Of a DNA stretch of 64,000 bases, positions 1-64,000 are shown piece by piece (position 1 is the first letter of the stretch; each line of letters opens with the position of its first letter). The position numbers and the translations under genes were made by a program. Where the stretch lies: the NCBI GenBank assembly GCA_943789365.1, contig CALSTV010000001.1, positions 2,790,001 to 2,854,000 on the forward strand. Direction: 5' to 3'. The stretch comes from an uncultured Flavobacteriaceae bacterium. Its GTDB lineage: Bacteria; Bacteroidota; Bacteroidia; Flavobacteriales; Flavobacteriaceae. The notes beneath the pieces are model-generated. The model was not told where the DNA came from, made no database searches, and saw nothing but the letters and a program-made list of their open reading frames with translations.

Positions 1-389
1 AAGTAGTACTCACCAGCAATATGCGCATTGGTCAATATTGTAGCATTTGTGTTGTAACCTATTCTCGGTCCGTAGTACAAATGGAATTTATCGAAAAGAC
101 TTTGGATAAAATCAAATCCTAGGGTAAGTGAGCCTCTTGTAACTGAATCGGGTGTTTCATTTTTTTCAATGATAGAGGCATTGACAATGGATTCTATCCT
201 GTATTTGTCTTTGATTTTTAATCCGAGATAAATTGGACTGGAATTGTTGTAAAAAAATAAATCGTCAAAACTTTCATTGAGGTTAAAAAAGGAGGCGCCC
301 AAACTAAACTTTATACTTCTCTCACTTTCCTGTGCATGTGTAAAGCCAAAAGCAAGACAAAAAAAGAAAAATAGAATTGTTTTTTTCAT
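1..389 (-). CDS. Partial outer-membrane beta-barrel-like protein
   Basis: An open frame starts at the ATG at 387-389 on the minus strand and runs off the left edge of the window, so the C-terminus is missing. The first 20 or so residues form a signal peptide (MKK, then a Phe/Leu-rich core, then a cleavage region ending in HAQ). What follows alternates polar and aromatic residues (SIKFSLGASFF, LTLGFDFI, FHLYYGPRIGY), as in small outer-membrane beta-barrel proteins of Bacteroidota. No specific family was recognised. It is the last gene of a minus-strand run behind terC. The barrel assignment rests on residue pattern only. Confidence 0.6.
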   Translation of the reverse strand, partial: MKKTILFFFFCLAFGFTHAQESERSIKFSLGASFFNLNESFDDLFFYNNSSPIYLGLKIKDKYRIESIVNASIIEKNETPDSVTRGSLTLGFDFIQSLFDKFHLYYGPRIGYNTNATILTNAHIAGEYY

Positions 390-424
390 AATTAATAAAG
401 TTCAATGCCTTATAAAGAAAAGCA

Positions 425-1195
425 TTATTTAGTTTTTCTTCTCACCTTCATATTCAAGGCTTCCACACCTAATGAAAAAGCTATAGCAAAATACAAGTAC
501 CCTTTTGGAATGGCGCCAATTTCTTGATCAAATACCGTGGTATGTGCCAAATGAGCACCTTCGGTAATCAACATAAACCCGATTAATATTAAGAATGAGA
601 GGGCTAACATTTGCATAGTTGGATGCGTGTTTACAAACTTCCCAACTGGGTTGGCAAACAACATCATAATCAACATGGATATAACCACTGCAATAATCAT
701 AATAGTCAATGCTCCATTTGTACCATTGGTCATTCCAACTGCTGTGAGTACAGAATCGAAAGAAAACACAATGTCAATCAACACAATTTGCAGGATAGTT
801 TTAGGAAAAGAAGCACTGCCTTTACTTGCTTTGGAATGGTCTTCTGTATGTCCTTCCACCTTGTGGTGAATTTCGCTGGTACTCTTGTAAAGCAAAAACA
901 GACCTCCCAAAAATAAAATAATACTTTGGCCAGAGACTTGAGTGCTAATCCAAGACATGTTAATACTGAATATCGGGTCCTTCATAGCAATTAAATAAGA
1001 CACACCTAAAAGCAGAATGACACGAAATATCATAGCTAAGAGCAGTCCTATATTCGTCGCTTTCTTTTGGTCTTTTTGGGGGAGTTTACCCGTTGCAATA
1101 GAAATAAAGATAATATTGTCGATTCCCAATACAATCTCTAAAAAAGTCAAGGTCAGCAAGGCAACCCAAGCGTCTAATTGTGTAAATATTTCCAT
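425..1195 (-). CDS. TerC family integral membrane protein
   Basis: This 256-residue protein has about seven hydrophobic helices and the family signature near the N-terminus (LEIVLGIDNIIFI), with a second acidic membrane motif in VLIDIVFSFDSVLTAVG. TerC/Alx-type proteins sit in the inner membrane and are linked to metal ion efflux (manganese) and tellurite resistance. Length and acidic intramembrane residues fit the family. It follows a small lipoprotein gene on the same strand by two bases, so they may share a transcript. The substrate cannot be told from sequence. Confidence 0.93.
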   Translation of the reverse strand: MEIFTQLDAWVALLTLTFLEIVLGIDNIIFISIATGKLPQKDQKKATNIGLLLAMIFRVILLLGVSYLIAMKDPIFSINMSWISTQVSGQSIILFLGGLFLLYKSTSEIHHKVEGHTEDHSKASKGSASFPKTILQIVLIDIVFSFDSVLTAVGMTNGTNGALTIMIIAVVISMLIMMLFANPVGKFVNTHPTMQMLALSFLILIGFMLITEGAHLAHTTVFDQEIGAIPKGYLYFAIAFSLGVEALNMKVRRKTK

Positions 1196-1197
1196 TG

Positions 1198-1572
1198 CTA
1201 GTTAAGTTTATAGGTGCTTCCTTTTTGCTTGAAGTTACTGTTTTTATAATGGGCTTGAAATTCGTAAGAATTGTCCTTGATTTTGGTGATTTTTACTACA
1301 AAAGTCGTGCTGTCCAATTTCGTAATTGGTCGTTGCTTTTTTAAGTGAAATTCAAATTTGTTTTTCCATTTGATATCAAAAGTATCCACTTTGTTTCTAT
1401 AAGCCTCTATTTGAAGATTGTCTACCCGATAAAAAACGGAGCTGTCTTTTTTATTTTCAAGATACGTGATAAAATTCCCTTTCTCAAAAGAAAATGCATC
1501 ATGAGATTTTTGTTTTTTACAAGCAAAAATGAAGGAGCTCAGGACTAATAACAGCACACAATTTTTTAACAT
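1198..1572 (-). CDS. Small putative lipoprotein of unknown function
   Basis: A 124-residue protein with a short hydrophobic N-terminus ending in a lipobox (SFIFAC, Cys at about residue 18), followed directly by Lys/Gln-rich sequence, so it is probably a lipid-anchored exported protein. The rest is predicted as beta-rich and hydrophilic, and I recognise no family. It lies two bases upstream of terC on the same strand and may be co-transcribed. Strand and start are supported by the clear signal peptide directly at the ATG. Confidence 0.7.
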   Translation of the reverse strand: MLKNCVLLLVLSSFIFACKKQKSHDAFSFEKGNFITYLENKKDSSVFYRVDNLQIEAYRNKVDTFDIKWKNKFEFHLKKQRPITKLDSTTFVVKITKIKDNSYEFQAHYKNSNFKQKGSTYKLN

Positions 1573-1642
1573 GAAGTAAAAATAGTTAAAATAGTTGTCA
1601 TTTTAAAAGAGAATCTAAGCAAATATTTGCCTATATAAAGCC

Positions 1643-1677
1643 CAAAAAAAGCCTAACATTTGTAGTTGTTAGGCTTT
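1643..1677 (-). terminator. Rho-independent terminator of purB
   Basis: A perfect 10-bp inverted repeat (AAAGCCTAAC at 1648-1657 and GTTAGGCTTT at 1668-1677) lies just downstream of the purB stop codon. On the minus strand it is followed by a run of seven T residues. This is the layout of an intrinsic terminator for the leftward purB transcript. Confidence 0.85.
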
Positions 1678-1698
1678 GTAAATACAATGTAAGGTTGA

Positions 1699-3042
1699 TT
1701 AAATCCCCGTATAATTGCTAGGTGTAATCACTTTTAATTCTGCTTTTATAGCGTCAGAAACTTCTAGAGTGTCAATAAAATCGGCAATTGATTTTTGATT
1801 GATGGTAGCATTTGTTCTTGTCAAACCTTTCAAAGCTTCATACGGATTTGGATAGGCTTCTCTTCTCAATATCGTTTGAATGGCTTCGGCAACCACAGCC
1901 CAGTTGTTTTCTAGATCTTCTTCAAAAGCCTCTTTGTTTAATAAGAGCTTATTTAATCCTTTTAAAGTAGAAGCAAAAGCAATAAGTGTATGGCCAAAAG
2001 GAACACCTACATTTCTTAAAACAGTTGAATCTGTCAAATCGCGTTGCAAACGAGACAAAGGCAATTTTGCAGCTAAGTGCTCAAACAAAGCATTTGCGAT
2101 ACCAATATTTCCTTCTGAATTTTCAAAATCAATTGGGTTTACTTTATGTGGCATCGCAGAAGATCCTACTTCTCCTTTTTTGATTTTTTGCTTGAAATAA
2201 TTACTAGAAATATACGTCCAAACATCTCTATCTAAATCCATGATGACATTGTTGATCCGCTTTAAAGCATCAAAAATACCTGCCATATGGTCGTAGTGTT
2301 CAATTTGTGTCGTTGGGAATGAATGGTGTAAACCTAAAATATCTTCTACAAATTGTGTTCCAAATGCTTTCCAGTCAATGTTTGGATAGGCTACTTTATG
2401 TGCGTTGTAGTTACCTGTAGCTCCACCAAATTTAGCTGCATGAGGTGTGTGTTGTAACTGTAATACTTGCTGATTTACACGTTCCACAAATACAAACAAT
2501 TCTTTTCCTAAACGCGAAGGAGAAGCAGGTTGTCCATGCGTTCTTGCCAGCATTGGAATATCGCTCCATTCCTCAGATAAATCTGCTAACTTTGCTGTCA
2601 ATTCATCCAAAGTAGGATAGTATACTTCCTCTAAAGAATCTTTGATAGACAAAGGAATTGCTGTATTGTTAATATCTTGAGAAGTCAATCCAAAATGAAT
2701 GAACTCCTTAAATGCTTGTAAATTTAATGCGTCGAATTTTTCCTTAATAAAATACTCAACGGCCTTCACATCGTGATTGGTAACGCTTTCAATGTCTTTT
2801 ATTTTTAAAGCATCTTCTGAAGAAAAAGAAGTGTAAATTTCTCTCAAAGCAGGATACAAAGAACTGTCAAAAGCCTCTAACTGCGGCAAAGGAATTTCAC
2901 ATAAGGCAATAAAGTATTCAATTTCTACTTTTACTCTATATTTTATCAAAGCTTCTTCTGAATAGTAAGCTGCTAATGATTCTACTTTACCTCTATATCT
3001 ACCGTCAATAGGGGAGATTGCGTTTAAACTTGTTAATGCCAT
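1699..3042 (-). CDS. purB: Adenylosuccinate lyase
   Basis: A 447-residue member of the fumarase/aspartase superfamily. The signature loop is plain (GSSAMPHKVNPIDFEN), as are the substrate-binding elements TSQDINNTA and ARTHGQPASPSRLGKE. PurB cleaves SAICAR and adenylosuccinate with release of fumarate in purine biosynthesis, in the cytoplasm. Length and motif order match the bacterial PurB type whose N-terminus reads LNAISPIDGRY. This housekeeping gene marks the left boundary of the accessory region that begins at 3517, and it is followed by its own terminator. Confidence 0.97.
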   Translation of the reverse strand: MALTSLNAISPIDGRYRGKVESLAAYYSEEALIKYRVKVEIEYFIALCEIPLPQLEAFDSSLYPALREIYTSFSSEDALKIKDIESVTNHDVKAVEYFIKEKFDALNLQAFKEFIHFGLTSQDINNTAIPLSIKDSLEEVYYPTLDELTAKLADLSEEWSDIPMLARTHGQPASPSRLGKELFVFVERVNQQVLQLQHTPHAAKFGGATGNYNAHKVAYPNIDWKAFGTQFVEDILGLHHSFPTTQIEHYDHMAGIFDALKRINNVIMDLDRDVWTYISSNYFKQKIKKGEVGSSAMPHKVNPIDFENSEGNIGIANALFEHLAAKLPLSRLQRDLTDSTVLRNVGVPFGHTLIAFASTLKGLNKLLLNKEAFEEDLENNWAVVAEAIQTILRREAYPNPYEALKGLTRTNATINQKSIADFIDTLEVSDAIKAELKVITPSNYTGI

Positions 3043-3516
3043 TGTTAAGAATTGAAATTAAGCCGCAAAAATAAGGAATTCTAAAGAAATATGAATACCG
3101 AATAGGAGAAACTTCTCGAGTGGTTTTTTTATTGGATGCATTTTTGGATAGAATTCTGTTGATAAAGTCATATTAGATTTTTTTTAATCTAGATGCTCCT
3201 GTATTCTTCTCTCTTTTTAAGGGGGTTATAGCCTTATAACGGTGCTTTTTTTTCTGTTTTTAAGCACGGTTTTGGTTGTGTAAAGCTCAGTTGTTTAAGG
3301 GGTTATGCTTGTTTGTGGGTAAGATGACAAATATGTGTTAATTATTGAAATATCTGAACTTTTCATAGATAGGCTTCTGAAGTAATTTTACATTGTGCAT
3401 TTACCTAATTAGGATAGTTGCCTTATAAAGGACTTTTTAATTTGTTTAAATTGTATATCATTGTTGCGGATTGTGTTTCGTTTAGAGATTTTACAAATAA
3501 TAGAGTACTGAAAATT
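3043..3516. other. Intergenic region between purB and the sulfatase cluster
   Basis: This divergent 474-bp gap separates the housekeeping run from the first sulfatase module and must hold promoters for both directions. I see a short hairpin with a T/A-rich loop (6-bp arms, about 3174-3191) and an imperfect GGTGCTT/AAGCACG inverted repeat around 3240-3270. No convincing TAnnTTTG element could be fixed. No gene was found. Confidence 0.4.
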
Positions 3517-5004
3517 ATGATTAAAAAAAAGAAACTTATTATTGCTATTGGAGCGCTACTCTTTGCGTCACAATATATGCAACAGCTCTGTGCTCAAAAG
3601 AAACCTAATGTCATACTTATAATGGCTGATGATTTAGGTTACGGAGATGTTGGTTTTAACGGAAATACCATCATTAAAACACCTCATATGGATACCATGG
3701 CGGCCTCTGGAATGAAGCTCACAAATTTCTATGCAGGTGGTCCTGTGTGCTCCCCAACTAGAGGTACCTGTTTAACGGGTAGACATTATTTTAGATACGG
3801 TATTTTTTCTGCAAATATTGGTCATTTACCAGCAGCAGAAATTACCCTTCCAGAATTACTGAAAGAAGAAGGTTATGCGACCGGACATTTTGGAAAATGG
3901 CATATAGGAACGCTGAGTAAAACGCTTTCCTCAAAAGGGGAAGGCAGGAAACCAGCATTGAACTATTCTCCTCCAGCTGCACATAGCTATGAAACCTCTT
4001 TTGTAACTGAAAGTTCAGTTGCCACTTGGGCCCCTGAAGGAAACAAAGGAAGTGCGAAAAATCCTTACTATTTTAACGGTAAAGTTGAACAAGAAAATAT
4101 TTCTGGAGACGATTCAAGAGTTATCATGGACCGTGTAGTCCCTTTTATTGAGACTGCCGTATCAGAAAAGAAACCTTTCCTTTCTGTAATTTGGTTTCAT
4201 GCACCGCACGAACCTGTAAAAGCTGGACCAGAATACAAAAAGATGTACAGTGAATACAGCGAAGGTAAACAAGATTATTACGGTTGTATAACAGCTATGG
4301 ACGACCAGATAGGAAGGTTACAAGAAAAATTAAAAGCGTTGAAAGTAGATGATAATACCATCATCTTATTTTGTAGTGATAATGGTCCGGAAGGAAAAGC
4401 TGAAACCGATAAAAATCCAGGGACAACAGGTGGACTAAGAGGTAGAAAGAGAAGTTTGTATTAAGGAGGTGTTGGCGTACCTGCCTTTGTGGTATGGCCT
4501 GACAAGATAAAAGCCGGAACTACTTCAAACTATATGAGTAGTACTTTAGACTATGTACCCACAGTTTTAGATGTGTTGCAAATTAAAATGCCGGATGCAC
4601 GTCCTTTAGACGGAATTTCATTAGTACCAATGCTTACTGGGAAGAACGACACTAGAGAAAGCCCCATCCCATTCATGCACAGAGGAAAAGCTTCTTGGAT
4701 TCAAGGAGACTTTAAATACATGACCAGTGGAAGTAAAGTATCGGAAATATACAACCTGAGAACCGATCGTTTTGAAGAACACAATCTATACAAACAATAT
4801 CCGGAAGAGGTAGCGGCCATGAACAAACACATTATGGAATGGAACCTTTCCTGTAAAAAAAGTCATGCAGGAGCCGATTACAACACTGCTTATACCCCAG
4901 TAGATACTTGGGTAGGCATAGATCAAGGCAAAGCAACAGGAAGCAAAAAGAAAAAGAAGAAAAACAAGAACAAAAATAAGAACAAGAATAAAAGTAAAGA
5001 ATAA
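3517..5004 (+). pseudogene. S1 sulfatase interrupted by an in-frame TAA (copy S1)
   Basis: A secreted family S1 (formylglycine) sulfatase in one continuous frame except for a TAA at 4462-4464. The start chosen is the ATG at 3517, which opens a signal peptide ending in LCAQ. The metal-binding motif is MADDLGYGD and the FGly motif is CSPTR with Cys at about residue 78. The stop replaces codon 316. The protein breaks off after GRKRSLY and resumes with GGVGVPAFVVWP, where the paralogue at 36308 reads LYEGGVRVPGIVEWP, so GAA (Glu) to TAA is the simplest change. The C-terminus is a lysine/asparagine-rich tail. The type resembles N-acetylgalactosamine-6-sulfatase-like enzymes, but substrate is not established. 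Confidence 0.9.
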
Positions 5005-5009
5005 TACAT

Positions 5010-6687
5010 ATGAAGAATTATAGCAAAGGATTGGCATTGATTTTATTGATGTTCTTAGGAGTCGTATCACAAATGAACGCTCAAAAAAAGTCTAAGAAAC
5101 CAAATATTATCTTTTTACTTACAGATGACCAACGTTATGATGCATTGGGCTGTATGGGGAACGATGAAATTAAAACACCTAACATAGATAAACTAGGAAA
5201 CGAAGGTGTGATATTTAAAAACTTTTATACCACAACCTCTATTTGTATGGCAAGCCGCGCCCAAATCATGACAGGAATGTATGAATACAAGACAGGATGT
5301 AACTTTTCGCATGGACCCTTGTTACAAGAAAAATTCGACAAGTCGTATCCGGTACTACTGCAAAAAGCAGGCTATAAAACAGGATTTACCGGGAAGTTTG
5401 GCTATGCTGTAAGAACTGAAGCAGAAAGTAAAAAAGGAGGCGCTTCAAACTATCATTCAAATGAGGCTTTACCGATAGATCAGTTCGATTGGTGGAAAGG
5501 GTGGCCAGGTCAAGGGTATTACCAAACCTTTAAAAATGAATATATGGTGGAATACGCTAAAGAATTCCCTCATGTTTCAAAGGCATTAGGAGCGTCTTCA
5601 AGAGATTTTATACGCGAATATGCCAATAAAAAAGACCCTTTCTGTTTGTCGGTAAGTTTTAAAGCACCGCACAGCCCGGTATCTCCAGACCCTGTGTACG
5701 ATGATGTATATGCCGGAGCTAAATTCACAAGACATCCAAACCACGGGCAACAAGGAGGTGCACACTTACCGCAACAAACCAAATTAGGAAGACAGTACTT
5801 GAACCTTGGAAAACGATGGGTAGACGAAGAATATGACAAAGCCTTGGCAAAATATTACCAACTTATTTATGCAGTAGATGTAGCTGTGGGAATGATTTTA
5901 GAAGAAGTTGAAAAGCAAGGAATTGCAGACAATACCATCATCATATTTACAACCGATAATGGATACAGCACTGGAGCACATGGTTTTGGGGGGGAAAGTA
6001 ATGCCTTATGAGGAAGGTGCAAGAGGACCGTTATTAATTTATGCACCAGGTTCGAAATCATTTAAAAAAGGTTGGGAGAGTACGGCCTTGACAGGAAATA
6101 TTGATATGGCACCTACGATTTTAGATTTTGCAGGGTTGCCGATACCGAAGAATATGGATGGAAAAAGTTTGGTGCCTTTAGTAGAAAAGAAAAATGCAAC
6201 CGTAAAAGAGGATCAAGCCATCATTCAAGCATGGGGAGAGGATCCAACACACGCTTTGACGGTAGTTTCTGGGGATTTTAAATATTTATATTGGTTTTAT
6301 GGGGAAGGAATGCAGCCGCAAGAGGAACTGTACAATCTAAAAGAAGACAAATACGAAATGAACAATTTGGCGAGTGATCCTAAAAGTGCCAAAAAGTTAG
6401 CTCAGATGCAAAAACTATACGACAGTTATGTAGAAACATGGAAAAAAGATGCAGTAAAAACAGGAGGATATCCTGAATACGGATCTTTATACGATAGACA
6501 TATTTCATGGGATGTAAAACGAGAAATCATGCAGGTCGATAAAAAAGCCAAGAAAAAAGCAGAGAAAGAGGCAAAACAGAAAGCTTCAGGAAAAACCGCA
6601 GATGAAGAAAAGAAAGCAAGAAAAGCAAAAGCAAGAGCCGAAAGAAAAGCGAAAGAAGCAGCAGAAAAAGCAGCAATGGAAGCTTAA
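5010..6687 (+). pseudogene. S1 sulfatase with +1 frameshift in a G7 run (copy S2)
   Basis: A secreted S1 sulfatase split into two overlapping frames. The first (from ATG 5010) has a signal peptide ending in NAQ, the metal motif LLTDDQ and an FGly motif of the CxAxR form (CMASR, Cys at about residue 79). It fails at 6011, soon after GAHGFGG. The second frame carries on with KVMPYEEGARGPLLIY and runs to 6687. The shift maps to seven G residues at 5988-5994; six would restore one frame. The C-terminal 60 residues are extremely rich in Lys, Ala and Glu. It follows the previous sulfatase by five bases, so they form one operon. Its closest relative in the window is the also frameshifted copy at 41290. 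Confidence 0.9.
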
Positions 6688-6840
6688 TTAATGCCTCGGA
6701 ATAGGTTGATAGTTTCCGCAATCAAAATAATTAAAAAGTGAAACTTGAACTGGGAGATTTGAATCACTATTTGGAATATTCATCATATCAATTGATACAT
6801 GTCTAAATTATTTTTGAAGAGAACTATAATAGAAAATAAA

Positions 6841-8346
6841 ATGACACAAAAGAATTTAAGTTTATTGGCTTTACTTTTTACAGTAATTTTCTTCTCGAAT
6901 GCACAGAAGAGACCTAATATTGTATTGATTTTATCTGACGATGTGGGTTTTGAAGAATACGGTATTTACAAAGTAAAAAAAGGAGAGCAATCGAATACGC
7001 CTATAATTGATCAATTAGGAAGAGATGGTGTTGCCTTTAAAACAGCCTATGCACAAAGTATTTGTGGCCCCTCAAGAGCCATGTTGTATTCAGGCTGTTA
7101 TGCAGCTACCAATGGTGCTTACGATAACAAAGTAAACTACCTACCAGGAAATGAGAAAAAGGACAAAGACCGTTTTCCGAACTTTATAAGAGTTTTACAC
7201 GATGCAGGCTATAAAACAGCCGTAGCAGGAAAATGGCACAATCCAATAGGAGGTACGCTTGGAGTAGATAATAAGTTATTAGGGGTAGACCAATATGTAG
7301 TATACAATAGTGGACCTTCTAGTGTGAAAAAACTTACAGGATTAGACATGGTTCCTGATGAAAACTGGGAAATTGCAGCCATTTCTAAATTGCCAATATT
7401 ATCGCGTTATTGGAAACCTGCCTACGTGCAAGATGGTAAATTGTTAAAAACAACAATGAAAGACTACGGTCCTGATATTTTAACAAATTACATCTGTGAT
7501 TTTATCAAAGAAAATGCAAAATCTGATCAGCCTTTTCTGGCTTTTTATCCAATGGTATTGGCACATAGTTCACACACAGTAACACCAATTGATGTTGCCG
7601 AAGGAGCAAAACCTTCCAATAAACATTATAAAAATGCATCTGAACTTGGAGCCAAATATTTTAAAAATCAAATTCATTATGCCGATATGTTGGTGGGTAG
7701 AATTTTGGAAACTATCAAAGAACAAGGAATAGAAGGAGAAACCATTGTAATTTATACTTCCGATAATGGAACCACATCGTCTGCAAAAAGTAAAGGTGTA
7801 GAGTACGGAGTGCATGTACCATTTATGGTCGCTGGACCTAGTATAAAGCAAAGAGGAATGACTAATGAGCTGATCGACTTTACAGATGTGTTACCAACAT
7901 TGGCCGATTTAGCACAAACTAAAATTCCTTCAAAATATAAAATAGATGGTAAAAGCGCAGCTCCTTTTTTACGTGGAGAAACAGATACCACAAAGGAAGT
8001 AATTTTCGCCCAACCCGGATTGGCATCTTTGGTAAGAACAAAAGAATACTTGTTGGAAGCGGTTTGTCCGTTATTCGGATATCCAAAAGGACGTTTCTAT
8101 AAAACAAATGGTTCCTACGACGGTAGAGGTTATGAAAATATTACACATGACGAAAATTATATTGGGGTAAGAAGCGCTTTTGATGACTATCTGGATTTTA
8201 TGAGTTCGAAATTACCGACCTCTTTTGAAGACCCCATTTGGAATAAGGAGTTGAAAAAAGGAAAAAAACATTTCACAAGCAAACAGCAACAAAAGAATCA
8301 CTTGAAATTACCAATAAAATATAATTTTTACGATCCTTCATTTTAA
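6841..8346 (+). CDS. Secreted S1 sulfatase (copy S3)
   Basis: An intact 501-residue sulfatase. The start at 6841 is preferred over an upstream ATG at 6799 because it begins a clean signal peptide (MTQKNLSLLALL, ending in SNAQ). Motifs seen: metal-binding LILSDDVG, FGly site CGPSR with Cys75, AGKWHNP and the second metal motif YTSDNGTT. These predict a periplasmic or surface sulfate-ester hydrolase needing formylglycine maturation; no maturase gene is in the window. Its nearest paralogue here is the sulfatase at 33292 (shared DYGPDI and LLEAV segments). It stands six bases ahead of the next sulfatase gene. The exact sulfated sugar is unknown. Confidence 0.94.
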   Translation: MTQKNLSLLALLFTVIFFSNAQKRPNIVLILSDDVGFEEYGIYKVKKGEQSNTPIIDQLGRDGVAFKTAYAQSICGPSRAMLYSGCYAATNGAYDNKVNYLPGNEKKDKDRFPNFIRVLHDAGYKTAVAGKWHNPIGGTLGVDNKLLGVDQYVVYNSGPSSVKKLTGLDMVPDENWEIAAISKLPILSRYWKPAYVQDGKLLKTTMKDYGPDILTNYICDFIKENAKSDQPFLAFYPMVLAHSSHTVTPIDVAEGAKPSNKHYKNASELGAKYFKNQIHYADMLVGRILETIKEQGIEGETIVIYTSDNGTTSSAKSKGVEYGVHVPFMVAGPSIKQRGMTNELIDFTDVLPTLADLAQTKIPSKYKIDGKSAAPFLRGETDTTKEVIFAQPGLASLVRTKEYLLEAVCPLFGYPKGRFYKTNGSYDGRGYENITHDENYIGVRSAFDDYLDFMSSKLPTSFEDPIWNKELKKGKKHFTSKQQQKNHLKLPIKYNFYDPSF

Positions 8347-8351
8347 TCATT

Positions 8352-10112
8352 ATGAAACTTAGAACTTTTTACTTTTTATTTTTTGCCTTAACCGGGTCAA
8401 TTACATTGTATGCACAATCACAACCCAACGTAATAGTCATCATGTCTGACGATATGGGAAACAATTTAGCCTCCGTTGGAAACCCGTGGTTAAAAACCCC
8501 CAATGTAGACAAACTGGCAAAACAATCCATCCGACTTACGAACTTTCATCAAGCCATTATGTGTACGCCGTCGCGTACCGCCATGATGACTGGGAAGTAT
8601 TCTTTAAGAACGGGTGCCTGGAGAACAAGTGTGGGACGTTCGAATATGAGAACAGAAGAAACAACCATAGCCGAGGTTTTCAGAGAAAATGGATACAAAA
8701 CAGGGCAATTTGGAAAATGGCACTTGGGAGATACCTGGCCATTTAGAGCTTCAGATCAAGGCTTTGACGAGGTGGTGAATTTTAAATGTGGTGGAATAAG
8801 CCAAATATCGGACTATTGGGGGAATGATTATTTTGATGATGTCTATTATCACAACAATGTTCCTAAACAATACAAGGGCTATTGTACAGACGTATTCTTT
8901 GGAGAAACCATTCGGTTTATAAAAGAAAATAAAAACGAACCATTTATGGTATATCTAGCGCCCAACGTTGCGCATTTACCCGCCATAGTAGCAGAAAAAT
9001 ACTCAAAACCTTGGGAAGACAAAGGCCATACTAAAAAACAAGCCATCTATTACGGAATGATTACCAATTTAGATGAGAATATGGGACGTTTGATGGAAGC
9101 CTTGGAAGCACAGGGAATAGCCGATAATACCATCATCGTATTTACGACAGATGACGGAACAGCTGGGTATGCCGCACAATTTAACAAAGAAGGCTGGCCT
9201 CTAGAAAACGGCTTTAATATGGGGCAAAGAGGAGGGAAAGGTTCCCCATATGAAGGTGGACATCGACTTTTTTCTTATGTAAAATGGACGGGTGGCCAGA
9301 TCAAAGGAGGTACCGAAACCGATCAACTTACCTCAGTTATGGATGTTTTTCCAACACTTATGGATCTTTGCGAAATCAAAGCACCTAAAAATCTCAATCA
9401 AGATGGCGTTTCTTTTAAACCTGCTTTGTACAGTAAAGAAATCCCAGGAGCGGAAGAAAGAGCTTTGTATTTGGTAAAATTAAATCCGGCCAAAGAAGAC
9501 GATTTTAAAAGAAATATATTTTGTGTGGTTGAAGGAGATTGGCGCTATGTCAATCGAAAAGAACTGTATAATGTAAAAGAAGACAGACTGCAAAAAAACA
9601 ATCTTATTGATAGCCATCCCGAAATCGCTCAAAAGATGGAGGCCGGTTTGCAAAACTTTTTAAAGACCAATGCAGCGGATAGAGAAACCCCTGTTCGTTT
9701 TATTTTAGGAGATAAAGAGCATAAAAAAATATCTTTAACGACTCAGGATTTATGGGGGAACTCAGCCTTTGCTCAAGGCCATGTTATGAAATTGGAAAAG
9801 GGTTCAGGACCGTGGAAAGTCCAATTTGTAAATAAAGGAACCTATAGAATTACTTTATCCCGCTATCCCCTGTATACCGGTTTTGCGTTTAACGAAAAAA
9901 CCATGGGAAAACGCAGTAAGGAATTTTCAGCAAATAAGGCAAAATTAGTCGTTGCTGGAAATACCTACGAAAAAGATATAAAGGCAACTGATACGCAGGT
10001 CTCGTTTGATGTAAAACTCAAAAAAGGAGCCGCAGATTTAGAGACTTGGATTTTTTCTGAGGAAGGAATTACAGTCCCTGCATATTTTGTCGATGTGGAA
10101 TTACTTAAATAA
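8352..10112 (+). CDS. Secreted S1 sulfatase with extra C-terminal domain (copy S4)
   Basis: A 586-residue sulfatase, longer than the neighbouring copies. Signal peptide to about residue 22 (LYAQ), metal motif VIMSDDMG, FGly motif CTPSR at Cys71, GKWHLGD, and FTTDDGTAGY as the second metal motif, where Asp stands in place of the usual Asn. After the catalytic region (to about residue 450) comes a beta-rich domain of about 120 residues (NKGTYRITLSRYP), seen also in the paralogue at 39391-41150. The role is desulfation of an extracellular glycan. It continues the operon starting at 3517 and precedes a GH29 gene by 26 bases. Confidence 0.94.
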   Translation: MKLRTFYFLFFALTGSITLYAQSQPNVIVIMSDDMGNNLASVGNPWLKTPNVDKLAKQSIRLTNFHQAIMCTPSRTAMMTGKYSLRTGAWRTSVGRSNMRTEETTIAEVFRENGYKTGQFGKWHLGDTWPFRASDQGFDEVVNFKCGGISQISDYWGNDYFDDVYYHNNVPKQYKGYCTDVFFGETIRFIKENKNEPFMVYLAPNVAHLPAIVAEKYSKPWEDKGHTKKQAIYYGMITNLDENMGRLMEALEAQGIADNTIIVFTTDDGTAGYAAQFNKEGWPLENGFNMGQRGGKGSPYEGGHRLFSYVKWTGGQIKGGTETDQLTSVMDVFPTLMDLCEIKAPKNLNQDGVSFKPALYSKEIPGAEERALYLVKLNPAKEDDFKRNIFCVVEGDWRYVNRKELYNVKEDRLQKNNLIDSHPEIAQKMEAGLQNFLKTNAADRETPVRFILGDKEHKKISLTTQDLWGNSAFAQGHVMKLEKGSGPWKVQFVNKGTYRITLSRYPLYTGFAFNEKTMGKRSKEFSANKAKLVVAGNTYEKDIKATDTQVSFDVKLKKGAADLETWIFSEEGITVPAYFVDVELLK

Positions 10113-10138
10113 AGAATAATAATTTAAATAGAATAAGA

Positions 10139-11737
10139 ATGAAGCGTATAGATTTCAAAATGTTGGTAGTACTCATGATAGGTTTTAGCCTGTCTGCACA
10201 AGAACTGGATTTAAACAATTTGCCGTTTCCTACGGGAGGTGAAGACTGGGGAATCGAGTATTCAAAAAACTGGAAATCGCTGCAGGAAAGAGAAATTCCG
10301 GAATGGATGATCGATGCCAAATTTGGTGTTTATACGCATTGGGGAGTGTATTCAGTCCCTGCAAAAGGAGGTCCAGACTACGTAAATGAATTGTATACTG
10401 CCAAAGACGAATACGATCGCAAAGGGGTTAAAGCATACCATCGTGAAAAGTATGGGAAAATTGCAGATTTTGGATATGCCGACTTTATTCCTCAGTTTAC
10501 AGCACCAAAATTTGATGCCAAAGAATGGGCTGGAATCATGAAAGGTGCAGGTGCTAAGTTTGGTGGTATCTGTGTGGTACATCACGATGGATTTTGTTTG
10601 TGGGATTCTAAAGCAACCCGTTGGAATTCGAAGAACATGGGACCTAAAAGAGATATTTTTGGTGAAATTTCCAAGGCGGTAAAAGCAGAGGGCATGAAAA
10701 CAGTAGCCACCTTTCATCATGCGAGAACCTTTGGATATGCTTTCGATAAAAAACATATGGATGAGTATACCGATTACCAAAAAGAAAATTGGGACCTCTT
10801 CGATCCAAAATTTGCAGACTTCTATAGAAACGATGAAGTAGAACCTCAAGAAAGCTTTGGAAACGAATGGTTTAAAAAAGTAAGAGAGGTAATGACACAA
10901 TACGAACCAGATATGTTGTGGTTCGACGGATTGTCTGGTGCTATGATAAAAGGAATGCTACCGGAAGAACGCGTAATTGATATGTTTAATGATTTTTACA
11001 AACAAGGACCGCAAAATGTAATAAGTAATAAATTACCAGGTTCTGGTGTGTGGAATTTTCCTAGAGGCGTTGGAATTCGTTGTTACGAAGGTGGGCGTGA
11101 TATGGAACCAAATCCAAAAGGGTATTGGTTGGTAGATAGAGCTATCAGTTATCCTTGGTCGTGGGTAAATGACAAGTCGTATAGAGATAAAGAAGACTTT
11201 CATATCCGTACGATCATAGATGTCGTGAGTAGAGGAGGTGTATATCTGTTGTCATTAACACCAAAAGGTGATGGTTCGATTTCAAAAATGGAGCAAAAAA
11301 TAATGAAAGGAATTGGAACTTGGATGGATACAAATGGGGAAGCTATTTTTGCTACAAGAAAATGGAGAACACACGGTTCTGGTGAAGCGAAGATTGTCAA
11401 AGTAAAATACGACAAAAAATTAGTGTGGTGGGATTTTAGAACCATCAAAGACAAAGAAATTAGATACACACGTAAAAAAGACAATTCAGCCGTTTATGCC
11501 ATCGTAACTGGTTGGAACGAAAATGGTACAATTACCTTAAAAGAATTGGCTAAAGATGAAAAGTTTGCGACCAAAGGCATCAAAGAAATAAAAATGCTTG
11601 GTGTAGAGGAGAAAATTGAATGGAAACGAACTGCCGATGGTTTGGTGTTGAATTATCCAAAAACAAAACCTGGAGACCATGCCTATACCTTTAAAATTAT
11701 TCCTAATGGGAAACTGGTAGATTTCGATAGGGAGTAG
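10139..11737 (+). CDS. GH29 alpha-L-fucosidase
   Basis: A 532-residue secreted glycosidase with a signal peptide (cleavage after about residue 20, SLSAQ). The GH29 fold is shown by AKFGVYTHWGVYSVP near the N-terminus, the HHDGFCLWDS segment and the nucleophile motif MLWFDG with Asp263. These enzymes release alpha-L-fucose with retention of configuration. The acid/base residue cannot be fixed by eye. A beta-sandwich-like C-terminal domain follows residue 380. It lies in the plus-strand operon between sulfatases and a GH20, which suggests attack on a fucose-bearing sulfated glycan after desulfation. A second GH29 is at 28122. Confidence 0.93.
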   Translation: MKRIDFKMLVVLMIGFSLSAQELDLNNLPFPTGGEDWGIEYSKNWKSLQEREIPEWMIDAKFGVYTHWGVYSVPAKGGPDYVNELYTAKDEYDRKGVKAYHREKYGKIADFGYADFIPQFTAPKFDAKEWAGIMKGAGAKFGGICVVHHDGFCLWDSKATRWNSKNMGPKRDIFGEISKAVKAEGMKTVATFHHARTFGYAFDKKHMDEYTDYQKENWDLFDPKFADFYRNDEVEPQESFGNEWFKKVREVMTQYEPDMLWFDGLSGAMIKGMLPEERVIDMFNDFYKQGPQNVISNKLPGSGVWNFPRGVGIRCYEGGRDMEPNPKGYWLVDRAISYPWSWVNDKSYRDKEDFHIRTIIDVVSRGGVYLLSLTPKGDGSISKMEQKIMKGIGTWMDTNGEAIFATRKWRTHGSGEAKIVKVKYDKKLVWWDFRTIKDKEIRYTRKKDNSAVYAIVTGWNENGTITLKELAKDEKFATKGIKEIKMLGVEEKIEWKRTADGLVLNYPKTKPGDHAYTFKIIPNGKLVDFDRE

Positions 11738-11745
11738 TACATTAG

Positions 11746-11771
11746 CAATGGCAGTCTATAGGCTGCCATTG
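11746..11771 (+). terminator. Intergenic hairpin between GH29 and GH20
   Basis: A perfect 9-bp inverted repeat (CAATGGCAG at 11746-11754 and CTGCCATTG at 11763-11771) with an 8-base loop lies right after the GH29 stop codon, followed by TTTAGTTTT. It could be a weak terminator, an mRNA-stabilising element or a processing hairpin. The T tract is interrupted, so termination may be partial and set GH20 expression lower than that of the genes before it. Confidence 0.6.
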
Positions 11772-11800
11772 TTTAGTTTTAGCAACCAAATACATTTGTA

Positions 11801-13417
11801 ATGAGATTTTTTATACTTCTTTTTTGTAGCAGTTTAACCTTGTATTCGCAAGAGATTTCTTTACTTCCCGAACCTACAGAAATGGAATTGAAAACAGGAG
11901 AAGCTTTTCGATTGCACAAAAACAGTAGACTCTTGTATTCGGATAGCAAATTGAAAAACGAAGTAAAGTACCTTAAAAATAGAATTCAAAGTGCGACTGG
12001 CTTTAAGTTTTCTGAAAAGAAATCTATTAAAAAGGCAAAAAAGGGAGATGTAGTACTTAAATTACAGAACGGAAAAGGTGTCATAGGAAGTTATCGTTTA
12101 GAGGTGAAAGAGGGGGTCGTAGAAATTTCTGCAAACACTACCACTGGTGTTTTTTATGGAATCCAAAGTTTACAACAACTCTTTCCTGCTCAAATGTATG
12201 CCTCAAAAATACAGGAAAAAGAAGATTGGAGTTTTCCTGCCGTGACCATTGAAGATGCGCCTGTTTTTGAATGGCGCGGCATGCACTTAGATGTAGCTAG
12301 AAATTTTAGGTCCGTATTTTATGTAAAACGATTTATTGACCTTATGGCGATGCATAAATTAAACGTTTTTCATTGGCATTTGACCGAAGATCAAGGCTGG
12401 CGAATAGAAATTAAAAAATATCCAAAACTAACCGAAATTGGCGCCTGGAGAGATTCTACATTGATTGGACATATGAGAGACAAGCCACATCAATTCAAAC
12501 AGGGAAGAACAGGTGGTTTTTATACCCAAAAAGAAATCAAAGAAGTAGTGCAATATGCGCAACAAAGACATATAACAATCGTACCTGAAATAGAAATGCC
12601 AGGGCACGCACAAGCAGCCATCGCCGCTTATCCAGAGCTTGGAAATACGGGTGTGTCGCCAGGAATTCGCCCAATGTGGGGGATAAGTAAAGAAATTTAC
12701 AACCCAGAAGAAACGACTATTGCGTTTTTAAAAGATGTGTTAGATGAAGTATTAGCACTCTTTCCCTCAACCTATATTCATATTGGTGGAGATGAAGCTA
12801 AAAAAGACCAATGGGAGTCGAGCAAGCGGGCACAGGAATTACTAAAAGAACGTGGATTGCACGATATGCATGAAATGCAAAGTTGGTTTATCAGTCAAAT
12901 AGACACCTATCTTACCGCAAAAGGAAGAAAATTAATTGGTTGGGATGAAATTCTCGAAGGAGGTCTGGCAGACGGTGCTGCTGTTATGTCGTGGAGAGGT
13001 GATAAAGGAGGTATAAAAGCGGCTAAAGCAGGACACAAAGCCGTTATGGCCACCAATAAATACACGTATTTTGACAAATACCAATCTAAAAACAAAGAGA
13101 ATGAACCCTTGTCTATTGGTGGACTAGTTACTTTAGAAACTGTTTATCATTTTCAACCCATACCAAAAGAATTAACGGCAAATGAAGCCAAAAACATCAT
13201 GGGTGCTCAAGGGCAATTATGGTCGGAATACATAGTATCCGATTCACATATGGATTATATGGCCTTTCCTAGGGTATGTGCATTGGCTGACGTAGTATGG
13301 TCAAATAAAGAATCTAGGAATTATAAAGAATTCCTTACCAGTCTAGAACAACATTTACATCGGCTAGCTATATTAAACATAAACTATCGCATGCCAGATG
13401 AATTCAAAAAGAAATAA
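11801..13417 (+). CDS. GH20 beta-N-acetylhexosaminidase
   Basis: A 538-residue secreted enzyme with signal peptide (cleaved after TLYSQ). Residues 20-150 match the alpha/beta GH20b domain (GVFYGIQSLQQLF), followed by the catalytic barrel with FHWHLTEDQGWRIEIKKYPKL and the catalytic Asp331-Glu332 pair in HIGGDEAKKDQW. GH20 enzymes use substrate-assisted catalysis by the acetamido group and remove terminal beta-linked GlcNAc or GalNAc. The late WRGDKGG and QLWSEY motifs are present. Ten bases separate it from the following sulfatase, so the two are probably co-transcribed. A second GH20 lies at 26032. Confidence 0.95.
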   Translation: MRFFILLFCSSLTLYSQEISLLPEPTEMELKTGEAFRLHKNSRLLYSDSKLKNEVKYLKNRIQSATGFKFSEKKSIKKAKKGDVVLKLQNGKGVIGSYRLEVKEGVVEISANTTTGVFYGIQSLQQLFPAQMYASKIQEKEDWSFPAVTIEDAPVFEWRGMHLDVARNFRSVFYVKRFIDLMAMHKLNVFHWHLTEDQGWRIEIKKYPKLTEIGAWRDSTLIGHMRDKPHQFKQGRTGGFYTQKEIKEVVQYAQQRHITIVPEIEMPGHAQAAIAAYPELGNTGVSPGIRPMWGISKEIYNPEETTIAFLKDVLDEVLALFPSTYIHIGGDEAKKDQWESSKRAQELLKERGLHDMHEMQSWFISQIDTYLTAKGRKLIGWDEILEGGLADGAAVMSWRGDKGGIKAAKAGHKAVMATNKYTYFDKYQSKNKENEPLSIGGLVTLETVYHFQPIPKELTANEAKNIMGAQGQLWSEYIVSDSHMDYMAFPRVCALADVVWSNKESRNYKEFLTSLEQHLHRLAILNINYRMPDEFKKK

Positions 13418-13426
13418 GAAGAGCAA

Positions 13427-14992
13427 ATGAAAACGAACAAATTGAAAGTAGCTGTTTTGGGAATTTTATCCCTGTTGAGTATTGCGAGTTGTGATTCTCA
13501 AGAAAAGAAATCCGATAAAAAACCAAATATTCTATGGATCATGTGCGATGACCATACGGCCAATACCATAAGTAGTTATAAAATGCGTTTTGCCGATGCC
13601 ATGCCCACACCAAACATAGATCGTTTGGCAAATGAAGGCGCTCTATTGAATAACTGTTTCGTAACCAATTCAATTTGTACGCCTTCTAGAGCAACCATCA
13701 TGACAGGTCAATATGGGCATATAAACGGTGTGCATACCCTTTGGCAAGATTTACGCGAAGAAGATGAAACGGTAGCAACCTTGTTGCAAAAGAATGGCTA
13801 TGAAACCGCTATCGTTGGAAAGTGGCATTTGCATACCGAACCACAGGGGTTTGATTATTTTAGTGTGTTGCCCGGACAGGGAGATTATTTCAATCCTACC
13901 TTTAAAGAGTCTGGAACCACATGGACACATAAAAAAGAAGGAAAACAATACCAAGGTTATGTGACCGATGTGATAACTAACAACTCCTTGAAATGGCTAG
14001 ACAATAGAAAAACAGAAAAACCATTCTTTTTAATGTTACATCACAAGGCTCCACACGGCTTATGGGAATATGCCCCTCGACATGAACACTTATTTGATGG
14101 TATTGAAATCCCGGAAGCAGTAAGCTTATTTGAAGACAAAAGTCATCGTTCTGAGGGGTCCAAATCCTATGGAAGAGATATGCTTGGCTTGGCGGGCAGA
14201 ATGTACGAAGGAAAACGCGGGAAAGACTATCCTACAGGAAAACTCAATACAGAAGGCCTAACAGATACACAAAAGATAAAATCCGCTTATCAAAAATATA
14301 TGAAGGATTATTTAAGGGTGGTCGCAGCAATCGATGAAAATGTAGGGCGTGTTTTAGATTATTTGGAAACTTCAGGACTAGCGGAAAATACGGTGGTGGC
14401 TTACACATCCGATCAAGGGATGTTTTTAGGAGAACACAGTTATTACGACAAACGATGGATGTATGACGAATCCTTAAAAATGCCATTTTTAATTCGGAAA
14501 CCTGGAGAAATAAAACCGGGTTCTCAATTTGATCAAATGATTACGAATTTAGATTTTCCAGAATTGATTCTTGACTATGCTGGAATAGATGCCCCAGCAA
14601 GTATGCAAGGAAAAAGCTTCCGATCTATTTTGGCAGGTGAAACACCTAAGGATTGGAGAACTTCAATGTACTACCAATATTGGATGCAATTTGAACCTTC
14701 AGCCGTACCGGCACATTTAGGGGTACGTACACATAATTACAAACTTATATTTTATTACGGACATGGATTGGGACTAGAAGGAACAACAGATAGCTGGCAA
14801 ACACCAGTTTCATGGGAACTTTATGATCTGAAGAAAGACCCTTATGAATTGAATAATATCTACGGTCAAAAAGGTTTGGAGGGTATTACTAAAAAGCTAA
14901 AAGATGAAATCTTAAAACTTCAAAAACAGTACGATTTAGAGGTTTCAAAATACCCTGCATTGAACGAAAGAATGCAGAAATATTGGGAATAG
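13427..14992 (+). CDS. Lipoprotein S1 sulfatase (copy S5)
   Basis: An intact 521-residue sulfatase. It differs from most neighbours in having a lipobox (SIASC, Cys22), so it is probably lipid-anchored, possibly on the cell surface. Metal motif IMCDDH, FGly motif CTPSR with Cys84, KWHLHTEPQGFDYF and the second metal motif TSDQGMFLGEHSYYDKRWM. The CDDH and LPGQG segments resemble glucosamine-6-sulfatase or iduronate-sulfatase-like enzymes, related to the copies at 24455 and 37818; subfamily is a guess. It is the last gene of the first module; the 143-bp tandem array begins 16 bases after the stop. Confidence 0.93.
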   Translation: MKTNKLKVAVLGILSLLSIASCDSQEKKSDKKPNILWIMCDDHTANTISSYKMRFADAMPTPNIDRLANEGALLNNCFVTNSICTPSRATIMTGQYGHINGVHTLWQDLREEDETVATLLQKNGYETAIVGKWHLHTEPQGFDYFSVLPGQGDYFNPTFKESGTTWTHKKEGKQYQGYVTDVITNNSLKWLDNRKTEKPFFLMLHHKAPHGLWEYAPRHEHLFDGIEIPEAVSLFEDKSHRSEGSKSYGRDMLGLAGRMYEGKRGKDYPTGKLNTEGLTDTQKIKSAYQKYMKDYLRVVAAIDENVGRVLDYLETSGLAENTVVAYTSDQGMFLGEHSYYDKRWMYDESLKMPFLIRKPGEIKPGSQFDQMITNLDFPELILDYAGIDAPASMQGKSFRSILAGETPKDWRTSMYYQYWMQFEPSAVPAHLGVRTHNYKLIFYYGHGLGLEGTTDSWQTPVSWELYDLKKDPYELNNIYGQKGLEGITKKLKDEILKLQKQYDLEVSKYPALNERMQKYWE

Positions 14993-15007
14993 TAGTAGGT
15001 TTCAGGT

Positions 15008-16580
15008 TAGGGGTAGTTGGTTGCTACATGCTGGTAGCTGGTTTCATGTTTCAGGCTTGTCCGCCTCTGGCGGGTTTCAAGTTTAGGTCAAGTGTAGTCG
15101 GCAGCTGGTAGCTGGTAGTTCGTTTCAAGTTTCTTGTTTCAAATTAAAGTTACATGTAGTTGGTTGCTACATGCTGGTAGCTGGTTTCATGTTTCAGGCT
15201 TGTCCGCCTCTGGCGGGTTTCAAGTTTAGGTCAAGTGTAGCCGGCAGCTGGTAGCTGGTAGTTCGTTTCAAGTTTCTTGTTTCAAATTAAAGTTACATGT
15301 AGTTGGTTGCTACATGCTGGTAGCTGGTTTCATGTTTCAGGTTTGTCCACCTCTGGCGGGTTTCAAGTTTAGGTCAAGTGTAGCCGGCAGCCGGTAGCTG
15401 GTAGTTCGTTTCAAGTTTCTTGTTTCAAATTAAAGTTACATGTAGTTGGTTGCTACATGCTGGTAGCTGGTTTCATGTTTCAGGCTTGTCCGCCTCTGGC
15501 GAGTTTCAAGTTTAGGTCAAGTGTAGCCGGCAGCCGGTAGCTGGTAGTTCGTTTCAAGTTTCTTGTTTCAAGTTAAGGTTACATGTAGTTGGTTGCTACA
15601 TGCTGGTAGCTGTTTTCATGTTTCAGGCTTGTCTTCCTATAGCGGGTTTCAAGTTTAGGTCAAGTGTAGCCGGCAGCCGGTAGCTGGTAGTTCGTTTCAA
15701 GTTTCTTGTTTCAAATTAAAGTTACATGTAGTTGGTTGCTACATGCTGGTAGCTGGTTTCATGTTTCAGGCTTGTCCGCCTCTGGCGGGTTTCAAGTTTA
15801 GGTCAAGTGTAGCCGGCAGCTGGTAGCTGGTAGTTCGTTTCAAGTTTCTTGTTTCAAATTAAAGTTACATGTAGTTGGTTGCTACATGCTGGTAGCTGGT
15901 TTCATGTTTCAGGTTTGTCCACCTCTGGCGGGTTTCAAGTTTAGGTCAAGTGTAGCCGGCAGCCGGTAGCTGGTAGTTCGTTTCAAGTTTCTTGTTTCAA
16001 ATTAAAGTTACATGTAGTTGGTTGCTACATGCTGGTAGCTGGTTTCATGTTTCAGGCTTGTCCGCCTCTGGCGAGTTTCAAGTTTAGGTCAAGTGTAGCC
16101 GGCAGCCGGTAGCTGGTAGTTCGTTTCAAGTTTCTTGTTTCAAGTTAAGGTTACATGTAGTTGGTTGCTACATGCTGGTAGCTGTTTTCATGTTTCAGGC
16201 TTGTCTTCCTATAGCGGGTTTCAAGTTTAGGTCAAGTGTAGCCGGCAGCCGGTAGCTGGTAGTTCGTTTCAAGTTTCTTGTTTCAAATTAAAGTTACATG
16301 TAGTTGGTTGCTACATGCTGGTAGCTGGTTTCATGTTTCAGGCTTGTCCGCCTCTGGCGAGTTTCAAGTTTAGGTCAAGTGTAGCCGGCAGCCGGTAGCT
16401 GGTAGTTCGTTTCAAGTTTCTTGTTTCAAGTTAAGGTTACATGTAGTTGGTTGCTACATGCTGGTAGCTGTTTTCATGTTTCAGGCTTGTCTTCCTATAG
16501 CGGGTTTCAAGTTAAGGTCAAGTGTAGCTAGCAGAAGGTAGCTGGATGCCGGTTGCAGTTAGCAGGTAGCACGTAGTTTA
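15008..16580. repeat. 143-bp tandem array, 11 units with higher-order structure
   Basis: Units begin with TACATGTAGTTGG at 15151, 15294, 15437, 15580, 15723, 15866, 16009, 16152, 16295 and 16438, each exactly 143 bp apart, plus a degenerate first unit from about 15008. The last unit decays after about 16530. Sequence variants show that units 2-5 (572 bp) recur as units 6-9, and units 4-5 recur again as 10-11. Each unit holds a CATGTAG/CTACATG inverted repeat around TTGGTTG, and the intact variants hold a CCGCC-TCT-GGCGG hairpin. No open frame of useful length crosses it. It fills the gap between convergent sulfatase and regulator genes. Confidence 0.95.
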
Positions 16581-16600
16581 AACCCCAATAAAAATAGTAT

Positions 16601-19600
16601 TTAACTACGCTTACGATGTTTTAAGGCGTAGGCCTTAGGAGAAAGATCGAACTCTTGCTTAAAGCATTTTGAAAAGTAGGATTGATTGGAGAAACCGATA
16701 CGATATAGGATCTCGGTGACATTTAAATCTGTTTCTCTCAATAATACTGCCGATTTTTTAATGCGATATGCACGTATAAACTCATTGGTAGTAATACCTC
16801 GAATAGACTTAAACTTTCGATAGAGTTGCATAGGACTAAAATTCATCCCGGCCGCCAGATCCTCAACCCCAAAATTAGAATTCATTAAATTTTCTTCAAT
16901 TACTTGTTCTGCTTTTTCTAAAAAGTTTTTCTCAACCTCGTTAATACCAAGTTCTTGCGAGTCCAAAGCAATGTTGTTCGAAGAGAATTTTTCTTGTAAT
17001 AAGTTGAGCTGTTCCATTAGCTTTTTAATTCGGATTTCTAAAAGCCGAATGTCAAAAGGTTTCGGAATATAAGCATCGGCTCCTACTTCCAAACCTTAAA
17101 TTCTGTGCTCTATGGAAGTTTTTGCAGTTAATAAAATAATCGGAATATGATTGGTGATTGGATTTTTCTTTATTTCAGTAACCATTTCAATTCCATCCAT
17201 TTTTGGCATCATCACATCGCTAATAATAATAGAAGGAACTTGTTTTGAGGCAATTTTGAGCCCTTCCTTACCATTAAATGCTTGCAAAATTTCATAGCGA
17301 TCTTCAAGCGAATCTTTAATGAATAACTGCATGTCAGGATTGTCTTCTACAATCAATAATAATGGAAGCCTTTCTATGGGAGCCTTTTCCTCGTCGTCAG
17401 AGAGTGAACCTGAAAAAGTAGCTTCTATCGACATGTCCTCTGATATAGAGTCAGGTTGCGGTGTTTTATTGTCAATGATCTCGGAATTGGTCAATTGCAA
17501 AGGAAAACGCAAACTAAAAGTAGTACCCTTACCAACCTCACTTTTTACTTTTATCGATCCATTAAGCAATTCTACCAATGCTTTTACCAAAGCCAAACCT
17601 ACACCAGATGATCCTGAATCGCTAGAATGCTTAGACGTGTCAATTTGATAAAAACGATCAAAAATCATCGGAAGCTTTTCCTCCGAAATTCCGTTACCAG
17701 TATCTTTAACTATGAGTTTTATCTCTTTGGAGCTGTCCAACTTATTGTTTTTTGGAATGCTTAAAGAAACAACAATTGTTTTGTGTTCTGGCGTATATTT
17801 TATAGAGTTGGATATTAAATTGTTTACGATTTTTTCCATCTTATCCCAGTCAAAAGAAGCGATGAGTTCCTTAGTAGAAGCTTCAAAAGACAAAGCAATG
17901 TTTTTTCTTTCTGCAAGTACCTTAAATGACAAAACAATTTCATTACAGAACTTCACAAGATCTCCGTTCGAAGTGGTAACTTCTAGTTCTTTAAATTGAA
18001 TTTTTCGAAACTCCATCACTTGATTGATGAGACGAAATAAGTGATTCGCATTGCGTTGCATTAATAAAAGAGCTTCTTTGGCCTTTTCATTAGTGGACTT
18101 CATTTTTAATAAATTTTGAAGCGGACCAATAATAAGTGTTAATGGAGTTTTAAACTCATGGGAGATATTGGTGAAAAATTCCAATTTCATCTTGTTTACC
18201 TCCTTTATTTTCTCTTGTTCAATTTTTTCAATTTCGAGACGATTTTTATAACCTTCTTTGATTAAAATATTTCTTCGGAACAACCACATTAAAAAGATCA
18301 TAAACAATATATACAAAGAATAGGCCCACCAAGTCTTCCAAAGAGGAGGTAATACCTTTATATGAATTTGTTTGGCGGTTGTGTTCCAAATACCATCATT
18401 ATTAGCACTCATTACATTAAAAACATAGTTACCGGCATCTAGATTTGCATAGGTAGCAAATCTCCTAGTAGCATTGGTAACCAGCCATTCCTTGTCAAAA
18501 CCTTCTAGTTTGTATTTGTATTTATTTTGCTTAGGGGCTGCGAAGTGCAAACCAGAAAACTCAAAAGTAAAGGAATTGTGACTGTTCTTTAAAACAATAT
18601 GATTCGTCTCAGAAATTTCTTTTTCCAATACAACGGAACCGAGTAGTTCTTCTCCAGTTTTAACATCTTTATTAAAGATTTTAAAACCTGTAATCTGTGT
18701 ATTTGGAACAGAATTGTTTTTTTTAAAGGTATCGGGGTTGAACGAATTATAACCGTTGATTCCACCAAAATACATCGTTCCGCTTGCATCTAAAAAGCAC
18801 GCTTTTCTTCTAAAATTTAAGGCCTGTAAACCGTCATCCAGCGTTAAATTGTTAAAACTTTGAGTAGGACTGTTAAACTTTGAAATACCGTTGTTTGTCG
18901 ACAGCCATAAATTCTCCGACTTGTCTTCGAGAATGGCATATATTTCGTTATTGGGCAGTCCATCTTCTTTTTTGAAAATACTAACTTCTGGTCGGATGTT
19001 GTCCGTTTGGTTCGCTGGAATTTTGTACAAACCACCACCAAAAGTTCCAATCCATAGATCGTTGTTTTTAGTTGCATGAATGGCAAATATGGGATTGTCC
19101 TTAAACAGGTTTTCATTTTCTTTACTGCCAGTTATACTGATGAATTCCGTAGGTTCATTGTTTGCGTCTCTAACAACTTTTACCAAGCCTTCATTATTGG
19201 TTCCTATCCATAGCGTATGTTGATGGTCTTCATATATCGAGGAAACATTATAGGAGGACAATGAGATACTGTCGGCTAATAAGCTGGTGTACTGTGTTAT
19301 TTTTGGTAGTTTTCCAAAGTTCTTTTCTGGTGTAAATTTCATCAAGCCAGAATCGTAACCTCCACCCATCCAAATGTCTCCCTGATGATCTTTAAATAAG
19401 TCGGTTATTTTATCGTGTTTTAGATTTCCTTGCGTAGAATTTTTTGTGAATTGCTGTGTACGTAGTTTGTCATTGCTAGTTTTTGAGATTTGCGAAATAC
19501 CGTCAGACATAGAACCAACCCAGAGATGTCCATAATTATCTTCAGTGATACCAATTAAAATATCACTTCCAATACGGTAACCAGCACTTTTGTTTTTGTC

Positions 19601-20821
19601 ATAATGAATAAAACCTTTTTCAGGATGTTGTCCAGAGAGTCTACTCAAACCATTTCCATAAGTTGCAATCCATGTTTGTTGTTTTGTGTCAATAAAAATT
19701 GAATTCACAACATTTCCGCTCAAACTTTTATTGTCTTGTCTTGAGTGTTTGAAATGATCGATACGTTTTTTGTTAAGATCTAATTTGCTGACACCGCCTC
19801 TTTGCGAACCAAACCATAATACGCCTGAGGTATCTTCGTAAATATGCGTGATATGATTACTTCGAAAACTATACTCATCTGAGGTTTTTTGTGTATAGTG
19901 TTTATAAGTCCATTGTTCTAAATCAATAGCAAACGCCCCTTGTTTATTGGTGCCTATCCAGAGCGTTCCTTGGTGGTCTTGCAGCAAACTGGTGACCCCA
20001 TTTTCGAAATATTTTTGCACAGATAAAAGAGATTGGACTTCAATAGAACCATCTTCTTTTTGTCGATGACGATAGAGTGCTTTTTTTGTGCCAACCCAAA
20101 GCGTATTTGAGTTGTCTACTAATAATGCCGTGGTTGCGCTTGAAGAAATGGCAGGCTGTTTATAGGGTTGGTATGTGACACTTCCTGTGGCATCGAATTG
20201 AAGAAAATAAAGTCCTTTGTTGGTACCTACCCATATTTTATTGTTTTTATCTTGAACCACCGCCGTGATCATTTTGCTCTCTTCCGATGTACTGTCTGAA
20301 CATAGCCCAATATTGTACCCCTTTTCAGCTTCTTTTGAAAAGTGATACAGACCATTTACGGTACCAATCCAAATAAAACCAGATTTGTCTTCAACGATGG
20401 TATGCACTTCATCTTTTAGTGAAAATTGTTGTTGATTTGCACTGTTGAAAAATGAATTTTGAAAAGAATCTGTATTTCGGTCATATTTAGAAAGCCCCAA
20501 ATTTGTACCAATCCATAATTGATTGCTACTGTCTTCAAAAATCTCAGTAACTCTGTTTGAAATTAAGGACTTTTTGTCTCTAGAATCATGCGTGTATAAC
20601 TGAAATTCATAGCCGTTGTATTTGTATAAACCGTTATATGTACCAAACCAAAGGTAGCCTCGTGAATCTTGAAAAGAAACCCCAACCGAATTGTGTACCA
20701 ATCCATCACTGTTTTTGATGTGCTCAAACTTTACCTGTCTGTTTTCAATAATTTTTTCTTGAGAGAACAGTACGTTTCCTAATAAAGAAAAAAGGACAAG
20801 AATAGAAAAATGGATTCGCAT
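16601..20821 (-). pseudogene. Hybrid two-component system regulator (HTCS) with in-frame TAA
   Basis: A one-protein sensor/regulator of about 1,400 codons, typical of Bacteroidota glycan loci. In order: signal peptide, about 14 periplasmic beta-propeller repeats (GLLWFGT-like units), a Y_Y_Y domain, a membrane helix near residue 850, a histidine kinase (NISHEFKTPLTLIIGP, then NLISNSIKYTP, DTGNGI and GVGLALVKA), a receiver domain (phosphoacceptor Asp in ISDVMMPKMDG) and an AraC-type HTH (FSNQSYFSKCFKQEFDLSP). A TAA at 17093-17095 falls within the receiver between TSIEHRI and GLEVGADAYIPKPFD. Both sides are in one frame, and AAA (Lys) to TAA would explain it. The truncated product would lack the DNA-binding domain. 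Confidence 0.93.
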
Positions 20822-20871
20822 AAGAGATTAAATTACATAGAACGCTACAACTTCAAAACTAAGGGAAATAT

Positions 20872-23490
20872 TTACTTATTGGTGAACACAAATATAGAAT
20901 TTAAATAAAACTCACCAGATTTCATGCTTTTTGCTCTGTCATCTGCAGCCGTCAAAGGAATTTCATTGCTAGGAAGTAATCCTACCCGAATGAATTTTGC
21001 ATCTTCAATAGTGTAAGGTCGAATATGCCAGTCTCTTCCCATGGCAATATGATAGGGGTCGGCCCTCCATAATTCTTTCCATTTTTTTCCATCCGTAGAA
21101 GACCAAACAGCTAAACCTCTCAAACTATTGCAACGATCATTGGCATTTGCAATCAATTGCAAGCCACTAATAGGATAACTAGCATCTAATTCCAACGTTA
21201 TATAGGGATGCTCTGCATCCTTTGATTCAATTACTGGGCGCATGTCTTTCTTTACTTTCGTAAGCGCTTGCAAATCTCCTTTTATACGTGATGAGCTTGC
21301 AGTTATAATAGCATTGTCAGAAATACGTTTGTCTCCATCTTTAGGGAAAATTGAATTCCAGTACTTTTGAGGGTAATCTTGAGTCAGTCCAATTTTTTCT
21401 ACGGCAATTGGGTGTACCAGTTCTGAACTAGACTTCAACTTAAAATCTAAAGGACTCAGTTCGCTGTTTAAATCTGGAATCGTTTCAAAAGCAGGTATCG
21501 CTACCTTTGAATCCGTTTCAATGCCAGTCTCAATTTGTTTTGTAACAAAAGTTTCTAGCGACTTGTTGTTTTCCGTATTGTAGTACAGATTATGTGTAAC
21601 ATCACAAGAAGCTGGAGTGCTAAACGTTTTTGTACTGCGACCTACATAAGGTTTGTCGATATTCTTGGTGAAATAAAATAAATTGTTTTCAATTTTTGAC
21701 CCTGGATTGGGTTGTTGATCTGGATAAAAACTAAAGCGAATGGTTGAATTCAATAAGATATTGTTCTTAACATCGTTTTTACCTTTATGTACCACACCTC
21801 CTGAGAGGATAAGGTTTTCCTCAAAAGTAGTGCCGTTTTGCCAATCATCACAACGCATGCCATTTCCTAAAGTCATATACAACATATTCCGGCGCATTGT
21901 ATTTCCAGTGCCCGCCCCTGAAACATTTAAAGAAGCTCCATCACCAATTTTTGTACGTGAACGATACACATAATTGTTTTCAACTACGTTGTTTCTTGCA
22001 TGCAAATAAGGTAAAATCTTTTCTTGCGTAGCATTGCCTTTGGTGTATTTTTGGTGTTTGAGTTCCTTCCATCGTATTGTTTTGGCGGCCTCATCCCAAT
22101 CGATATCCTTTCCATTTTGAAAAATAGCACCGCGAACACCACAAATACCAATGGCTTTACGAGGCACTTCACGAATATGATTATTCGCAATATAATTACT
22201 TCCACTTTGCCACACGAAGATGGCATGTCCATGATAAATTACCTCACCTGTGCGACGAATTAAATTATTGACAATACGGTTGTTTTTATTTACGTCTTTG
22301 GTTCCTGGACCGTAACCACAAAGTAAAATGCCCATATGTCCTACACGGTCAATCAAAGAATTTTCAATGCTAATGTTCTGAGCATATAAATCCAAACGAA
22401 TTGCTGAATTCCCAGAATTTATAAAACTACAGTCATTTACACTACAATCTTCGGCACCTCGAAAACGTACTAGTGAATTTCCGTAATCAAACTTATCCCA
22501 GTCGTGCTGAATACCATATCCCTTGTGTCCTTTCCACCAGGAATAGCGATCTCCTTTAGTAAATGTAAGCCCTTTAAAATGGATGTTTTTTGCAGGGATA
22601 TCCTTTGCACCCTCATAATCTATTTTTCCTTCCACTCTAAAAAACTCAATCAGCGTAGGAACTTCTATTTGCTTACTCGGAGTGTCATTGATAGGCCAAT
22701 AGTAAATTTTTCTGGTTTTGGTGTTCACACACCATTCCCCTGGTACGTCTAATACATCTATTATATTCTCAATATAAGTAGGGTTATACGGTTTTGGCGT
22801 TGTAGAAGGTGGTGTGTTACCAGCATATTGTAGCATGGCAACATTTTTCTTCATGTTTACACTTTCTAAAGCAGCAATATTTTGGGTCCAGGGCACTCCG
22901 TTAAAAAACACCTCTACATCTTCAATATTCGACCAGTCTTTGATAGCTCCCTTAGGAAAAGGTAGTTCTTTAAGAAGGTGGAAATCTTTTTTGAGTGCTA
23001 CGTTACGTGTTGCTAATTTTTTAAACTTCAATTCCGGCGTTTGAAACCCAGGGCCATGCGCTCTTTTTAAACGATGGTTTCCGTCAAAAAGCACCTTAAA
23101 ATCTTTTATGTCTTTAGGAATGTCTACCACCCATAAATTTCCTTTGGCTTTTTCTGAGGTTCCTTTGGGGTAATCCGTGCAGCGTTTCCAATTGCCAACT
23201 GGTACCCCAGAAGTAATCACAGGGATTTCATCTTGATAGGCTGTATAGGTCGTATTTTGATCTTGTAATCCAAAGATCACTGTTTCGGAAAGTAGGTAGG
23301 TTCCTCCACGTAAATACACGGTAACATGTGTGTCGGTTTTTCGAGCCTCATTGCGGGCTTTTAAAATGGTCTTATAAGGTTTGTTTATGCTTCCGTCTCC
23401 ATTGTCATTGCCATTGGGCGACACATAAATGTCCGTTGCCTTTACTGCCGAAGTAATGCAAAGCACTACAATAATTAAAATTCTTTTCAT
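20872..23490 (-). CDS. Secreted right-handed beta-helix protein, possibly GH141-like
   Basis: An 872-residue protein from the ATG at 23490, chosen because it opens a signal peptide (MKRILIIVVL, to about VKATD). The mature N-terminus (IYVSPNGNDNGDG, then VYLRGGTYLL) and repeated Asn-rich turns (NNRIVNNLIRRTG, YIANNHIREV) mark a right-handed parallel beta-helix to about residue 640. The last 150 residues look like a discoidin (F5/8 type C) carbohydrate-binding domain (LELDASYPISGLQLIAN). Such architecture is found in GH141 fucosidase/xylanase-type enzymes and in other beta-helix CAZymes; I cannot identify catalytic residues by eye. It sits directly upstream of the HTCS gene on the same strand. 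Confidence 0.75.
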   Translation of the reverse strand: MKRILIIVVLCITSAVKATDIYVSPNGNDNGDGSINKPYKTILKARNEARKTDTHVTVYLRGGTYLLSETVIFGLQDQNTTYTAYQDEIPVITSGVPVGNWKRCTDYPKGTSEKAKGNLWVVDIPKDIKDFKVLFDGNHRLKRAHGPGFQTPELKFKKLATRNVALKKDFHLLKELPFPKGAIKDWSNIEDVEVFFNGVPWTQNIAALESVNMKKNVAMLQYAGNTPPSTTPKPYNPTYIENIIDVLDVPGEWCVNTKTRKIYYWPINDTPSKQIEVPTLIEFFRVEGKIDYEGAKDIPAKNIHFKGLTFTKGDRYSWWKGHKGYGIQHDWDKFDYGNSLVRFRGAEDCSVNDCSFINSGNSAIRLDLYAQNISIENSLIDRVGHMGILLCGYGPGTKDVNKNNRIVNNLIRRTGEVIYHGHAIFVWQSGSNYIANNHIREVPRKAIGICGVRGAIFQNGKDIDWDEAAKTIRWKELKHQKYTKGNATQEKILPYLHARNNVVENNYVYRSRTKIGDGASLNVSGAGTGNTMRRNMLYMTLGNGMRCDDWQNGTTFEENLILSGGVVHKGKNDVKNNILLNSTIRFSFYPDQQPNPGSKIENNLFYFTKNIDKPYVGRSTKTFSTPASCDVTHNLYYNTENNKSLETFVTKQIETGIETDSKVAIPAFETIPDLNSELSPLDFKLKSSSELVHPIAVEKIGLTQDYPQKYWNSIFPKDGDKRISDNAIITASSSRIKGDLQALTKVKKDMRPVIESKDAEHPYITLELDASYPISGLQLIANANDRCNSLRGLAVWSSTDGKKWKELWRADPYHIAMGRDWHIRPYTIEDAKFIRVGLLPSNEIPLTAADDRAKSMKSGEFYLNSIFVFTNK

Positions 23491-23763
23491 ATAAATCAAA
23501 GGTTGAAAGTACAAATATTTCTTTTTTACTCTGAAATTTTATGACGATATCTATCAATAATTGACATTTTTTTTGACTTACTAAAGGTTCGTCTATTACC
23601 GGACTTCTAGTCTGCTTGCGTGTTTGTTGGGTATATTGGTTTGTGAATTGAAGGAAACTCCTATTAATATGGTAACTGATTCACGATTTTTACTAACAAT
23701 ACTTTATTTTTGATACCTTAAGAATAACAGCAGTTTTAAAAAGGCGGTAAAATTATAGAGAAC

Positions 23764-24432
23764 ATGTGTGCATCGTCAAAAAGAAAAAATCAAGCATGGC
23801 CCACCAAAGCGGCTATGGCACAGGTTTATGAGCAAAACCTTTGGGGAGGTTCAGAGGGAGCGTTTTACTCCGGAGAAGGTTCTCATGATCCAAAGTTGGT
23901 GGTACCATTTCTAAAAGCCGTCAGTAACTTTCTAAGCAGCTTTACAGACAAGCTTAGCTTCTGCGACCTCGGTTGTGGCGATTTCAACATTGGAAAAGAA
24001 TTGGTGGGGTATACAAAATTATATACCGCCGCAGACATCGTAGAAAACCTGATTGCGCATAATAAAGAAAACTTCAAACAAGAACACCTAGTATTTCAAT
24101 GTATCGACATCGCCCTAGACGAACTGCCCGATGGAGATTGTGCGCTGGTACGACAAGTATTGCAACATTTGTCCAATCTAGAAATTCAAAAAGTAGTACA
24201 AAAGTTAGGAAAATACAAATACATCATACTCACAGAACACATTCCAAGCGGCGATTTTGTTCCCAACAAAGACATCATTTCCGGACAGGGCATCCGATTA
24301 AAAAAACAAAGTGGTGTACAAATCACAGCGCCTCCTTTTAATTTTCAAATAAAGGAAGAAAGAGAATTGTTGAAGGTGATTTTGGATTCGGGAAAAGGAG
24401 TTGTTGTGACGACATTATACACCGTTTATTAG
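23764..24432 (+). CDS. Class I SAM-dependent methyltransferase-like protein
   Basis: A 222-residue cytoplasmic protein without signal peptide. The SAM-binding motif I reads LSFCDLGCGDFNIGKEL at about residue 65, followed by an acidic end of strand two (YTAADIVENLI) and a motif near DCALVRQVLQHLSN. This is a class I methyltransferase fold; the substrate is unknown. It stands alone on the plus strand between minus-strand glycan genes and ends 22 bases from the stop of the convergent sulfatase at 24455. Nothing in the sequence ties it to glycan breakdown. Confidence 0.75.
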   Translation: MCASSKRKNQAWPTKAAMAQVYEQNLWGGSEGAFYSGEGSHDPKLVVPFLKAVSNFLSSFTDKLSFCDLGCGDFNIGKELVGYTKLYTAADIVENLIAHNKENFKQEHLVFQCIDIALDELPDGDCALVRQVLQHLSNLEIQKVVQKLGKYKYIILTEHIPSGDFVPNKDIISGQGIRLKKQSGVQITAPPFNFQIKEERELLKVILDSGKGVVVTTLYTVY

Positions 24433-24454
24433 TACATATAGAGACAAGGTAGTG

Positions 24455-26020
24455 TTATTTCTTTTTCTTGAGTTTGAGTAGCTTTTGATTCATAGCGTCG
24501 CTATCACCGTACTGCGTTCTTAGCGCTTCCAATTCCTTATGCATGTTCTTTTGAATACTAAAATAGGCTTTGTCTCCATAGCGGTTGTGCATTTCAGAAG
24601 GGTCTTTTTCTAAGTCGTAGAGCTCCCAGCTATCGATATCGTGGTAAAAGTGAATTAGCTTATAGCGGTTGGTGCGAATTCCATAATGTCGTTTGACATG
24701 ATGCCCTCCTGGATATTCGTAATACGTATAATAAATGGCATTCCTCCAGCCAGAATCCACACCTTTTACTAAATCTCTAAAAGACAAACCCTGAAGGGAT
24801 TCCGAGCTATTTGCATTCGCATAATCGAGTAAAGTAGGAGCGTAGTCGATGTTTTGAACCAGCGCGTCAACAACAGTTCCCGCTTTAATTTCTTTAGGGT
24901 AACGCATCAACAAAGGAGTTCGAAAAGATTCTTCATACATAAAACGTTTGTCAAACCAACCGTGTTCTCCTAAGTAAAACCCTTGGTCTGAAGTATACAC
25001 CACAATAGTGTTTTCCGTCAACCCGTTACGGTCTAGGTAGTCGAGTATTTCACCCACACCGTCATCTACAGACTGAATGGTGCTGAGGTAATCTTGCATA
25101 TAGCGCTGGTATTTCCACAGTGCCAATGCTTCTCCTTCCAATTTATCTTCCTTAAACTTTTTAATGATAGGATCGTAGTAGGTATCCCATTTTTTTTGTT
25201 GTGCTTCGCTCATTCGATTGTACATTTTTTGAGCGCTTTTGCGGTATTTGGCTTTGATTTCACCTTCTTTGTCGAGCATTTTTAAATCGTAGACCACACT
25301 CATATGCTCGTAGATTCCCATCTCATGTGCAGCCGCGGCGGCGCGTCCTTTATAGTCATCGAAGAAATTATCAGGAATGGGAAAGCGAGTATCGTCAAAC
25401 AAGTGAAAATACTTTTCTTCAGGCATCCAAGTACGGTGAGGTGCTTTTTGGTTGTAAATCAGACAAAAAGGTTTGTTAGGGTTTCGTTTGTTTTGCAACC
25501 AATTCAGGGCGATGTCTGTAGTGATGGTGGTTACATATCCGGGATAGTTTTTCTTTTTGCCATTCTCAATAAAATCGGGATTGTAATACTGTCCTTGCCC
25601 TGGAAGTACATTGGTATAGTCGAATCCTTGTGGACGTCCTTTTAAATGAATTTTACCAATTAATGCCGTTGTGTATTCCTGTTTTTGTAGTGTTTTGGCA
25701 AAATTGTCTTGGTTCCAATCAAAAGCATTTCGATTGTCGATCTTACCATTTACAAAACTGTGTTTTCCAGTGAGCATCACCGCTCTACTAGGTGCGCAGA
25801 TAGAATTGGTCACAAAGGATTTTTGAAACAAGGCACCTTCATTCGCAATTCGGTCAATATTTGGCGTGTTGTTCAAGTTGTGACCATAGGCACTAATGGC
25901 TTGGTAAGCATGGTCGTCAGACATAATAAAAACAATGTTCGGAGCTTTGTTTTGACAGAAAATGGCATGGCTATAGTTTAACCAAGTACAGCAGAGAAAA
26001 ATAAAATAGTGTTTGATCAT
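24455..26020 (-). CDS. Secreted S1 sulfatase (copy S6)
   Basis: An intact 521-residue sulfatase with a signal peptide (ending near IFCQ). Metal motif IMSDDHAYQAISAYG, FGly motif CAPSR with Cys75, GKIHLKGRPQGFDY, LPGQGQYYNP and TSDQGFYLGEHGWFDKRFM. The DDHAYQAISAYG and VLPGQG segments resemble N-acetylglucosamine-6-O-sulfatases of gut Bacteroides (subfamily S1_11), so hexosamine 6-sulfate is a reasonable guess, by recollection only. A short Lys-rich tail ends the protein. It lies 11 bases downstream of a GH20 gene on the same strand, a pairing that fits desulfation followed by hexosamine removal. Confidence 0.93.
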   Translation of the reverse strand: MIKHYFIFLCCTWLNYSHAIFCQNKAPNIVFIMSDDHAYQAISAYGHNLNNTPNIDRIANEGALFQKSFVTNSICAPSRAVMLTGKHSFVNGKIDNRNAFDWNQDNFAKTLQKQEYTTALIGKIHLKGRPQGFDYTNVLPGQGQYYNPDFIENGKKKNYPGYVTTITTDIALNWLQNKRNPNKPFCLIYNQKAPHRTWMPEEKYFHLFDDTRFPIPDNFFDDYKGRAAAAAHEMGIYEHMSVVYDLKMLDKEGEIKAKYRKSAQKMYNRMSEAQQKKWDTYYDPIIKKFKEDKLEGEALALWKYQRYMQDYLSTIQSVDDGVGEILDYLDRNGLTENTIVVYTSDQGFYLGEHGWFDKRFMYEESFRTPLLMRYPKEIKAGTVVDALVQNIDYAPTLLDYANANSSESLQGLSFRDLVKGVDSGWRNAIYYTYYEYPGGHHVKRHYGIRTNRYKLIHFYHDIDSWELYDLEKDPSEMHNRYGDKAYFSIQKNMHKELEALRTQYGDSDAMNQKLLKLKKKK

Positions 26021-26031
26021 AGTTGTTTTTA

Positions 26032-27663
26032 TTACCAGTTAAAATCGGGTGTAATTTCAGTTTCCATAGCAGGACCGAAATCAATCCCCATTCCTTTAAG
26101 TTTTGGGTATTGATTTTTGACTTTCTTATAGAATACTTCAAAAGAAAGCGTTGTTCCAATATGCCACATTTGTTCTGAGATTGCATAGATTCTTGGGAAA
26201 ACCCTTTTGTCGATCATGCCTTCTTTTACATGCCAATCAGTCCAAAGACAGGTGCCCATTCCCAGAACATTTCCTGCATTGGTTATTTTGTTGTCGGATA
26301 AATTTGAAGGGTTTTTTTGATAGACTTTTTTCAAATCAAAAGTCCTTGCTTTCGTGTATTTGGACCAAGGTGTTACGGGAAAATTGAGGTAGTTGTAATA
26401 ATTGGTTCCACAGATAACCGGAATTCTCTTTTCGATGCTTTTGTCCAAAGTCTTTGTTTTGTGGCGTCTCCAATTCCACCAATAGACAACAATATTGTCT
26501 TCCAAATCTGGTCCTTCTTCGTGGATAATATCCCCCCAGCAAATTGCTTTTCTGTCTTTTGTTTTTAAATAGCGTGCAATTCGGTTTGAGAAATAGACTT
26601 GTAATTCGTGTTCGTTGTGTAAATTTTCTTTTTTGATTTTGGCTTGGCAATCTGAGCAGGCTTTCCAACGCTCTTTTGGCGCTTCGTCACCGCCAATATG
26701 AATGTATTGAGAAGGGAACAGGGCGCATACTTCGTCAAAAATAGTTTCTAAAAATGCATAAGTAGATTCCCGTCCACCGCAAAACAAAGTAGCTGAAAAG
26801 GTCATTTTAGCACTTGGTTTTTCTTTAAAACAGCTGTGTTCTGGATAGGCGGTCAAAGCTGCTTCGCTGTGTCCAGGAATATCAATTTCGGGCACTACAG
26901 TTATACACCGCTCTTTGGCATAGGAGACAATTTCTTTGATGTCTTGCTGTGTGTAATACCTTCCTTTAGAACTACCTTCACTAACATGTGCTCCTATTTC
27001 CGTGAGTTTTGGGTAGCTTTTTATTTCTATTCGCCATCCTTGTCCTTCGGTCAAATGCCAATGAAATACATTCATCTTTAACATCGCCATATGGTCTAAG
27101 TATTTTTTTATAAAGGATAAGGATTGGTATTCTCTTCCCGAATCGAGCATAAAACTTCGCCATCGGTGTTTGGGGCTGTCCTGTATTTTTAAACCTATGA
27201 GGTTCCAGCTTTTTCCTGTGGCGCTCTTAGGTTGGTATATATTGGGGTCTAGCAATTGTAAAAGCGTTTGTACACCGTAAAAAAAACCGCTCGAATCACT
27301 TGCTTGCACGGTTATTGCCGCATTGTTGATTTCCAACGAATAGCCTTCAGGAGCAATGGATGTGTCACTTGTAAATGTTATGAGGTTGTGTTGTTGTTTG
27401 TTGGAGTTCTTTAAGTAGTATCCCGAAGCGAGGAACAATTTATTTTGAAAATAGGCAATGGCATTTTTAGCGTTGGCATTGCTGTGTACTAGGGTGTTTT
27501 GAGAAAGTTTAAATAGTTGGTTGTGTAGCTCCAGATGCTGCGGAGATGGCAAGAGATTTTCGGCGCGAAACTTTGCTGCTTTTAGATCTGTTTGCTGTGC
27601 ATTAACAAGCTCAAGAATACCAATCAAAATTACTAGGAATGCAATGTATGTATTTTTGATCAT
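26032..27663 (-). CDS. GH20 beta-N-acetylhexosaminidase (second copy)
   Basis: A 543-residue secreted enzyme; the ATG at 27663 is preferred to an upstream ATG at 27738 because it starts the signal peptide (MIKNTYIAFLVILIG, ending in VNAQ). The GH20b domain (GFFYGVQTLLQLL) is followed by the barrel with FHWHLTEGQGWRIEIKSYPKL and the catalytic pair Asp326-Glu327 in HIGGDEAPKERW. It shares the domain plan of the copy at 11801, but the two differ widely, so they probably act on different linkages or chain positions. It forms a two-gene minus-strand unit with the sulfatase at 24455. Confidence 0.95.
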   Translation of the reverse strand: MIKNTYIAFLVILIGILELVNAQQTDLKAAKFRAENLLPSPQHLELHNQLFKLSQNTLVHSNANAKNAIAYFQNKLFLASGYYLKNSNKQQHNLITFTSDTSIAPEGYSLEINNAAITVQASDSSGFFYGVQTLLQLLDPNIYQPKSATGKSWNLIGLKIQDSPKHRWRSFMLDSGREYQSLSFIKKYLDHMAMLKMNVFHWHLTEGQGWRIEIKSYPKLTEIGAHVSEGSSKGRYYTQQDIKEIVSYAKERCITVVPEIDIPGHSEAALTAYPEHSCFKEKPSAKMTFSATLFCGGRESTYAFLETIFDEVCALFPSQYIHIGGDEAPKERWKACSDCQAKIKKENLHNEHELQVYFSNRIARYLKTKDRKAICWGDIIHEEGPDLEDNIVVYWWNWRRHKTKTLDKSIEKRIPVICGTNYYNYLNFPVTPWSKYTKARTFDLKKVYQKNPSNLSDNKITNAGNVLGMGTCLWTDWHVKEGMIDKRVFPRIYAISEQMWHIGTTLSFEVFYKKVKNQYPKLKGMGIDFGPAMETEITPDFNW

Positions 27664-28121
27664 TTCTAAGTTTGTTTTGAATAGGGCTAAGTTAGTAAAT
27701 AGCTGTTCTATAAAAAATTTCTTTGTGAAACATGACAAAGACGAATATGGTTTCAGTAAAATTACAAGTTTGTTCTGAGGGAGTGAGAAGCAGATGGAAC
27801 AAATTATAACTTATATATTACACAATGGTATTGTTTCTTAGTTACTTGATAAAATCAAATGCCTATTGCGAATAAATTCCAAACTTTAGTACTGTAGTAA
27901 ATGATTTGTGAATCGAAGAGAAAGTGAAGTAGTGAGGTAGTGAAGTAGTGAGGTAGTGAAACGACTTCCGGAGCACGTCGACCACAAACTACCAACAAAT
28001 TCCACCTTGTAGGACTGGAGCTATGGGGTTGAGTTTGCAACAAATCGACTAACTATTGTGACAAACGGACAAGGTCTTTCTGTAGGGCTTTAGTACTTTT
28101 GAAAAGTAAATCAATGAATAT
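27664..28121. other. Divergent intergenic region with a 16-bp tandem repeat
   Basis: This 458-bp gap separates the minus-strand GH20 from the plus-strand GH29. It contains a 16-bp direct repeat (GTGAAGTAGTGAGGTA) present twice with a partial third unit at 27924-27961. A TAnnTTTG element is near the right end. No credible gene was found; short open frames here lack any coding character. Confidence 0.5.
28094..28101 (+). promoter_or_regulatory. Candidate Bacteroidota -7 element before GH29
   Basis: TACTTTTG matches the TAnnTTTG -7 consensus of the Bacteroidota housekeeping sigma factor and lies 20 bases ahead of the GH29 start codon. No good -33 TTTG partner was found at the usual spacing, so the assignment is tentative. 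Confidence 0.35.
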
Positions 28122-29687
28122 ATGAAATTAGGAATTCAATTAAAGAGTATAATACCTGTTTTGGTAGTGTCGGGAATGGTGTTAATAGGTTGTGGCAGTT
28201 CTACATCCCAAAAAGAGACGCCATCAGATATAGCCGTGTTTGAGCCTAACTGGGAATCTTTGAAAAAAGCAAAACCAGCGCAGTGGTGGCAAAATGGAAA
28301 ATTTGGAATCTTTATTCACTGGGGACCTTATAGTGTTGCGGGTTATAAAGACAGACACAAAGGTTATGCAGAAGCCATTACTAGTGATATGTACAAAAAA
28401 CCAGAGCGCTATACCGAGTTTTTGACAGAAAAATTTGGAGCTGCTATACCAGAATTTGGATATAAAGACATGGTACCCTTGTTCAAAGCAGAAAAGTGGA
28501 ATCCAGATACATGGGCGCAACTGTTTAAAGAAGCTGGTGCAAAGTATGTAATTCCTACAGGAGAGCACCACGATGGATTTGTAAACTGGGATTCAGAGTT
28601 GACTCCGTGGACCGCCACTAAAAAAGGTCCGATGCGCGATTTGATTGGAGACTTGGCGATAGCCGTACGTAAAGAAGGCTTAAAATACGGAATCTCTTAC
28701 CACAGAGAACGCCATCCGAGTCGATTTACACCTAATTATGCGGTAAAAGACACTGCATGGGCAAATATCAGAGAAGAAATTAGACGTATGCCAGAAGCTG
28801 CAAGTTTGTACGGCCCCTTCGAATATACAGACGAATTTATTGCTGATTATGTTGCGCGTTGGCAAGAGGCACAAGAAAAATACCAACCCGATTTTATGTG
28901 GATAGATGATGTGCCGTTGTTGCGACTAGCGGCAGGAGATCCGCAAGTAATTAAATTTGAAGAAGCCTTTAAAGGAATGATTGCCGATTATCTAAACGCA
29001 GCTCAAAAATGGGGAAAAGAAGTGTATTTTAACAACAAAGGAAGAACTTTAAACTACCCAGAAGGTGTTGGCTGTGTAGAAAAAGACAACCTACAGATGG
29101 ATGGTATTGGTGCGCCATGGCAGAACCCAGCTACGTTGGGAACGTCCTATGCATATATGGAAAATGAAGAAAAAACCAATGCCTATAAAAACTCCAATGA
29201 ACTGATATGGTTGCTATGTGATATTGTGAGTAAAAATGGAAACCTCTTGTTGAATATTGGTCCTAAAGCGGATGGAACGATCCCACAAGGAATGGTTACC
29301 CGATTAAAAGATATGGGGAGATGGTTGAAAACCAATGGAGAAGCTATTTATGATACAAGACCTTGGGAAGTGTATGGAGAGTTTACAGGTGAATTTACCC
29401 AAGAGGAAAGTGAACTGAAGACCAAACACAGCATGCGTGTCCATAAAACAGAGTATCGTTACACTTCAAAACCAGATGCAATATATGTAACTGCCTTCCA
29501 AGAAAGTAAAGATAAAGAACTGTTGACAGCTTTTGCGACTCGTAAAGTAGCCATTAGTTCTGTACGTATATTAGGAAGTGAAACACTGTGTAGTTTTACC
29601 ATGACCGAAAAAGGCTTGGAAATTCAAGTACCTAATTCTGAGTCCTTTGAGTACGCACGTGTTTATAAGATTGTGACACAGAATTAA
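28122..29687 (+). CDS. GH29 alpha-L-fucosidase lipoprotein (second copy)
   Basis: A 521-residue lipoprotein (lipobox VLIGC at about residue 24). GH29 features are NGKFGIFIHWGPYSVAGY, the EHHDGFVNWDS segment and the nucleophile region FMWIDD with Asp262, followed by ILLN-like NLLLNIGPKADG. It removes alpha-L-fucose, probably at the cell surface given the lipid anchor. It differs clearly from the copy at 10139 (WIDD rather than WFDG, and lipid-anchored), so the two may split work between linkages. It starts its own transcript and precedes the DUF1800/DUF1501 pair by 89 bases. Confidence 0.93.
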   Translation: MKLGIQLKSIIPVLVVSGMVLIGCGSSTSQKETPSDIAVFEPNWESLKKAKPAQWWQNGKFGIFIHWGPYSVAGYKDRHKGYAEAITSDMYKKPERYTEFLTEKFGAAIPEFGYKDMVPLFKAEKWNPDTWAQLFKEAGAKYVIPTGEHHDGFVNWDSELTPWTATKKGPMRDLIGDLAIAVRKEGLKYGISYHRERHPSRFTPNYAVKDTAWANIREEIRRMPEAASLYGPFEYTDEFIADYVARWQEAQEKYQPDFMWIDDVPLLRLAAGDPQVIKFEEAFKGMIADYLNAAQKWGKEVYFNNKGRTLNYPEGVGCVEKDNLQMDGIGAPWQNPATLGTSYAYMENEEKTNAYKNSNELIWLLCDIVSKNGNLLLNIGPKADGTIPQGMVTRLKDMGRWLKTNGEAIYDTRPWEVYGEFTGEFTQEESELKTKHSMRVHKTEYRYTSKPDAIYVTAFQESKDKELLTAFATRKVAISSVRILGSETLCSFTMTEKGLEIQVPNSESFEYARVYKIVTQN

Positions 29688-29776
29688 CAGCCTTTTTGTT
29701 AAATATTGTAAGATTTCGTCATTAAAAAGTTTTGTTTGATTGGTAATTTTGATAAAAACCAAACAAATAAAACTTT

Positions 29777-31453
29777 ATGGCGTCATTACTACCTTATTCA
29801 GGATCGCTCGGTAGAAGGTTAGCAAAACACCTTTTGAGAAGAGCAACCTATAGTGTAACCAAAACTCGTATCGATGAGTTTAGCAATTATAGCGTTGATC
29901 AGGCATTGACAGAATTGTTAATACTTCCGGAAAAAAACCTGATACAACCCATACATTTTGTTGCGAAAAACTTAACACAACCTTCCCCTTGGATCAATGA
30001 CGATCCAATCTATGGACCTGTAAATGTGGACAACGGAAGTGGTCAACTTAAAAAAGACAGCTATTTAGCAGGTTGGTGGATTGATGAAGCAAAGAGAGAT
30101 ACCTCCTTACGTTCTAAAATGTCGTATTTCCTGTTTACAGATTTTACGGCGGCAGTACGTTTCTTACAAAGTCCTTTTTACTATGACTACCTCATGCTCA
30201 TTGAGTTTTTCTGTTTAGGAGATTGGAAAGAATTCTGTTTTCAAATGACAAAAAACAATGTCATGTTGAAGTATTTAGATAATAACGACAACACCAAAGG
30301 AAATCCAAATGAAAACTTTGCCCGTGAAGTACTAGAGCTTTTTACCATCGGAAAAGGGGTGCAAACAGGTATAGGAGATTATACCAATTATACAGAATCC
30401 GATATAGAACAGGCAGCCAAAGTATTGACAGGATGGACTTTTTCTAAAGATAGTGATAGAAATCTAAGAGATAATGGAGCTGAATTTGGGAATATTCCTT
30501 GTGGCTATGTGAACTCTGGAAAACACGATTTTGGGAGAAAAGAATTCAGTCATCGTTTTGGAAATTATGTCATTGATGAATGGAATGCCTCTGGAAAATC
30601 GGAAGAAGAAAAAGTAGCAAGAACCGAAGCAGAACTCAAAGAATTTATAGACATGGTGCTGAACCAAGCAGAAACAGCAAAATTCATCTGTAGAAAACTG
30701 TACCGATTCTTTGTATCGAGAAAAATCACAACTGAAATAGAGAACGACATCATTGTGCCCTTAGCGAATACCTTTAGAGCAAATTACAATCTAGAACCCG
30801 TTATTACGCAATTGCTAAAAAGTGAACATTTCTACGACGCAGACGATTCTGATAATACTGATGAAATTGTTGGAGGGCTTGTTAAATCGCCATTGGATTT
30901 AGTAACCTCTGTTTTGAGTACAACAGCCTATCCAGTACCACATCCAATTACCCAGGGTGAATGGCACTACAAAAAGTTTTATTACAATCAAATCCTAGAC
31001 AATGTGATGATACCTGCGGCGCAGGATTTGTTTAGACCTCCTTCGGTGGCAGGTTTTCCTCCTTATTATGAAAGTCCTGAATTCGATCGTTTTTGGTTCA
31101 ATTCTTCTACGATTATTTCAAGGTATAATTTGGCGAATATTTTATTAGACCCGGCATTGTCGAAAGCAACATTCTATGTATCTACGTTTGTAGATGCGAA
31201 TGTGAGCAACCCTGGTGATCCAAGTGTATTGATAGATGAACTGGTAGATCTGTTGTTTCCAGAACCAATAGACGCGTCAAGAAAAAGCTTTTTTCTAAAC
31301 GATATTTTATTAGATAATGGTTCTGAAACCGCTGAAATGTGGACAGACGAATGGATTAACTTTAAAAATACTGGAAGTACCACAGGAGTAGAAAGTGCGC
31401 TAAGACCACTGTTTAGAGCTCTTATTTGGTCTCAAGAATTTCAAAACCACTAA
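29777..31453 (+). CDS. DUF1800 domain protein
   Basis: A 558-residue protein with the DUF1800 pattern: LAKHLLRRATYSVT near the N-terminus, NENFAREVLELFTIG, VLTGWTF, HDFGRKEF and FICRKLYRFFVS, ending with RPLFRALIWSQEF. Function is unknown. No obvious N-terminal signal peptide is present. DUF1800 genes typically stand directly upstream of a DUF1501 gene, as here (10 bases), and pairs often occur near secreted degradative systems. Its place between GH29 and the second sulfatase run suggests an envelope role for this locus, but that is inference. Confidence 0.88.
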   Translation: MASLLPYSGSLGRRLAKHLLRRATYSVTKTRIDEFSNYSVDQALTELLILPEKNLIQPIHFVAKNLTQPSPWINDDPIYGPVNVDNGSGQLKKDSYLAGWWIDEAKRDTSLRSKMSYFLFTDFTAAVRFLQSPFYYDYLMLIEFFCLGDWKEFCFQMTKNNVMLKYLDNNDNTKGNPNENFAREVLELFTIGKGVQTGIGDYTNYTESDIEQAAKVLTGWTFSKDSDRNLRDNGAEFGNIPCGYVNSGKHDFGRKEFSHRFGNYVIDEWNASGKSEEEKVARTEAELKEFIDMVLNQAETAKFICRKLYRFFVSRKITTEIENDIIVPLANTFRANYNLEPVITQLLKSEHFYDADDSDNTDEIVGGLVKSPLDLVTSVLSTTAYPVPHPITQGEWHYKKFYYNQILDNVMIPAAQDLFRPPSVAGFPPYYESPEFDRFWFNSSTIISRYNLANILLDPALSKATFYVSTFVDANVSNPGDPSVLIDELVDLLFPEPIDASRKSFFLNDILLDNGSETAEMWTDEWINFKNTGSTTGVESALRPLFRALIWSQEFQNH

Positions 31454-31463
31454 ACTTACAGAC

Positions 31464-33086
31464 ATGAAAAGAAGAAAATTTTTACAACTATCCGCTTTGA
31501 GTTCTGCAAGTTCATTGCTTGTAAACGGACATCAATTGAAAGCATTTTCAGAAACCGCTTTATTGAACAATATTCCGCCAGAAGTAGTAGACGGTCGCTC
31601 CTTAGTCTTGGTGCAACTCAGTGGAGGTAATGACGGTTTAAATACCATCATTCCACTCAATCAATACGACACCTATGCAAATATACGTCCTAATCTAAAA
31701 CTGAAAACAAGTGGGGCGAATGCAGCAATAGAGCTAGACAGTACTTTGCCGCTGGAAGATCAAGTCTATTTGCATCCAGCGCTAACAAGTTTTAAAACAT
31801 TGTACGATGCAGGTAAATTAAACATCATTCATAGTGTAGGATATCCACTTGTTAACAAATCGCATTTCGCCGCAAAAGCACTTATGTTTCGAGGAGGTGA
31901 TGGTACCCCAGAAAATGTAAATAAATCTAGTGGATGGATGGCACGATTTTTACATGCCGGCTACGATCCAACTGAATACCAAGATCCCTTGGGAATTCAA
32001 CTTGGAGCCAAAAAGCCTTCCGTTGGGTTTTTATCAGAACACGAACACAAAGTAGATGTCAACCTAACAGGCCAAGATATTTCTGGGTATTATAATGTGA
32101 TTTCTAGTATTGGAAATCCAGTTCCTGAGAACATCGCAGATACTGAATTAGGTGAAAATATTGACTATATCACCAATGTTGAAAAGAATGCCAGTATCTA
32201 TTCACAACGAATCAGTGAGGTGTTTGATGCTGGATCAAATAGTAGCGTAACGTATCCAGATACCGACTTGTCCAACCAATTGAAAACGGTTGCCAAAATG
32301 ATCAAAGGAGGATCAAAGACCAAGATATTTATTGTATTTATCAACGGATTCGATACACATGCCGGACAAGTAGCAAGTGCTTCCAATAGCCATGAAGGAA
32401 AACATACAGAGTTGCTTACAGACGTAGGAGACTCCATCAAAGCATTTCAGGACGATATAGAAGCATTGGGCATTGATGAAAAAGTAGTTACCGCAACCTT
32501 TACCGAATTTGGACGAAAGCCTAGAGAAAATGGTAATATGGGAACAGATCATGGAAACTTAGGACCCATGTTTGTTTTTGGTACGCATGTTAGAGGAGGA
32601 ATGTCTGGAACCAATATGGATCTTACAGGTGTTACAAAACACTATGATGAAACCAAAATGCAACACGATTATAGACAAGTATTTGCTACCTTAATTGCAG
32701 ATTTCTTAGGGGCATCGAGCAGTGTAATTGAAGGAACGGAGTTTACGGAATACGACGGAAACAAGCGAATGGATTTAATTCAAGGCGCACAAAAAGCAGA
32801 TGGCGATTTGTCGGTAGATTCAATTACAGAAGAAAAACTGGGCATCTATCCAAATCCTGTAGTGGACAACTGTACGGTAAAGTTTACAGCAAATGAAATG
32901 TACCGTGGCTATGTGGTGCTATATGATATGAATGGAAGTATTGCCTTTCAGGTGCAGAACGATTTTAGACCGGGTGTCAACGTGCTTCCGTTGGATTTAA
33001 GTCATTTGATTGATGGTATGTATATTCTCGCCATAAAAGACAATTATAATAAAACATTAAGCAGTTCGCAATTGCTTAAAAATTAA
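31464..33086 (+). CDS. DUF1501 domain protein with T9SS sorting domain
   Basis: A 540-residue protein. The N-terminus MKRRKFLQLSALSSAS looks like a twin-arginine signal. The DUF1501 (alkaline-phosphatase-fold-like) region includes VQLSGGNDGLNTIIPL, KSHFAAKALMFRGG, FDTHAGQ and FTEFGRKPRENG. The last 75 residues start with LGIYPNPVVDNCTVKF and have the layout of a type IX secretion (Por) sorting domain, so the protein should pass the outer membrane. It forms a pair with the DUF1800 gene upstream. Substrate and activity are unknown. A terminator follows. Confidence 0.9.
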   Translation: MKRRKFLQLSALSSASSLLVNGHQLKAFSETALLNNIPPEVVDGRSLVLVQLSGGNDGLNTIIPLNQYDTYANIRPNLKLKTSGANAAIELDSTLPLEDQVYLHPALTSFKTLYDAGKLNIIHSVGYPLVNKSHFAAKALMFRGGDGTPENVNKSSGWMARFLHAGYDPTEYQDPLGIQLGAKKPSVGFLSEHEHKVDVNLTGQDISGYYNVISSIGNPVPENIADTELGENIDYITNVEKNASIYSQRISEVFDAGSNSSVTYPDTDLSNQLKTVAKMIKGGSKTKIFIVFINGFDTHAGQVASASNSHEGKHTELLTDVGDSIKAFQDDIEALGIDEKVVTATFTEFGRKPRENGNMGTDHGNLGPMFVFGTHVRGGMSGTNMDLTGVTKHYDETKMQHDYRQVFATLIADFLGASSSVIEGTEFTEYDGNKRMDLIQGAQKADGDLSVDSITEEKLGIYPNPVVDNCTVKFTANEMYRGYVVLYDMNGSIAFQVQNDFRPGVNVLPLDLSHLIDGMYILAIKDNYNKTLSSSQLLKN

Positions 33087-33154
33087 AATACATCTTATCA
33101 TTATAAGTATAGTAGATTCCCAATGCTATTCAAATAACGATACGTTGTTAAAAG

Positions 33155-33183
33155 GACTCTGAAGACATTCAGGGTCTTTTTTT
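33155..33183 (+). terminator. Intrinsic terminator after DUF1501
   Basis: GACTCTGAA and TTCAGGGTC pair with one G-T wobble around the loop GACA, followed by seven T residues up to 33183. It lies 70 bases after the DUF1501 stop and separates this unit from the next sulfatase run. Confidence 0.85.
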
Positions 33184-33240
33184 GCAATAAATGGAGCTTT
33201 TTTTGTTAGAATCGTATCTACAAACAACCTTGCAATGGAC

Positions 33241-33248
33241 TAAATTTG
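33241..33248 (+). promoter_or_regulatory. Candidate -7 element of the second sulfatase run
   Basis: TAAATTTG fits TAnnTTTG and stands 43 bases ahead of the sulfatase start at 33292, just downstream of the terminator at 33155. No certain -33 element was found. Its position agrees with a fresh transcript starting the 33292-42874 run. Confidence 0.45.
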
Positions 33249-33291
33249 TAGGAGTACAAATAAACTTGCAACAACAAATAATTACTTATAA

Positions 33292-34764
33292 ATGAATTTT
33301 CGAAAATTATACTTTCTATTTCTTTTGCTGTGTCTAGGGTCGTTTAGCACCCAAGCTCAAAAACAACCCAATATAGTTTTAGTATTGCTAGACGACGTAA
33401 GTCCGGAACAATTTAGTTGTTACGGCGTACCGGGATGGGGAAACACACCAAATATAGATAAGTTGGCGGCCAATGGTGTGATGTTTAAAACCTGTTACGC
33501 TTCTGCCATGTGTGGACCTTCACGTGTTGAAATCATGACCGGAGAATATGGAACTTCAACAGGTGTTTTACAAAATGGTATTTGGATAGGCGACAGTCGG
33601 AAAAACGTATATACCAAGCACCAAGCTTTTGGTAAACTCTTAAAAGATGACGGCTATGCAACCGCCATTGCAGGAAAATGGCATGCAGGTGTACAAATGC
33701 CCTATGAAAAAGAAGTCGGTTTTGACGAATATTGCTTGTGGGAAGGCATCAAAGAAATCAAAGCATTGCCAGGGTCTCCAAAATTCACTGGACAGTTAGA
33801 AGATGAAAAAACAACTTCTCGTTACTGGCATCCGGGAGTCATTCAAAATCATAAATTAGTAGAAACCAAGCCCACAGATTACGGACCTGATATTTTTTCT
33901 AATTTCATAATGGATTTTATGGAACGAAAAACAAAAGAAGGAAAACCGTTTTTGGCCTATTGGCCCAGCGTTGCACCACATGGTACGCGTACAGGTTCCC
34001 CAAAAACGCCACGCAGAGGTGCCGTTGGCGACTTAGGACCCGCGCCAAACAGCGAAGAAGGAAGACTGCGTTTTATTGAATTGAACGAATATTTGGATGT
34101 GCTCATGGGGCGTATAGTTAAGAAAATTGACGATTTGGGAATTGCCGACACTACAATTATCATATTGACATCAGACAATGGAACAGCCGTAACAGCAAAG
34201 ACTAGAGGTGTTGAAAGAGGACCACATGTGGTCAATATCATTTCAGGAGCCGGAATTAAAAAACGCGGGGCTACGGATGAACTTACTGATTTTACAGATA
34301 TTGCTCCAACTTTGGTGGAATTGGCAGGCGCAAAACTACCTAAAGGGAAAAAGTTTGACGGAAAAAGCTTGGTTCCTTTTTTAACTGGGAAGACCGATGC
34401 ACATAGAGATTGGATATATGGCTATATTTCTACCTCTCAATTGGTCCGTACCAAAGACTATTTGCTAGAAGCAGTAAACCCGTTATTGGGCTTGCCGGAA
34501 GGGCGTTTTTATTATACCGGTAAAAACCGAAACCAAAGGGGGTATGAATTTGTAAACGGGAAAGAAGCCCATGCCAAAAAACGAGCCGAGTTCGATAAGA
34601 TTTTAGAAAACTTTCCTGCAATGACTGAAAGCCATGAATTTTGGAAAACAAAGCAAGGAAAACGCTTTTATAGAGAATATACCAAACCTAAGAGTATAGA
34701 AAAGCATCTATACAATCATAAAGATTACAAATTTTACGATGAAGGAACACCAATACTCCCTTAA
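33292..34764 (+). CDS. Secreted S1 sulfatase (copy S7)
   Basis: An intact 490-residue sulfatase with signal peptide (ending in STQAQ). Metal motif LVLLDDVSPEQ, FGly motif CGPSR with Cys74, AGKWHAGVQMPYE and LTSDNGTAV. It is the nearest relative here of the copy at 6841 (shared DYGPDI, TSDNGT and LLEAV-PL-G-P-GRFY segments). It opens the second sulfatase operon and its frame ends within 11 bases of the next start. Sulfated substrate unknown. Confidence 0.94.
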   Translation: MNFRKLYFLFLLLCLGSFSTQAQKQPNIVLVLLDDVSPEQFSCYGVPGWGNTPNIDKLAANGVMFKTCYASAMCGPSRVEIMTGEYGTSTGVLQNGIWIGDSRKNVYTKHQAFGKLLKDDGYATAIAGKWHAGVQMPYEKEVGFDEYCLWEGIKEIKALPGSPKFTGQLEDEKTTSRYWHPGVIQNHKLVETKPTDYGPDIFSNFIMDFMERKTKEGKPFLAYWPSVAPHGTRTGSPKTPRRGAVGDLGPAPNSEEGRLRFIELNEYLDVLMGRIVKKIDDLGIADTTIIILTSDNGTAVTAKTRGVERGPHVVNIISGAGIKKRGATDELTDFTDIAPTLVELAGAKLPKGKKFDGKSLVPFLTGKTDAHRDWIYGYISTSQLVRTKDYLLEAVNPLLGLPEGRFYYTGKNRNQRGYEFVNGKEAHAKKRAEFDKILENFPAMTESHEFWKTKQGKRFYREYTKPKSIEKHLYNHKDYKFYDEGTPILP

Positions 34765-34774
34765 TTTTATAACG

Positions 34775-36304
34775 ATGATTCAAATACATATGCATACCAT
34801 AAAACAATCTTTCTATATGCTTGGGCTTAGCATTTTTGCACTGCTCATTTCAGTCGGCTGTTCACCTACAAAAAAGAATAGCAAAACGGTGTCGACCCAG
34901 AGTAAAGAACAACCTAATATCTTGTTTATCCTTTTGGATGATATGGGAAAAGAATGGGTAGAAACTTACGGTGCCGAAGAAATTCACACGCCAACCATAG
35001 ATCAATTGGCAAAAGATGGCATGCAATTTGAAAACTCATGGTCTATGCCGCAATGTACACCTTCAAGAGTTACATTGATTACCGGACAATATCCTTGGCG
35101 TCATGGATGGATCAATCATTTTGATGTGCCACGCTGGGGTTATGGAGCTCAGTTCGATCCGAATTTCAACCCTAGTTTTGCCCGCATCATGAAAACGGCA
35201 GGTTACAAAACCTGTGCAGCCGGAAAATGGCAAATCAATGATTTTCGCTTACAACCCGAAATTATGAATGCACATGGTTTTGACGAATATTGCATGTGGA
35301 CCGGTGGAGAAGGAGGTAATTTAAAAGCCAGTGGAAAACGCTATTGGGATCCATATATCCATACCAAAGATGGTAGTAAAACCTACAAAGGGAAATTTGG
35401 AGAAGACGTGTTTTCAGATTTTATCATCGACTTTATGAAAGAAAACAAAGAAGATCCAATGCTAATCTATTACCCAATGTGCTTGCCACATGGGCCCTTG
35501 GTATCAACGCCACTCTCACCAGACGCTTCTGAAAAAATGGACAAGCACAAGGCAATGGTTACTTATACCGATTTTATCTTAAATAAATTAATTGCGGCTC
35601 TAGAAGAATTGAAAATTAGAGACAATACCATCATCGTTTGGACCACAGATAATGGAACAGGAGGGAATATTATTGGAACCCGAAATGGACGTGCTGTTCG
35701 AGGAGGAAAAACCTATTTGACAGAAAATGGAGTCAACGCTCCTTTTATCGTTAACTGTCCAGGAAAAGTGCCTGGAGGCGTTGTCACAGATGCCTTGGTT
35801 GATTTTACAGATATACTACCCACTTTTGCCGACTTAGGAAACGCGAAACTACCCATAAAATATATAGGCGATGGCCAACCATTTGCACCACTCTTATTAG
35901 GTAAGGCTTCGGATTCACCAAGAACTTGGACCATGGCACTCGGTTCAAGAGCTGCTAGAATCAAAGACGGACGGGTGCAAAATGTATACGAGTATCGCGA
36001 CAGAGCCATTCGGAACAAGAAATACAAAGCATTCGTAAATGCAAAGGGAGAGATCAACGAGATATTTGACCTTTCCAAAGACGTGGAGGAAGAAAGGAAT
36101 TTATTGTACAGTAAAAACGCAGAGGTAGTTGCGAACCTGCGTGCCTTTAGAAAAGTGCTTGAAACCCTGCCTGAAAAAGATGCGCAACCGAGGTATAAAA
36201 AATTATCCGGTTCTTTGTATGATGTAGATCCGGCCGTTTTGGAAAAACAGATTAGCAGAGACATTAGAAAAAGCAACCACGCACCAAAAGCAAATAAAAA
36301 ATAA
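34775..36304 (+). CDS. Lipoprotein S1 sulfatase (copy S8)
   Basis: An intact sulfatase of about 510 residues. The frame is open from 34739 inside the previous gene, but the ATG at 34775 (or 34790) gives a proper lipoprotein signal (LLISVGC, lipid Cys near residue 29). Metal motif FILLDDMGKEW, FGly motif CTPSR with Cys94, AGKWQIND (Gln instead of the usual His) and WTTDNGTGGN. It has no clear partner in the first module. The Gln in place of the His of GKWH is worth noting, because that His is commonly a substrate-contacting residue. It is followed after three bases by the next sulfatase. Confidence 0.93.
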   Translation: MIQIHMHTIKQSFYMLGLSIFALLISVGCSPTKKNSKTVSTQSKEQPNILFILLDDMGKEWVETYGAEEIHTPTIDQLAKDGMQFENSWSMPQCTPSRVTLITGQYPWRHGWINHFDVPRWGYGAQFDPNFNPSFARIMKTAGYKTCAAGKWQINDFRLQPEIMNAHGFDEYCMWTGGEGGNLKASGKRYWDPYIHTKDGSKTYKGKFGEDVFSDFIIDFMKENKEDPMLIYYPMCLPHGPLVSTPLSPDASEKMDKHKAMVTYTDFILNKLIAALEELKIRDNTIIVWTTDNGTGGNIIGTRNGRAVRGGKTYLTENGVNAPFIVNCPGKVPGGVVTDALVDFTDILPTFADLGNAKLPIKYIGDGQPFAPLLLGKASDSPRTWTMALGSRAARIKDGRVQNVYEYRDRAIRNKKYKAFVNAKGEINEIFDLSKDVEEERNLLYSKNAEVVANLRAFRKVLETLPEKDAQPRYKKLSGSLYDVDPAVLEKQISRDIRKSNHAPKANKK

Positions 36305-36307
36305 AAA

Positions 36308-37828
36308 ATGAAATCAATTTTTAGTCTATTCATTTATGTTGCAAGCGTTTTTACGTTGCAGGCACAAAATGCAGAAAGCAAGCGTCCAAATATCATCCTT
36401 CTATTGGCAGATGACATGGGCATTGCAGACGCTGCCTGTTATGGATTTAGCAAGGATGTGATAACACCTAACCTCGATGCCATGGCGGCCAATGGCTTAC
36501 AATTTAACAGATTCTATGCACAAGCACCAGTTTGCAGTCCAACAAGAGGTAGTTATTTAACTTCAAGACACCCTTTTCGCTATGGAATCTTTGAAGCCAA
36601 TGTAGGAACACTACGGCCAGAAGAATATACCTTAGCGGAAGCCTTAAAAGAAGAAGGTTACCAAACAGCGCACTTTGGAAAATGGCATTTGGGAGCGGTC
36701 ACCGAAGAACCTTTGGACAAACTGCGAATGAAATACAACCCACCGTCTGCGCATGGTTTTGATACTTGGTTTTCAACCTATTCATGCGTAGACACTGCAA
36801 ACCCTTATGGATCTGATGGAGATTATCGTCAGTCCTTAAGTCCTTATTACGAAAACGGACAACTGGTCACAGAAAAGTTGATGGGAGACGACTCTAGAAT
36901 CATCATGAACAGAGCCTTGCCTTATATCGAAGATAAGATTGGATCACGACAACCTTTTTTTACGGTAATTTGGTTTCATACGCCGCACAAACCTGTAAAG
37001 GCAGAAGAGAAATACAAAAAAATGTATAACCATCTCGATGAGAAATCTCAAGAATATTTTGGAGCCATCACTGCGATGGACGAACAGATTGGACGATTAA
37101 GAGCCCTTTTAAAAGAAAAAGACGCAGATAGCAATACCTTGCTTTGGTTCTCGAGTGATAACGGAGCAATTAAAACCGAAAGCACAGGTCCGTATACCGC
37201 AGGAAAAAGACATTTGTACGAAGGAGGTGTCCGAGTACCCGGTATTGTAGAATGGCCAAATACGATACAAAAAGGAAGGCAAACCGAAATGGTGTCTGCA
37301 TCTGTTGATTTTATGCCGACTGTGATCGAATTGGTGAGAAAAAAGGACATGCGTAGCTATTTGATGGACGGTATCAGTCTAGCACCTTTGTTGGAAGGAA
37401 AAAAACAAGTTCGCGAAAAACCCTTGTTTTTTCAATCACATGGATCTTCTGTAGTCATGAATCAGGAATACAAAGCACTCAAAATACGCACAGGTGCTTT
37501 TTCAGAAGGGCAAGCAGGAAAATCCAAGCATGCTTTAGACAAATGGATGCTGTTTGATATGCAAAAAGATGCGGTAGAAAAAGTAGATATAAGTGCTTCC
37601 TTTCCAGAGGTAGTCACTGAACTGACATCGGCGTACGATGTATGGGCTGCCACTTGTAAGGAAAGCTTTTTCGGAAAAGAATATCTCGATCCAAACTATT
37701 CCACAGAAGCAAAATACCGCGACAATGCTGGTTTGATGAAAAAGAAATCGGGTAAAAAGAAAAAGAAAGAAGGCGGGAAAAAGAAAAATAAAAAGAACAA
37801 ATCAAAAAAGAAAAACGATGAAGCATAG
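36308..37828 (+). CDS. Secreted S1 sulfatase with lysine-rich tail (copy S9)
   Basis: An intact 506-residue sulfatase: signal peptide to TLQAQ, metal motif LLLADDMGIAD, FGly motif CSPTR with Cys76, FGKWHLGAV and FSSDNGAIK. It is the intact counterpart of the interrupted gene at 3517 (PFRYGIFEANVG versus YFRYGIFSANIG, and both with a GRLRALL/GRLQEKL segment) and shows that LYEGG is the normal reading at the interrupted site. The last 30 residues are almost wholly Lys with Gly and Asn. Its stop overlaps the next start by 11 bases, so translation is probably coupled. Confidence 0.94.
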   Translation: MKSIFSLFIYVASVFTLQAQNAESKRPNIILLLADDMGIADAACYGFSKDVITPNLDAMAANGLQFNRFYAQAPVCSPTRGSYLTSRHPFRYGIFEANVGTLRPEEYTLAEALKEEGYQTAHFGKWHLGAVTEEPLDKLRMKYNPPSAHGFDTWFSTYSCVDTANPYGSDGDYRQSLSPYYENGQLVTEKLMGDDSRIIMNRALPYIEDKIGSRQPFFTVIWFHTPHKPVKAEEKYKKMYNHLDEKSQEYFGAITAMDEQIGRLRALLKEKDADSNTLLWFSSDNGAIKTESTGPYTAGKRHLYEGGVRVPGIVEWPNTIQKGRQTEMVSASVDFMPTVIELVRKKDMRSYLMDGISLAPLLEGKKQVREKPLFFQSHGSSVVMNQEYKALKIRTGAFSEGQAGKSKHALDKWMLFDMQKDAVEKVDISASFPEVVTELTSAYDVWAATCKESFFGKEYLDPNYSTEAKYRDNAGLMKKKSGKKKKKEGGKKKNKKNKSKKKNDEA

Positions 37829-39398
37829 CATTTTAGCTGTTTTTATAGCAAGTACATTTTTTGGAATGGCACAAAAGAAAGCCCCGAATATTCTCTTTAT
37901 CATGTCGGATGATCATTCCGCTGAAACCATTGGTGTGTACGCTTCTACACTTAAAGAGCATGTACAAACACCAAACATAGATCGTTTGGCAACCGAAGGC
38001 GCGCAATTCAACAATGTGCAATGTGTAAATTCTTTATGTGCTCCCAGTAGAGCGACTATAATAACGGGTAAATACAGCCATAAGACAGGTGTGTATACCC
38101 TTAGAGAAGATTTGAACACAGGAGGGGATGCCACTTCGGCTCCAAAAATTTTACAAGCCAAAGGGTATCAAACTGCGATTATTGGAAAATGGCATGTGCA
38201 TGGTGATAATTTACACGGTTATGACTATTACGCCATGACCCGTTCACAAGGAAGTTATTGGAATCCGTCATTAGCAGCTAAAGACGGTGAAAAAGTAAAA
38301 AGAGAAGGTTATGTAACCGATGTGTATACCGATTTGTCGATTGAATGGTTGGACAAGCGGGACAAAGAAAAGCCCTTTTTCCTTATGACCCATTACAAAG
38401 CGGCACATGGGCCTTGGGAGTACGCAAAACGACATGCCGATATGTACAAAGATGTGACCATTCCGGAGCCCCCCACTTTATACGATACCTATGAAAACAG
38501 AACGCCGGAAGGTATACCTACGAACCAAAGTCGTATTCACAGAGGCGATGAAGATAAAATGAGTTTGTCATACTGGTTTCAATTTGGTAAAAAAGGAGCC
38601 TCTGGAACTTGGCCTACGGGAAATATTGATTTGAAAGGAATGTCGGCCAAAGAAAAAACAGCAGCTGCCTATCAAAAATACATCAAAGACTACATGAGAG
38701 TTGTCAAAGGAATTGATGAAGGGGTAGGGAAAATGTTAGCCTACTTAGAAGCCCAAGGGGAGTTGGACAATACCATTGTTATGTACACCTCAGACCAAGG
38801 AATGTATGTTGGAGAGCACGGGTTTTTCGACAAGCGATTGGGATTGAACGAAGCCATGAAAATGCCATTATTGATTCGCTATCCTAAAAAGATAAAAGCC
38901 GGAACGCAAATAGATGCAATTATCAACAATGTAGATTTTGCAGAGACGTTTGTAGACATGGCTGGAGCAGAAATCCCTTCAGATATGCAAGGGTATAGTT
39001 TTTGGGATTTAACACAAGGAAAGAATAGCAAAGACTGGCCGAGAAAACAAAGTTATTACGGTTTCTATTCCAATGGAATTCCAAAGCACTATGGTTTGTT
39101 GACCGATGATTACAAAATACTCAAATACATTGGGAAAGATGGTCATTTGCTAGGGGTGGATTTGTTTGATCGAAAAAACGACAAGCACGAAATGTACAAC
39201 CAGGCGAACAACCCTAAATATGCCAAAGCATTGGCAGAAATGGAAGCCAAACTAGCCGCAGAAATTGTAGCCATTGATTTGCCAAAGGAATTGATGCCGG
39301 GCAACCTGGTAAAAGAGGAAGGCAAGGAAAAAAAGAAGAAGGACAAATCGAAAAAGAAGTCCAAAAAGAACAAAACAAAACAGAAAGAACATGCGTAA
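37818..39398 (+). CDS. Secreted S1 sulfatase with lysine-rich tail (copy S10)
   Basis: An intact 526-residue sulfatase: signal peptide ending in GMAQ, metal motif FIMSDDHSAETIG, FGly motif CAPSR with Cys74, GKWHVHGDNLHGYDYY and TSDQGMYVGEHGFFDKRLG. It is of the same type as the copies at 13427 and 24455. The C-terminus after about residue 500 is a lysine-rich tail (KEKKKKDKSKKKSKKNK). Its last codons overlap the next gene's ATG by 8 bases (ATGCGTAA), which supports the ATG at 39391 as the true start of that gene. Confidence 0.94.
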   Translation: MKHSILAVFIASTFFGMAQKKAPNILFIMSDDHSAETIGVYASTLKEHVQTPNIDRLATEGAQFNNVQCVNSLCAPSRATIITGKYSHKTGVYTLREDLNTGGDATSAPKILQAKGYQTAIIGKWHVHGDNLHGYDYYAMTRSQGSYWNPSLAAKDGEKVKREGYVTDVYTDLSIEWLDKRDKEKPFFLMTHYKAAHGPWEYAKRHADMYKDVTIPEPPTLYDTYENRTPEGIPTNQSRIHRGDEDKMSLSYWFQFGKKGASGTWPTGNIDLKGMSAKEKTAAAYQKYIKDYMRVVKGIDEGVGKMLAYLEAQGELDNTIVMYTSDQGMYVGEHGFFDKRLGLNEAMKMPLLIRYPKKIKAGTQIDAIINNVDFAETFVDMAGAEIPSDMQGYSFWDLTQGKNSKDWPRKQSYYGFYSNGIPKHYGLLTDDYKILKYIGKDGHLLGVDLFDRKNDKHEMYNQANNPKYAKALAEMEAKLAAEIVAIDLPKELMPGNLVKEEGKEKKKKDKSKKKSKKNKTKQKEHA

Positions 39399-41150
39399 GA
39401 TGTTGAAAATCAATGAGGTCAAACAGGCTGTCTGCTCAGTATTTTTGACCGACCTGCTTTACGGTAACTCTTGTGTTGCAGGCTCAAAAGCCCAATGTAA
39501 TTCTTGATTGTGACGGATGATCAGGGCTATGGTGAAGTTGCGGCTCATGGAAACACAAAGATAAGCACTCCTGAAATGGACAAGCTACACAATACCGGTG
39601 TTCGTTTGGATAATTTTCATGTAAACTCCGTTTGTTCACCAAGTAGAGCCGCCTTGATGACGGGTCGTTATGCAACCAATGTTGGGGTTTGGCATACCTT
39701 GGGTAGCCGTAATATTGTATATAAAGACGCTGTTATGTTTCCCCAGTTTTTTCAAAAGGAAGGCTATAAAACGGCCATGGTTGGAAAATGGCATTTAGGA
39801 GATAATTATCCGTACAGACCTGAAGATCGTGGTTTTGAAGAGGTATTTAGAATAGGTGGAGGTAGCCTGGGTCAGGTAGCAGATTATTGGGCAAACGGCC
39901 TATGGGACGGACATTACTTACACAACGGAACTTGGGTGAAAACTAAAGGGTTCTGTACCGATGTTCAGTTTGATGCCGCTTTAGATTTTATCGATACATC
40001 TAAAAAAGATCCTTTCTTTTTAACCATTACGACTACGGCACCACATTCACCTATAGGAGCAGGTGATGAATATCTAAAACCCTATTTAGAAATGGGGTTA
40101 AAAGATGATGTAGCCAAGTTCTATGGAATGGTGACCAATATAGATGACAATATTGGACGTTTGAGAAAGAAGCTCGAGGCTCTTAATCTTACCGAGAATA
40201 CCATTCTTGTGTTTATGAGTGACAACGGTTCTGCAAACGATAAAAAAGGCGATAGTTTTAATGGAAACATGCGAGGTAAAAAAGGAAGTTTGTACGAAGG
40301 TGGACATCGTGTACCTTGTTTCCTCTACTGGCCAGCGGGCGGTTGGACAGGAGGTAAGGAGTTGCAACAAGTAACTGCTCATATCGATTTGCTGCCGACA
40401 CTTTTAAAAGCTTGTGGTATTAAAAACCATTTCAATGTTGCGTTTAATGGGCTTGAATTGAATGATCATATTGCAAACCCATCGAAAGAATTGGACAGAT
40501 TATTGATAACTGAATGTAAGGTCAACAAAAGAGACAGCCCTTTCAATTCAAGTGTGGTTTTACAAGACGATTGGCGTTTGGTTGGCGATGATGAACTGTA
40601 TAACTTAGAGGATGATTTTGCACAAACAAACAATATTATTAAAGCGAACAACGACATACAAAACACACTTGCTGCGTATTATACAGAATGGTACGAGGCT
40701 TCAAAACATCGCTTTGAAGAATTCATTGCTTTGGAAATTGGAAACGAAAAGGTGGAGTTGTATAGCATGGATTTATACCAAGGAGCCATGACACAACCAA
40801 AGACAAAAGTGATATGGAACCAAAAGGCAGTCTTAAAAGGAGAGCACTATCGCGGGTTTTGGATGTTGGATTTTGAGGAAAAAGGAACCTACCAGGTGCG
40901 GGTTAGAAGATGGCCAGATACAGAAAAATACAGCTTGGCAATTGGACCTAAAAAGTCGAAAAAGTTACAAATCAATGGTGCGGTTCTGACTGTTGGAGGG
41001 AAAGAAATTAAAACAGCGGTGAGCAGTAAAGAGCAAGAAGCCGTCTTTCAAGTAACATTTGAAGCTGGTGAGCAGCGCTTTCAAGCTGAGTTTGTAAACG
41101 AAAAAGGAGAACAGTTTTCTGGGTATTATGTGTATTTGGAGCGATTGTAG
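39391..41150 (+). pseudogene. S1 sulfatase with two 5' frameshifts (copy S11)
   Basis: The ATG at 39391 overlaps the previous stop and begins MRKMLKINEVKQAVCSVFL in frame 1. The frame then changes twice. One extra T near 39458-39460 would lead from LTDLL into TVTLVLQAQKPNVIL, a signal-peptide end and sulfatase start. One extra G at about 39506 leads into IVTDDQGYGEVAAHG, after which the frame is open to 41150. Downstream motifs are complete: FGly CSPSR, GKWHLGDNYPYRPEDRGFEE, MSDNGSAND and a beta-rich C-terminal domain (EKGTYQVRVRRWP) like that of the copy at 8352. A TTG start at 39504 could yield a protein without a signal peptide and with the first metal motif only partly intact. Confidence 0.85.
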
Positions 41151-41289
41151 AATTGGAAACGCGTTCGCCAAGGCTTCGGCGTTCGAGGGATTGGAAACGC
41201 CATTGTATGGTTCGATGTTTACTATTGAGGGAAAGGTGAAGGTAGTAGATTAAATTAGACATATTGTGAAATTAGAAAAGACAAAAAAA

Positions 41290-42874
41290 ATGAAATTAAA
41301 AACATATGGAATTATAGGATTACTTGCTTTGGCAAGTGTAGTAACAGCACAAGCCCCAAAAAACAAAGCACCAAACATTGTATTCCTATTGGCAGATGAT
41401 ATGAGTTATGATTCCTTTGGCTTTATGGAACGCTATGGATTGCAAACTCCGGTTTTAGACAAGCTAGCCGAGTCTGGAGTGCGATTCACTAAAAACTACA
41501 ATACAACAGCCATTTGTATGGCGAGTAGAGCACAACTTATGACGGGCTTATACGAGTTTTCTACAGGAACCAATTTTGTGCATGGCGATTTAAGTCATGA
41601 TACTTGGGAAACTTCGTACTCACAAGTTTTAAGAAGCAACGGCTACTTTGTTGGATTTGCAGGGAAATTCGGTTTTAAAGTGAAAGGCAAAGACGGAGGC
41701 AAGGGAAATACGGAAACCGTAAAAAGTACGTTTGATTGGTGGTCGGGATGGCTTGGACAAGGAAGCTATGCCATGGAGAAAAATAAGGAAGCAACCGCGT
41801 ATATAGAAAAGTATGGAGATAAAAAAGAGCATACGACACATGCTTTAGGATTGATGTCCCAAGATTTTGTGCAAAAAGCCAAAGCTTCGGGTAAACCCTT
41901 TTGTCTGTCGGTTAGTTTTAAAGCACCGCATACCCCGTATTGGTTAGATCCACGTTACGAAGAAGTATATAAAGGGAAGCAGTTTCCCAAACCGGTTAGT
42001 TTTGGGACCGGTAATCAGTTGCCGGCTCAGGCAAAATCAGGTCGTCCGTATTCGAAAGGAAAGGGCTGGGTAAAAGATTATGACAATTCCATGTACAAGT
42101 ACCACACAATGGTCTATGCGATGGATAAGGCCGTTGGAATGTTGATTGAGGAGCTGAAAGCGCAAGGGGTATATGACAATACAATTATAATTTTTACCTC
42201 CGATAACGGGCACTTTAATGGTGCTAAGGATATGGGAGGGAAGCTGTATGCCTATGAAGAAGGCTCATTAGCACCTACCATTGTGATGGATCCTAGACGT
42301 AAATCGAAACAGCAATTTGAAACCAATGCCGCCTTGAGTGGCAATATTGATATTGCTTCAACCATACTCGATTATGCAGGGATAGCCGATACGGCAAAAA
42401 GACATGGAAAAAGTCTAAAGCCACTCTTAGACGGAAAAGCTAAGAAAATCCACGAATCCATGTTTTTAATCAATGTCTGGGGGACAGCTTCAGCGCAATC
42501 TTTAGGTGTTGTAACGAGTGATTATAAATACATCCATTGGTTTCTATGGCGCAGCCGATTTTAAACCCAAAGAAGAGCTGTTTGATTTGAAAAAGGACCC
42601 CTTTGAACAAAAGGACTTGGCAGAAGCCAAAAAGCAAGCCAAGCAACTCAAAAAAATACAAGGTTTGTATGACGATTGGCTACAGGTTTGGGAACAAGAT
42701 GTGGTGGCCGGTGCCGGTTATGAGAAGTATGTTCGCTTAGGAAATAGAAGTATTCCTTTTACTGACAACGACCCCTTGGAAATCAAAGATATGTACGACG
42801 ATCCTAAAGCCAATAAAGGCGCAAAGGACAAGAAGTCCAAAAAAGCAAAAAAAGACAAGAAGAAAAAGGAGTAG
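41290..42874 (+). pseudogene. S1 sulfatase with +1 frameshift (copy S12)
   Basis: The ATG at 41290 opens a signal peptide (ending in VTAQA). The frame holds metal motif LLADDMSYD, FGly motif CMASR (Cys76), and FTSDNGHFNGAK, and then fails at 42564 after SDYKYIHWF. The continuation GAADFKPKEELFDLKKDP lies in the next frame to 42874. The paralogue at 5010 reads YLYWFYGEG here, so one extra T in the TTT at 42541-42543 explains the break. The C-terminus is lysine-rich (KDKKSKKAKKDKKKKE). It is the last gene of the second sulfatase run. Confidence 0.9.
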
Positions 42875-42912
42875 TGTAGCGATGTTATTGTAAGCAAATA
42901 TTATAACTCAAA

Positions 42913-42944
42913 CGAAAGCCTGGCTATTGATAGCCAGGCTTTCG
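42913..42944 (+). terminator. Strong hairpin at the end of the second sulfatase run
   Basis: A perfect 14-bp inverted repeat (CGAAAGCCTGGCTA, loop TTGA, TAGCCAGGCTTTCG) lies 39 bases after the last sulfatase stop. A clean T tract is lacking downstream on the plus strand, but position and stability suggest transcription termination or 3'-end protection. Confidence 0.7.
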
Positions 42945-43000
42945 TGTTAGCGGTGTTTTGTGTTTACCTCTTTTAAAGGGGTAAATGTTACTGAAAACAC

Positions 43001-43807
43001 TTATTCTTCAGTGATGCTTTTTCCGTTAAAAGAAAATGTTTTTAAAACCTCAATGTTTTCAGGGATACTGTCCGTTGCAGGTTGTACATTCACGAATAAT
43101 ATTTTATCTTTTATTCCATAAGTGTCATTTGGGAATAAATAATTTTTATAAGGTTCAGGTCCATCGCAATGCATATAGTCAAAGTCAGGAAGCTCAAGTA
43201 TTTTATCATCATTAGTTTGAATTAGATGCGTGTAATAGTGGTTCGAACAGCAGGAGCTATAATTTATTTTTACGACGATTATGTTTTTGACATTTTGCAA
43301 ACCTTTATTTCCTAATTCATAAAGTGATGTGTTGTCAAATGATTCAAATTCGGAAACAGAAAATTCAGATAAGTTTTCATCTTGCTTGTTTCGTAAATAT
43401 AGTATTGCAGGTTTAACCTCGATTGAATTCATTATATAGTTCCAATAATTTTTAATCATTAGAGGAGGGACTTTCGTTAAATAGAAATTCTCCGTTTCAT
43501 TTCCTTTGTTTATCGCTTTAGCAGAAAGAAAACCGTTAAATACAAATCCTTTCGGAGAATAATTAGTTTCTTTAATCTCAGTCCAAAATCCATTTATTTC
43601 AGCGCCTTCATCTATAATACTCAAGGGGAATTCTGTTTGTTTAATAATCTCAACTCTTTCACCATACTGTAGTTTACCTATTCGTTCCGAAGTTTTATTA
43701 GGTTCCTTACGAATTATTAATCCATTAGGAGCGTTTACAAATTGTATGTTTTGCCCATATGTTGAAACGATCGAAACTAAAATAAATACTAATGCTAGTT
43801 TTTTCAT
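43001..43807 (-). CDS. Secreted bacterial SH3-domain protein
   Basis: A 268-residue protein with a signal peptide (cleaved after VSTYGQ). Residues 22-95 resemble a bacterial SH3 domain (GLIIRKEPNKTSERIG, QYGERVEII, GFWTEI, GFVFNGFL). The rest is unassigned and includes a SSCCSNHYYTHLIQ segment. SH3b domains usually bind peptidoglycan or mediate envelope contacts. It is convergent with the sulfatase run and separated from it by a strong hairpin, so it does not belong to the operon. Confidence 0.75.
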   Translation of the reverse strand: MKKLALVFILVSIVSTYGQNIQFVNAPNGLIIRKEPNKTSERIGKLQYGERVEIIKQTEFPLSIIDEGAEINGFWTEIKETNYSPKGFVFNGFLSAKAINKGNETENFYLTKVPPLMIKNYWNYIMNSIEVKPAILYLRNKQDENLSEFSVSEFESFDNTSLYELGNKGLQNVKNIIVVKINYSSCCSNHYYTHLIQTNDDKILELPDFDYMHCDGPEPYKNYLFPNDTYGIKDKILFVNVQPATDSIPENIEVLKTFSFNGKSITEE

Positions 43808-43901
43808 AATTATTTACATCAAACATTTTCCCTTATCTCCGCAATGTATTTCTTTTTAGACAACTAAACAAGAGAACATTTTTTTAAAGATGGGACTATG
43901 C

Positions 43902-44123
43902 CTACTGTATTTCGCTTTGTACCATTGCTTTTATTTTAGTTGCCTTTTCAAAGTGATCGAGTTTATGTGTCAGGATCCACCATTTGGCGACTTCCATTAA
44001 TAATTCTGGATTGTCGTTTTTATTGGCAAAAAAAGCATAGAAGGAAAGGCCTACATTCGGCCCTTTTTTTGCAATTTTTTCATCGCAAACGTTTATTATT
44101 TTTTGTTGGATGTTAGGATTCAT
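43902..44123 (-). CDS. Small conserved-looking protein, possibly DUF6500
   Basis: A 73-residue cytoplasmic protein with regular composition and no signal peptide (VGLSFYAFFANKND, WWILTHKLDHFEKA). From memory it resembles the DUF6500 family, but I cannot confirm this. It ends the short unit begun by the DinB-like gene, six bases downstream of it, and the two are probably co-transcribed. Confidence 0.65.
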   Translation of the reverse strand: MNPNIQQKIINVCDEKIAKKGPNVGLSFYAFFANKNDNPELLMEVAKWWILTHKLDHFEKATKIKAMVQSEIQ

Positions 44124-44129
44124 AGTTGT

Positions 44130-44687
44130 TTATTGATTTTTGGCTGCTTTCCATGTTTTTTCAGCCTGTTTTATATGTCGGTCATTGTGGTGTATTAGTA
44201 CTCTAAACGTATCTCCGAGTCTTAATTTTACAAGTTTTGTAATCGAGATAGCGGTTTTCGTTTTGTCTAGGTTGACCGTTTTTGAACGTTCTAGAAGTGC
44301 CATGATCTGATGTTGTTGCTTGATGAATTTTTCTAAGGTTTGCATGTCTAAGTCCGAATTTAAAGGATTCATAGACGCAAAGGTTTTCATTTTCTTTAAC
44401 TGATCGTTGTAAGCAACTGATTTGCTAAAGTAGCTTCCTAACCAATTGCTATTAAAGGTTTCTGAACGGTTGTGTTTCGCCTTGCTTATTTTGTCGTTTA
44501 TTTCAGGAATGTAAAAATCACCATACCTATTCAGGTGTTCAATGCATTCTAAGACACTCCAACTTTCCGAATTTTGTTTCCAGTTTAGTGAATCGATTGA
44601 GGCTTTTTGAAAATGTTCTGCGCTGCGTAGGTTGTTTTGCGTAAGGGCTAACAGGTCTTGTAATACTATTTTTGTTGCTACTGCCAT
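44130..44687 (-). CDS. DinB-like superfamily protein
   Basis: A 185-residue helical protein of the DinB/YfiT four-helix type: an N-terminal helix with HFQKASIDSLNWKQ, then SESWSVLECIEHLNRYGDFYIPEI and a final helix with LIHHNDRHIKQAEKTWK. Three His residues placed as in the metal-binding triad of this family can be seen (EHLN, HHND, RHIKQ). Members act as thiol-dependent metalloenzymes or are of unknown role. It is divergently close to no partner; the Crp-type regulator on the same strand lies 56 bases upstream. Confidence 0.82.
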   Translation of the reverse strand: MAVATKIVLQDLLALTQNNLRSAEHFQKASIDSLNWKQNSESWSVLECIEHLNRYGDFYIPEINDKISKAKHNRSETFNSNWLGSYFSKSVAYNDQLKKMKTFASMNPLNSDLDMQTLEKFIKQQHQIMALLERSKTVNLDKTKTAISITKLVKLRLGDTFRVLIHHNDRHIKQAEKTWKAAKNQ

Positions 44688-44743
44688 AGAGTTTGTTTTC
44701 TTGCAAATATCAGCATAGAAAATATAAAAAAAATTGATTGAAA

Positions 44744-45280
44744 TTAAGATTTTTTTATTCTCGAAAGTGTTTCTGGTGTCATTCTTAAATAGGAAGCGAT
44801 GTATTTATTGGGGATTTCTTGAAATAGCTGCGGACTTCTCTTTAAAACTCTTTGGTATCGTTCCAAAGGAGAGGAGGTTAGGATGTCTCTTTCTCTTTCC
44901 ATTTGCTGCAAAACGAAATTTTCTAAAACTTGAAGCCATAAGGCGCTATGCTCCGAAGACGATTCAATAAATGCCTTGTATTTTTTTTTACTGATGGATT
45001 TTACCTTTGTCTTTTTGAGTGCTTGGATATAGAAATCGGAAGGCTGTTCGTTTAAGAAGGAATCTAAGGAGGCAATGAGGTTGTTTGTATAGCCAAATCG
45101 GATGGTGTGCTCTTCATGTGCATCCATGACAAAAATTCTCAAGCTTCCCTCTGTTACCAGGTACAAATTGGTGTCTATTCTCCCTTTTTCTTTTAGAAAG
45201 GCATTGCGTTCGAATGTCATTTCTTTTTCCCAAAGAGATGCATTGTTTAGTTTTTGTATGAGTGCTGCTATGGGATTCAT
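44744..45280 (-). CDS. Crp/Fnr family transcriptional regulator
   Basis: A 178-residue protein with an N-terminal cyclic-nucleotide-binding-like domain (YLVTEGSLRIFVMDAHEEHTIRFG) and a C-terminal recognition helix (IPNKYIASYLRMTPETLSRIKKS). It matches the short Bacteroidota Crp/Fnr regulators in length and final motif. No Fe-S cysteines are visible. Its targets are unknown; the DinB-like gene downstream on the same strand is a candidate. Confidence 0.88.
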   Translation of the reverse strand: MNPIAALIQKLNNASLWEKEMTFERNAFLKEKGRIDTNLYLVTEGSLRIFVMDAHEEHTIRFGYTNNLIASLDSFLNEQPSDFYIQALKKTKVKSISKKKYKAFIESSSEHSALWLQVLENFVLQQMERERDILTSSPLERYQRVLKRSPQLFQEIPNKYIASYLRMTPETLSRIKKS

Positions 45281-45529
45281 TCTTTAGAGATGCCTTGTGT
45301 ATTTGTACGCCCTGTAACTTTAGGTTGATTCCAAATATAACCTATAAAATGGACACTAGAAAGGTGCTTTAAAAAGAAAATGAAACGGAGTTATTTAGTT
45401 AGGGATACAAGTGTGTTTTAACGCGTGTTTGCGGCGTTTAGAATAGATGGGATGTCCAAAATAAATGCGAGGAGTCTTTACAACTTGTGAAAAGAATTCC
45501 CCGCATATATTGTTTTACACATGGCATGT

Positions 45530-45940
45530 TTACTGCTGTTCTATCGTACCTGTTACCGGGTTGTCGGTGTCAGTCTCGCCTGCTTCTCTCAAGAAAGCTA
45601 CAAAAGTACCAGAAGCCTGTGAGCCTGAAGTAAGTGTAAAAAGATCGTTGACCGATCCTGTAATGACCAATTGTCCAATGGAGTTTACCGACCAGTCTTC
45701 GGTATCTACGGTTTGATCAGCGTAATTAATCAGAACGGTTCCATTTTGATCGAAGTCGTAGGAATGTATGCCGTCTTCACCGGAAAAAGTCATATGATAG
45801 GTGCCAGGCAAAGTTGCGCTGTCGAACAAAATTGTTGGGAGCTCCATTTCGTCGTCTTCCGATTCATCGCAGCCCGTAAAAAGGAAAGCCGTTGCTAAAA
45901 AAAAGATTGTGTAGAATTTTAGTTTGGAAAGCTGTAACAT
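45530..45940 (-). CDS. Small lipoprotein, lipocalin-like layout
   Basis: A 136-residue lipoprotein (lipobox LFTGC, Cys at about 24, followed by an acidic linker DESEDDE). The mature part has short beta strands (LPGTYHMTFSG, HSYDFDQNGTVLINY, WSVNSIGQLVITG), a layout seen in small lipocalin-like lipoproteins of Bacteroidota. No definite family or role was recognised. It stands alone on the minus strand. Confidence 0.65.
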   Translation of the reverse strand: MLQLSKLKFYTIFFLATAFLFTGCDESEDDEMELPTILFDSATLPGTYHMTFSGEDGIHSYDFDQNGTVLINYADQTVDTEDWSVNSIGQLVITGSVNDLFTLTSGSQASGTFVAFLREAGETDTDNPVTGTIEQQ

Positions 45941-46145
45941 AAGAAAGTAGTTTTAAGTTGTTGGAAGTGAGAATGATGTGTATACAAATATAGTTAATTA
46001 TTGATACATCAATACACGGTCACAAATGGGTAGTTGTAACTAGCTTTGTGTTGTGTGAGTTTAAGAGATGGGGGCCTAAAACAAACCAGTGTTATTAGAA
46101 AATAGAATTGTTTCTGGGGTATAATGAACGAAAAGATAATGCCGA

Positions 46146-47090
46146 TTATAAACAACTAGCATTTAATTCTTGGTAATCCGATTTCATTACAAATGGTATG
46201 TATTGACCATTTTTAATTTTTATACAATTCAAATTTGAATTTCTTTCCACCCTCAAATCTTCTAATTTTAGATTGTTACTGACATCAAGATTGGTGAGTT
46301 GGTTGTCAATAATATAGAGATGTGTTAAATTGCTATTGTTTTCAAGATCTATATTTTGTAGTTTGTTTCCAGAGACCAATAGTGTCTCTAACGATGTATT
46401 GGTGCTGAAATCTACAGTTTCTAGCTGATTTAATGGCATGTAAATGTTTCGTAGCTGCACGGCTCCATCGGTATTTAAGCTTTTCAAATCATTATGACTA
46501 ATGTATAAAACTTGTAAGGAAGTGCTGTGAATGCTAAATTCCTCTAAATAATTCCATGAGATATCCAAAGTTTTTAAGTTTGGCGCATTTTCCAATCCAA
46601 TGAGGGTACTTTCCGAGTCAAATTCATTATCACTGAGATAGACAAGTAATAATTCTTTGTTATTACTGAGGTCGATATCACTGAGGGTGTTTCCTGATAA
46701 ATACAGGGAGTCCAATTGGGTGTTATTGCTCAAGTCTACGGTTTCAATATTTTGGTTAGCTGCAGATAGTAAGGTTATGTTTATAAAGCCCTCAATTCCT
46801 TTTAAGTCCGCGATTTTACCAGCATTTGTAGTGAGATTTAAGTCCAGTCGACTTACGCTTTCTGCGTCCTCTCGTAGGATTAATTTGTTGATGATTCCAT
46901 CTGTGTCTATACCCTGTTTGATTAATTCTGCTTCAAAATTCGGATCGGGAATATCAATATAAAGCGCTTCATTTGGAGCTAGTAGGTCACTCTCTGTGCC
47001 ACATTAAGTGCTTATCAAAAGTGAAAGAAACATACTAAAAAACGGTAGTGTATGCCGTTTTGTGTAAACTATTCGAAATGTATTTTTCAT
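46146..47090 (-). pseudogene. Leucine-rich-repeat lipoprotein with in-frame TAA
   Basis: From the ATG at 47088-47090 the frame encodes a hydrophobic signal ending FLSLLIST, then TAA at 47004-47006, then Cys-Gly-Thr-Glu-Ser and an open frame to 46146. The stop sits just before the presumed lipid-bearing Cys, where a small residue such as Ser (TCA to TAA) is expected. Downstream the protein starts LYIDIPDPNFEAELIKQGID and holds about eight LRR units (LDSLYLSGNTLSDIDLSNN type). This layout is common for surface LRR proteins of Flavobacteriaceae. Without a start after the stop, only an unanchored internal product (for example from Met at 46733) could form. Confidence 0.82.
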
Positions 47091-47356
47091 AAGCTAATTG
47101 GCGCGATATAAATGTCTTGTATTTGTCGTAAAAAAAGTGGCTGGAAGTATATGATCTCTCAGTTTGAGATGGACAAAAGTCTTCAATTCAATTTTTGCGC
47201 AAGGTATTTCTTTTTAAAACAGTGACAAAGTTTTGCAAGTAAAGATTAACAGTATTTGGTGTTTTTCTAGTGGGTTTTTTTAGCCTTTCACAACTAGACT
47301 AAAAACAAGTAACAGGCCAACGATGCCGTATGAACCCCCGCGCGGGCTATTGTGTT

Positions 47357-47473
47357 GTTCGGACTTCGAGACCAATCCCGAATTATTCTGTAAACCTACC
47401 GCATTGACTAATACTATCAAAATCGTTTATTTTTTACGGGTTTATGATATTGATTTTGAAAGCAACGCGAAAG
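47357..47473. repeat. Direct repeat A flanking the HEPN/MNT pair
   Basis: This 117-bp sequence (GTTCGGACTTCGAGACCAAT to GCAACGCGAAAG) recurs at 48363-48480 with few changes and in the same orientation. After the shared part, this copy carries a short palindromic insert (CCTGCCGGCAGG) before similarity resumes with GATTCG. A short open frame through it is an artefact of the repeat. Confidence 0.9.
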
Positions 47474-47625
47474 CCAGCCTGCCGGCAGGGATTCGCGCAC
47501 CAGTGGGGTCTATTCATTTGATTTTAATTGTATTCAACGGCTGAATAAATTTTCGTGTGGTAGTGGGAAATAAAATCAATGATATATGAATTTGTTTTTT
47601 AACTCAGTACTTTGTTGCCTGCCGT

Positions 47626-47976
47626 TTATTTGTTTTCTTGGATTATCTTACGAATCTCTTTTTTCAGTTTTGGAATATGATTTATAATAATCGACCAAAT
47701 ATTCTCATCAGAAATACTGTCATACCCATGAATGACTTGATTCCTTACTCCTACAATTGCTTTTGCATCTGAAATAATATTCGCGTAGGAGGGGTCTCTT
47801 TTTAAGATTCGATTTACAGCTTCTCCAATTATTTCTAAGTCTCTTTCAATTGCCCTTTTGAGCATTGTGTTTTCACGATACTCTAAAAAGTTCTTGTCCT
47901 TGTTTTCAAAGTATGAATCAATTTCGTTAAGAGCAAAATCTATGTCATAAATCCACTTTAAAATTCTTTCATCCAT
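47626..47976 (-). CDS. hepT: HepT-like HEPN ribonuclease toxin (DUF86)
   Basis: A 116-residue all-helical protein. It has the HEPN catalytic pattern in GVRNQVIHGYDSI (Arg-x4-6-His with following Tyr), plus the conserved NEIDSYFENKD and ERDLEIIGEAVNRI segments. HepT toxins are RNases that are neutralised by the partner MNT protein through AMPylation of the Tyr in the RNxxxHxY motif. The gene overlaps the upstream mntA by 8 bases, the usual arrangement. The pair sits between 117-bp direct repeats, suggesting it arrived as a unit. Confidence 0.9.
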   Translation of the reverse strand: MDERILKWIYDIDFALNEIDSYFENKDKNFLEYRENTMLKRAIERDLEIIGEAVNRILKRDPSYANIISDAKAIVGVRNQVIHGYDSISDENIWSIIINHIPKLKKEIRKIIQENK

Positions 47977-48268
47977 AAATTAATTCTTTATTCTTGTTTA
48001 TTGAATTAATTAATATTGGATTTTTCAAAGTTTGTTCTTCAACTAAATCAATCTCTCTTTTGAATAATTTTCCAAGTTTTTCCTTGAAAGAAATATAATT
48101 TTCAAAATATTTATTCAAGTCTTTTTTTTCAAAACTTACCAAGAAATCAATATCGCTTTTGTCTGTAAAATTCTCATTTGTTGCAGATCCAAATAGATAT
48201 AATTTCTCAACATTATGTTTTCGACATAATGTTTCTACTCTCTTTATATTTTTATCTATTTGTAACAT
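47969..48268 (-). CDS. mntA: MntA-like minimal nucleotidyltransferase antitoxin
   Basis: A 99-residue nucleotidyltransferase fold protein. The family motif is LFGSATNENFTDKSDIDFLVSF, with GS and the metal-binding Asp-x-Asp pair. MNT antitoxins transfer AMP to the HEPN partner and thereby block it. The start at 48268 gives a normal length. It is the first gene of the two-gene toxin-antitoxin unit, with hepT overlapping its end. Confidence 0.9.
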   Translation of the reverse strand: MLQIDKNIKRVETLCRKHNVEKLYLFGSATNENFTDKSDIDFLVSFEKKDLNKYFENYISFKEKLGKLFKREIDLVEEQTLKNPILINSINKNKELIYG

Positions 48269-48362
48269 GTTATCAAAGATAATTAAATTTCATCGAAGTT
48301 TTAATCTAAACGAATTTTTCTAATGGTTGGCAACCCCGCTGTCACACAAATCCATTCATGTG

Positions 48363-48480
48363 GTTCAGACTTTGAAACCAATCCCGAATTGTTCTGTAAA
48401 CCTACCGCATTGACTAATACTATCAAGCACGTTTATTTTTTACGGGTTTATGATATTGATTTTGAAAGCAACGCGAAAGG
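48363..48480. repeat. Direct repeat B flanking the HEPN/MNT pair
   Basis: Second copy of the 117-bp repeat (first copy at 47357), same orientation, with substitutions such as TTTGAAACC for TTCGAGACC and AAGCACG for AAAATCG. The two repeats are about 1 kb apart and enclose only hepT and mntA. The group II intron scar begins 18 bases after it. Confidence 0.9.
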
Positions 48481-48498
48481 ATTCGTGCAGCAGGGAGG

Positions 48499-48636
48499 GC
48501 AAAACGCGGTTACATAGCCATGGCAAATTACTACAGAAAATAGCATCAATGCTGAACCGCCGTATACGAGACCCGTACGTACGGTGGTGTGAGAGGCGCA
48601 CTCTGCTCATTTACGGGCAGAGCCGTCTACTCGATT
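48499..48636 (+). mobile_element. Group II intron 3'-end fragment (domains V-VI)
   Basis: 138 bp identical but for a base or so to 50303-50440. It begins with the last RT codons (AKRGYIAMANYYRK, stop), followed by a 34-nt domain V-like hairpin at about 48554-48588 (ACCGCCGTA pairing with TACGGTGGT) and a domain VI-like hairpin (CTCTGC/GCAGAG), ending in CTACTCGATT, a usual 3' end of bacterial group II introns. All 5' parts are absent, so it is a dead remnant. It stops 10 bases before the stop codon of the convergent serine hydrolase gene. Confidence 0.85.
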
Positions 48637-48646
48637 GTGTACCGTT

Positions 48647-49987
48647 TTATTTCTTCTTTAATACGTAAATATTATCCGTTTCTTTTATTAACAGAGTATT
48701 CTTGGTTGGTTGAAATTCAAAGAAATAACCGTATTGATAATTGGCAAAATAGTTATCTTTAATTTTGATGGCTTCAAAACCTCTTCCTTGTGTTTCCATA
48801 ATCAATTGGTCGTTATCTACTTTACAAGTTACTTTAATGGGCATATTATCAGAAGCATAGTTTCCCATTAGTTTAGTCAGTTTCTTTACATTTATTTTTC
48901 TACCACTAAAATGAGGCAAGGTATAGTCGTTTTTTAAGCAGATTTGGACAACAGCATTGACGATATCATCCCTTGGGTATAAAATTCCGTTTGTACAATA
49001 TGAAATTGAAAGTCCAACATCTGGAAAGTGAATCAAAGTAGTATAATATTCATCTATTCTCCCCTCGTGACCATAAGCTGAAGAGTAGCCAAATTGAAAC
49101 TTAAAAATCCCCAATCCATACTCTTTGTCGAAAGAAGTCATTTGGTTTAAACTTTTCTTATCAATCAGTTTGTGTAAAAATAGAGCGTCAATAAATTTTG
49201 ATAAATCTGAAGAAGTAGAAACAATAACGCCTGCACCCAAATGATTTTCAGCAATATCTTCGCGTTCTGGAATCCAATTATCGTTAATATATTTATATGA
49301 TTTACTTTCTTTTCTTAAAGTGTCACCAGCTTCTTCGTAGTAAGTTTTATCAAGACTTATTTTTTGAAGTATGTTTTCCTCCAATAGTTTTTTATACGCC
49401 TTTCCTGAAATTTTTTCCAGTATAAGGCTTAATAAAAAGAAATTCGTATTTGAATATTTATGTTTTTTACCAGGGGTAAAACCGCCTTTAAATTTTGCTA
49501 TTATTTCTAGTAGTTCCTTTTTAGATTTTTTCTCATATTTCCATTGTTGAAAATCTCGAACATCAGAGTAATTTTTCAAACCACTGGAATGATTTAATAA
49601 ATTTCTAACTGTAATCAATTTGCTATTGGGAATTTCCGAGAAAAATTTATCTAAGTGGTCATCAAGTGATAACTGCCCTTTCTCAATTAACTGAAAAACA
49701 AGAACTGCTGTAAACATTTTTGTAACTGAGGCAATTCTGTAAAATGATTCCGTTGTTGATGGTCTTTTTTCGGTTTGATTTAATAGAGTGTACCCAAAAG
49801 CTCTCTGATATATTAATTGATTGTTTTTAGAAATGGCAAGACTACCCATTCCAAGTTTATGTTTGTCAAGATTTGTAAATAAGCTATCAAGATTTGTATT
49901 GTCAATTTCTGCTTTTTTAATTGTTTGCCCACAGGAAACAAAAAAAAACATATTGAACAGTAAAATACAATTTATCAGTTTAATCAT
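48647..49987 (-). CDS. Serine hydrolase of the beta-lactamase/AmpC type
   Basis: A 446-residue protein with signal peptide (lipobox-like FFVSC at about 18). The SxxK motif is ASVTK, the YxN motif is KYSNTN, and HEGR fills the place of the third motif (YGHEGRIDEYY). These mark the class C beta-lactamase-like family, which includes D-aminopeptidases, esterases and penicillin-binding-like proteins; the true substrate is unknown. The C-terminal 100 residues form a beta-rich domain often found with such hydrolases. It is flanked on both sides by intron remnants. Confidence 0.88.
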   Translation of the reverse strand: MIKLINCILLFNMFFFVSCGQTIKKAEIDNTNLDSLFTNLDKHKLGMGSLAISKNNQLIYQRAFGYTLLNQTEKRPSTTESFYRIASVTKMFTAVLVFQLIEKGQLSLDDHLDKFFSEIPNSKLITVRNLLNHSSGLKNYSDVRDFQQWKYEKKSKKELLEIIAKFKGGFTPGKKHKYSNTNFFLLSLILEKISGKAYKKLLEENILQKISLDKTYYEEAGDTLRKESKSYKYINDNWIPEREDIAENHLGAGVIVSTSSDLSKFIDALFLHKLIDKKSLNQMTSFDKEYGLGIFKFQFGYSSAYGHEGRIDEYYTTLIHFPDVGLSISYCTNGILYPRDDIVNAVVQICLKNDYTLPHFSGRKINVKKLTKLMGNYASDNMPIKVTCKVDNDQLIMETQGRGFEAIKIKDNYFANYQYGYFFEFQPTKNTLLIKETDNIYVLKKK

Positions 49988-50173
49988 TATATTTTCAGGG
50001 GTTTAAATGGTACACAACGTGTTTGTGGATGGTTAGTTGCGTGTTAAAGCAACTAATTTAACAAATAAATCACAGATAGAATATTTCGCAGGAATGTTCG
50101 TAAGTCGGCAGTGATCAAGCAATTAATTATACACGGCTTAAGTTTACAATCTATTACATTTATCATTATTAAC

Positions 50174-50440
50174 AAAAGAGAGAATCTGATACGTTTAGGC
50201 GTAAAACCAGGACAAGCCTACGCTTGGAGCAGAACCAATATGGGAGGATAGGCAGTAGCTCAAAGTCCAATTCTAGGCACTACAATAACCAAACAACGAT
50301 TGGCAAAACGCGGTTACATAGCCATGGCAAATTACTACAGAAAATAGCATCAATGCTGAACCGCCGTATACGAGACCCTTACGTACGGTGGTGTGAGAGG
50401 CGCACTCTGCTCATTTACGGGCAGAGCCGTCTACTCGATT
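50174..50440 (+). mobile_element. Group II intron fragment with RT C-terminus and 3' end
   Basis: Frame from 50174 encodes the C-terminus of an intron reverse transcriptase/maturase (NLIRLGVKPGQAYAWSRTN, then SPILGTTITKQRL, ending at TAG 50345-50347). A TAG at 50249-50251 replaces the conserved Trp of the usual KGYWR-type motif. The 138-bp 3' end at 50303-50440, with domains V and VI, repeats the copy at 48499 but carries a G-to-T change in domain V. Everything 5' is missing. It ends 8 bases before the stop codon of the convergent gene at 50449. Confidence 0.87.
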
Positions 50441-50448
50441 GGCTACTG

Positions 50449-51033
50449 TTATTTTTCCAGATTTACATATATCGTTCCTAATCCACCCACAGAGTTTGGA
50501 AAACTGTCAATTAATCTCTCAAGTAATAATTCTGATTTTTCACAATCCAAATCGTTGTGTTTACAGTTATAACTATAAGCTAAAGTCAGTTTGTAGTTTC
50601 CTGTGTATTTTTCAGGATAAATGGAATTTGCTTGGTTGTAATAATTTATTGCACTTTTCCAGTTCTGTTTCAAGATCATTTTATCTCCCAAATTCATGTA
50701 ACCTTTGTATTTTTTGAATTTGTTTTTTTCAATGTTCTGAATTGTCATATTATTTTCATTCGTGCTTTTTCCAAAGTCACTATTAATAAATAAATAAACC
50801 GAAATTATTATTAAAGATATTACTCCGAGAATTTTAAGATTCTCTTTCTTTCTGTCTTCAGAAATTTTTTTTCTAATAAATTCTTTTTCTTCTACTGATA
50901 TTTTTTTTGATTCAAGCTTTCCTTTTTCTGTTCGATAATTTTTATCCTTGTCAAAAAAACTTTTTTTACGCAACATTGTTTTATTGCTCCGGATTATTGA
51001 ATTCATTAATTGTGTAAATCCTTCTCCTGCCAT
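50449..51033 (-). CDS. Membrane-anchored TPR-like protein
   Basis: A 194-residue protein. The first 70 residues are highly charged (Lys/Glu-rich, cytoplasmic), followed by one membrane helix (ILGVISLIIISVYLFI at about 85-105) and a C-terminal segment with TPR-like helices (YMNLGDKMILKQNWKSAINYYNQANSIYP). Two Cys residues occur near the end (CKHNDLDCEKS). The function is unknown. An intron remnant abuts its 3' end. Confidence 0.65.
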   Translation of the reverse strand: MAGEGFTQLMNSIIRSNKTMLRKKSFFDKDKNYRTEKGKLESKKISVEEKEFIRKKISEDRKKENLKILGVISLIIISVYLFINSDFGKSTNENNMTIQNIEKNKFKKYKGYMNLGDKMILKQNWKSAINYYNQANSIYPEKYTGNYKLTLAYSYNCKHNDLDCEKSELLLERLIDSFPNSVGGLGTIYVNLEK

Positions 51034-51497
51034 AATTTATCTTTTGTGAGCAGTAATAGTTGCCAACTTGTTATATCGTGAACTATATTCCTTTTATCGG
51101 GGTGTCATTTCCGGATAACAGGAACTTTTGTTCCGCTTTAGCAATTCCGCATAAATATATAAAACAAAGTGCCAAGGTCCTTATGGATTCCCGTAAAATA
51201 TTGAAATCAAAAAAAATGGTGATTTAAAAGATTAGAATGACGAGTTTTTACTGCAGGACATGCACCCAATAATGTCATTTACGCTCAATATATCGGCAAA
51301 TCAGGTCGAAGATCGTATTGACAGATAAATAAGGAAGGGGCTTGCTAATGATGCACTGCAACATTTTTTAAAAGTAACTTTGTAAAAAAGTGGGTTGGAA
51401 TAGGGGCTAGCACAGAAAAAACAAGTAAAATCTTGAAACGAAGACAATCGGTTTGTCTTTTTTTTATAGTTTTATCACAACTATAAAAACCAAGCAG
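51034..51497. other. Intergenic region, no gene recognised
   Basis: This 464-bp stretch between the TPR-like gene and the CBM9-like gene shows no credible coding frame. A short stretch near 51250-51350 reads as GHAPNNVIYAQYIGKSGRRSY in one frame, with stops close by, and might be the remnant of a lost gene. A run of T and A before 51498 may hold the promoter of the next gene. Confidence 0.35.
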
Positions 51498-52139
51498 ATG
51501 CAACAATATACCGTAACCCGAATTCCCAATAACGCCATAAAAATTACAGGAACGGCCGGCCATGATTTGTGGAAAGAAGCAGTGGTACTCAATGAATTCA
51601 AATCGCCTTGGGACAGTGCACCAGTCTCACCTATAGAATTTAGAGCCTTGCACGATACTAAAAACCTATACTTCTCATTTCGAGTCTATGACGAGAAGGT
51701 GCATATCGATACAACAGATGATTCCGACGAAAGTATTGGTAACTCAGACCGCGTAGAATTGTTTTTTAGAGCAGACGCACAGCTCAATCCCTATTTCTGC
51801 TTGGAAATGGATCCTACACCGCGTGTAATGGATTTTAAAGCCAAGTACCAACGCAATTTCGATTTTAATTGGAACTGGCCGGCGAGTGACTTTCAGATAC
51901 AATCTGTGATAGAAAACGACCATTTTGTAGTAGAAGGAGCCATTAGCATTGCATCACTTAGTAGCTATGGGCTGTTAAAAAACGGTAAAATTGAAACTGG
52001 TATCTATCGTGCCAAATTTAATGAAGTATCCAAAGGAAACCTCGAACCCACCTGGATTACCTGGGTAGACCCAAAAACACCCGAGCCCGATTTTCATTTG
52101 CCAGCTTCTTTTGGTGTACTGGAATTGGAAGGTCTTTAA
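51498..52139 (+). CDS. CBM9-like (DOMON-type) carbohydrate-binding protein
   Basis: A 213-residue protein from the ATG at 51498; the open frame extends upstream but the added residues look non-coding. The fold is indicated by FRALHDTKNLYFSFRVYDEKV, DRVELFFRADAQ and the closing WITWVDPKTPEPDFHLPASFGVLEL, as in carbohydrate-binding module family 9 domains. There is no signal peptide, which is odd for a glycan-binding protein and suggests a cytoplasmic role or a misplaced start. Its stop overlaps the end of the convergent LacI gene by four bases. Confidence 0.8.
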   Translation: MQQYTVTRIPNNAIKITGTAGHDLWKEAVVLNEFKSPWDSAPVSPIEFRALHDTKNLYFSFRVYDEKVHIDTTDDSDESIGNSDRVELFFRADAQLNPYFCLEMDPTPRVMDFKAKYQRNFDFNWNWPASDFQIQSVIENDHFVVEGAISIASLSSYGLLKNGKIETGIYRAKFNEVSKGNLEPTWITWVDPKTPEPDFHLPASFGVLELEGL

Positions 52140-53182
52140 GATAGGTATTGAAGATAATTCTCGGAATTTACAATATCAATCGGAATCAATTGCTTTTTCG
52201 GAATCTCTTTGTCGAATAAGAAAAACTCAATCAAATTGCGCAAACCATTATAGGTCTGTTTTTTGATATTTTGATGAATCAGAAAATCGATGTTGCCATT
52301 TTGTAAATGTGTTGTGTTTTTAGCGATCAAGTCATAACCAATAATCGTGCGCTTCTTATCGCTTTCGGCATTGATATCGCCTGCAATATAGGTCTTGGAA
52401 GTCGTGATAAACACACCGTCAATACTCGGGTTCTCGTCTAAATAGTTTTGCAAAAGTTGTGTGTAGTCGGCTGTTGGGTCCTTTTTGATATTGAATTTGG
52501 AAATAGCAAAGGCAGTCTTGTCACCTTCTTCAAAATAGGAAAGAAAACCGCGTTCCTTCTCCTGCATATGCGTGGCATTCTTAAAATCTTGGTCGATGTG
52601 TACTACCGCTAGTTGTCCTTTAGTTAATAACATATCGAAGAGTTTTGCAGCAATCCGACCACTATGGTACAGGTCTTGTCCGATAAAATTACGCGGACTT
52701 TCCGCATCAATCGTATTGTTAAACGTAGAGATTAGAATGTCTTCCTTTTCACACTGTTCAGAAATTTCTTGGGCTTCGTAATAAAACAGGGGTACCATCA
52801 ATAGCGCATCGGGTTTGCTTTCTATAACACGACGCGCCGTTTCGGTAAACGACTTGGTAGAATCGGCGTCAAATGGATAGTGTTCTATTTGAATGCCAAA
52901 ATTTTTATAATTGTTTTCAATTTCCTGAACTGCTGAAAGGCAAGGTGACCAGAACACATCCTGTTCTGGAGAAGGAAAGAGCAAACACAAACGATAGATT
53001 TTATTGTTCTTTAGGTTTTTGGCAATGGGATTGGGACGAAAATCAATGGCGTCGAGCACCTTGTTGACTTTTTTTAAAGCATCTTCAGATACTTTCCCGC
53101 GTTTGTGTAACACCCGATCTACCGTTCCTTTGGAAACACCCGCCATTTCGGCAATATCCCGTATCGTATATTTTTTTAACAT
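52136..53182 (-). CDS. LacI family transcriptional regulator
   Basis: A 348-residue repressor with an N-terminal HTH (TIRDIAEMAGVSKGTVDRVLHKRGKVSEDALKKV) and hinge (FRPNPIAKNLK), followed by a periplasmic-binding-protein-like sensor domain (residues 65-348). It stands divergent to the hexosamine operon at 53429; two near-palindromic sites with central CG lie between them (53223-53259), so it probably controls both itself and that operon. The inducer is likely to be a hexosamine-related sugar by context only. Confidence 0.93.
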   Translation of the reverse strand: MLKKYTIRDIAEMAGVSKGTVDRVLHKRGKVSEDALKKVNKVLDAIDFRPNPIAKNLKNNKIYRLCLLFPSPEQDVFWSPCLSAVQEIENNYKNFGIQIEHYPFDADSTKSFTETARRVIESKPDALLMVPLFYYEAQEISEQCEKEDILISTFNNTIDAESPRNFIGQDLYHSGRIAAKLFDMLLTKGQLAVVHIDQDFKNATHMQEKERGFLSYFEEGDKTAFAISKFNIKKDPTADYTQLLQNYLDENPSIDGVFITTSKTYIAGDINAESDKKRTIIGYDLIAKNTTHLQNGNIDFLIHQNIKKQTYNGLRNLIEFFLFDKEIPKKQLIPIDIVNSENYLQYLS

Positions 53183-53222
53183 GTCACAAATATATCATTT
53201 ATTTTTTGGTTTCCATATTTCG

Positions 53223-53259
53223 TGTGTTCGAGAACATTATTTCTGTGTGTTCGAGCACA
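53223..53259. promoter_or_regulatory. Two tandem LacI-type operators
   Basis: TGTGTTCGAGAACA (53223-53236) and TGTGTTCGAGCACA (53246-53259) are near-palindromes with a central CG, the usual form of LacI-family operators. Their centres are 23 bases apart, about two helical turns. They lie 40 bases upstream of the LacI start codon and ahead of the divergent hexosamine operon, which fits autoregulation and operon control. Confidence 0.75.
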
Positions 53260-53298
53260 TTTTTTGTGAAATTCCTTTTTTTATTGATTTTTATTGGC

Positions 53299-53306
53299 TA
53301 GATTTG
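53299..53306 (+). promoter_or_regulatory. Candidate -7 element of the hexosamine operon
   Basis: TAGATTTG matches TAnnTTTG and lies about 40 bases downstream of the operator pair and 122 bases before the first operon gene. The -33 element is not certain. A repressor on the two operators would sit just upstream of this promoter. Confidence 0.45.
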
Positions 53307-53428
53307 TACAGTTGAAAATTAGAAACCTCTCGCAAAACACCTGTAACATGTTGAAAATAAGGTGTTTGAAACTGGGTGTTTTTGCGGAGTTTCAGTTTGA
53401 AATACAAATTAGATAATTAAAAGAATAC

Positions 53429-54337
53429 ATGTCACAGCACAAACCCACACTTGTAATTTTAGCGGCCGGAATGGGAAGCCGCTACGGAGGTCTTAAACAA
53501 ATAGATGCGTTTACCCCTGAAGGAGATACCATTATCGATTTTTCATTATATGATGCTTTGGAAGCAGGTTTTGGAAAATTTGTTTTTATCATTAGAAAGA
53601 GTTTTGAAAAAGAATTCAAAGAAATCTTCAATAAGAAATTAGAAGGAAAGGCAGAAGTGGCGTATGTGTATCAAGAACTTGAAAACGTACCAGAGCCATA
53701 CATCAATCCGGAAAGAACCAAGCCTTGGGGTACAGGACATGCCCTTTTGATGACCAAAGAGGTGGTGCAAGAAAATTTTGCCATCATCAATGCCGATGAC
53801 TTTTACGGTAAAGAAGCCTTTCATGTCATGGCAAAATCCTTGATGGCGACAGATGCAAATTCTTATAATTTTAATATGATCGCCTATTTGTTAAAGAATA
53901 CCGTTTCAGATCATGGGTTTGTCTCTAGAGGTGAATGCGAAGTAAATGCAGAAGGGTATTTAACAGGTGTAACCGAACGGACACATATTGAAAAGACAGA
54001 TAAGGGCTTGTTTCGTAAAGATGATGAGGGAACCCTTATACCAATTGAAGAAGACACGGTGGTTTCCATGAATTTTTGGGGATTTACACCCAAATGTTTT
54101 GAGTTTGGAGCAGCATTGTTCGAAACCTTTTTAGAAGAAAACAAAGAGAACTTAAAAGCAGAATTCTTTTTGCCATCGGTAGTCAATGAAATATTACAAT
54201 CTGGAAATGCAACCGTTGAAGTATTAAAATCGGATGCCCAATGGTTTGGCGTTACCTATAAAGAAGACAAAGAAATAGTACAAACGGCAATTGGTGCCTT
54301 AAAGAAAGACAAGCAATATCCAAAATACCTTTGGTAA
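53429..54337 (+). CDS. Sugar nucleotidyltransferase
   Basis: A 302-residue cytoplasmic protein of the NTP-transferase fold. The nucleotide-binding signature is VILAAGMGSRYGGLKQ, and NADDFYGKEAF supplies the metal-binding Asp region. It transfers a nucleotidyl group to a sugar 1-phosphate. It lies one base from a sugar 1-kinase gene, so the pair would turn a free hexosamine into a sugar 1-phosphate and then a nucleotide sugar. First gene of a four-gene operon with a LacI regulator opposite. Confidence 0.9.
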   Translation: MSQHKPTLVILAAGMGSRYGGLKQIDAFTPEGDTIIDFSLYDALEAGFGKFVFIIRKSFEKEFKEIFNKKLEGKAEVAYVYQELENVPEPYINPERTKPWGTGHALLMTKEVVQENFAIINADDFYGKEAFHVMAKSLMATDANSYNFNMIAYLLKNTVSDHGFVSRGECEVNAEGYLTGVTERTHIEKTDKGLFRKDDEGTLIPIEEDTVVSMNFWGFTPKCFEFGAALFETFLEENKENLKAEFFLPSVVNEILQSGNATVEVLKSDAQWFGVTYKEDKEIVQTAIGALKKDKQYPKYLW

Positions 54338-54338
54338 T

Positions 54339-55397
54339 ATGAAAACACAACTGGAAACTATTTTTAGTCAATTTGAACACAATACAAGTTTTGTGTCGTA
54401 TAAAGAATTGGCATCTGGACATATCAACGATACCTATTTGATAGAAACATCAGAAAAACCTTATTTCGTTTTACAACGCATCAATCACGGAGTGTTTAAA
54501 GATGTACCAGGGCTTATTTCTAACAAAGTACAGGTAAGTGATTATATGCTGGAAAAGAAAAAAGACCAGCCAAATGTAGATCGTACCGTATTGCGCTTTG
54601 CAAAAACAAAGACAGGAGCTTCCTACTATAAAGGACCCCAAGAGAATTTTTGGAATATGATGTATTTTATTGAGGACAGCGTAACCCATGAAACCGTTAC
54701 CGATGCCGAAATTGCATATGAAGGAGGAAAGCTCTTTGGAGAATTCCTAACCCTAACATCCGATTTCGATGCGAGTACTTTATGTGAAGTAATACCGAAG
54801 TTTCACGACATGTCGTTTCGTTTTTCTCAGTTCGAAGACGCTTTAAAAGTAGCGAGTCAAGAACGACTTACGCAAGCAGCAGATTTGTTAGAAAAAGTTG
54901 CTGAGCTAAAAGAAGAAATGCACATCTTACAGCGCTTAAAAGAAAATGGGCAAATTCCACTACGTGTTACTCATAACGATACCAAAATATCCAATGCCTT
55001 GTTCGATACAAACAACAAAGGGCTTTGTGTTATTGATACCGATACCGTAATGCCCGGCATTGTTCATTACGATTTTGGAGATGCCATTCGAACCATTTGT
55101 AATACCGCTGCAGAAGATGAGCAAGATTTAAATAAGGTGTCTTTTAATACCGATTATTACAAAGCTTATGCAAAAGGTTTTTTGGAGAAATTGGGAGGGA
55201 CTTTGACTCCATTAGAGATAGAAAACCTGCCTTTGGCAGCTAAAACCATGATATTCATAATGGCGCTTCGCTTTTTAACAGACTTTCTAAATGGAGACAT
55301 TTATTACAAAACAAATTATGCCAATCACAATATAGATCGATCTAGAAATCAATTCAAATTGTTAGCGAGTTTAATCGCTCAGGAAACTGAACTATAA
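54339..55397 (+). CDS. N-acetylhexosamine 1-kinase-like phosphotransferase
   Basis: A 352-residue member of the aminoglycoside-phosphotransferase kinase fold. N-terminal SGHINDTYLIET, then the catalytic loop RVTHNDTKISNALFD (His-Asn-Asp) and the metal-binding CVIDTDTVMPG with IVHYDFGDAIR. This matches NahK-type kinases, which phosphorylate GlcNAc or GalNAc at C1. The position between a nucleotidyltransferase and a sugar porter supports hexosamine salvage. The precise sugar is inference. Confidence 0.87.
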   Translation: MKTQLETIFSQFEHNTSFVSYKELASGHINDTYLIETSEKPYFVLQRINHGVFKDVPGLISNKVQVSDYMLEKKKDQPNVDRTVLRFAKTKTGASYYKGPQENFWNMMYFIEDSVTHETVTDAEIAYEGGKLFGEFLTLTSDFDASTLCEVIPKFHDMSFRFSQFEDALKVASQERLTQAADLLEKVAELKEEMHILQRLKENGQIPLRVTHNDTKISNALFDTNNKGLCVIDTDTVMPGIVHYDFGDAIRTICNTAAEDEQDLNKVSFNTDYYKAYAKGFLEKLGGTLTPLEIENLPLAAKTMIFIMALRFLTDFLNGDIYYKTNYANHNIDRSRNQFKLLASLIAQETEL

Positions 55398-55434
55398 TAC
55401 CAAAAACTAAATTTTCAACCTTAAAATCAATTTT

Positions 55435-56757
55435 ATGTCACAAGAAGTAACAAACAATTCACCCAAAAGTACCTTGGTGCCGATTAGTATCATAGCCGGT
55501 GTATTTTTTATTTTCGGATTTGTAACTTGGATCAATGGAGCCTTGATACCTTTTATGAAAACCATCAATGAACTCACCGAAGCCCAATCGTACTTGGTAG
55601 CCTCAGCATCCTATATTTCATTTGTAGTGATGGCATTACCTGCCTCTTATATTTTAGAAAAAATAGGTTATAAAAAAGGAATGTCTTTAGGTTTGATTGT
55701 CATGGCCGTAGGTGCCTTGGTTTTTATTCCAGCCGCAGAAGCCAGAACCTATTGGGTATTTCTAACAGGGATTTTTATCCAAGGAATGGGAATGACTTTG
55801 TTACAAACGGCTGCCAACCCGTATATTACCATATTAGGACCTTTAGAAAGTGGTGCCAAACGTATTGCAATCATGGGAATCGCCAATAAAATTGCAGGCG
55901 CTTTAGGGTCACTTATTTTTGGAGCACTTTTATTGTCGGGAATTGATGAAGTTAAAGGAAAATTAGCTGGCGCCTCGGCAGCTGAGAAATCGGTGTTGTT
56001 GGATACCATGGCCGACAGCGTTTTTGTACCTTATGTAATCATGGCAATCGTATTGGTGATTCTAGGCGTGTTGATTCGAAAAGCACCCTTACCTCATGTA
56101 GAAGCAGCAACCGAGGAAGCTACAGAAACAGGAGCTACTACCAAAACTAACATTTTTCAATTTCCACAACTTTGGTTGGGGGTTATTGCTTTGTTCGTAT
56201 ATGTGGGGGCAGAGGTAATTGCAGGGGATACCATTATTGCGTATGGAATTTCACTTGGCTTTCCTGCCGCAGATGCCAAGTTCTTTACAACACTAACTTT
56301 GTTAGCGATGGTGTTAACCTATGCGCTTGGTGTGGTGTTGATTCCAAAATACCTAAAGCAAGGAACCGCATTGCGTATCAGTGCAGTCTTGGGAATTGTG
56401 TTTAGTATCTGTATTTTGAATACCAGCGGATTTACTTCGGTATTATTTGTAGCAGCCTTGGGAATTTCTAACGCCTTGGTTTGGCCGGCAATTTGGCCAT
56501 TGACCCTAGACGGTTTAGGGAAATTCACCAAAACAGCGTCTGCCTTGTTGATCATGGCAATTTCCGGAGGGGCGATCATTCCCCCACTTTACGGTAGATT
56601 GGTAGATGCTGAAAAACACAGCTTGATAGCTAGTGGAATGGACGAAATGGCAGCTGCAGCAAGCGCTGGAACTTCGAGCTATTGGATTTTAATTCCATGT
56701 TACGCCATCATCTTGTTTTTTGCGGTGTGGGGGCATAAAATTAAAAGCTGGAAGTAA
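55435..56757 (+). CDS. Sugar MFS transporter, FucP/NagP type
   Basis: A 440-residue inner-membrane porter with about 12 helices. The FucP/GluP family start is visible (IAGVFFIFGFVTWINGALIPFMK), as are GMGMTLLQTAANPYITILGP and the late NALVWPAIWPLTLDGLGK. Such proton-sugar symporters carry fucose, glucose/galactose or GlcNAc. Given the kinase before and NagB after, GlcNAc or GalNAc is the best guess; fucose is possible because two fucosidases occur in this window. Confidence 0.92.
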   Translation: MSQEVTNNSPKSTLVPISIIAGVFFIFGFVTWINGALIPFMKTINELTEAQSYLVASASYISFVVMALPASYILEKIGYKKGMSLGLIVMAVGALVFIPAAEARTYWVFLTGIFIQGMGMTLLQTAANPYITILGPLESGAKRIAIMGIANKIAGALGSLIFGALLLSGIDEVKGKLAGASAAEKSVLLDTMADSVFVPYVIMAIVLVILGVLIRKAPLPHVEAATEEATETGATTKTNIFQFPQLWLGVIALFVYVGAEVIAGDTIIAYGISLGFPAADAKFFTTLTLLAMVLTYALGVVLIPKYLKQGTALRISAVLGIVFSICILNTSGFTSVLFVAALGISNALVWPAIWPLTLDGLGKFTKTASALLIMAISGGAIIPPLYGRLVDAEKHSLIASGMDEMAAAASAGTSSYWILIPCYAIILFFAVWGHKIKSWK

Positions 56758-56797
56758 GCGCAAAACGATTGAATGCAAAAGTATAGAATAGAAAAAA

Positions 56798-58735
56798 ATG
56801 AATACCATGATACATAGTAAGACAGACAAAGCAACAGGTTTTGAAAAGAGGTTTGAGAATATCAACACGGTTGTGTTTGACGATTCTACGGCTGCCTCTA
56901 AAGAGGTGGCGAAAGAAATAGCCGCTCTTATTGTAGAGAAGCAAGATAAAAAGCAGCCTTGTGTATTAGGATTGGCCACAGGGTCGAGTCCTAAGGGATT
57001 GTATGCTGAATTGGTGCGATTGCACAAAGAAGAAGGATTGAGTTTTGCAAACGTTATCAGTTTTAATTTGGATGAATACTATCCAATGCAACCCGATTCT
57101 GTAAATAGTTATGTGCGATTTATGAAAGAACTGCTGTTTGATCATGTCGATATCTTACCAGAGAACTGCCATATCCCTGATGGAACTTTGAGTAAAGATG
57201 CTATTTCTGCTTACTGTAACGACTACGAAGCAAAAATTGAAGCTTTGGGTGGACTCGATCTTCAAATTTTAGGAATTGGTGGAAATGGACATATTGGTTT
57301 TAACGAATCTGGAGCCTTGCAAAATTCTAAAACCCGATTGGTTGCCTTAGATCATATGACACGTGTGGCAGCGAGTAGTGACTTTTTAGGACTTGGAAAC
57401 ACACCTAGAACAGCCATTACTTTGGGAGTTAAGAAAATTATGGAAGCCAAACGCGTGATTCTGTTGGCTTGGGGTGAAGGAAAATCCGATATTATCAAAG
57501 CAGCGGTAGAAGGGGAAATCACCAATAAAGTACCGGCAACTTATTTACAGGAACACGACAATGCTACTTTTGTACTCGATAAAGAAGGTTCTTCTAAATT
57601 GACTCGAATTAGCAAGCCTTGGTTGGTAGAACAGGTGGAATGGACCGATACGATGATTCGAAAAGCCGTTTTAGGCTTGGCATTGGACTTGAAAAAACCA
57701 ATTCTAATGTTGACTGATGATGACTATATTGAAAACGGGATGAGTGATTTATTGGCGTCTGTTGGACAATCCTATGATATCAACATAAAAATATTTAACA
57801 AACTGCAAAACACTATCACAGGATGGCCAGGTGGAAAACCAAATGCAGATGATTCTAAACGTCCTGAAAGAGCAACGCCAGCAAAAAAACGTGTGTTGAT
57901 TTTTAGTCCGCACCCAGATGATGATATCATTAGTATGGGGGGAACCTTCAAACGCTTGCAAGATCAAGGACACGAAGTACATGTGGCTTATCAAACTTCC
58001 GGAAACATCGCCGTTGCAGATGATGAGGCGCATCGATTTGCTAATTTTGTAACCGATTATAACAAGCACTTTGGTATTGACAGTCCTGAAGCGAATAAAA
58101 TTTTTAAGGAAGCAACGACTTTTTTAGAAAACAAGAAAGATAGCGATATAGATACACCAGAGGTGCGACATATCAAAGGGTTGATACGTAAAGGGGAAGC
58201 GAGAGCTACCAGTTATTTTGTAGGTTTAAAAGATGAACAAATTCACTTTATGAACCTGCCATTCTATGAAACCGGTACGATTGAAAAAAATCCAGTTGGA
58301 GAAGCGGATATTCAATTGACCATGGATTTGATTGAAAAAGTAAAGCCACATCAAATTTATGCAGCAGGAGATTTAGCCGATCCACATGGTACGCATAAGG
58401 TGTGTTTGGATGCCATTTTTGAAGCTGTAAAACGATTAAAACCAAAGCCTTTTATGGATGACTGTTGGGTTTGGTTGTATAGAGGCGCTTGGCAAGAATG
58501 GGGTGTCGAAGAAATTGAAATGGCCGTGCCAATGGGACCTGATCAGGTACTGGAAAAGCGTTATGGGATTTTTAAACACCAGTCTCAAAAAGACGGCGTC
58601 GTTTTTCAAGGAACCGATAGTCGCGAGTTCTGGCAACGCGCTGAAGACAGAAATAAAGAAACAGCAGACTTTTACGACATGCTAGGATTGGCGCGTTATG
58701 CGGCCATGGAAGCCTTCGTAAGGTGGCACTATTAA
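56798..58735 (+). CDS. nagB: Glucosamine-6-phosphate deaminase fused to a PIG-L domain
   Basis: A 645-residue two-domain enzyme. Residues 1-280 are NagB (LATGSSPKGLYAEL, FNLDEYYPM, GIGGNGHIGFNESG), which turns glucosamine-6-phosphate into fructose-6-phosphate and ammonia. From about residue 365 a PIG-L/LmbE-like deacetylase domain begins (FSPHPDDDIISMGGTF, His372, and ADPHGTHKVCLDAI), presumably zinc-dependent N-deacetylation. The fusion is known in Bacteroidota and could do both deacetylation and deamination in one protein. It ends the hexosamine operon. Confidence 0.94.
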   Translation: MNTMIHSKTDKATGFEKRFENINTVVFDDSTAASKEVAKEIAALIVEKQDKKQPCVLGLATGSSPKGLYAELVRLHKEEGLSFANVISFNLDEYYPMQPDSVNSYVRFMKELLFDHVDILPENCHIPDGTLSKDAISAYCNDYEAKIEALGGLDLQILGIGGNGHIGFNESGALQNSKTRLVALDHMTRVAASSDFLGLGNTPRTAITLGVKKIMEAKRVILLAWGEGKSDIIKAAVEGEITNKVPATYLQEHDNATFVLDKEGSSKLTRISKPWLVEQVEWTDTMIRKAVLGLALDLKKPILMLTDDDYIENGMSDLLASVGQSYDINIKIFNKLQNTITGWPGGKPNADDSKRPERATPAKKRVLIFSPHPDDDIISMGGTFKRLQDQGHEVHVAYQTSGNIAVADDEAHRFANFVTDYNKHFGIDSPEANKIFKEATTFLENKKDSDIDTPEVRHIKGLIRKGEARATSYFVGLKDEQIHFMNLPFYETGTIEKNPVGEADIQLTMDLIEKVKPHQIYAAGDLADPHGTHKVCLDAIFEAVKRLKPKPFMDDCWVWLYRGAWQEWGVEEIEMAVPMGPDQVLEKRYGIFKHQSQKDGVVFQGTDSREFWQRAEDRNKETADFYDMLGLARYAAMEAFVRWHY

Positions 58736-58755
58736 TTAGAAAACAGTGTTTTGGT

Positions 58756-58797
58756 AAAAAGCTTTCTGAACTAGGTAACTAGTAAAGAAAGCTTTTT
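58756..58797. terminator. Bidirectional terminator between nagB and GH18
   Basis: A perfect 12-bp inverted repeat (AAAAAGCTTTCT at 58756-58767 and AGAAAGCTTTTT at 58786-58797), with T tracts on both strands, lies between the convergent nagB and GH18 genes. The loop itself contains CTAG-GTAA-CTAG. It should end transcription from both sides. Confidence 0.88.
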
Positions 58798-58801
58798 TGG
58801 T

Positions 58802-59875
58802 TTATTGATTGTCGGGATTGGTAATACCGTGCATATGTACCAATTTTGATCGTGGATCTGAGGCAGGAAGGTCTTGTCCCACATGATATAACATAACACC
58901 ACCATACCCATTGTCTCTAATAAAAGATACTTTTTCTTGAAGACTGGCAGTACCATTGTTGTTCGTTAAAGTCAACATTTGATAAGGCTCATTTGGATTT
59001 GTCATGGTAATGACATCTTTTTCATTTAAGTCATCTACATAATTGACCAAATCGTGATGATAAAAGCTAACACCTTCTTTTTTATCTTGGTAGTAAAAGG
59101 CATGTCCACCGTAAATTTTGTTTTTCGGTACGCCATTGTCGACTAAATATTGAATGAGTGATTTGTAGGTGTTCACATCATTGGTATAGCCCATGATGTT
59201 GATTTGATCCAATAATGTATGGTGTTTTACCAAAAATTCCTTGGTTCCAGCCCTGCTCGCGCCGAAAGCACCCGTTACGTGTTTACCCGCTGGATGTAAC
59301 TTGTCTCCCAAAGCTTTAAATAAGGTTGCTAAATTGGCAATGTCATAAGCATCATCGGGATGCTCGTAATCTACATCGACAGCTGAGATGTTGTATTGGT
59401 TACAAAAATTCAGGACGTTTTGTGCAAAGGTTTCAGAAAGACCATTGTCTATAAGCCCGTTAAAGTATTTGTCTTTTCTTCCCATTCCGTTAATTCCTAA
59501 GGTAAGTTTGACATCGTATTTCGCGGCATCTGCAACGATGGTTTCTACCATGGTGGTCGTTAGTCCAGGTTGTGTTTTTCCTTTGATATAGGTGATTTCT
59601 CCAGTCGCTTCGTCAATGCTATGCACTAATAATTCACCCGTGTCTGGGTTGGGAGGGATGGCGAATATGATAAATTCATCTAAATATTGCATAGCGCCTC
59701 CATCGTAGTTGTCCCAAGCGCCATTCCACCAAAAAGCGGTGATAGGTACTTTTTTTATTTTTTCTTTTGGCGCGTCTTGAGCATCTTGTACAACTTCTTC
59801 GTCTGTAGTTGCATCACAAGACAAGATGATAAAAGGGAGCATGAAGAATAGTAATTTTTTAGCCGAAATGTACAT
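58802..59875 (-). CDS. GH18 family lipoprotein (endo-beta-N-acetylglucosaminidase/chitinase type)
   Basis: A 357-residue lipoprotein (lipobox FIILSC, Cys at about 20). The GH18 catalytic motif is AVDVDYEHP, with acid/base Glu171, in the DxxDxDxE pattern modified to a short form. IMGYTND and GGVMLYHVGQD supply the later barrel strands. GH18 enzymes cleave beta-1,4 bonds next to GlcNAc in chitin-like chains or N-glycans through the acetamido group. Together with the neighbouring hexosamine operon it points to GlcNAc-containing substrates. It has no same-strand partner downstream. Confidence 0.9.
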   Translation of the reverse strand: MYISAKKLLFFMLPFIILSCDATTDEEVVQDAQDAPKEKIKKVPITAFWWNGAWDNYDGGAMQYLDEFIIFAIPPNPDTGELLVHSIDEATGEITYIKGKTQPGLTTTMVETIVADAAKYDVKLTLGINGMGRKDKYFNGLIDNGLSETFAQNVLNFCNQYNISAVDVDYEHPDDAYDIANLATLFKALGDKLHPAGKHVTGAFGASRAGTKEFLVKHHTLLDQINIMGYTNDVNTYKSLIQYLVDNGVPKNKIYGGHAFYYQDKKEGVSFYHHDLVNYVDDLNEKDVITMTNPNEPYQMLTLTNNNGTASLQEKVSFIRDNGYGGVMLYHVGQDLPASDPRSKLVHMHGITNPDNQ

Positions 59876-59961
59876 ATAGTTAGTTTTTAGACAAAATTAT
59901 GTGTACAAGGATGCTCAATGAAGTTCATATCTTACAAAGAATAAAATGAATTGTGCATTAG

Positions 59962-59997
59962 GAACAAAAAAAGCCCCAACACAATGGTTGGGGCTTC
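59962..59997 (-). terminator. Intrinsic terminator of the TRAP operon
   Basis: GCCCCAAC (59973-59980) pairs with GTTGGGGC (59987-59994), with flanking AAG/CTT adding to the stem, and a T tract follows on the minus strand. It lies 19 bases after the stop of the large TRAP permease gene. Confidence 0.88.
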
Positions 59998-60015
59998 TTC
60001 TATGGGTTTGAAATT

Positions 60016-61311
60016 TTATAAGTCGAACAAACTTGGTAACCACAAACTCAATTGAGGGAAATAGGTTACTAAGAATAAGGCAACAATCATTGCTAAAAAT
60101 AATGGAAGTAGTGGCTTTACAACCTTTTCTATGGTAGTATTGGCAATTCCTACCCCAACAAAGAGTACAGATCCCACGGGAGGTGTACACAAGCCTACAC
60201 AAAGGTTCAAGACCATTACAATACCAAATTGAACGGGGTCCATACCTAATTTTGTAATGATAGGTAAGAAAATAGGCGTAAAGATCAAAACTGCAGGAGT
60301 CATGTCCATAAAGATACCTACTAACAATAATAAGAAATTGATTATCAGTAAAATAATGATTTTGTTGTCGCTAATACTCAATAGAATTTCGGAAATGTTT
60401 TGTGGAATGTTTTCATAAGACATTACCCAAGACATACTCATAGAGGCCCCAATTAATAGCATTACAATAGCGGTTGTGCCGCAAGAATCTAAGAGTATTT
60501 GAGGAAGGTCTTTTACTTTTACCTCTTTGTACCAGAAACCTAAAACAACGGTATACAGTACCGCAATGGCTGAGGCTTCAGTAGCAGTAAAGATACCTAC
60601 TACAATTCCACCAATAACAACTACTAACAACATTAAACTAGGAAAGGCTTCGATAAAAGTAGAAACCACATCTTTTAAAGTACTTCTTTTCCCTAATTTA
60701 TAGCCTTTCTTTTTTGCCCAGAATGAAGCCACAAGCATCAACAATAAACCTGTTAAGATACCTGGTATATAACCTGCTAAAAACAAAGCCGCAATAGAAA
60801 CACCTCCGCTGGCAAGCGAATAGACAATCAATACATTACTAGGAGGAATGACCAATCCTATGGTGGACGAAGTGATATTTACGGCAGCTCCGAATTCTTT
60901 TGAATAGCCTTCTTTTTCCATTTCAGGACCTAAAATACTTCCCATCGCTGAGGCAGACGCCATGGCAGAACCCGCAATTGAGCCCATTAACATAGCAGCA
61001 ATCACATTGATCAAGGCCAATCCACCAGGAAGCGAACCGACTAAAGTTTTTGCAAAATTAATCAAACGATGTGCAATACCTCCCTTGTTCATCAGTTGAC
61101 CCGATAAAACAAAGAACGGAATGGCTAACAAGGCAAAACTGTCCAAACCTGTCCCTATACGTTGTGCAACGGTAGTTAACGCCGGAAGTAGTGGTATACT
61201 CGCTGTCATCGTTAACAAAGATGAAATGGCAATACTCCAAGCTACAGGAATACCAATAGCTAATAAACTAATAAAACTTAAAACTAAAATGACGATTGGT
61301 AAATATTCCAT
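60016..61311 (-). CDS. TRAP transporter large permease (DctM)
   Basis: A 431-residue membrane protein with about 12 helices and DctM hallmarks: LLAIPFFVLSGQLMNKGGIAHRL, SSTIGLVIPPSNVLIVYSLA, LLIGASMSMSWVM and GMDPVQFGIVMVLNLCVGLCTPPVG. It is the sodium-driven permease of a tripartite periplasmic transporter. Its start overlaps the small permease stop by one base. Last gene of the three-gene TRAP operon. Confidence 0.95.
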   Translation of the reverse strand: MEYLPIVILVLSFISLLAIGIPVAWSIAISSLLTMTASIPLLPALTTVAQRIGTGLDSFALLAIPFFVLSGQLMNKGGIAHRLINFAKTLVGSLPGGLALINVIAAMLMGSIAGSAMASASAMGSILGPEMEKEGYSKEFGAAVNITSSTIGLVIPPSNVLIVYSLASGGVSIAALFLAGYIPGILTGLLLMLVASFWAKKKGYKLGKRSTLKDVVSTFIEAFPSLMLLVVVIGGIVVGIFTATEASAIAVLYTVVLGFWYKEVKVKDLPQILLDSCGTTAIVMLLIGASMSMSWVMSYENIPQNISEILLSISDNKIIILLIINFLLLLVGIFMDMTPAVLIFTPIFLPIITKLGMDPVQFGIVMVLNLCVGLCTPPVGSVLFVGVGIANTTIEKVVKPLLPLFLAMIVALFLVTYFPQLSLWLPSLFDL

Positions 61312-61778
61312 TATAATACTTGTTTGTTTATGATGTCAGAAATTTTGTAAAATATGATGAGCAATCCACTGATTGGGATCACTAAGTATACCAATGCCAA
61401 TGGTATTTGTAGTGCGGGTGAATACTGTTCTAAGCTATACGTAATATAGACCAATCGAAGGCCACCAACTACGAAAGCCCCCAAACAAAATACGATGATG
61501 AGTATGTTGACAAATATTTTTAATTTTACCTGCCCGTCCTTGTTCAATTTTGTAGGAAACAAATCGATAGCTACATGCATTTTTCGTCCAGAGATGTAGG
61601 CGGCTCCTAGCACCCCAACCCATATCATAAGATAACGCGCTAATTCATCTGTAAAAGAACTCGGAGTTCCTACTACAAAGCGTGTAAATACTTGCCAAAG
61701 TACGTTTAGGACCATTATGCCCATAATGATAGACAATGTATGCCCTAATATCTTATCAATTTTATTTCTCAATTCCAT
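61311..61778 (-). CDS. TRAP transporter small permease (DctQ)
   Basis: A 155-residue membrane protein with four helices and the DctQ pattern: VLWQVFTRFVVGTPSSFTDELARYLMIWVGVLGAAYISGRKMHVAID. It pairs with DctM in the permease complex. It is encoded between the binding protein and the large permease, overlapping the latter by one base, so translation is probably coupled. Confidence 0.94.
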   Translation of the reverse strand: MELRNKIDKILGHTLSIIMGIMVLNVLWQVFTRFVVGTPSSFTDELARYLMIWVGVLGAAYISGRKMHVAIDLFPTKLNKDGQVKLKIFVNILIIVFCLGAFVVGGLRLVYITYSLEQYSPALQIPLALVYLVIPISGLLIIFYKISDIINKQVL

Positions 61779-61804
61779 GGTTTGAATTCTTTAAGTAAGT
61801 TTAA

Positions 61805-62785
61805 TTATTTTACGGCTTGAATACGATGTATCAGCTCGTATACTTCGTTTTCGTCTTTGTAATCTTCGTACATCGCCGATACTTTTTGTTGGAAAGCGGT
61901 TTTATCAGGTCGAATTACTTCAACTCCTGCTTTTTGAACTTCTTCCAAAGCTTCTGTTTCTGCGGCAGCCCATAGGACGCGTTGGTGTTTAACAGAAGCG
62001 TCTGCTGAAGCTTGTACCCATTTTTGTTGTTGTTCGTTTAAGTTATTCCATAAATGTGTTCCCATGATTAATACATCAGGAACGGTGGTGTGTTCATCTA
62101 ATGAATAGAATTTACAAACCTCATAATGTCTTGATAAATAAAAACTAGGAGGGTTGTTTTCTGCTCCATCTACAACACCTTGTTGTAAAGACGTGTAAAG
62201 TTCTCCCCAGGAGATAGGGGTAGGGGAGCCACCAAGACTATTTACCATGTTCATGGCTGTAACACTTTCCATGACTCTAATTTTTAAACCTTCTAAATCT
62301 TTTGGCGTTTGAACAGGTCTTTCTTTTGTGTAAAAACTACGAGAACCCGAGTCGTAATAGCCCATACCTTTGAGCCAATATTTCTGTCCACCATCTAATA
62401 ATTCTTTTCCAATTTCTCCATCCAATACTTTAAAAGCGTGTGCACGGTCTCGAAAAAGAAATGGCAAACCAAAAACTTTCATGTTGGGAGAGAAATTTTC
62501 CATAACTGCCGCCGAAACTTTGGTCATGTCCAAACTTCCAATCTGTAATAATTCTACACATTGGCGTTCTGTTCCTAATTGTTGATTGGGGTAAATTTCA
62601 ATGGTCATTGTACCATTAGACCTTTTTTCTAAATCATTTGCCATAAATTCCATGGCCTTATGAACCGGATGGCTCATGTCTAAACCATGTGCCAATTTAA
62701 TGGTTTTTGTTGTCTGAGTGTTGCTACACGAAGCGAACAAAAGAGTCACTAGAGAAATCGCGAGCAGCGTTGTTTTTTGAATCAT
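61805..62785 (-). CDS. TRAP transporter substrate-binding protein (DctP), uronate type
   Basis: A 326-residue lipoprotein (lipobox LLFASC). DctP features are IEIYPNQQLGTERQ, LEGLKIRVMES (with the carboxylate-binding Arg) and SWGELYTSLQQGVVDGAENNPPSFY. DctP proteins bind organic acids. The neighbouring PL8-type lyase makes an unsaturated uronate or uronate-containing sugars the most likely cargo, by context. A Bacteroidota lipid anchor on this usually soluble protein is notable. A 24-bp palindromic operator lies upstream. Confidence 0.92.
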   Translation of the reverse strand: MIQKTTLLAISLVTLLFASCSNTQTTKTIKLAHGLDMSHPVHKAMEFMANDLEKRSNGTMTIEIYPNQQLGTERQCVELLQIGSLDMTKVSAAVMENFSPNMKVFGLPFLFRDRAHAFKVLDGEIGKELLDGGQKYWLKGMGYYDSGSRSFYTKERPVQTPKDLEGLKIRVMESVTAMNMVNSLGGSPTPISWGELYTSLQQGVVDGAENNPPSFYLSRHYEVCKFYSLDEHTTVPDVLIMGTHLWNNLNEQQQKWVQASADASVKHQRVLWAAAETEALEEVQKAGVEVIRPDKTAFQQKVSAMYEDYKDENEVYELIHRIQAVK

Positions 62786-62901
62786 TGATAGGTTTTTATA
62801 TGATGTAATGCTAAGGTTTTAACAGAAATAATCAGCCATAGGTTTACACATGATTGCAGTTACTTCTCCTTAGAAACACCAAATATAAATAAAAACCACT
62901 C

Positions 62902-62925
62902 AATAATGCAATCGATTGCATTATT
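62902..62925. promoter_or_regulatory. 24-bp perfect palindrome, probable LacI-family operator
   Basis: A perfect palindrome centred on CG, with the core TGCAATCGATTGCA, lies 117 bases upstream of the TRAP binding-protein gene. Form and position are those of an operator for a LacI-type regulator that is not itself in the window at this end; the LacI protein at 52136 has different-looking sites (TGTGTTCGAG) beside its own gene. Confidence 0.82.
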
Positions 62926-62983
62926 TATTTTAAACTAAAAAAAAGAGAGCTTTAGTTGAAATAGTGCTTATTTATAGGTACGA

Positions 62984-63397
62984 TTAATTTGGATTAATCG
63001 CTCGAGATATTGACTGTTTATGAACCTTTTGATTTGTGTGTTTTAGAATAAAAAGCAATGCAAGTGGTGCCGCCCAATTGGCACCGCGTTCTACAAAATC
63101 CCAGATGGGTTCTCCTGAAATTGGACGAATTAAGGCAGTGGAAAGGGTCCATATAAAAGCCCAGATTACAACACCTCTATAGGGCTTATACAAAATAAAT
63201 AATGCGACTAGTAGGTCGAGATATCCTATATACACAATAATGCGTTCGGCTAGGTACAATGGAAACCCAACTACCTCAAGGTATGGGAGCCAATTGGGTT
63301 TTCCACTTATGGCGAACATTCCATGACCGATAAAGGTCATTGCAATTCCAATTCTTAAAATCCATGCTAGTTGTATGAGCTGTTTATTTGTGTTCAT
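62984..63397 (-). CDS. DoxX-like membrane protein
   Basis: A 137-residue protein with four hydrophobic helices and the DoxX-type pattern (IGIAMTFIGHGMFAISG, IIVYIGYLDLLVALFIL). The ATG at 63397 is favoured; an ATG at 63421 would add eight residues. The role of these proteins is unknown; they occur often beside polysaccharide lyase and transport genes. It lies between the lyase at 63443 and the TRAP genes on the same strand. Confidence 0.75.
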   Translation of the reverse strand: MNTNKQLIQLAWILRIGIAMTFIGHGMFAISGKPNWLPYLEVVGFPLYLAERIIVYIGYLDLLVALFILYKPYRGVVIWAFIWTLSTALIRPISGEPIWDFVERGANWAAPLALLFILKHTNQKVHKQSISRAINPN

Positions 63398-63442
63398 TTC
63401 AAACTGTTTTTTGATATTCAATAGTAGTGGTTAGCGACCGTC

Positions 63443-64000
63443 TTATTTTTTTGTTATTTGCAGTTTAACTGGAAGACCGTCTATACATTCCAAATGCAAT
63501 GTGGTGTTTCCTTCGTTATACGAGATTTTTTTGACTTGATTGTCTTCCGTTGTTGTGAAAGTACCTTTCATAGTAACCTCTAGGGGAACAGGTCTGCTAA
63601 AATTAATGTATTTATTGGCGTGATAGGCCTCAAAATTTAAATCGGGTTGAACAATAGATATATCCAATCTCCCCTTGTTGTTTTCAGAAATCATTACCAA
63701 AGCGGGTTCTGATACTTCTGAAATGACACCTGTATTTAGTTGTGTGTCAGCTTCAAAAATTACATAACCAGTCGTGTTGGTTTCTTTGTCCAAAACGATA
63801 TGTGCAATGCTGTCTGCCTTTAAAATTTCATAAGACTTGTCTTTTTTAGCAATTTTTCCGAACTTTTTATACGCATCTTTTGGAATGTTTGGATAAACCA
63901 CATATTGGTAAGCAGCAGATTGAGGGGCATTCCCATGATCTATCCATCCAGCGGCAAATCTACCTTTTGTTTCTTTGGCACCCTTTCCTTTGGAATTCAT
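63443..64000 (-). CDS. PL8-type polysaccharide lyase, C-terminal part
   Basis: The frame enters from the right edge of the window and ends at 63443, giving 185 residues. It includes AAYQYVVYPN, ALVMISENNKGRLDISIVQPDLN and a beta-sandwich ending with LQITKK, as in the C-terminal domain of family PL8 lyases (chondroitin AC, hyaluronate or xanthan lyase type). The catalytic Asn, His, Tyr and Arg are outside the window. The Met at the edge is by chance and is not taken as the start. It leads the minus-strand set with DoxX-like and TRAP genes. Confidence 0.85.
   Translation of the reverse strand: MNSKGKGAKETKGRFAAGWIDHGNAPQSAAYQYVVYPNIPKDAYKKFGKIAKKDKSYEILKADSIAHIVLDKETNTTGYVIFEADTQLNTGVISEVSEPALVMISENNKGRLDISIVQPDLNFEAYHANKYINFSRPVPLEVTMKGTFTTTEDNQVKKISYNEGNTTLHLECIDGLPVKLQITKK

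Follow-up and report, generated by a model that had tools for sequence, protein, structure and literature searches.

Probable early decay of a lineage-specific island for putative sulfated-glycan degradation in an uncultured Flavobacteriaceae bacterium

The stretch analysed here (the window; bases 2,790,001-2,854,000, or 64,000 nucleotides, of a 3.69-Mb contig) carries a lineage-specific island, putatively for the degradation of a sulfated fucose/N-acetylhexosamine glycan, that is probably in early decay under relaxed selection. As the first-pass annotation had claimed, six genes are broken, namely four sulfatases, a hybrid two-component regulator (HTCS) and a leucine-rich repeat (LRR) lipoprotein; translation in all frames confirmed each, and each is otherwise open, with one or two point lesions apiece and with coding signal and homology persisting on both sides. 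That annotation had left three options standing: relaxed selection on a glycan locus, switching, or base errors. This interpretation is partly supported overall; the first option is the best supported of the three, because there are only one or two lesions per gene with coding signal on either side, because intact relatives of the broken genes are clustered elsewhere, and because lesion rates form a gradient in which the island exceeds other glycan-rich stretches and these exceed evenly spaced ones.

The island and its broken genes

The genome comprises 3.73 Mb in three contigs and is 99.84% complete. Its sulfatase-domain matches number 78, two pairs of which are single genes, giving about 76 genes, 12 of them inside the window. 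The island extends over ~40 kb (3517-42874) and holds 21 genes in total: 12 sulfatases, two GH29 fucosidases, two GH20 hexosaminidases and one GH141-like beta-helix protein, together with one HTCS, one methyltransferase-like, one DUF1800 and one DUF1501 gene (Table 1). It is not a classical PUL, defined by a SusC/SusD pair plus a regulator: a SusC/SusD pair is absent from the island, none of the 11 SusD matches in the genome falls inside the window, and no Plug match was found among the 40 window ORFs scanned. From 53 kb rightward the window encodes a nucleotidyltransferase, an APH-type kinase, an MFS transporter, a glucosamine-isomerase/PIG-L protein, a GH18 enzyme, a TRAP transporter and the end of a PL8 lyase. 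As originally noted, purB, the TRAP genes and the hexosamine operon showed no lesion.

Table 1. Features of the island and its borders, in window coordinates
Feature	Coordinates	Strand	State
purB (adenylosuccinate lyase)	1699..3042	-	lesion-free; left border of island
Sulfatase (PF00884)	3517..5004	+	broken; in-frame TAA 4462-4464
Sulfatase	5010..6687	+	broken; frame change at seven-G run 5988-5994
Sulfatases 6799 and 8352	within 6799..14992	+	lesion-free; open frames
GH29 fucosidase 10139	within 6799..14992	+	lesion-free; open frame
GH20 hexosaminidase 11801	within 6799..14992	+	lesion-free; open frame
Sulfatase 13427	within 6799..14992	+	lesion-free; open frame
Long tandem array	15013-16545		intergenic, inside no gene
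HTCS	16601..20821	-	broken; TAA 17096-17098
Beta-helix/GH141-like gene	20872..23514	-	lesion-free
Methyltransferase-like gene	23764..24432	+	lesion-free
Sulfatases 24455, 33292, 34739, 36308, 37818	within 24455..39398		lesion-free
GH20 26032 and GH29 28122	within 24455..39398		lesion-free
DUF1800 29777 and DUF1501 with T9SS tail 31464	within 24455..39398		lesion-free
Sulfatase	39391..41150	+	signal-peptide region split over frames (two lesions)
Sulfatase	41290..42874	+	broken; frame change near 42525-42545
LRR lipoprotein	46146..47090	-	broken; TAA 47004-47006; outside glycan island proper

In the sulfatase at 3517, the pieces flanking the stop codon match PF00884 at 1-247 and 264-300, and the lesion was recovered both by an ab initio scan and by 47 homologous queries, among them paralogs. 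For its neighbour at 5010, a stop is met in the old frame at 6009-6011, the two pieces match PF00884 at 1-254 and 254-300, and 78 homologous queries (paralogs again included) switch frame at the site, in agreement with the ab initio scan. The frame change of sulfatase 41290 lies within the C-terminal domain (SGSH_C 8-110 on the first piece, 115-144 on the second) and was found by four homologous queries and the ab initio scan. In sulfatase 39391 the first ~35 codons are spread over more than one frame and are followed by an otherwise open frame of 548 amino acids; the two single-base gains originally proposed fit this arrangement, but a stop combined with a single frame change would do so equally well. 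The wider claim that the small indels are all gains of one base fits 5010 and 41290 but is ambiguous for 39391, and as a signature it is weak, the eight frameshifts elsewhere in the genome dividing into four of the gain sense and four of the opposite. In three of the six genes the damage is a stop codon and not an indel.

The HTCS has its full domain set (Reg_prop, Y_Y_Y, HisKA, HATPase, receiver and AraC-type HTH), but this is split by a TAA falling in the receiver domain, as 17 homologous queries agree: the propeller, Y_Y_Y, kinase and part of the receiver lie on the first piece and the whole AraC-type HTH on the second. In the LRR lipoprotein, which sits to the right of the island amid short genes and remnants, the TAA is the codon immediately before the presumed lipobox cysteine. 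The proposed clustering of lesions in exported proteins is weak evidence, since most genes of the stretch look exported, this property being judged by family and by eye.

Intact relatives and the origin of the island

The broken genes appear normally to be whole, judging from the relatives examined. Relatives of all four broken sulfatases are intact in sulfatase clusters of Labilibacter sediminis, Carboxylicivirga marina and a Bacteroidales MAG (loci L019, L020 and L025, respectively). These intact relatives belong to another order of bacteria, share 39-65% identity with the broken genes and stand in a partly rearranged gene order. Those of 3517 and 5010 in the MAG have 495 and 509 amino acids; in Labilibacter and Carboxylicivirga, those of 39391 have 594 and 583, and those of 41290 have 529 and 531. 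Among the best 80 of 105 confirmed loci, in a collection that may omit the window's own genome, the closest relatives of 41290 are from Labilibacter sediminis (59% identity), Carboxylicivirga marina (58%) and the Bacteroidales MAG (57%).

The Labilibacter and Carboxylicivirga clusters resemble the window in having a GH141-like gene (which extends beyond the fetched locus) and adjacent relatives of sulfatases 39391, 36308 (or 3517), 41290, 37818 and 33292, at 39-59% identity. They differ from it in that all five sulfatases are whole single frames, and the window's order is partly rearranged. The second sulfatase of these clusters is nearer to 3517 (50% over the first piece, in Labilibacter) than to 36308 (41%). 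On the MAG contig, relatives of 33292, 3517, 5010 and, two genes further on, 13427 are likewise whole frames. Full-length relatives of the HTCS at 45% and 44% identity (L010 and L011) have one frame running through the stop site, and its best match within the genus shows 38% identity. In a search of sulfatases across the genus, two sequences of the present genome were, among the matches listed, the only ones with a stop.

The purB gene at the left border has counterparts of 88-95% identity in each of the five genus relatives (G001-G005). To its right, four of these (G001, G002, G004 and G005) carry different ORFs, none of at least 80 amino acids having its best match in the window, while the contig of G003 ends there. 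Most of the purB-side ORFs of the relatives found no match in the 38% of the genome compared. Several are of like length among the four relatives, at about 295, 616 and 855 amino acids. The window's TRAP gene has 92% identical relatives in G001, G002 and G004, on contigs other than that of purB, and the G+C content of the island is 38.8% against 36.1% (SD 1.5% over 20-kb stretches). On these grounds the island is accessory and was possibly acquired.

That accessory genomic islands accumulate pseudogenes under relaxed selection is a general phenomenon. Like other cases, the present one is a lineage-specific, niche-related island whose broken genes are open apart from single stops and one-base frameshifts; it differs in its high lesion density for a single 40-kb stretch and in that recency is judged from the intact remainder of each gene rather than from a sister strain. 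By title, a literature search returned nothing on the decay of such a locus. In Tenacibaculum maritimum, a marine member of the Flavobacteriaceae, one genomic island likewise combines a glycan PUL with gene remains; its PUL genes are described as bona fide, and transposase, Vgr and Rhs scars are among its pseudogenes (PMC5561996), whereas in the present island the glycan genes themselves are broken.

Lesion density across the genome

Lesion density was assessed with a coding model trained on the genome, using the first set of evenly spaced stretches together with the window. Stretches were segmented by Viterbi, and in-frame stops and frame changes were listed wherever each side had a coding segment of 30 codons or more. 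Junctions were judged by eye, most of those listed reading as ordinary adjacent genes. The scanning rule was changed once with reference to the window, because an earlier form scored stop codons as non-coding and so missed the window stops. The evenly spaced sample comprised 40 stretches of 20 kb (800 kb, 692 kb coding); the glycan sample had 414 kb coding and took in stretches that were targeted for glycan genes or flanked the window, leaving out those fetched for a known lesion; and the relatives sample covered 400 kb in G001, G002 and G018 (352 kb coding), for which coding models were made from 120-140 kb each, so that sensitivity there may be lower. Lesions in stretches fetched for a known lesion were excluded from the rates (one each in L156, L158 and L203, two in L160, and the sulfatase/HTCS scar in L159). 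Two overlaps occur, a lesion-free one of 10 kb between L170 and L100 and one of 5 kb between L203 and L102, L203 being outside the rate. Also uncounted were the junctions L179:1656, L101:3166 (Rhs-like fragments), L101:7046 and L176:16125; a transposase-like L168:17727 and integrase-like pieces in L180; homology hits from single queries in L108, L169, L179:15537-15681 and L119:8229 (in the relative G001); and, falling below the size rule, a stop at L106:10310 near the C-terminus of a probable glycoside hydrolase, which looks real.

The window yielded four lesions under this rule in 54.5 kb coding, or 73 per Mb, the scan detecting four of the six broken genes and missing the two whose lesions lie close to the start. 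Eight lesions in the glycan stretches (L155:19172, L161:15095, L164:10636, L193:6431, L195:18795, L195:19804, L199:13010 and L202:7047) correspond to 19 per Mb coding, three in the evenly spaced stretches (L179:10793, L181:18479 and L190:5830) to 4.3, and one in the relatives, in a sulfatase of G018, to 2.8. The window differs from the evenly spaced stretches with p 8e-4 and from the glycan-targeted ones with p 0.04; these two samples differ from each other with p 0.02, and the evenly spaced stretches from the relatives with p 0.59. Since the window was picked for its lesions, a correction for its choice among about 58 windows is needed, which brings the first figure to about 0.05, so that the local excess is borderline. 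Broken sulfatases number 4 of 12 in the window against 3 of 64 outside (p 0.01), the 64 having been inspected by domain scan only; with the domain-scan rule applied to both, the figures are 2 of 12 and 3 of 64 (p 0.17). The island is the densest stretch, and the low lesion counts in the evenly spaced stretches and the relatives mean that the genome is not generally error-ridden.

The counted and excluded lesions are documented to differing degrees. Complementary Pfam pieces are seen in a DUF7935 gene (L190) and an ABC-F gene (L203), and PQQ-type propellers are matched by both pieces in L199. The downstream piece is beta-helix/GH141-like in L193, a SusD piece without the start of the domain in L160, and bears a T9SS tail in L181, L202 and L195. 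Pfam is hardly informative for L179. Support for L161 consists of one homologous query and a Pfam match on the downstream piece only; L155:19172 was counted on coding signal and eye only, and L195 on coding signal and eye with the T9SS tail on one piece. Lesions occur outside glycan genes too, in the DUF7935 and ABC-F genes and in a TRAP DctM paralog at 3,468,438 (one TAA).

Two more GH29-bearing loci are broken, with lesions in an HTCS and a SusD (L160) and in a sulfatase (L156). The window HTCS and its closest paralog in the genome (45% identity; at 3.24 Mb, with a GH29 gene and a broken SusD next to it) both have a TAA, and another sulfatase/GH29 locus, at 2.47 Mb, is broken as well. One glycan trait might be in the course of loss at several scattered loci together, regulators included, disuse of one sulfated fucose-type glycan having released all its loci at once; we regard this as rather improbable. 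None of the 14 GH29 genes in the genome has a stop inside its match, which means that decay of the pathway is uneven. GH29 loci with lesions inside or close by include those of the window, L156, L160, L179 and L193, and in L195 two lie ~8-10 kb from the GH29 gene, while the stretches around GH29 genes in L108, L194 and L196 showed no lesion. An association of lesions with GH29 is not claimed, given the unbroken GH29 genes, the clean stretches and the fetching of L156 and L160 as known to be broken.

Decay weighed against error, switching and function

Locally dense sequencing or assembly errors could mimic broken genes, and one lesion does lie at a seven-G run while the two of sulfatase 39391 fall within a few dozen bases. 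Plain base errors would, however, ignore gene class, a pattern at odds with the lesion-rate gradient. In 800 kb of evenly spaced sequence only three lesions under the rule, plus the one near a C-terminus in L106, were found, a rate not above that of the relatives (p 0.59); half of the broken window genes owe their state to stops, frameshifts elsewhere run in both directions and several lie off homopolymers (by eye), and the genome is 99.84% complete. Errors, local ones included, are therefore a less likely but not negligible source of the lesions. A mutator was likewise set aside: MutS and two HhH-GPD proteins, which by their length we take to be MutY- and Nth-type, have open frames, and the evenly spaced rate is no higher than in the relatives.

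The same seven-G run, at the frame change of sulfatase 5010, is what might suggest reversible switching (phase variation) of surface or secreted glycan enzymes, the more so as G/C runs of at least seven are rare (seven in the 800 kb of evenly spaced stretches). Yet among the six genes only 5010 has a simple-sequence tract at its lesion: no repeat was seen at the single stops in three genes, the 41290 site is without a tract, and the tandem array is intergenic. Switching, with almost no support, is the least probable of the explanations. It is scarcely more probable that the split genes still function, through readthrough, frameshifting or separate pieces such as an AraC-type regulator made independently from the tail of the HTCS. 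The downstream pieces do retain open frames and coding signal, but the relatives are single open frames, and the lesion sites in the four sulfatases and the HTCS are unrelated, with no shared signal visible by eye.

Early decay of a dispensable locus under relaxed selection remains the favoured account. Points that weigh against it are the borderline excess after correction, the change made to the scan with reference to the window, the position of the LRR gene beyond the island, the lesions elsewhere in genes unrelated to glycans and the unbroken GH29 genes. The island shows what is expected of a recent pseudogene cluster: open genes with few lesions, intact relatives clustered elsewhere and a rate above that of the genome (borderline once corrected). 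This is gene decay of an ordinary kind, unusually dense in degree. An HTCS cut in its receiver domain would have lost its DNA-binding HTH; the locus would then probably no longer be inducible and, being silent, would leave the remaining genes to drift near neutrality and to gather point lesions, of which each broken gene carries one or two as yet. Here we infer the order of events, the target glycan and the presence of the mutations in the living strain.

Neither outcome alters the understanding of such loci. Should the lesions be sequencing errors, the database entry would need correcting. Should they be present in the living strain, the island would be a good natural case for studying the order in which a glycan locus decays, and gene counts would overstate the digestion of sulfated glycans by this bacterium, five of the 21 island genes, the regulator included, looking dead.

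Lesions elsewhere in the genome

The closest paralog of the window's hybrid two-component regulator (HTCS) carries a TAA near its start. It belongs to a GH29/SusC locus (stretch L160, at 3.24 Mb of this genome) whose SusD gene also contains a TAA. Two further lesions are found in other gene classes: a second DctM gene for a TRAP transporter (G000:C1:3468438-3469748, in stretch L213) contains one internal TAA, and a frame change splits an ABC-F gene at position 5630 of stretch L203 (650.6 kb), this latter lying outside the glycan genes.

At 1.35 Mb (stretch L159, 8737-10160), the N-terminal part of a sulfatase adjoins the C-terminal part of an HTCS, a junction that looks as if it were the remnant of a deletion.

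Positions of lesions, repeats and gene ends
Feature	Position	Details
Lesions in HTCS paralog and SusD gene	L160 7722 and 15740 (3.24 Mb)	
Tandem array	window 15013-16545	143-base unit, copy number 10.7, copies 95% similar
Direct repeat, 121-base	window 47353-47473 and 48359-48479	93% alike
Group II intron 3' end, two copies	window 48498-48653 and 50302-50457	96% alike
PL8 polysaccharide lyase gene, end only	window 63443-64000	continues beyond window

Repeats and intron ends in the window

The tandem array is placed between sulfatase 13427, a lesion-free gene named by its start position, and the HTCS. It has no match in the five genus relatives and, elsewhere in the genome, just two partial matches of 42 bases each. 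A HepT-like gene sits between both copies of the direct repeat, and the end of the PL8 gene lies close to the TRAP genes.

The intron assignment is accompanied by a match to Rfam RF00029 (group II intron) at 48555-48635, and upstream of each 3' end lies a stretch resembling the final part of an intron reverse transcriptase. The two 3' ends flank a gene of PF00144, a broad beta-lactamase/esterase family. Three further copies of the same intron 3' end occur at 2.67-2.68 Mb of the genome.
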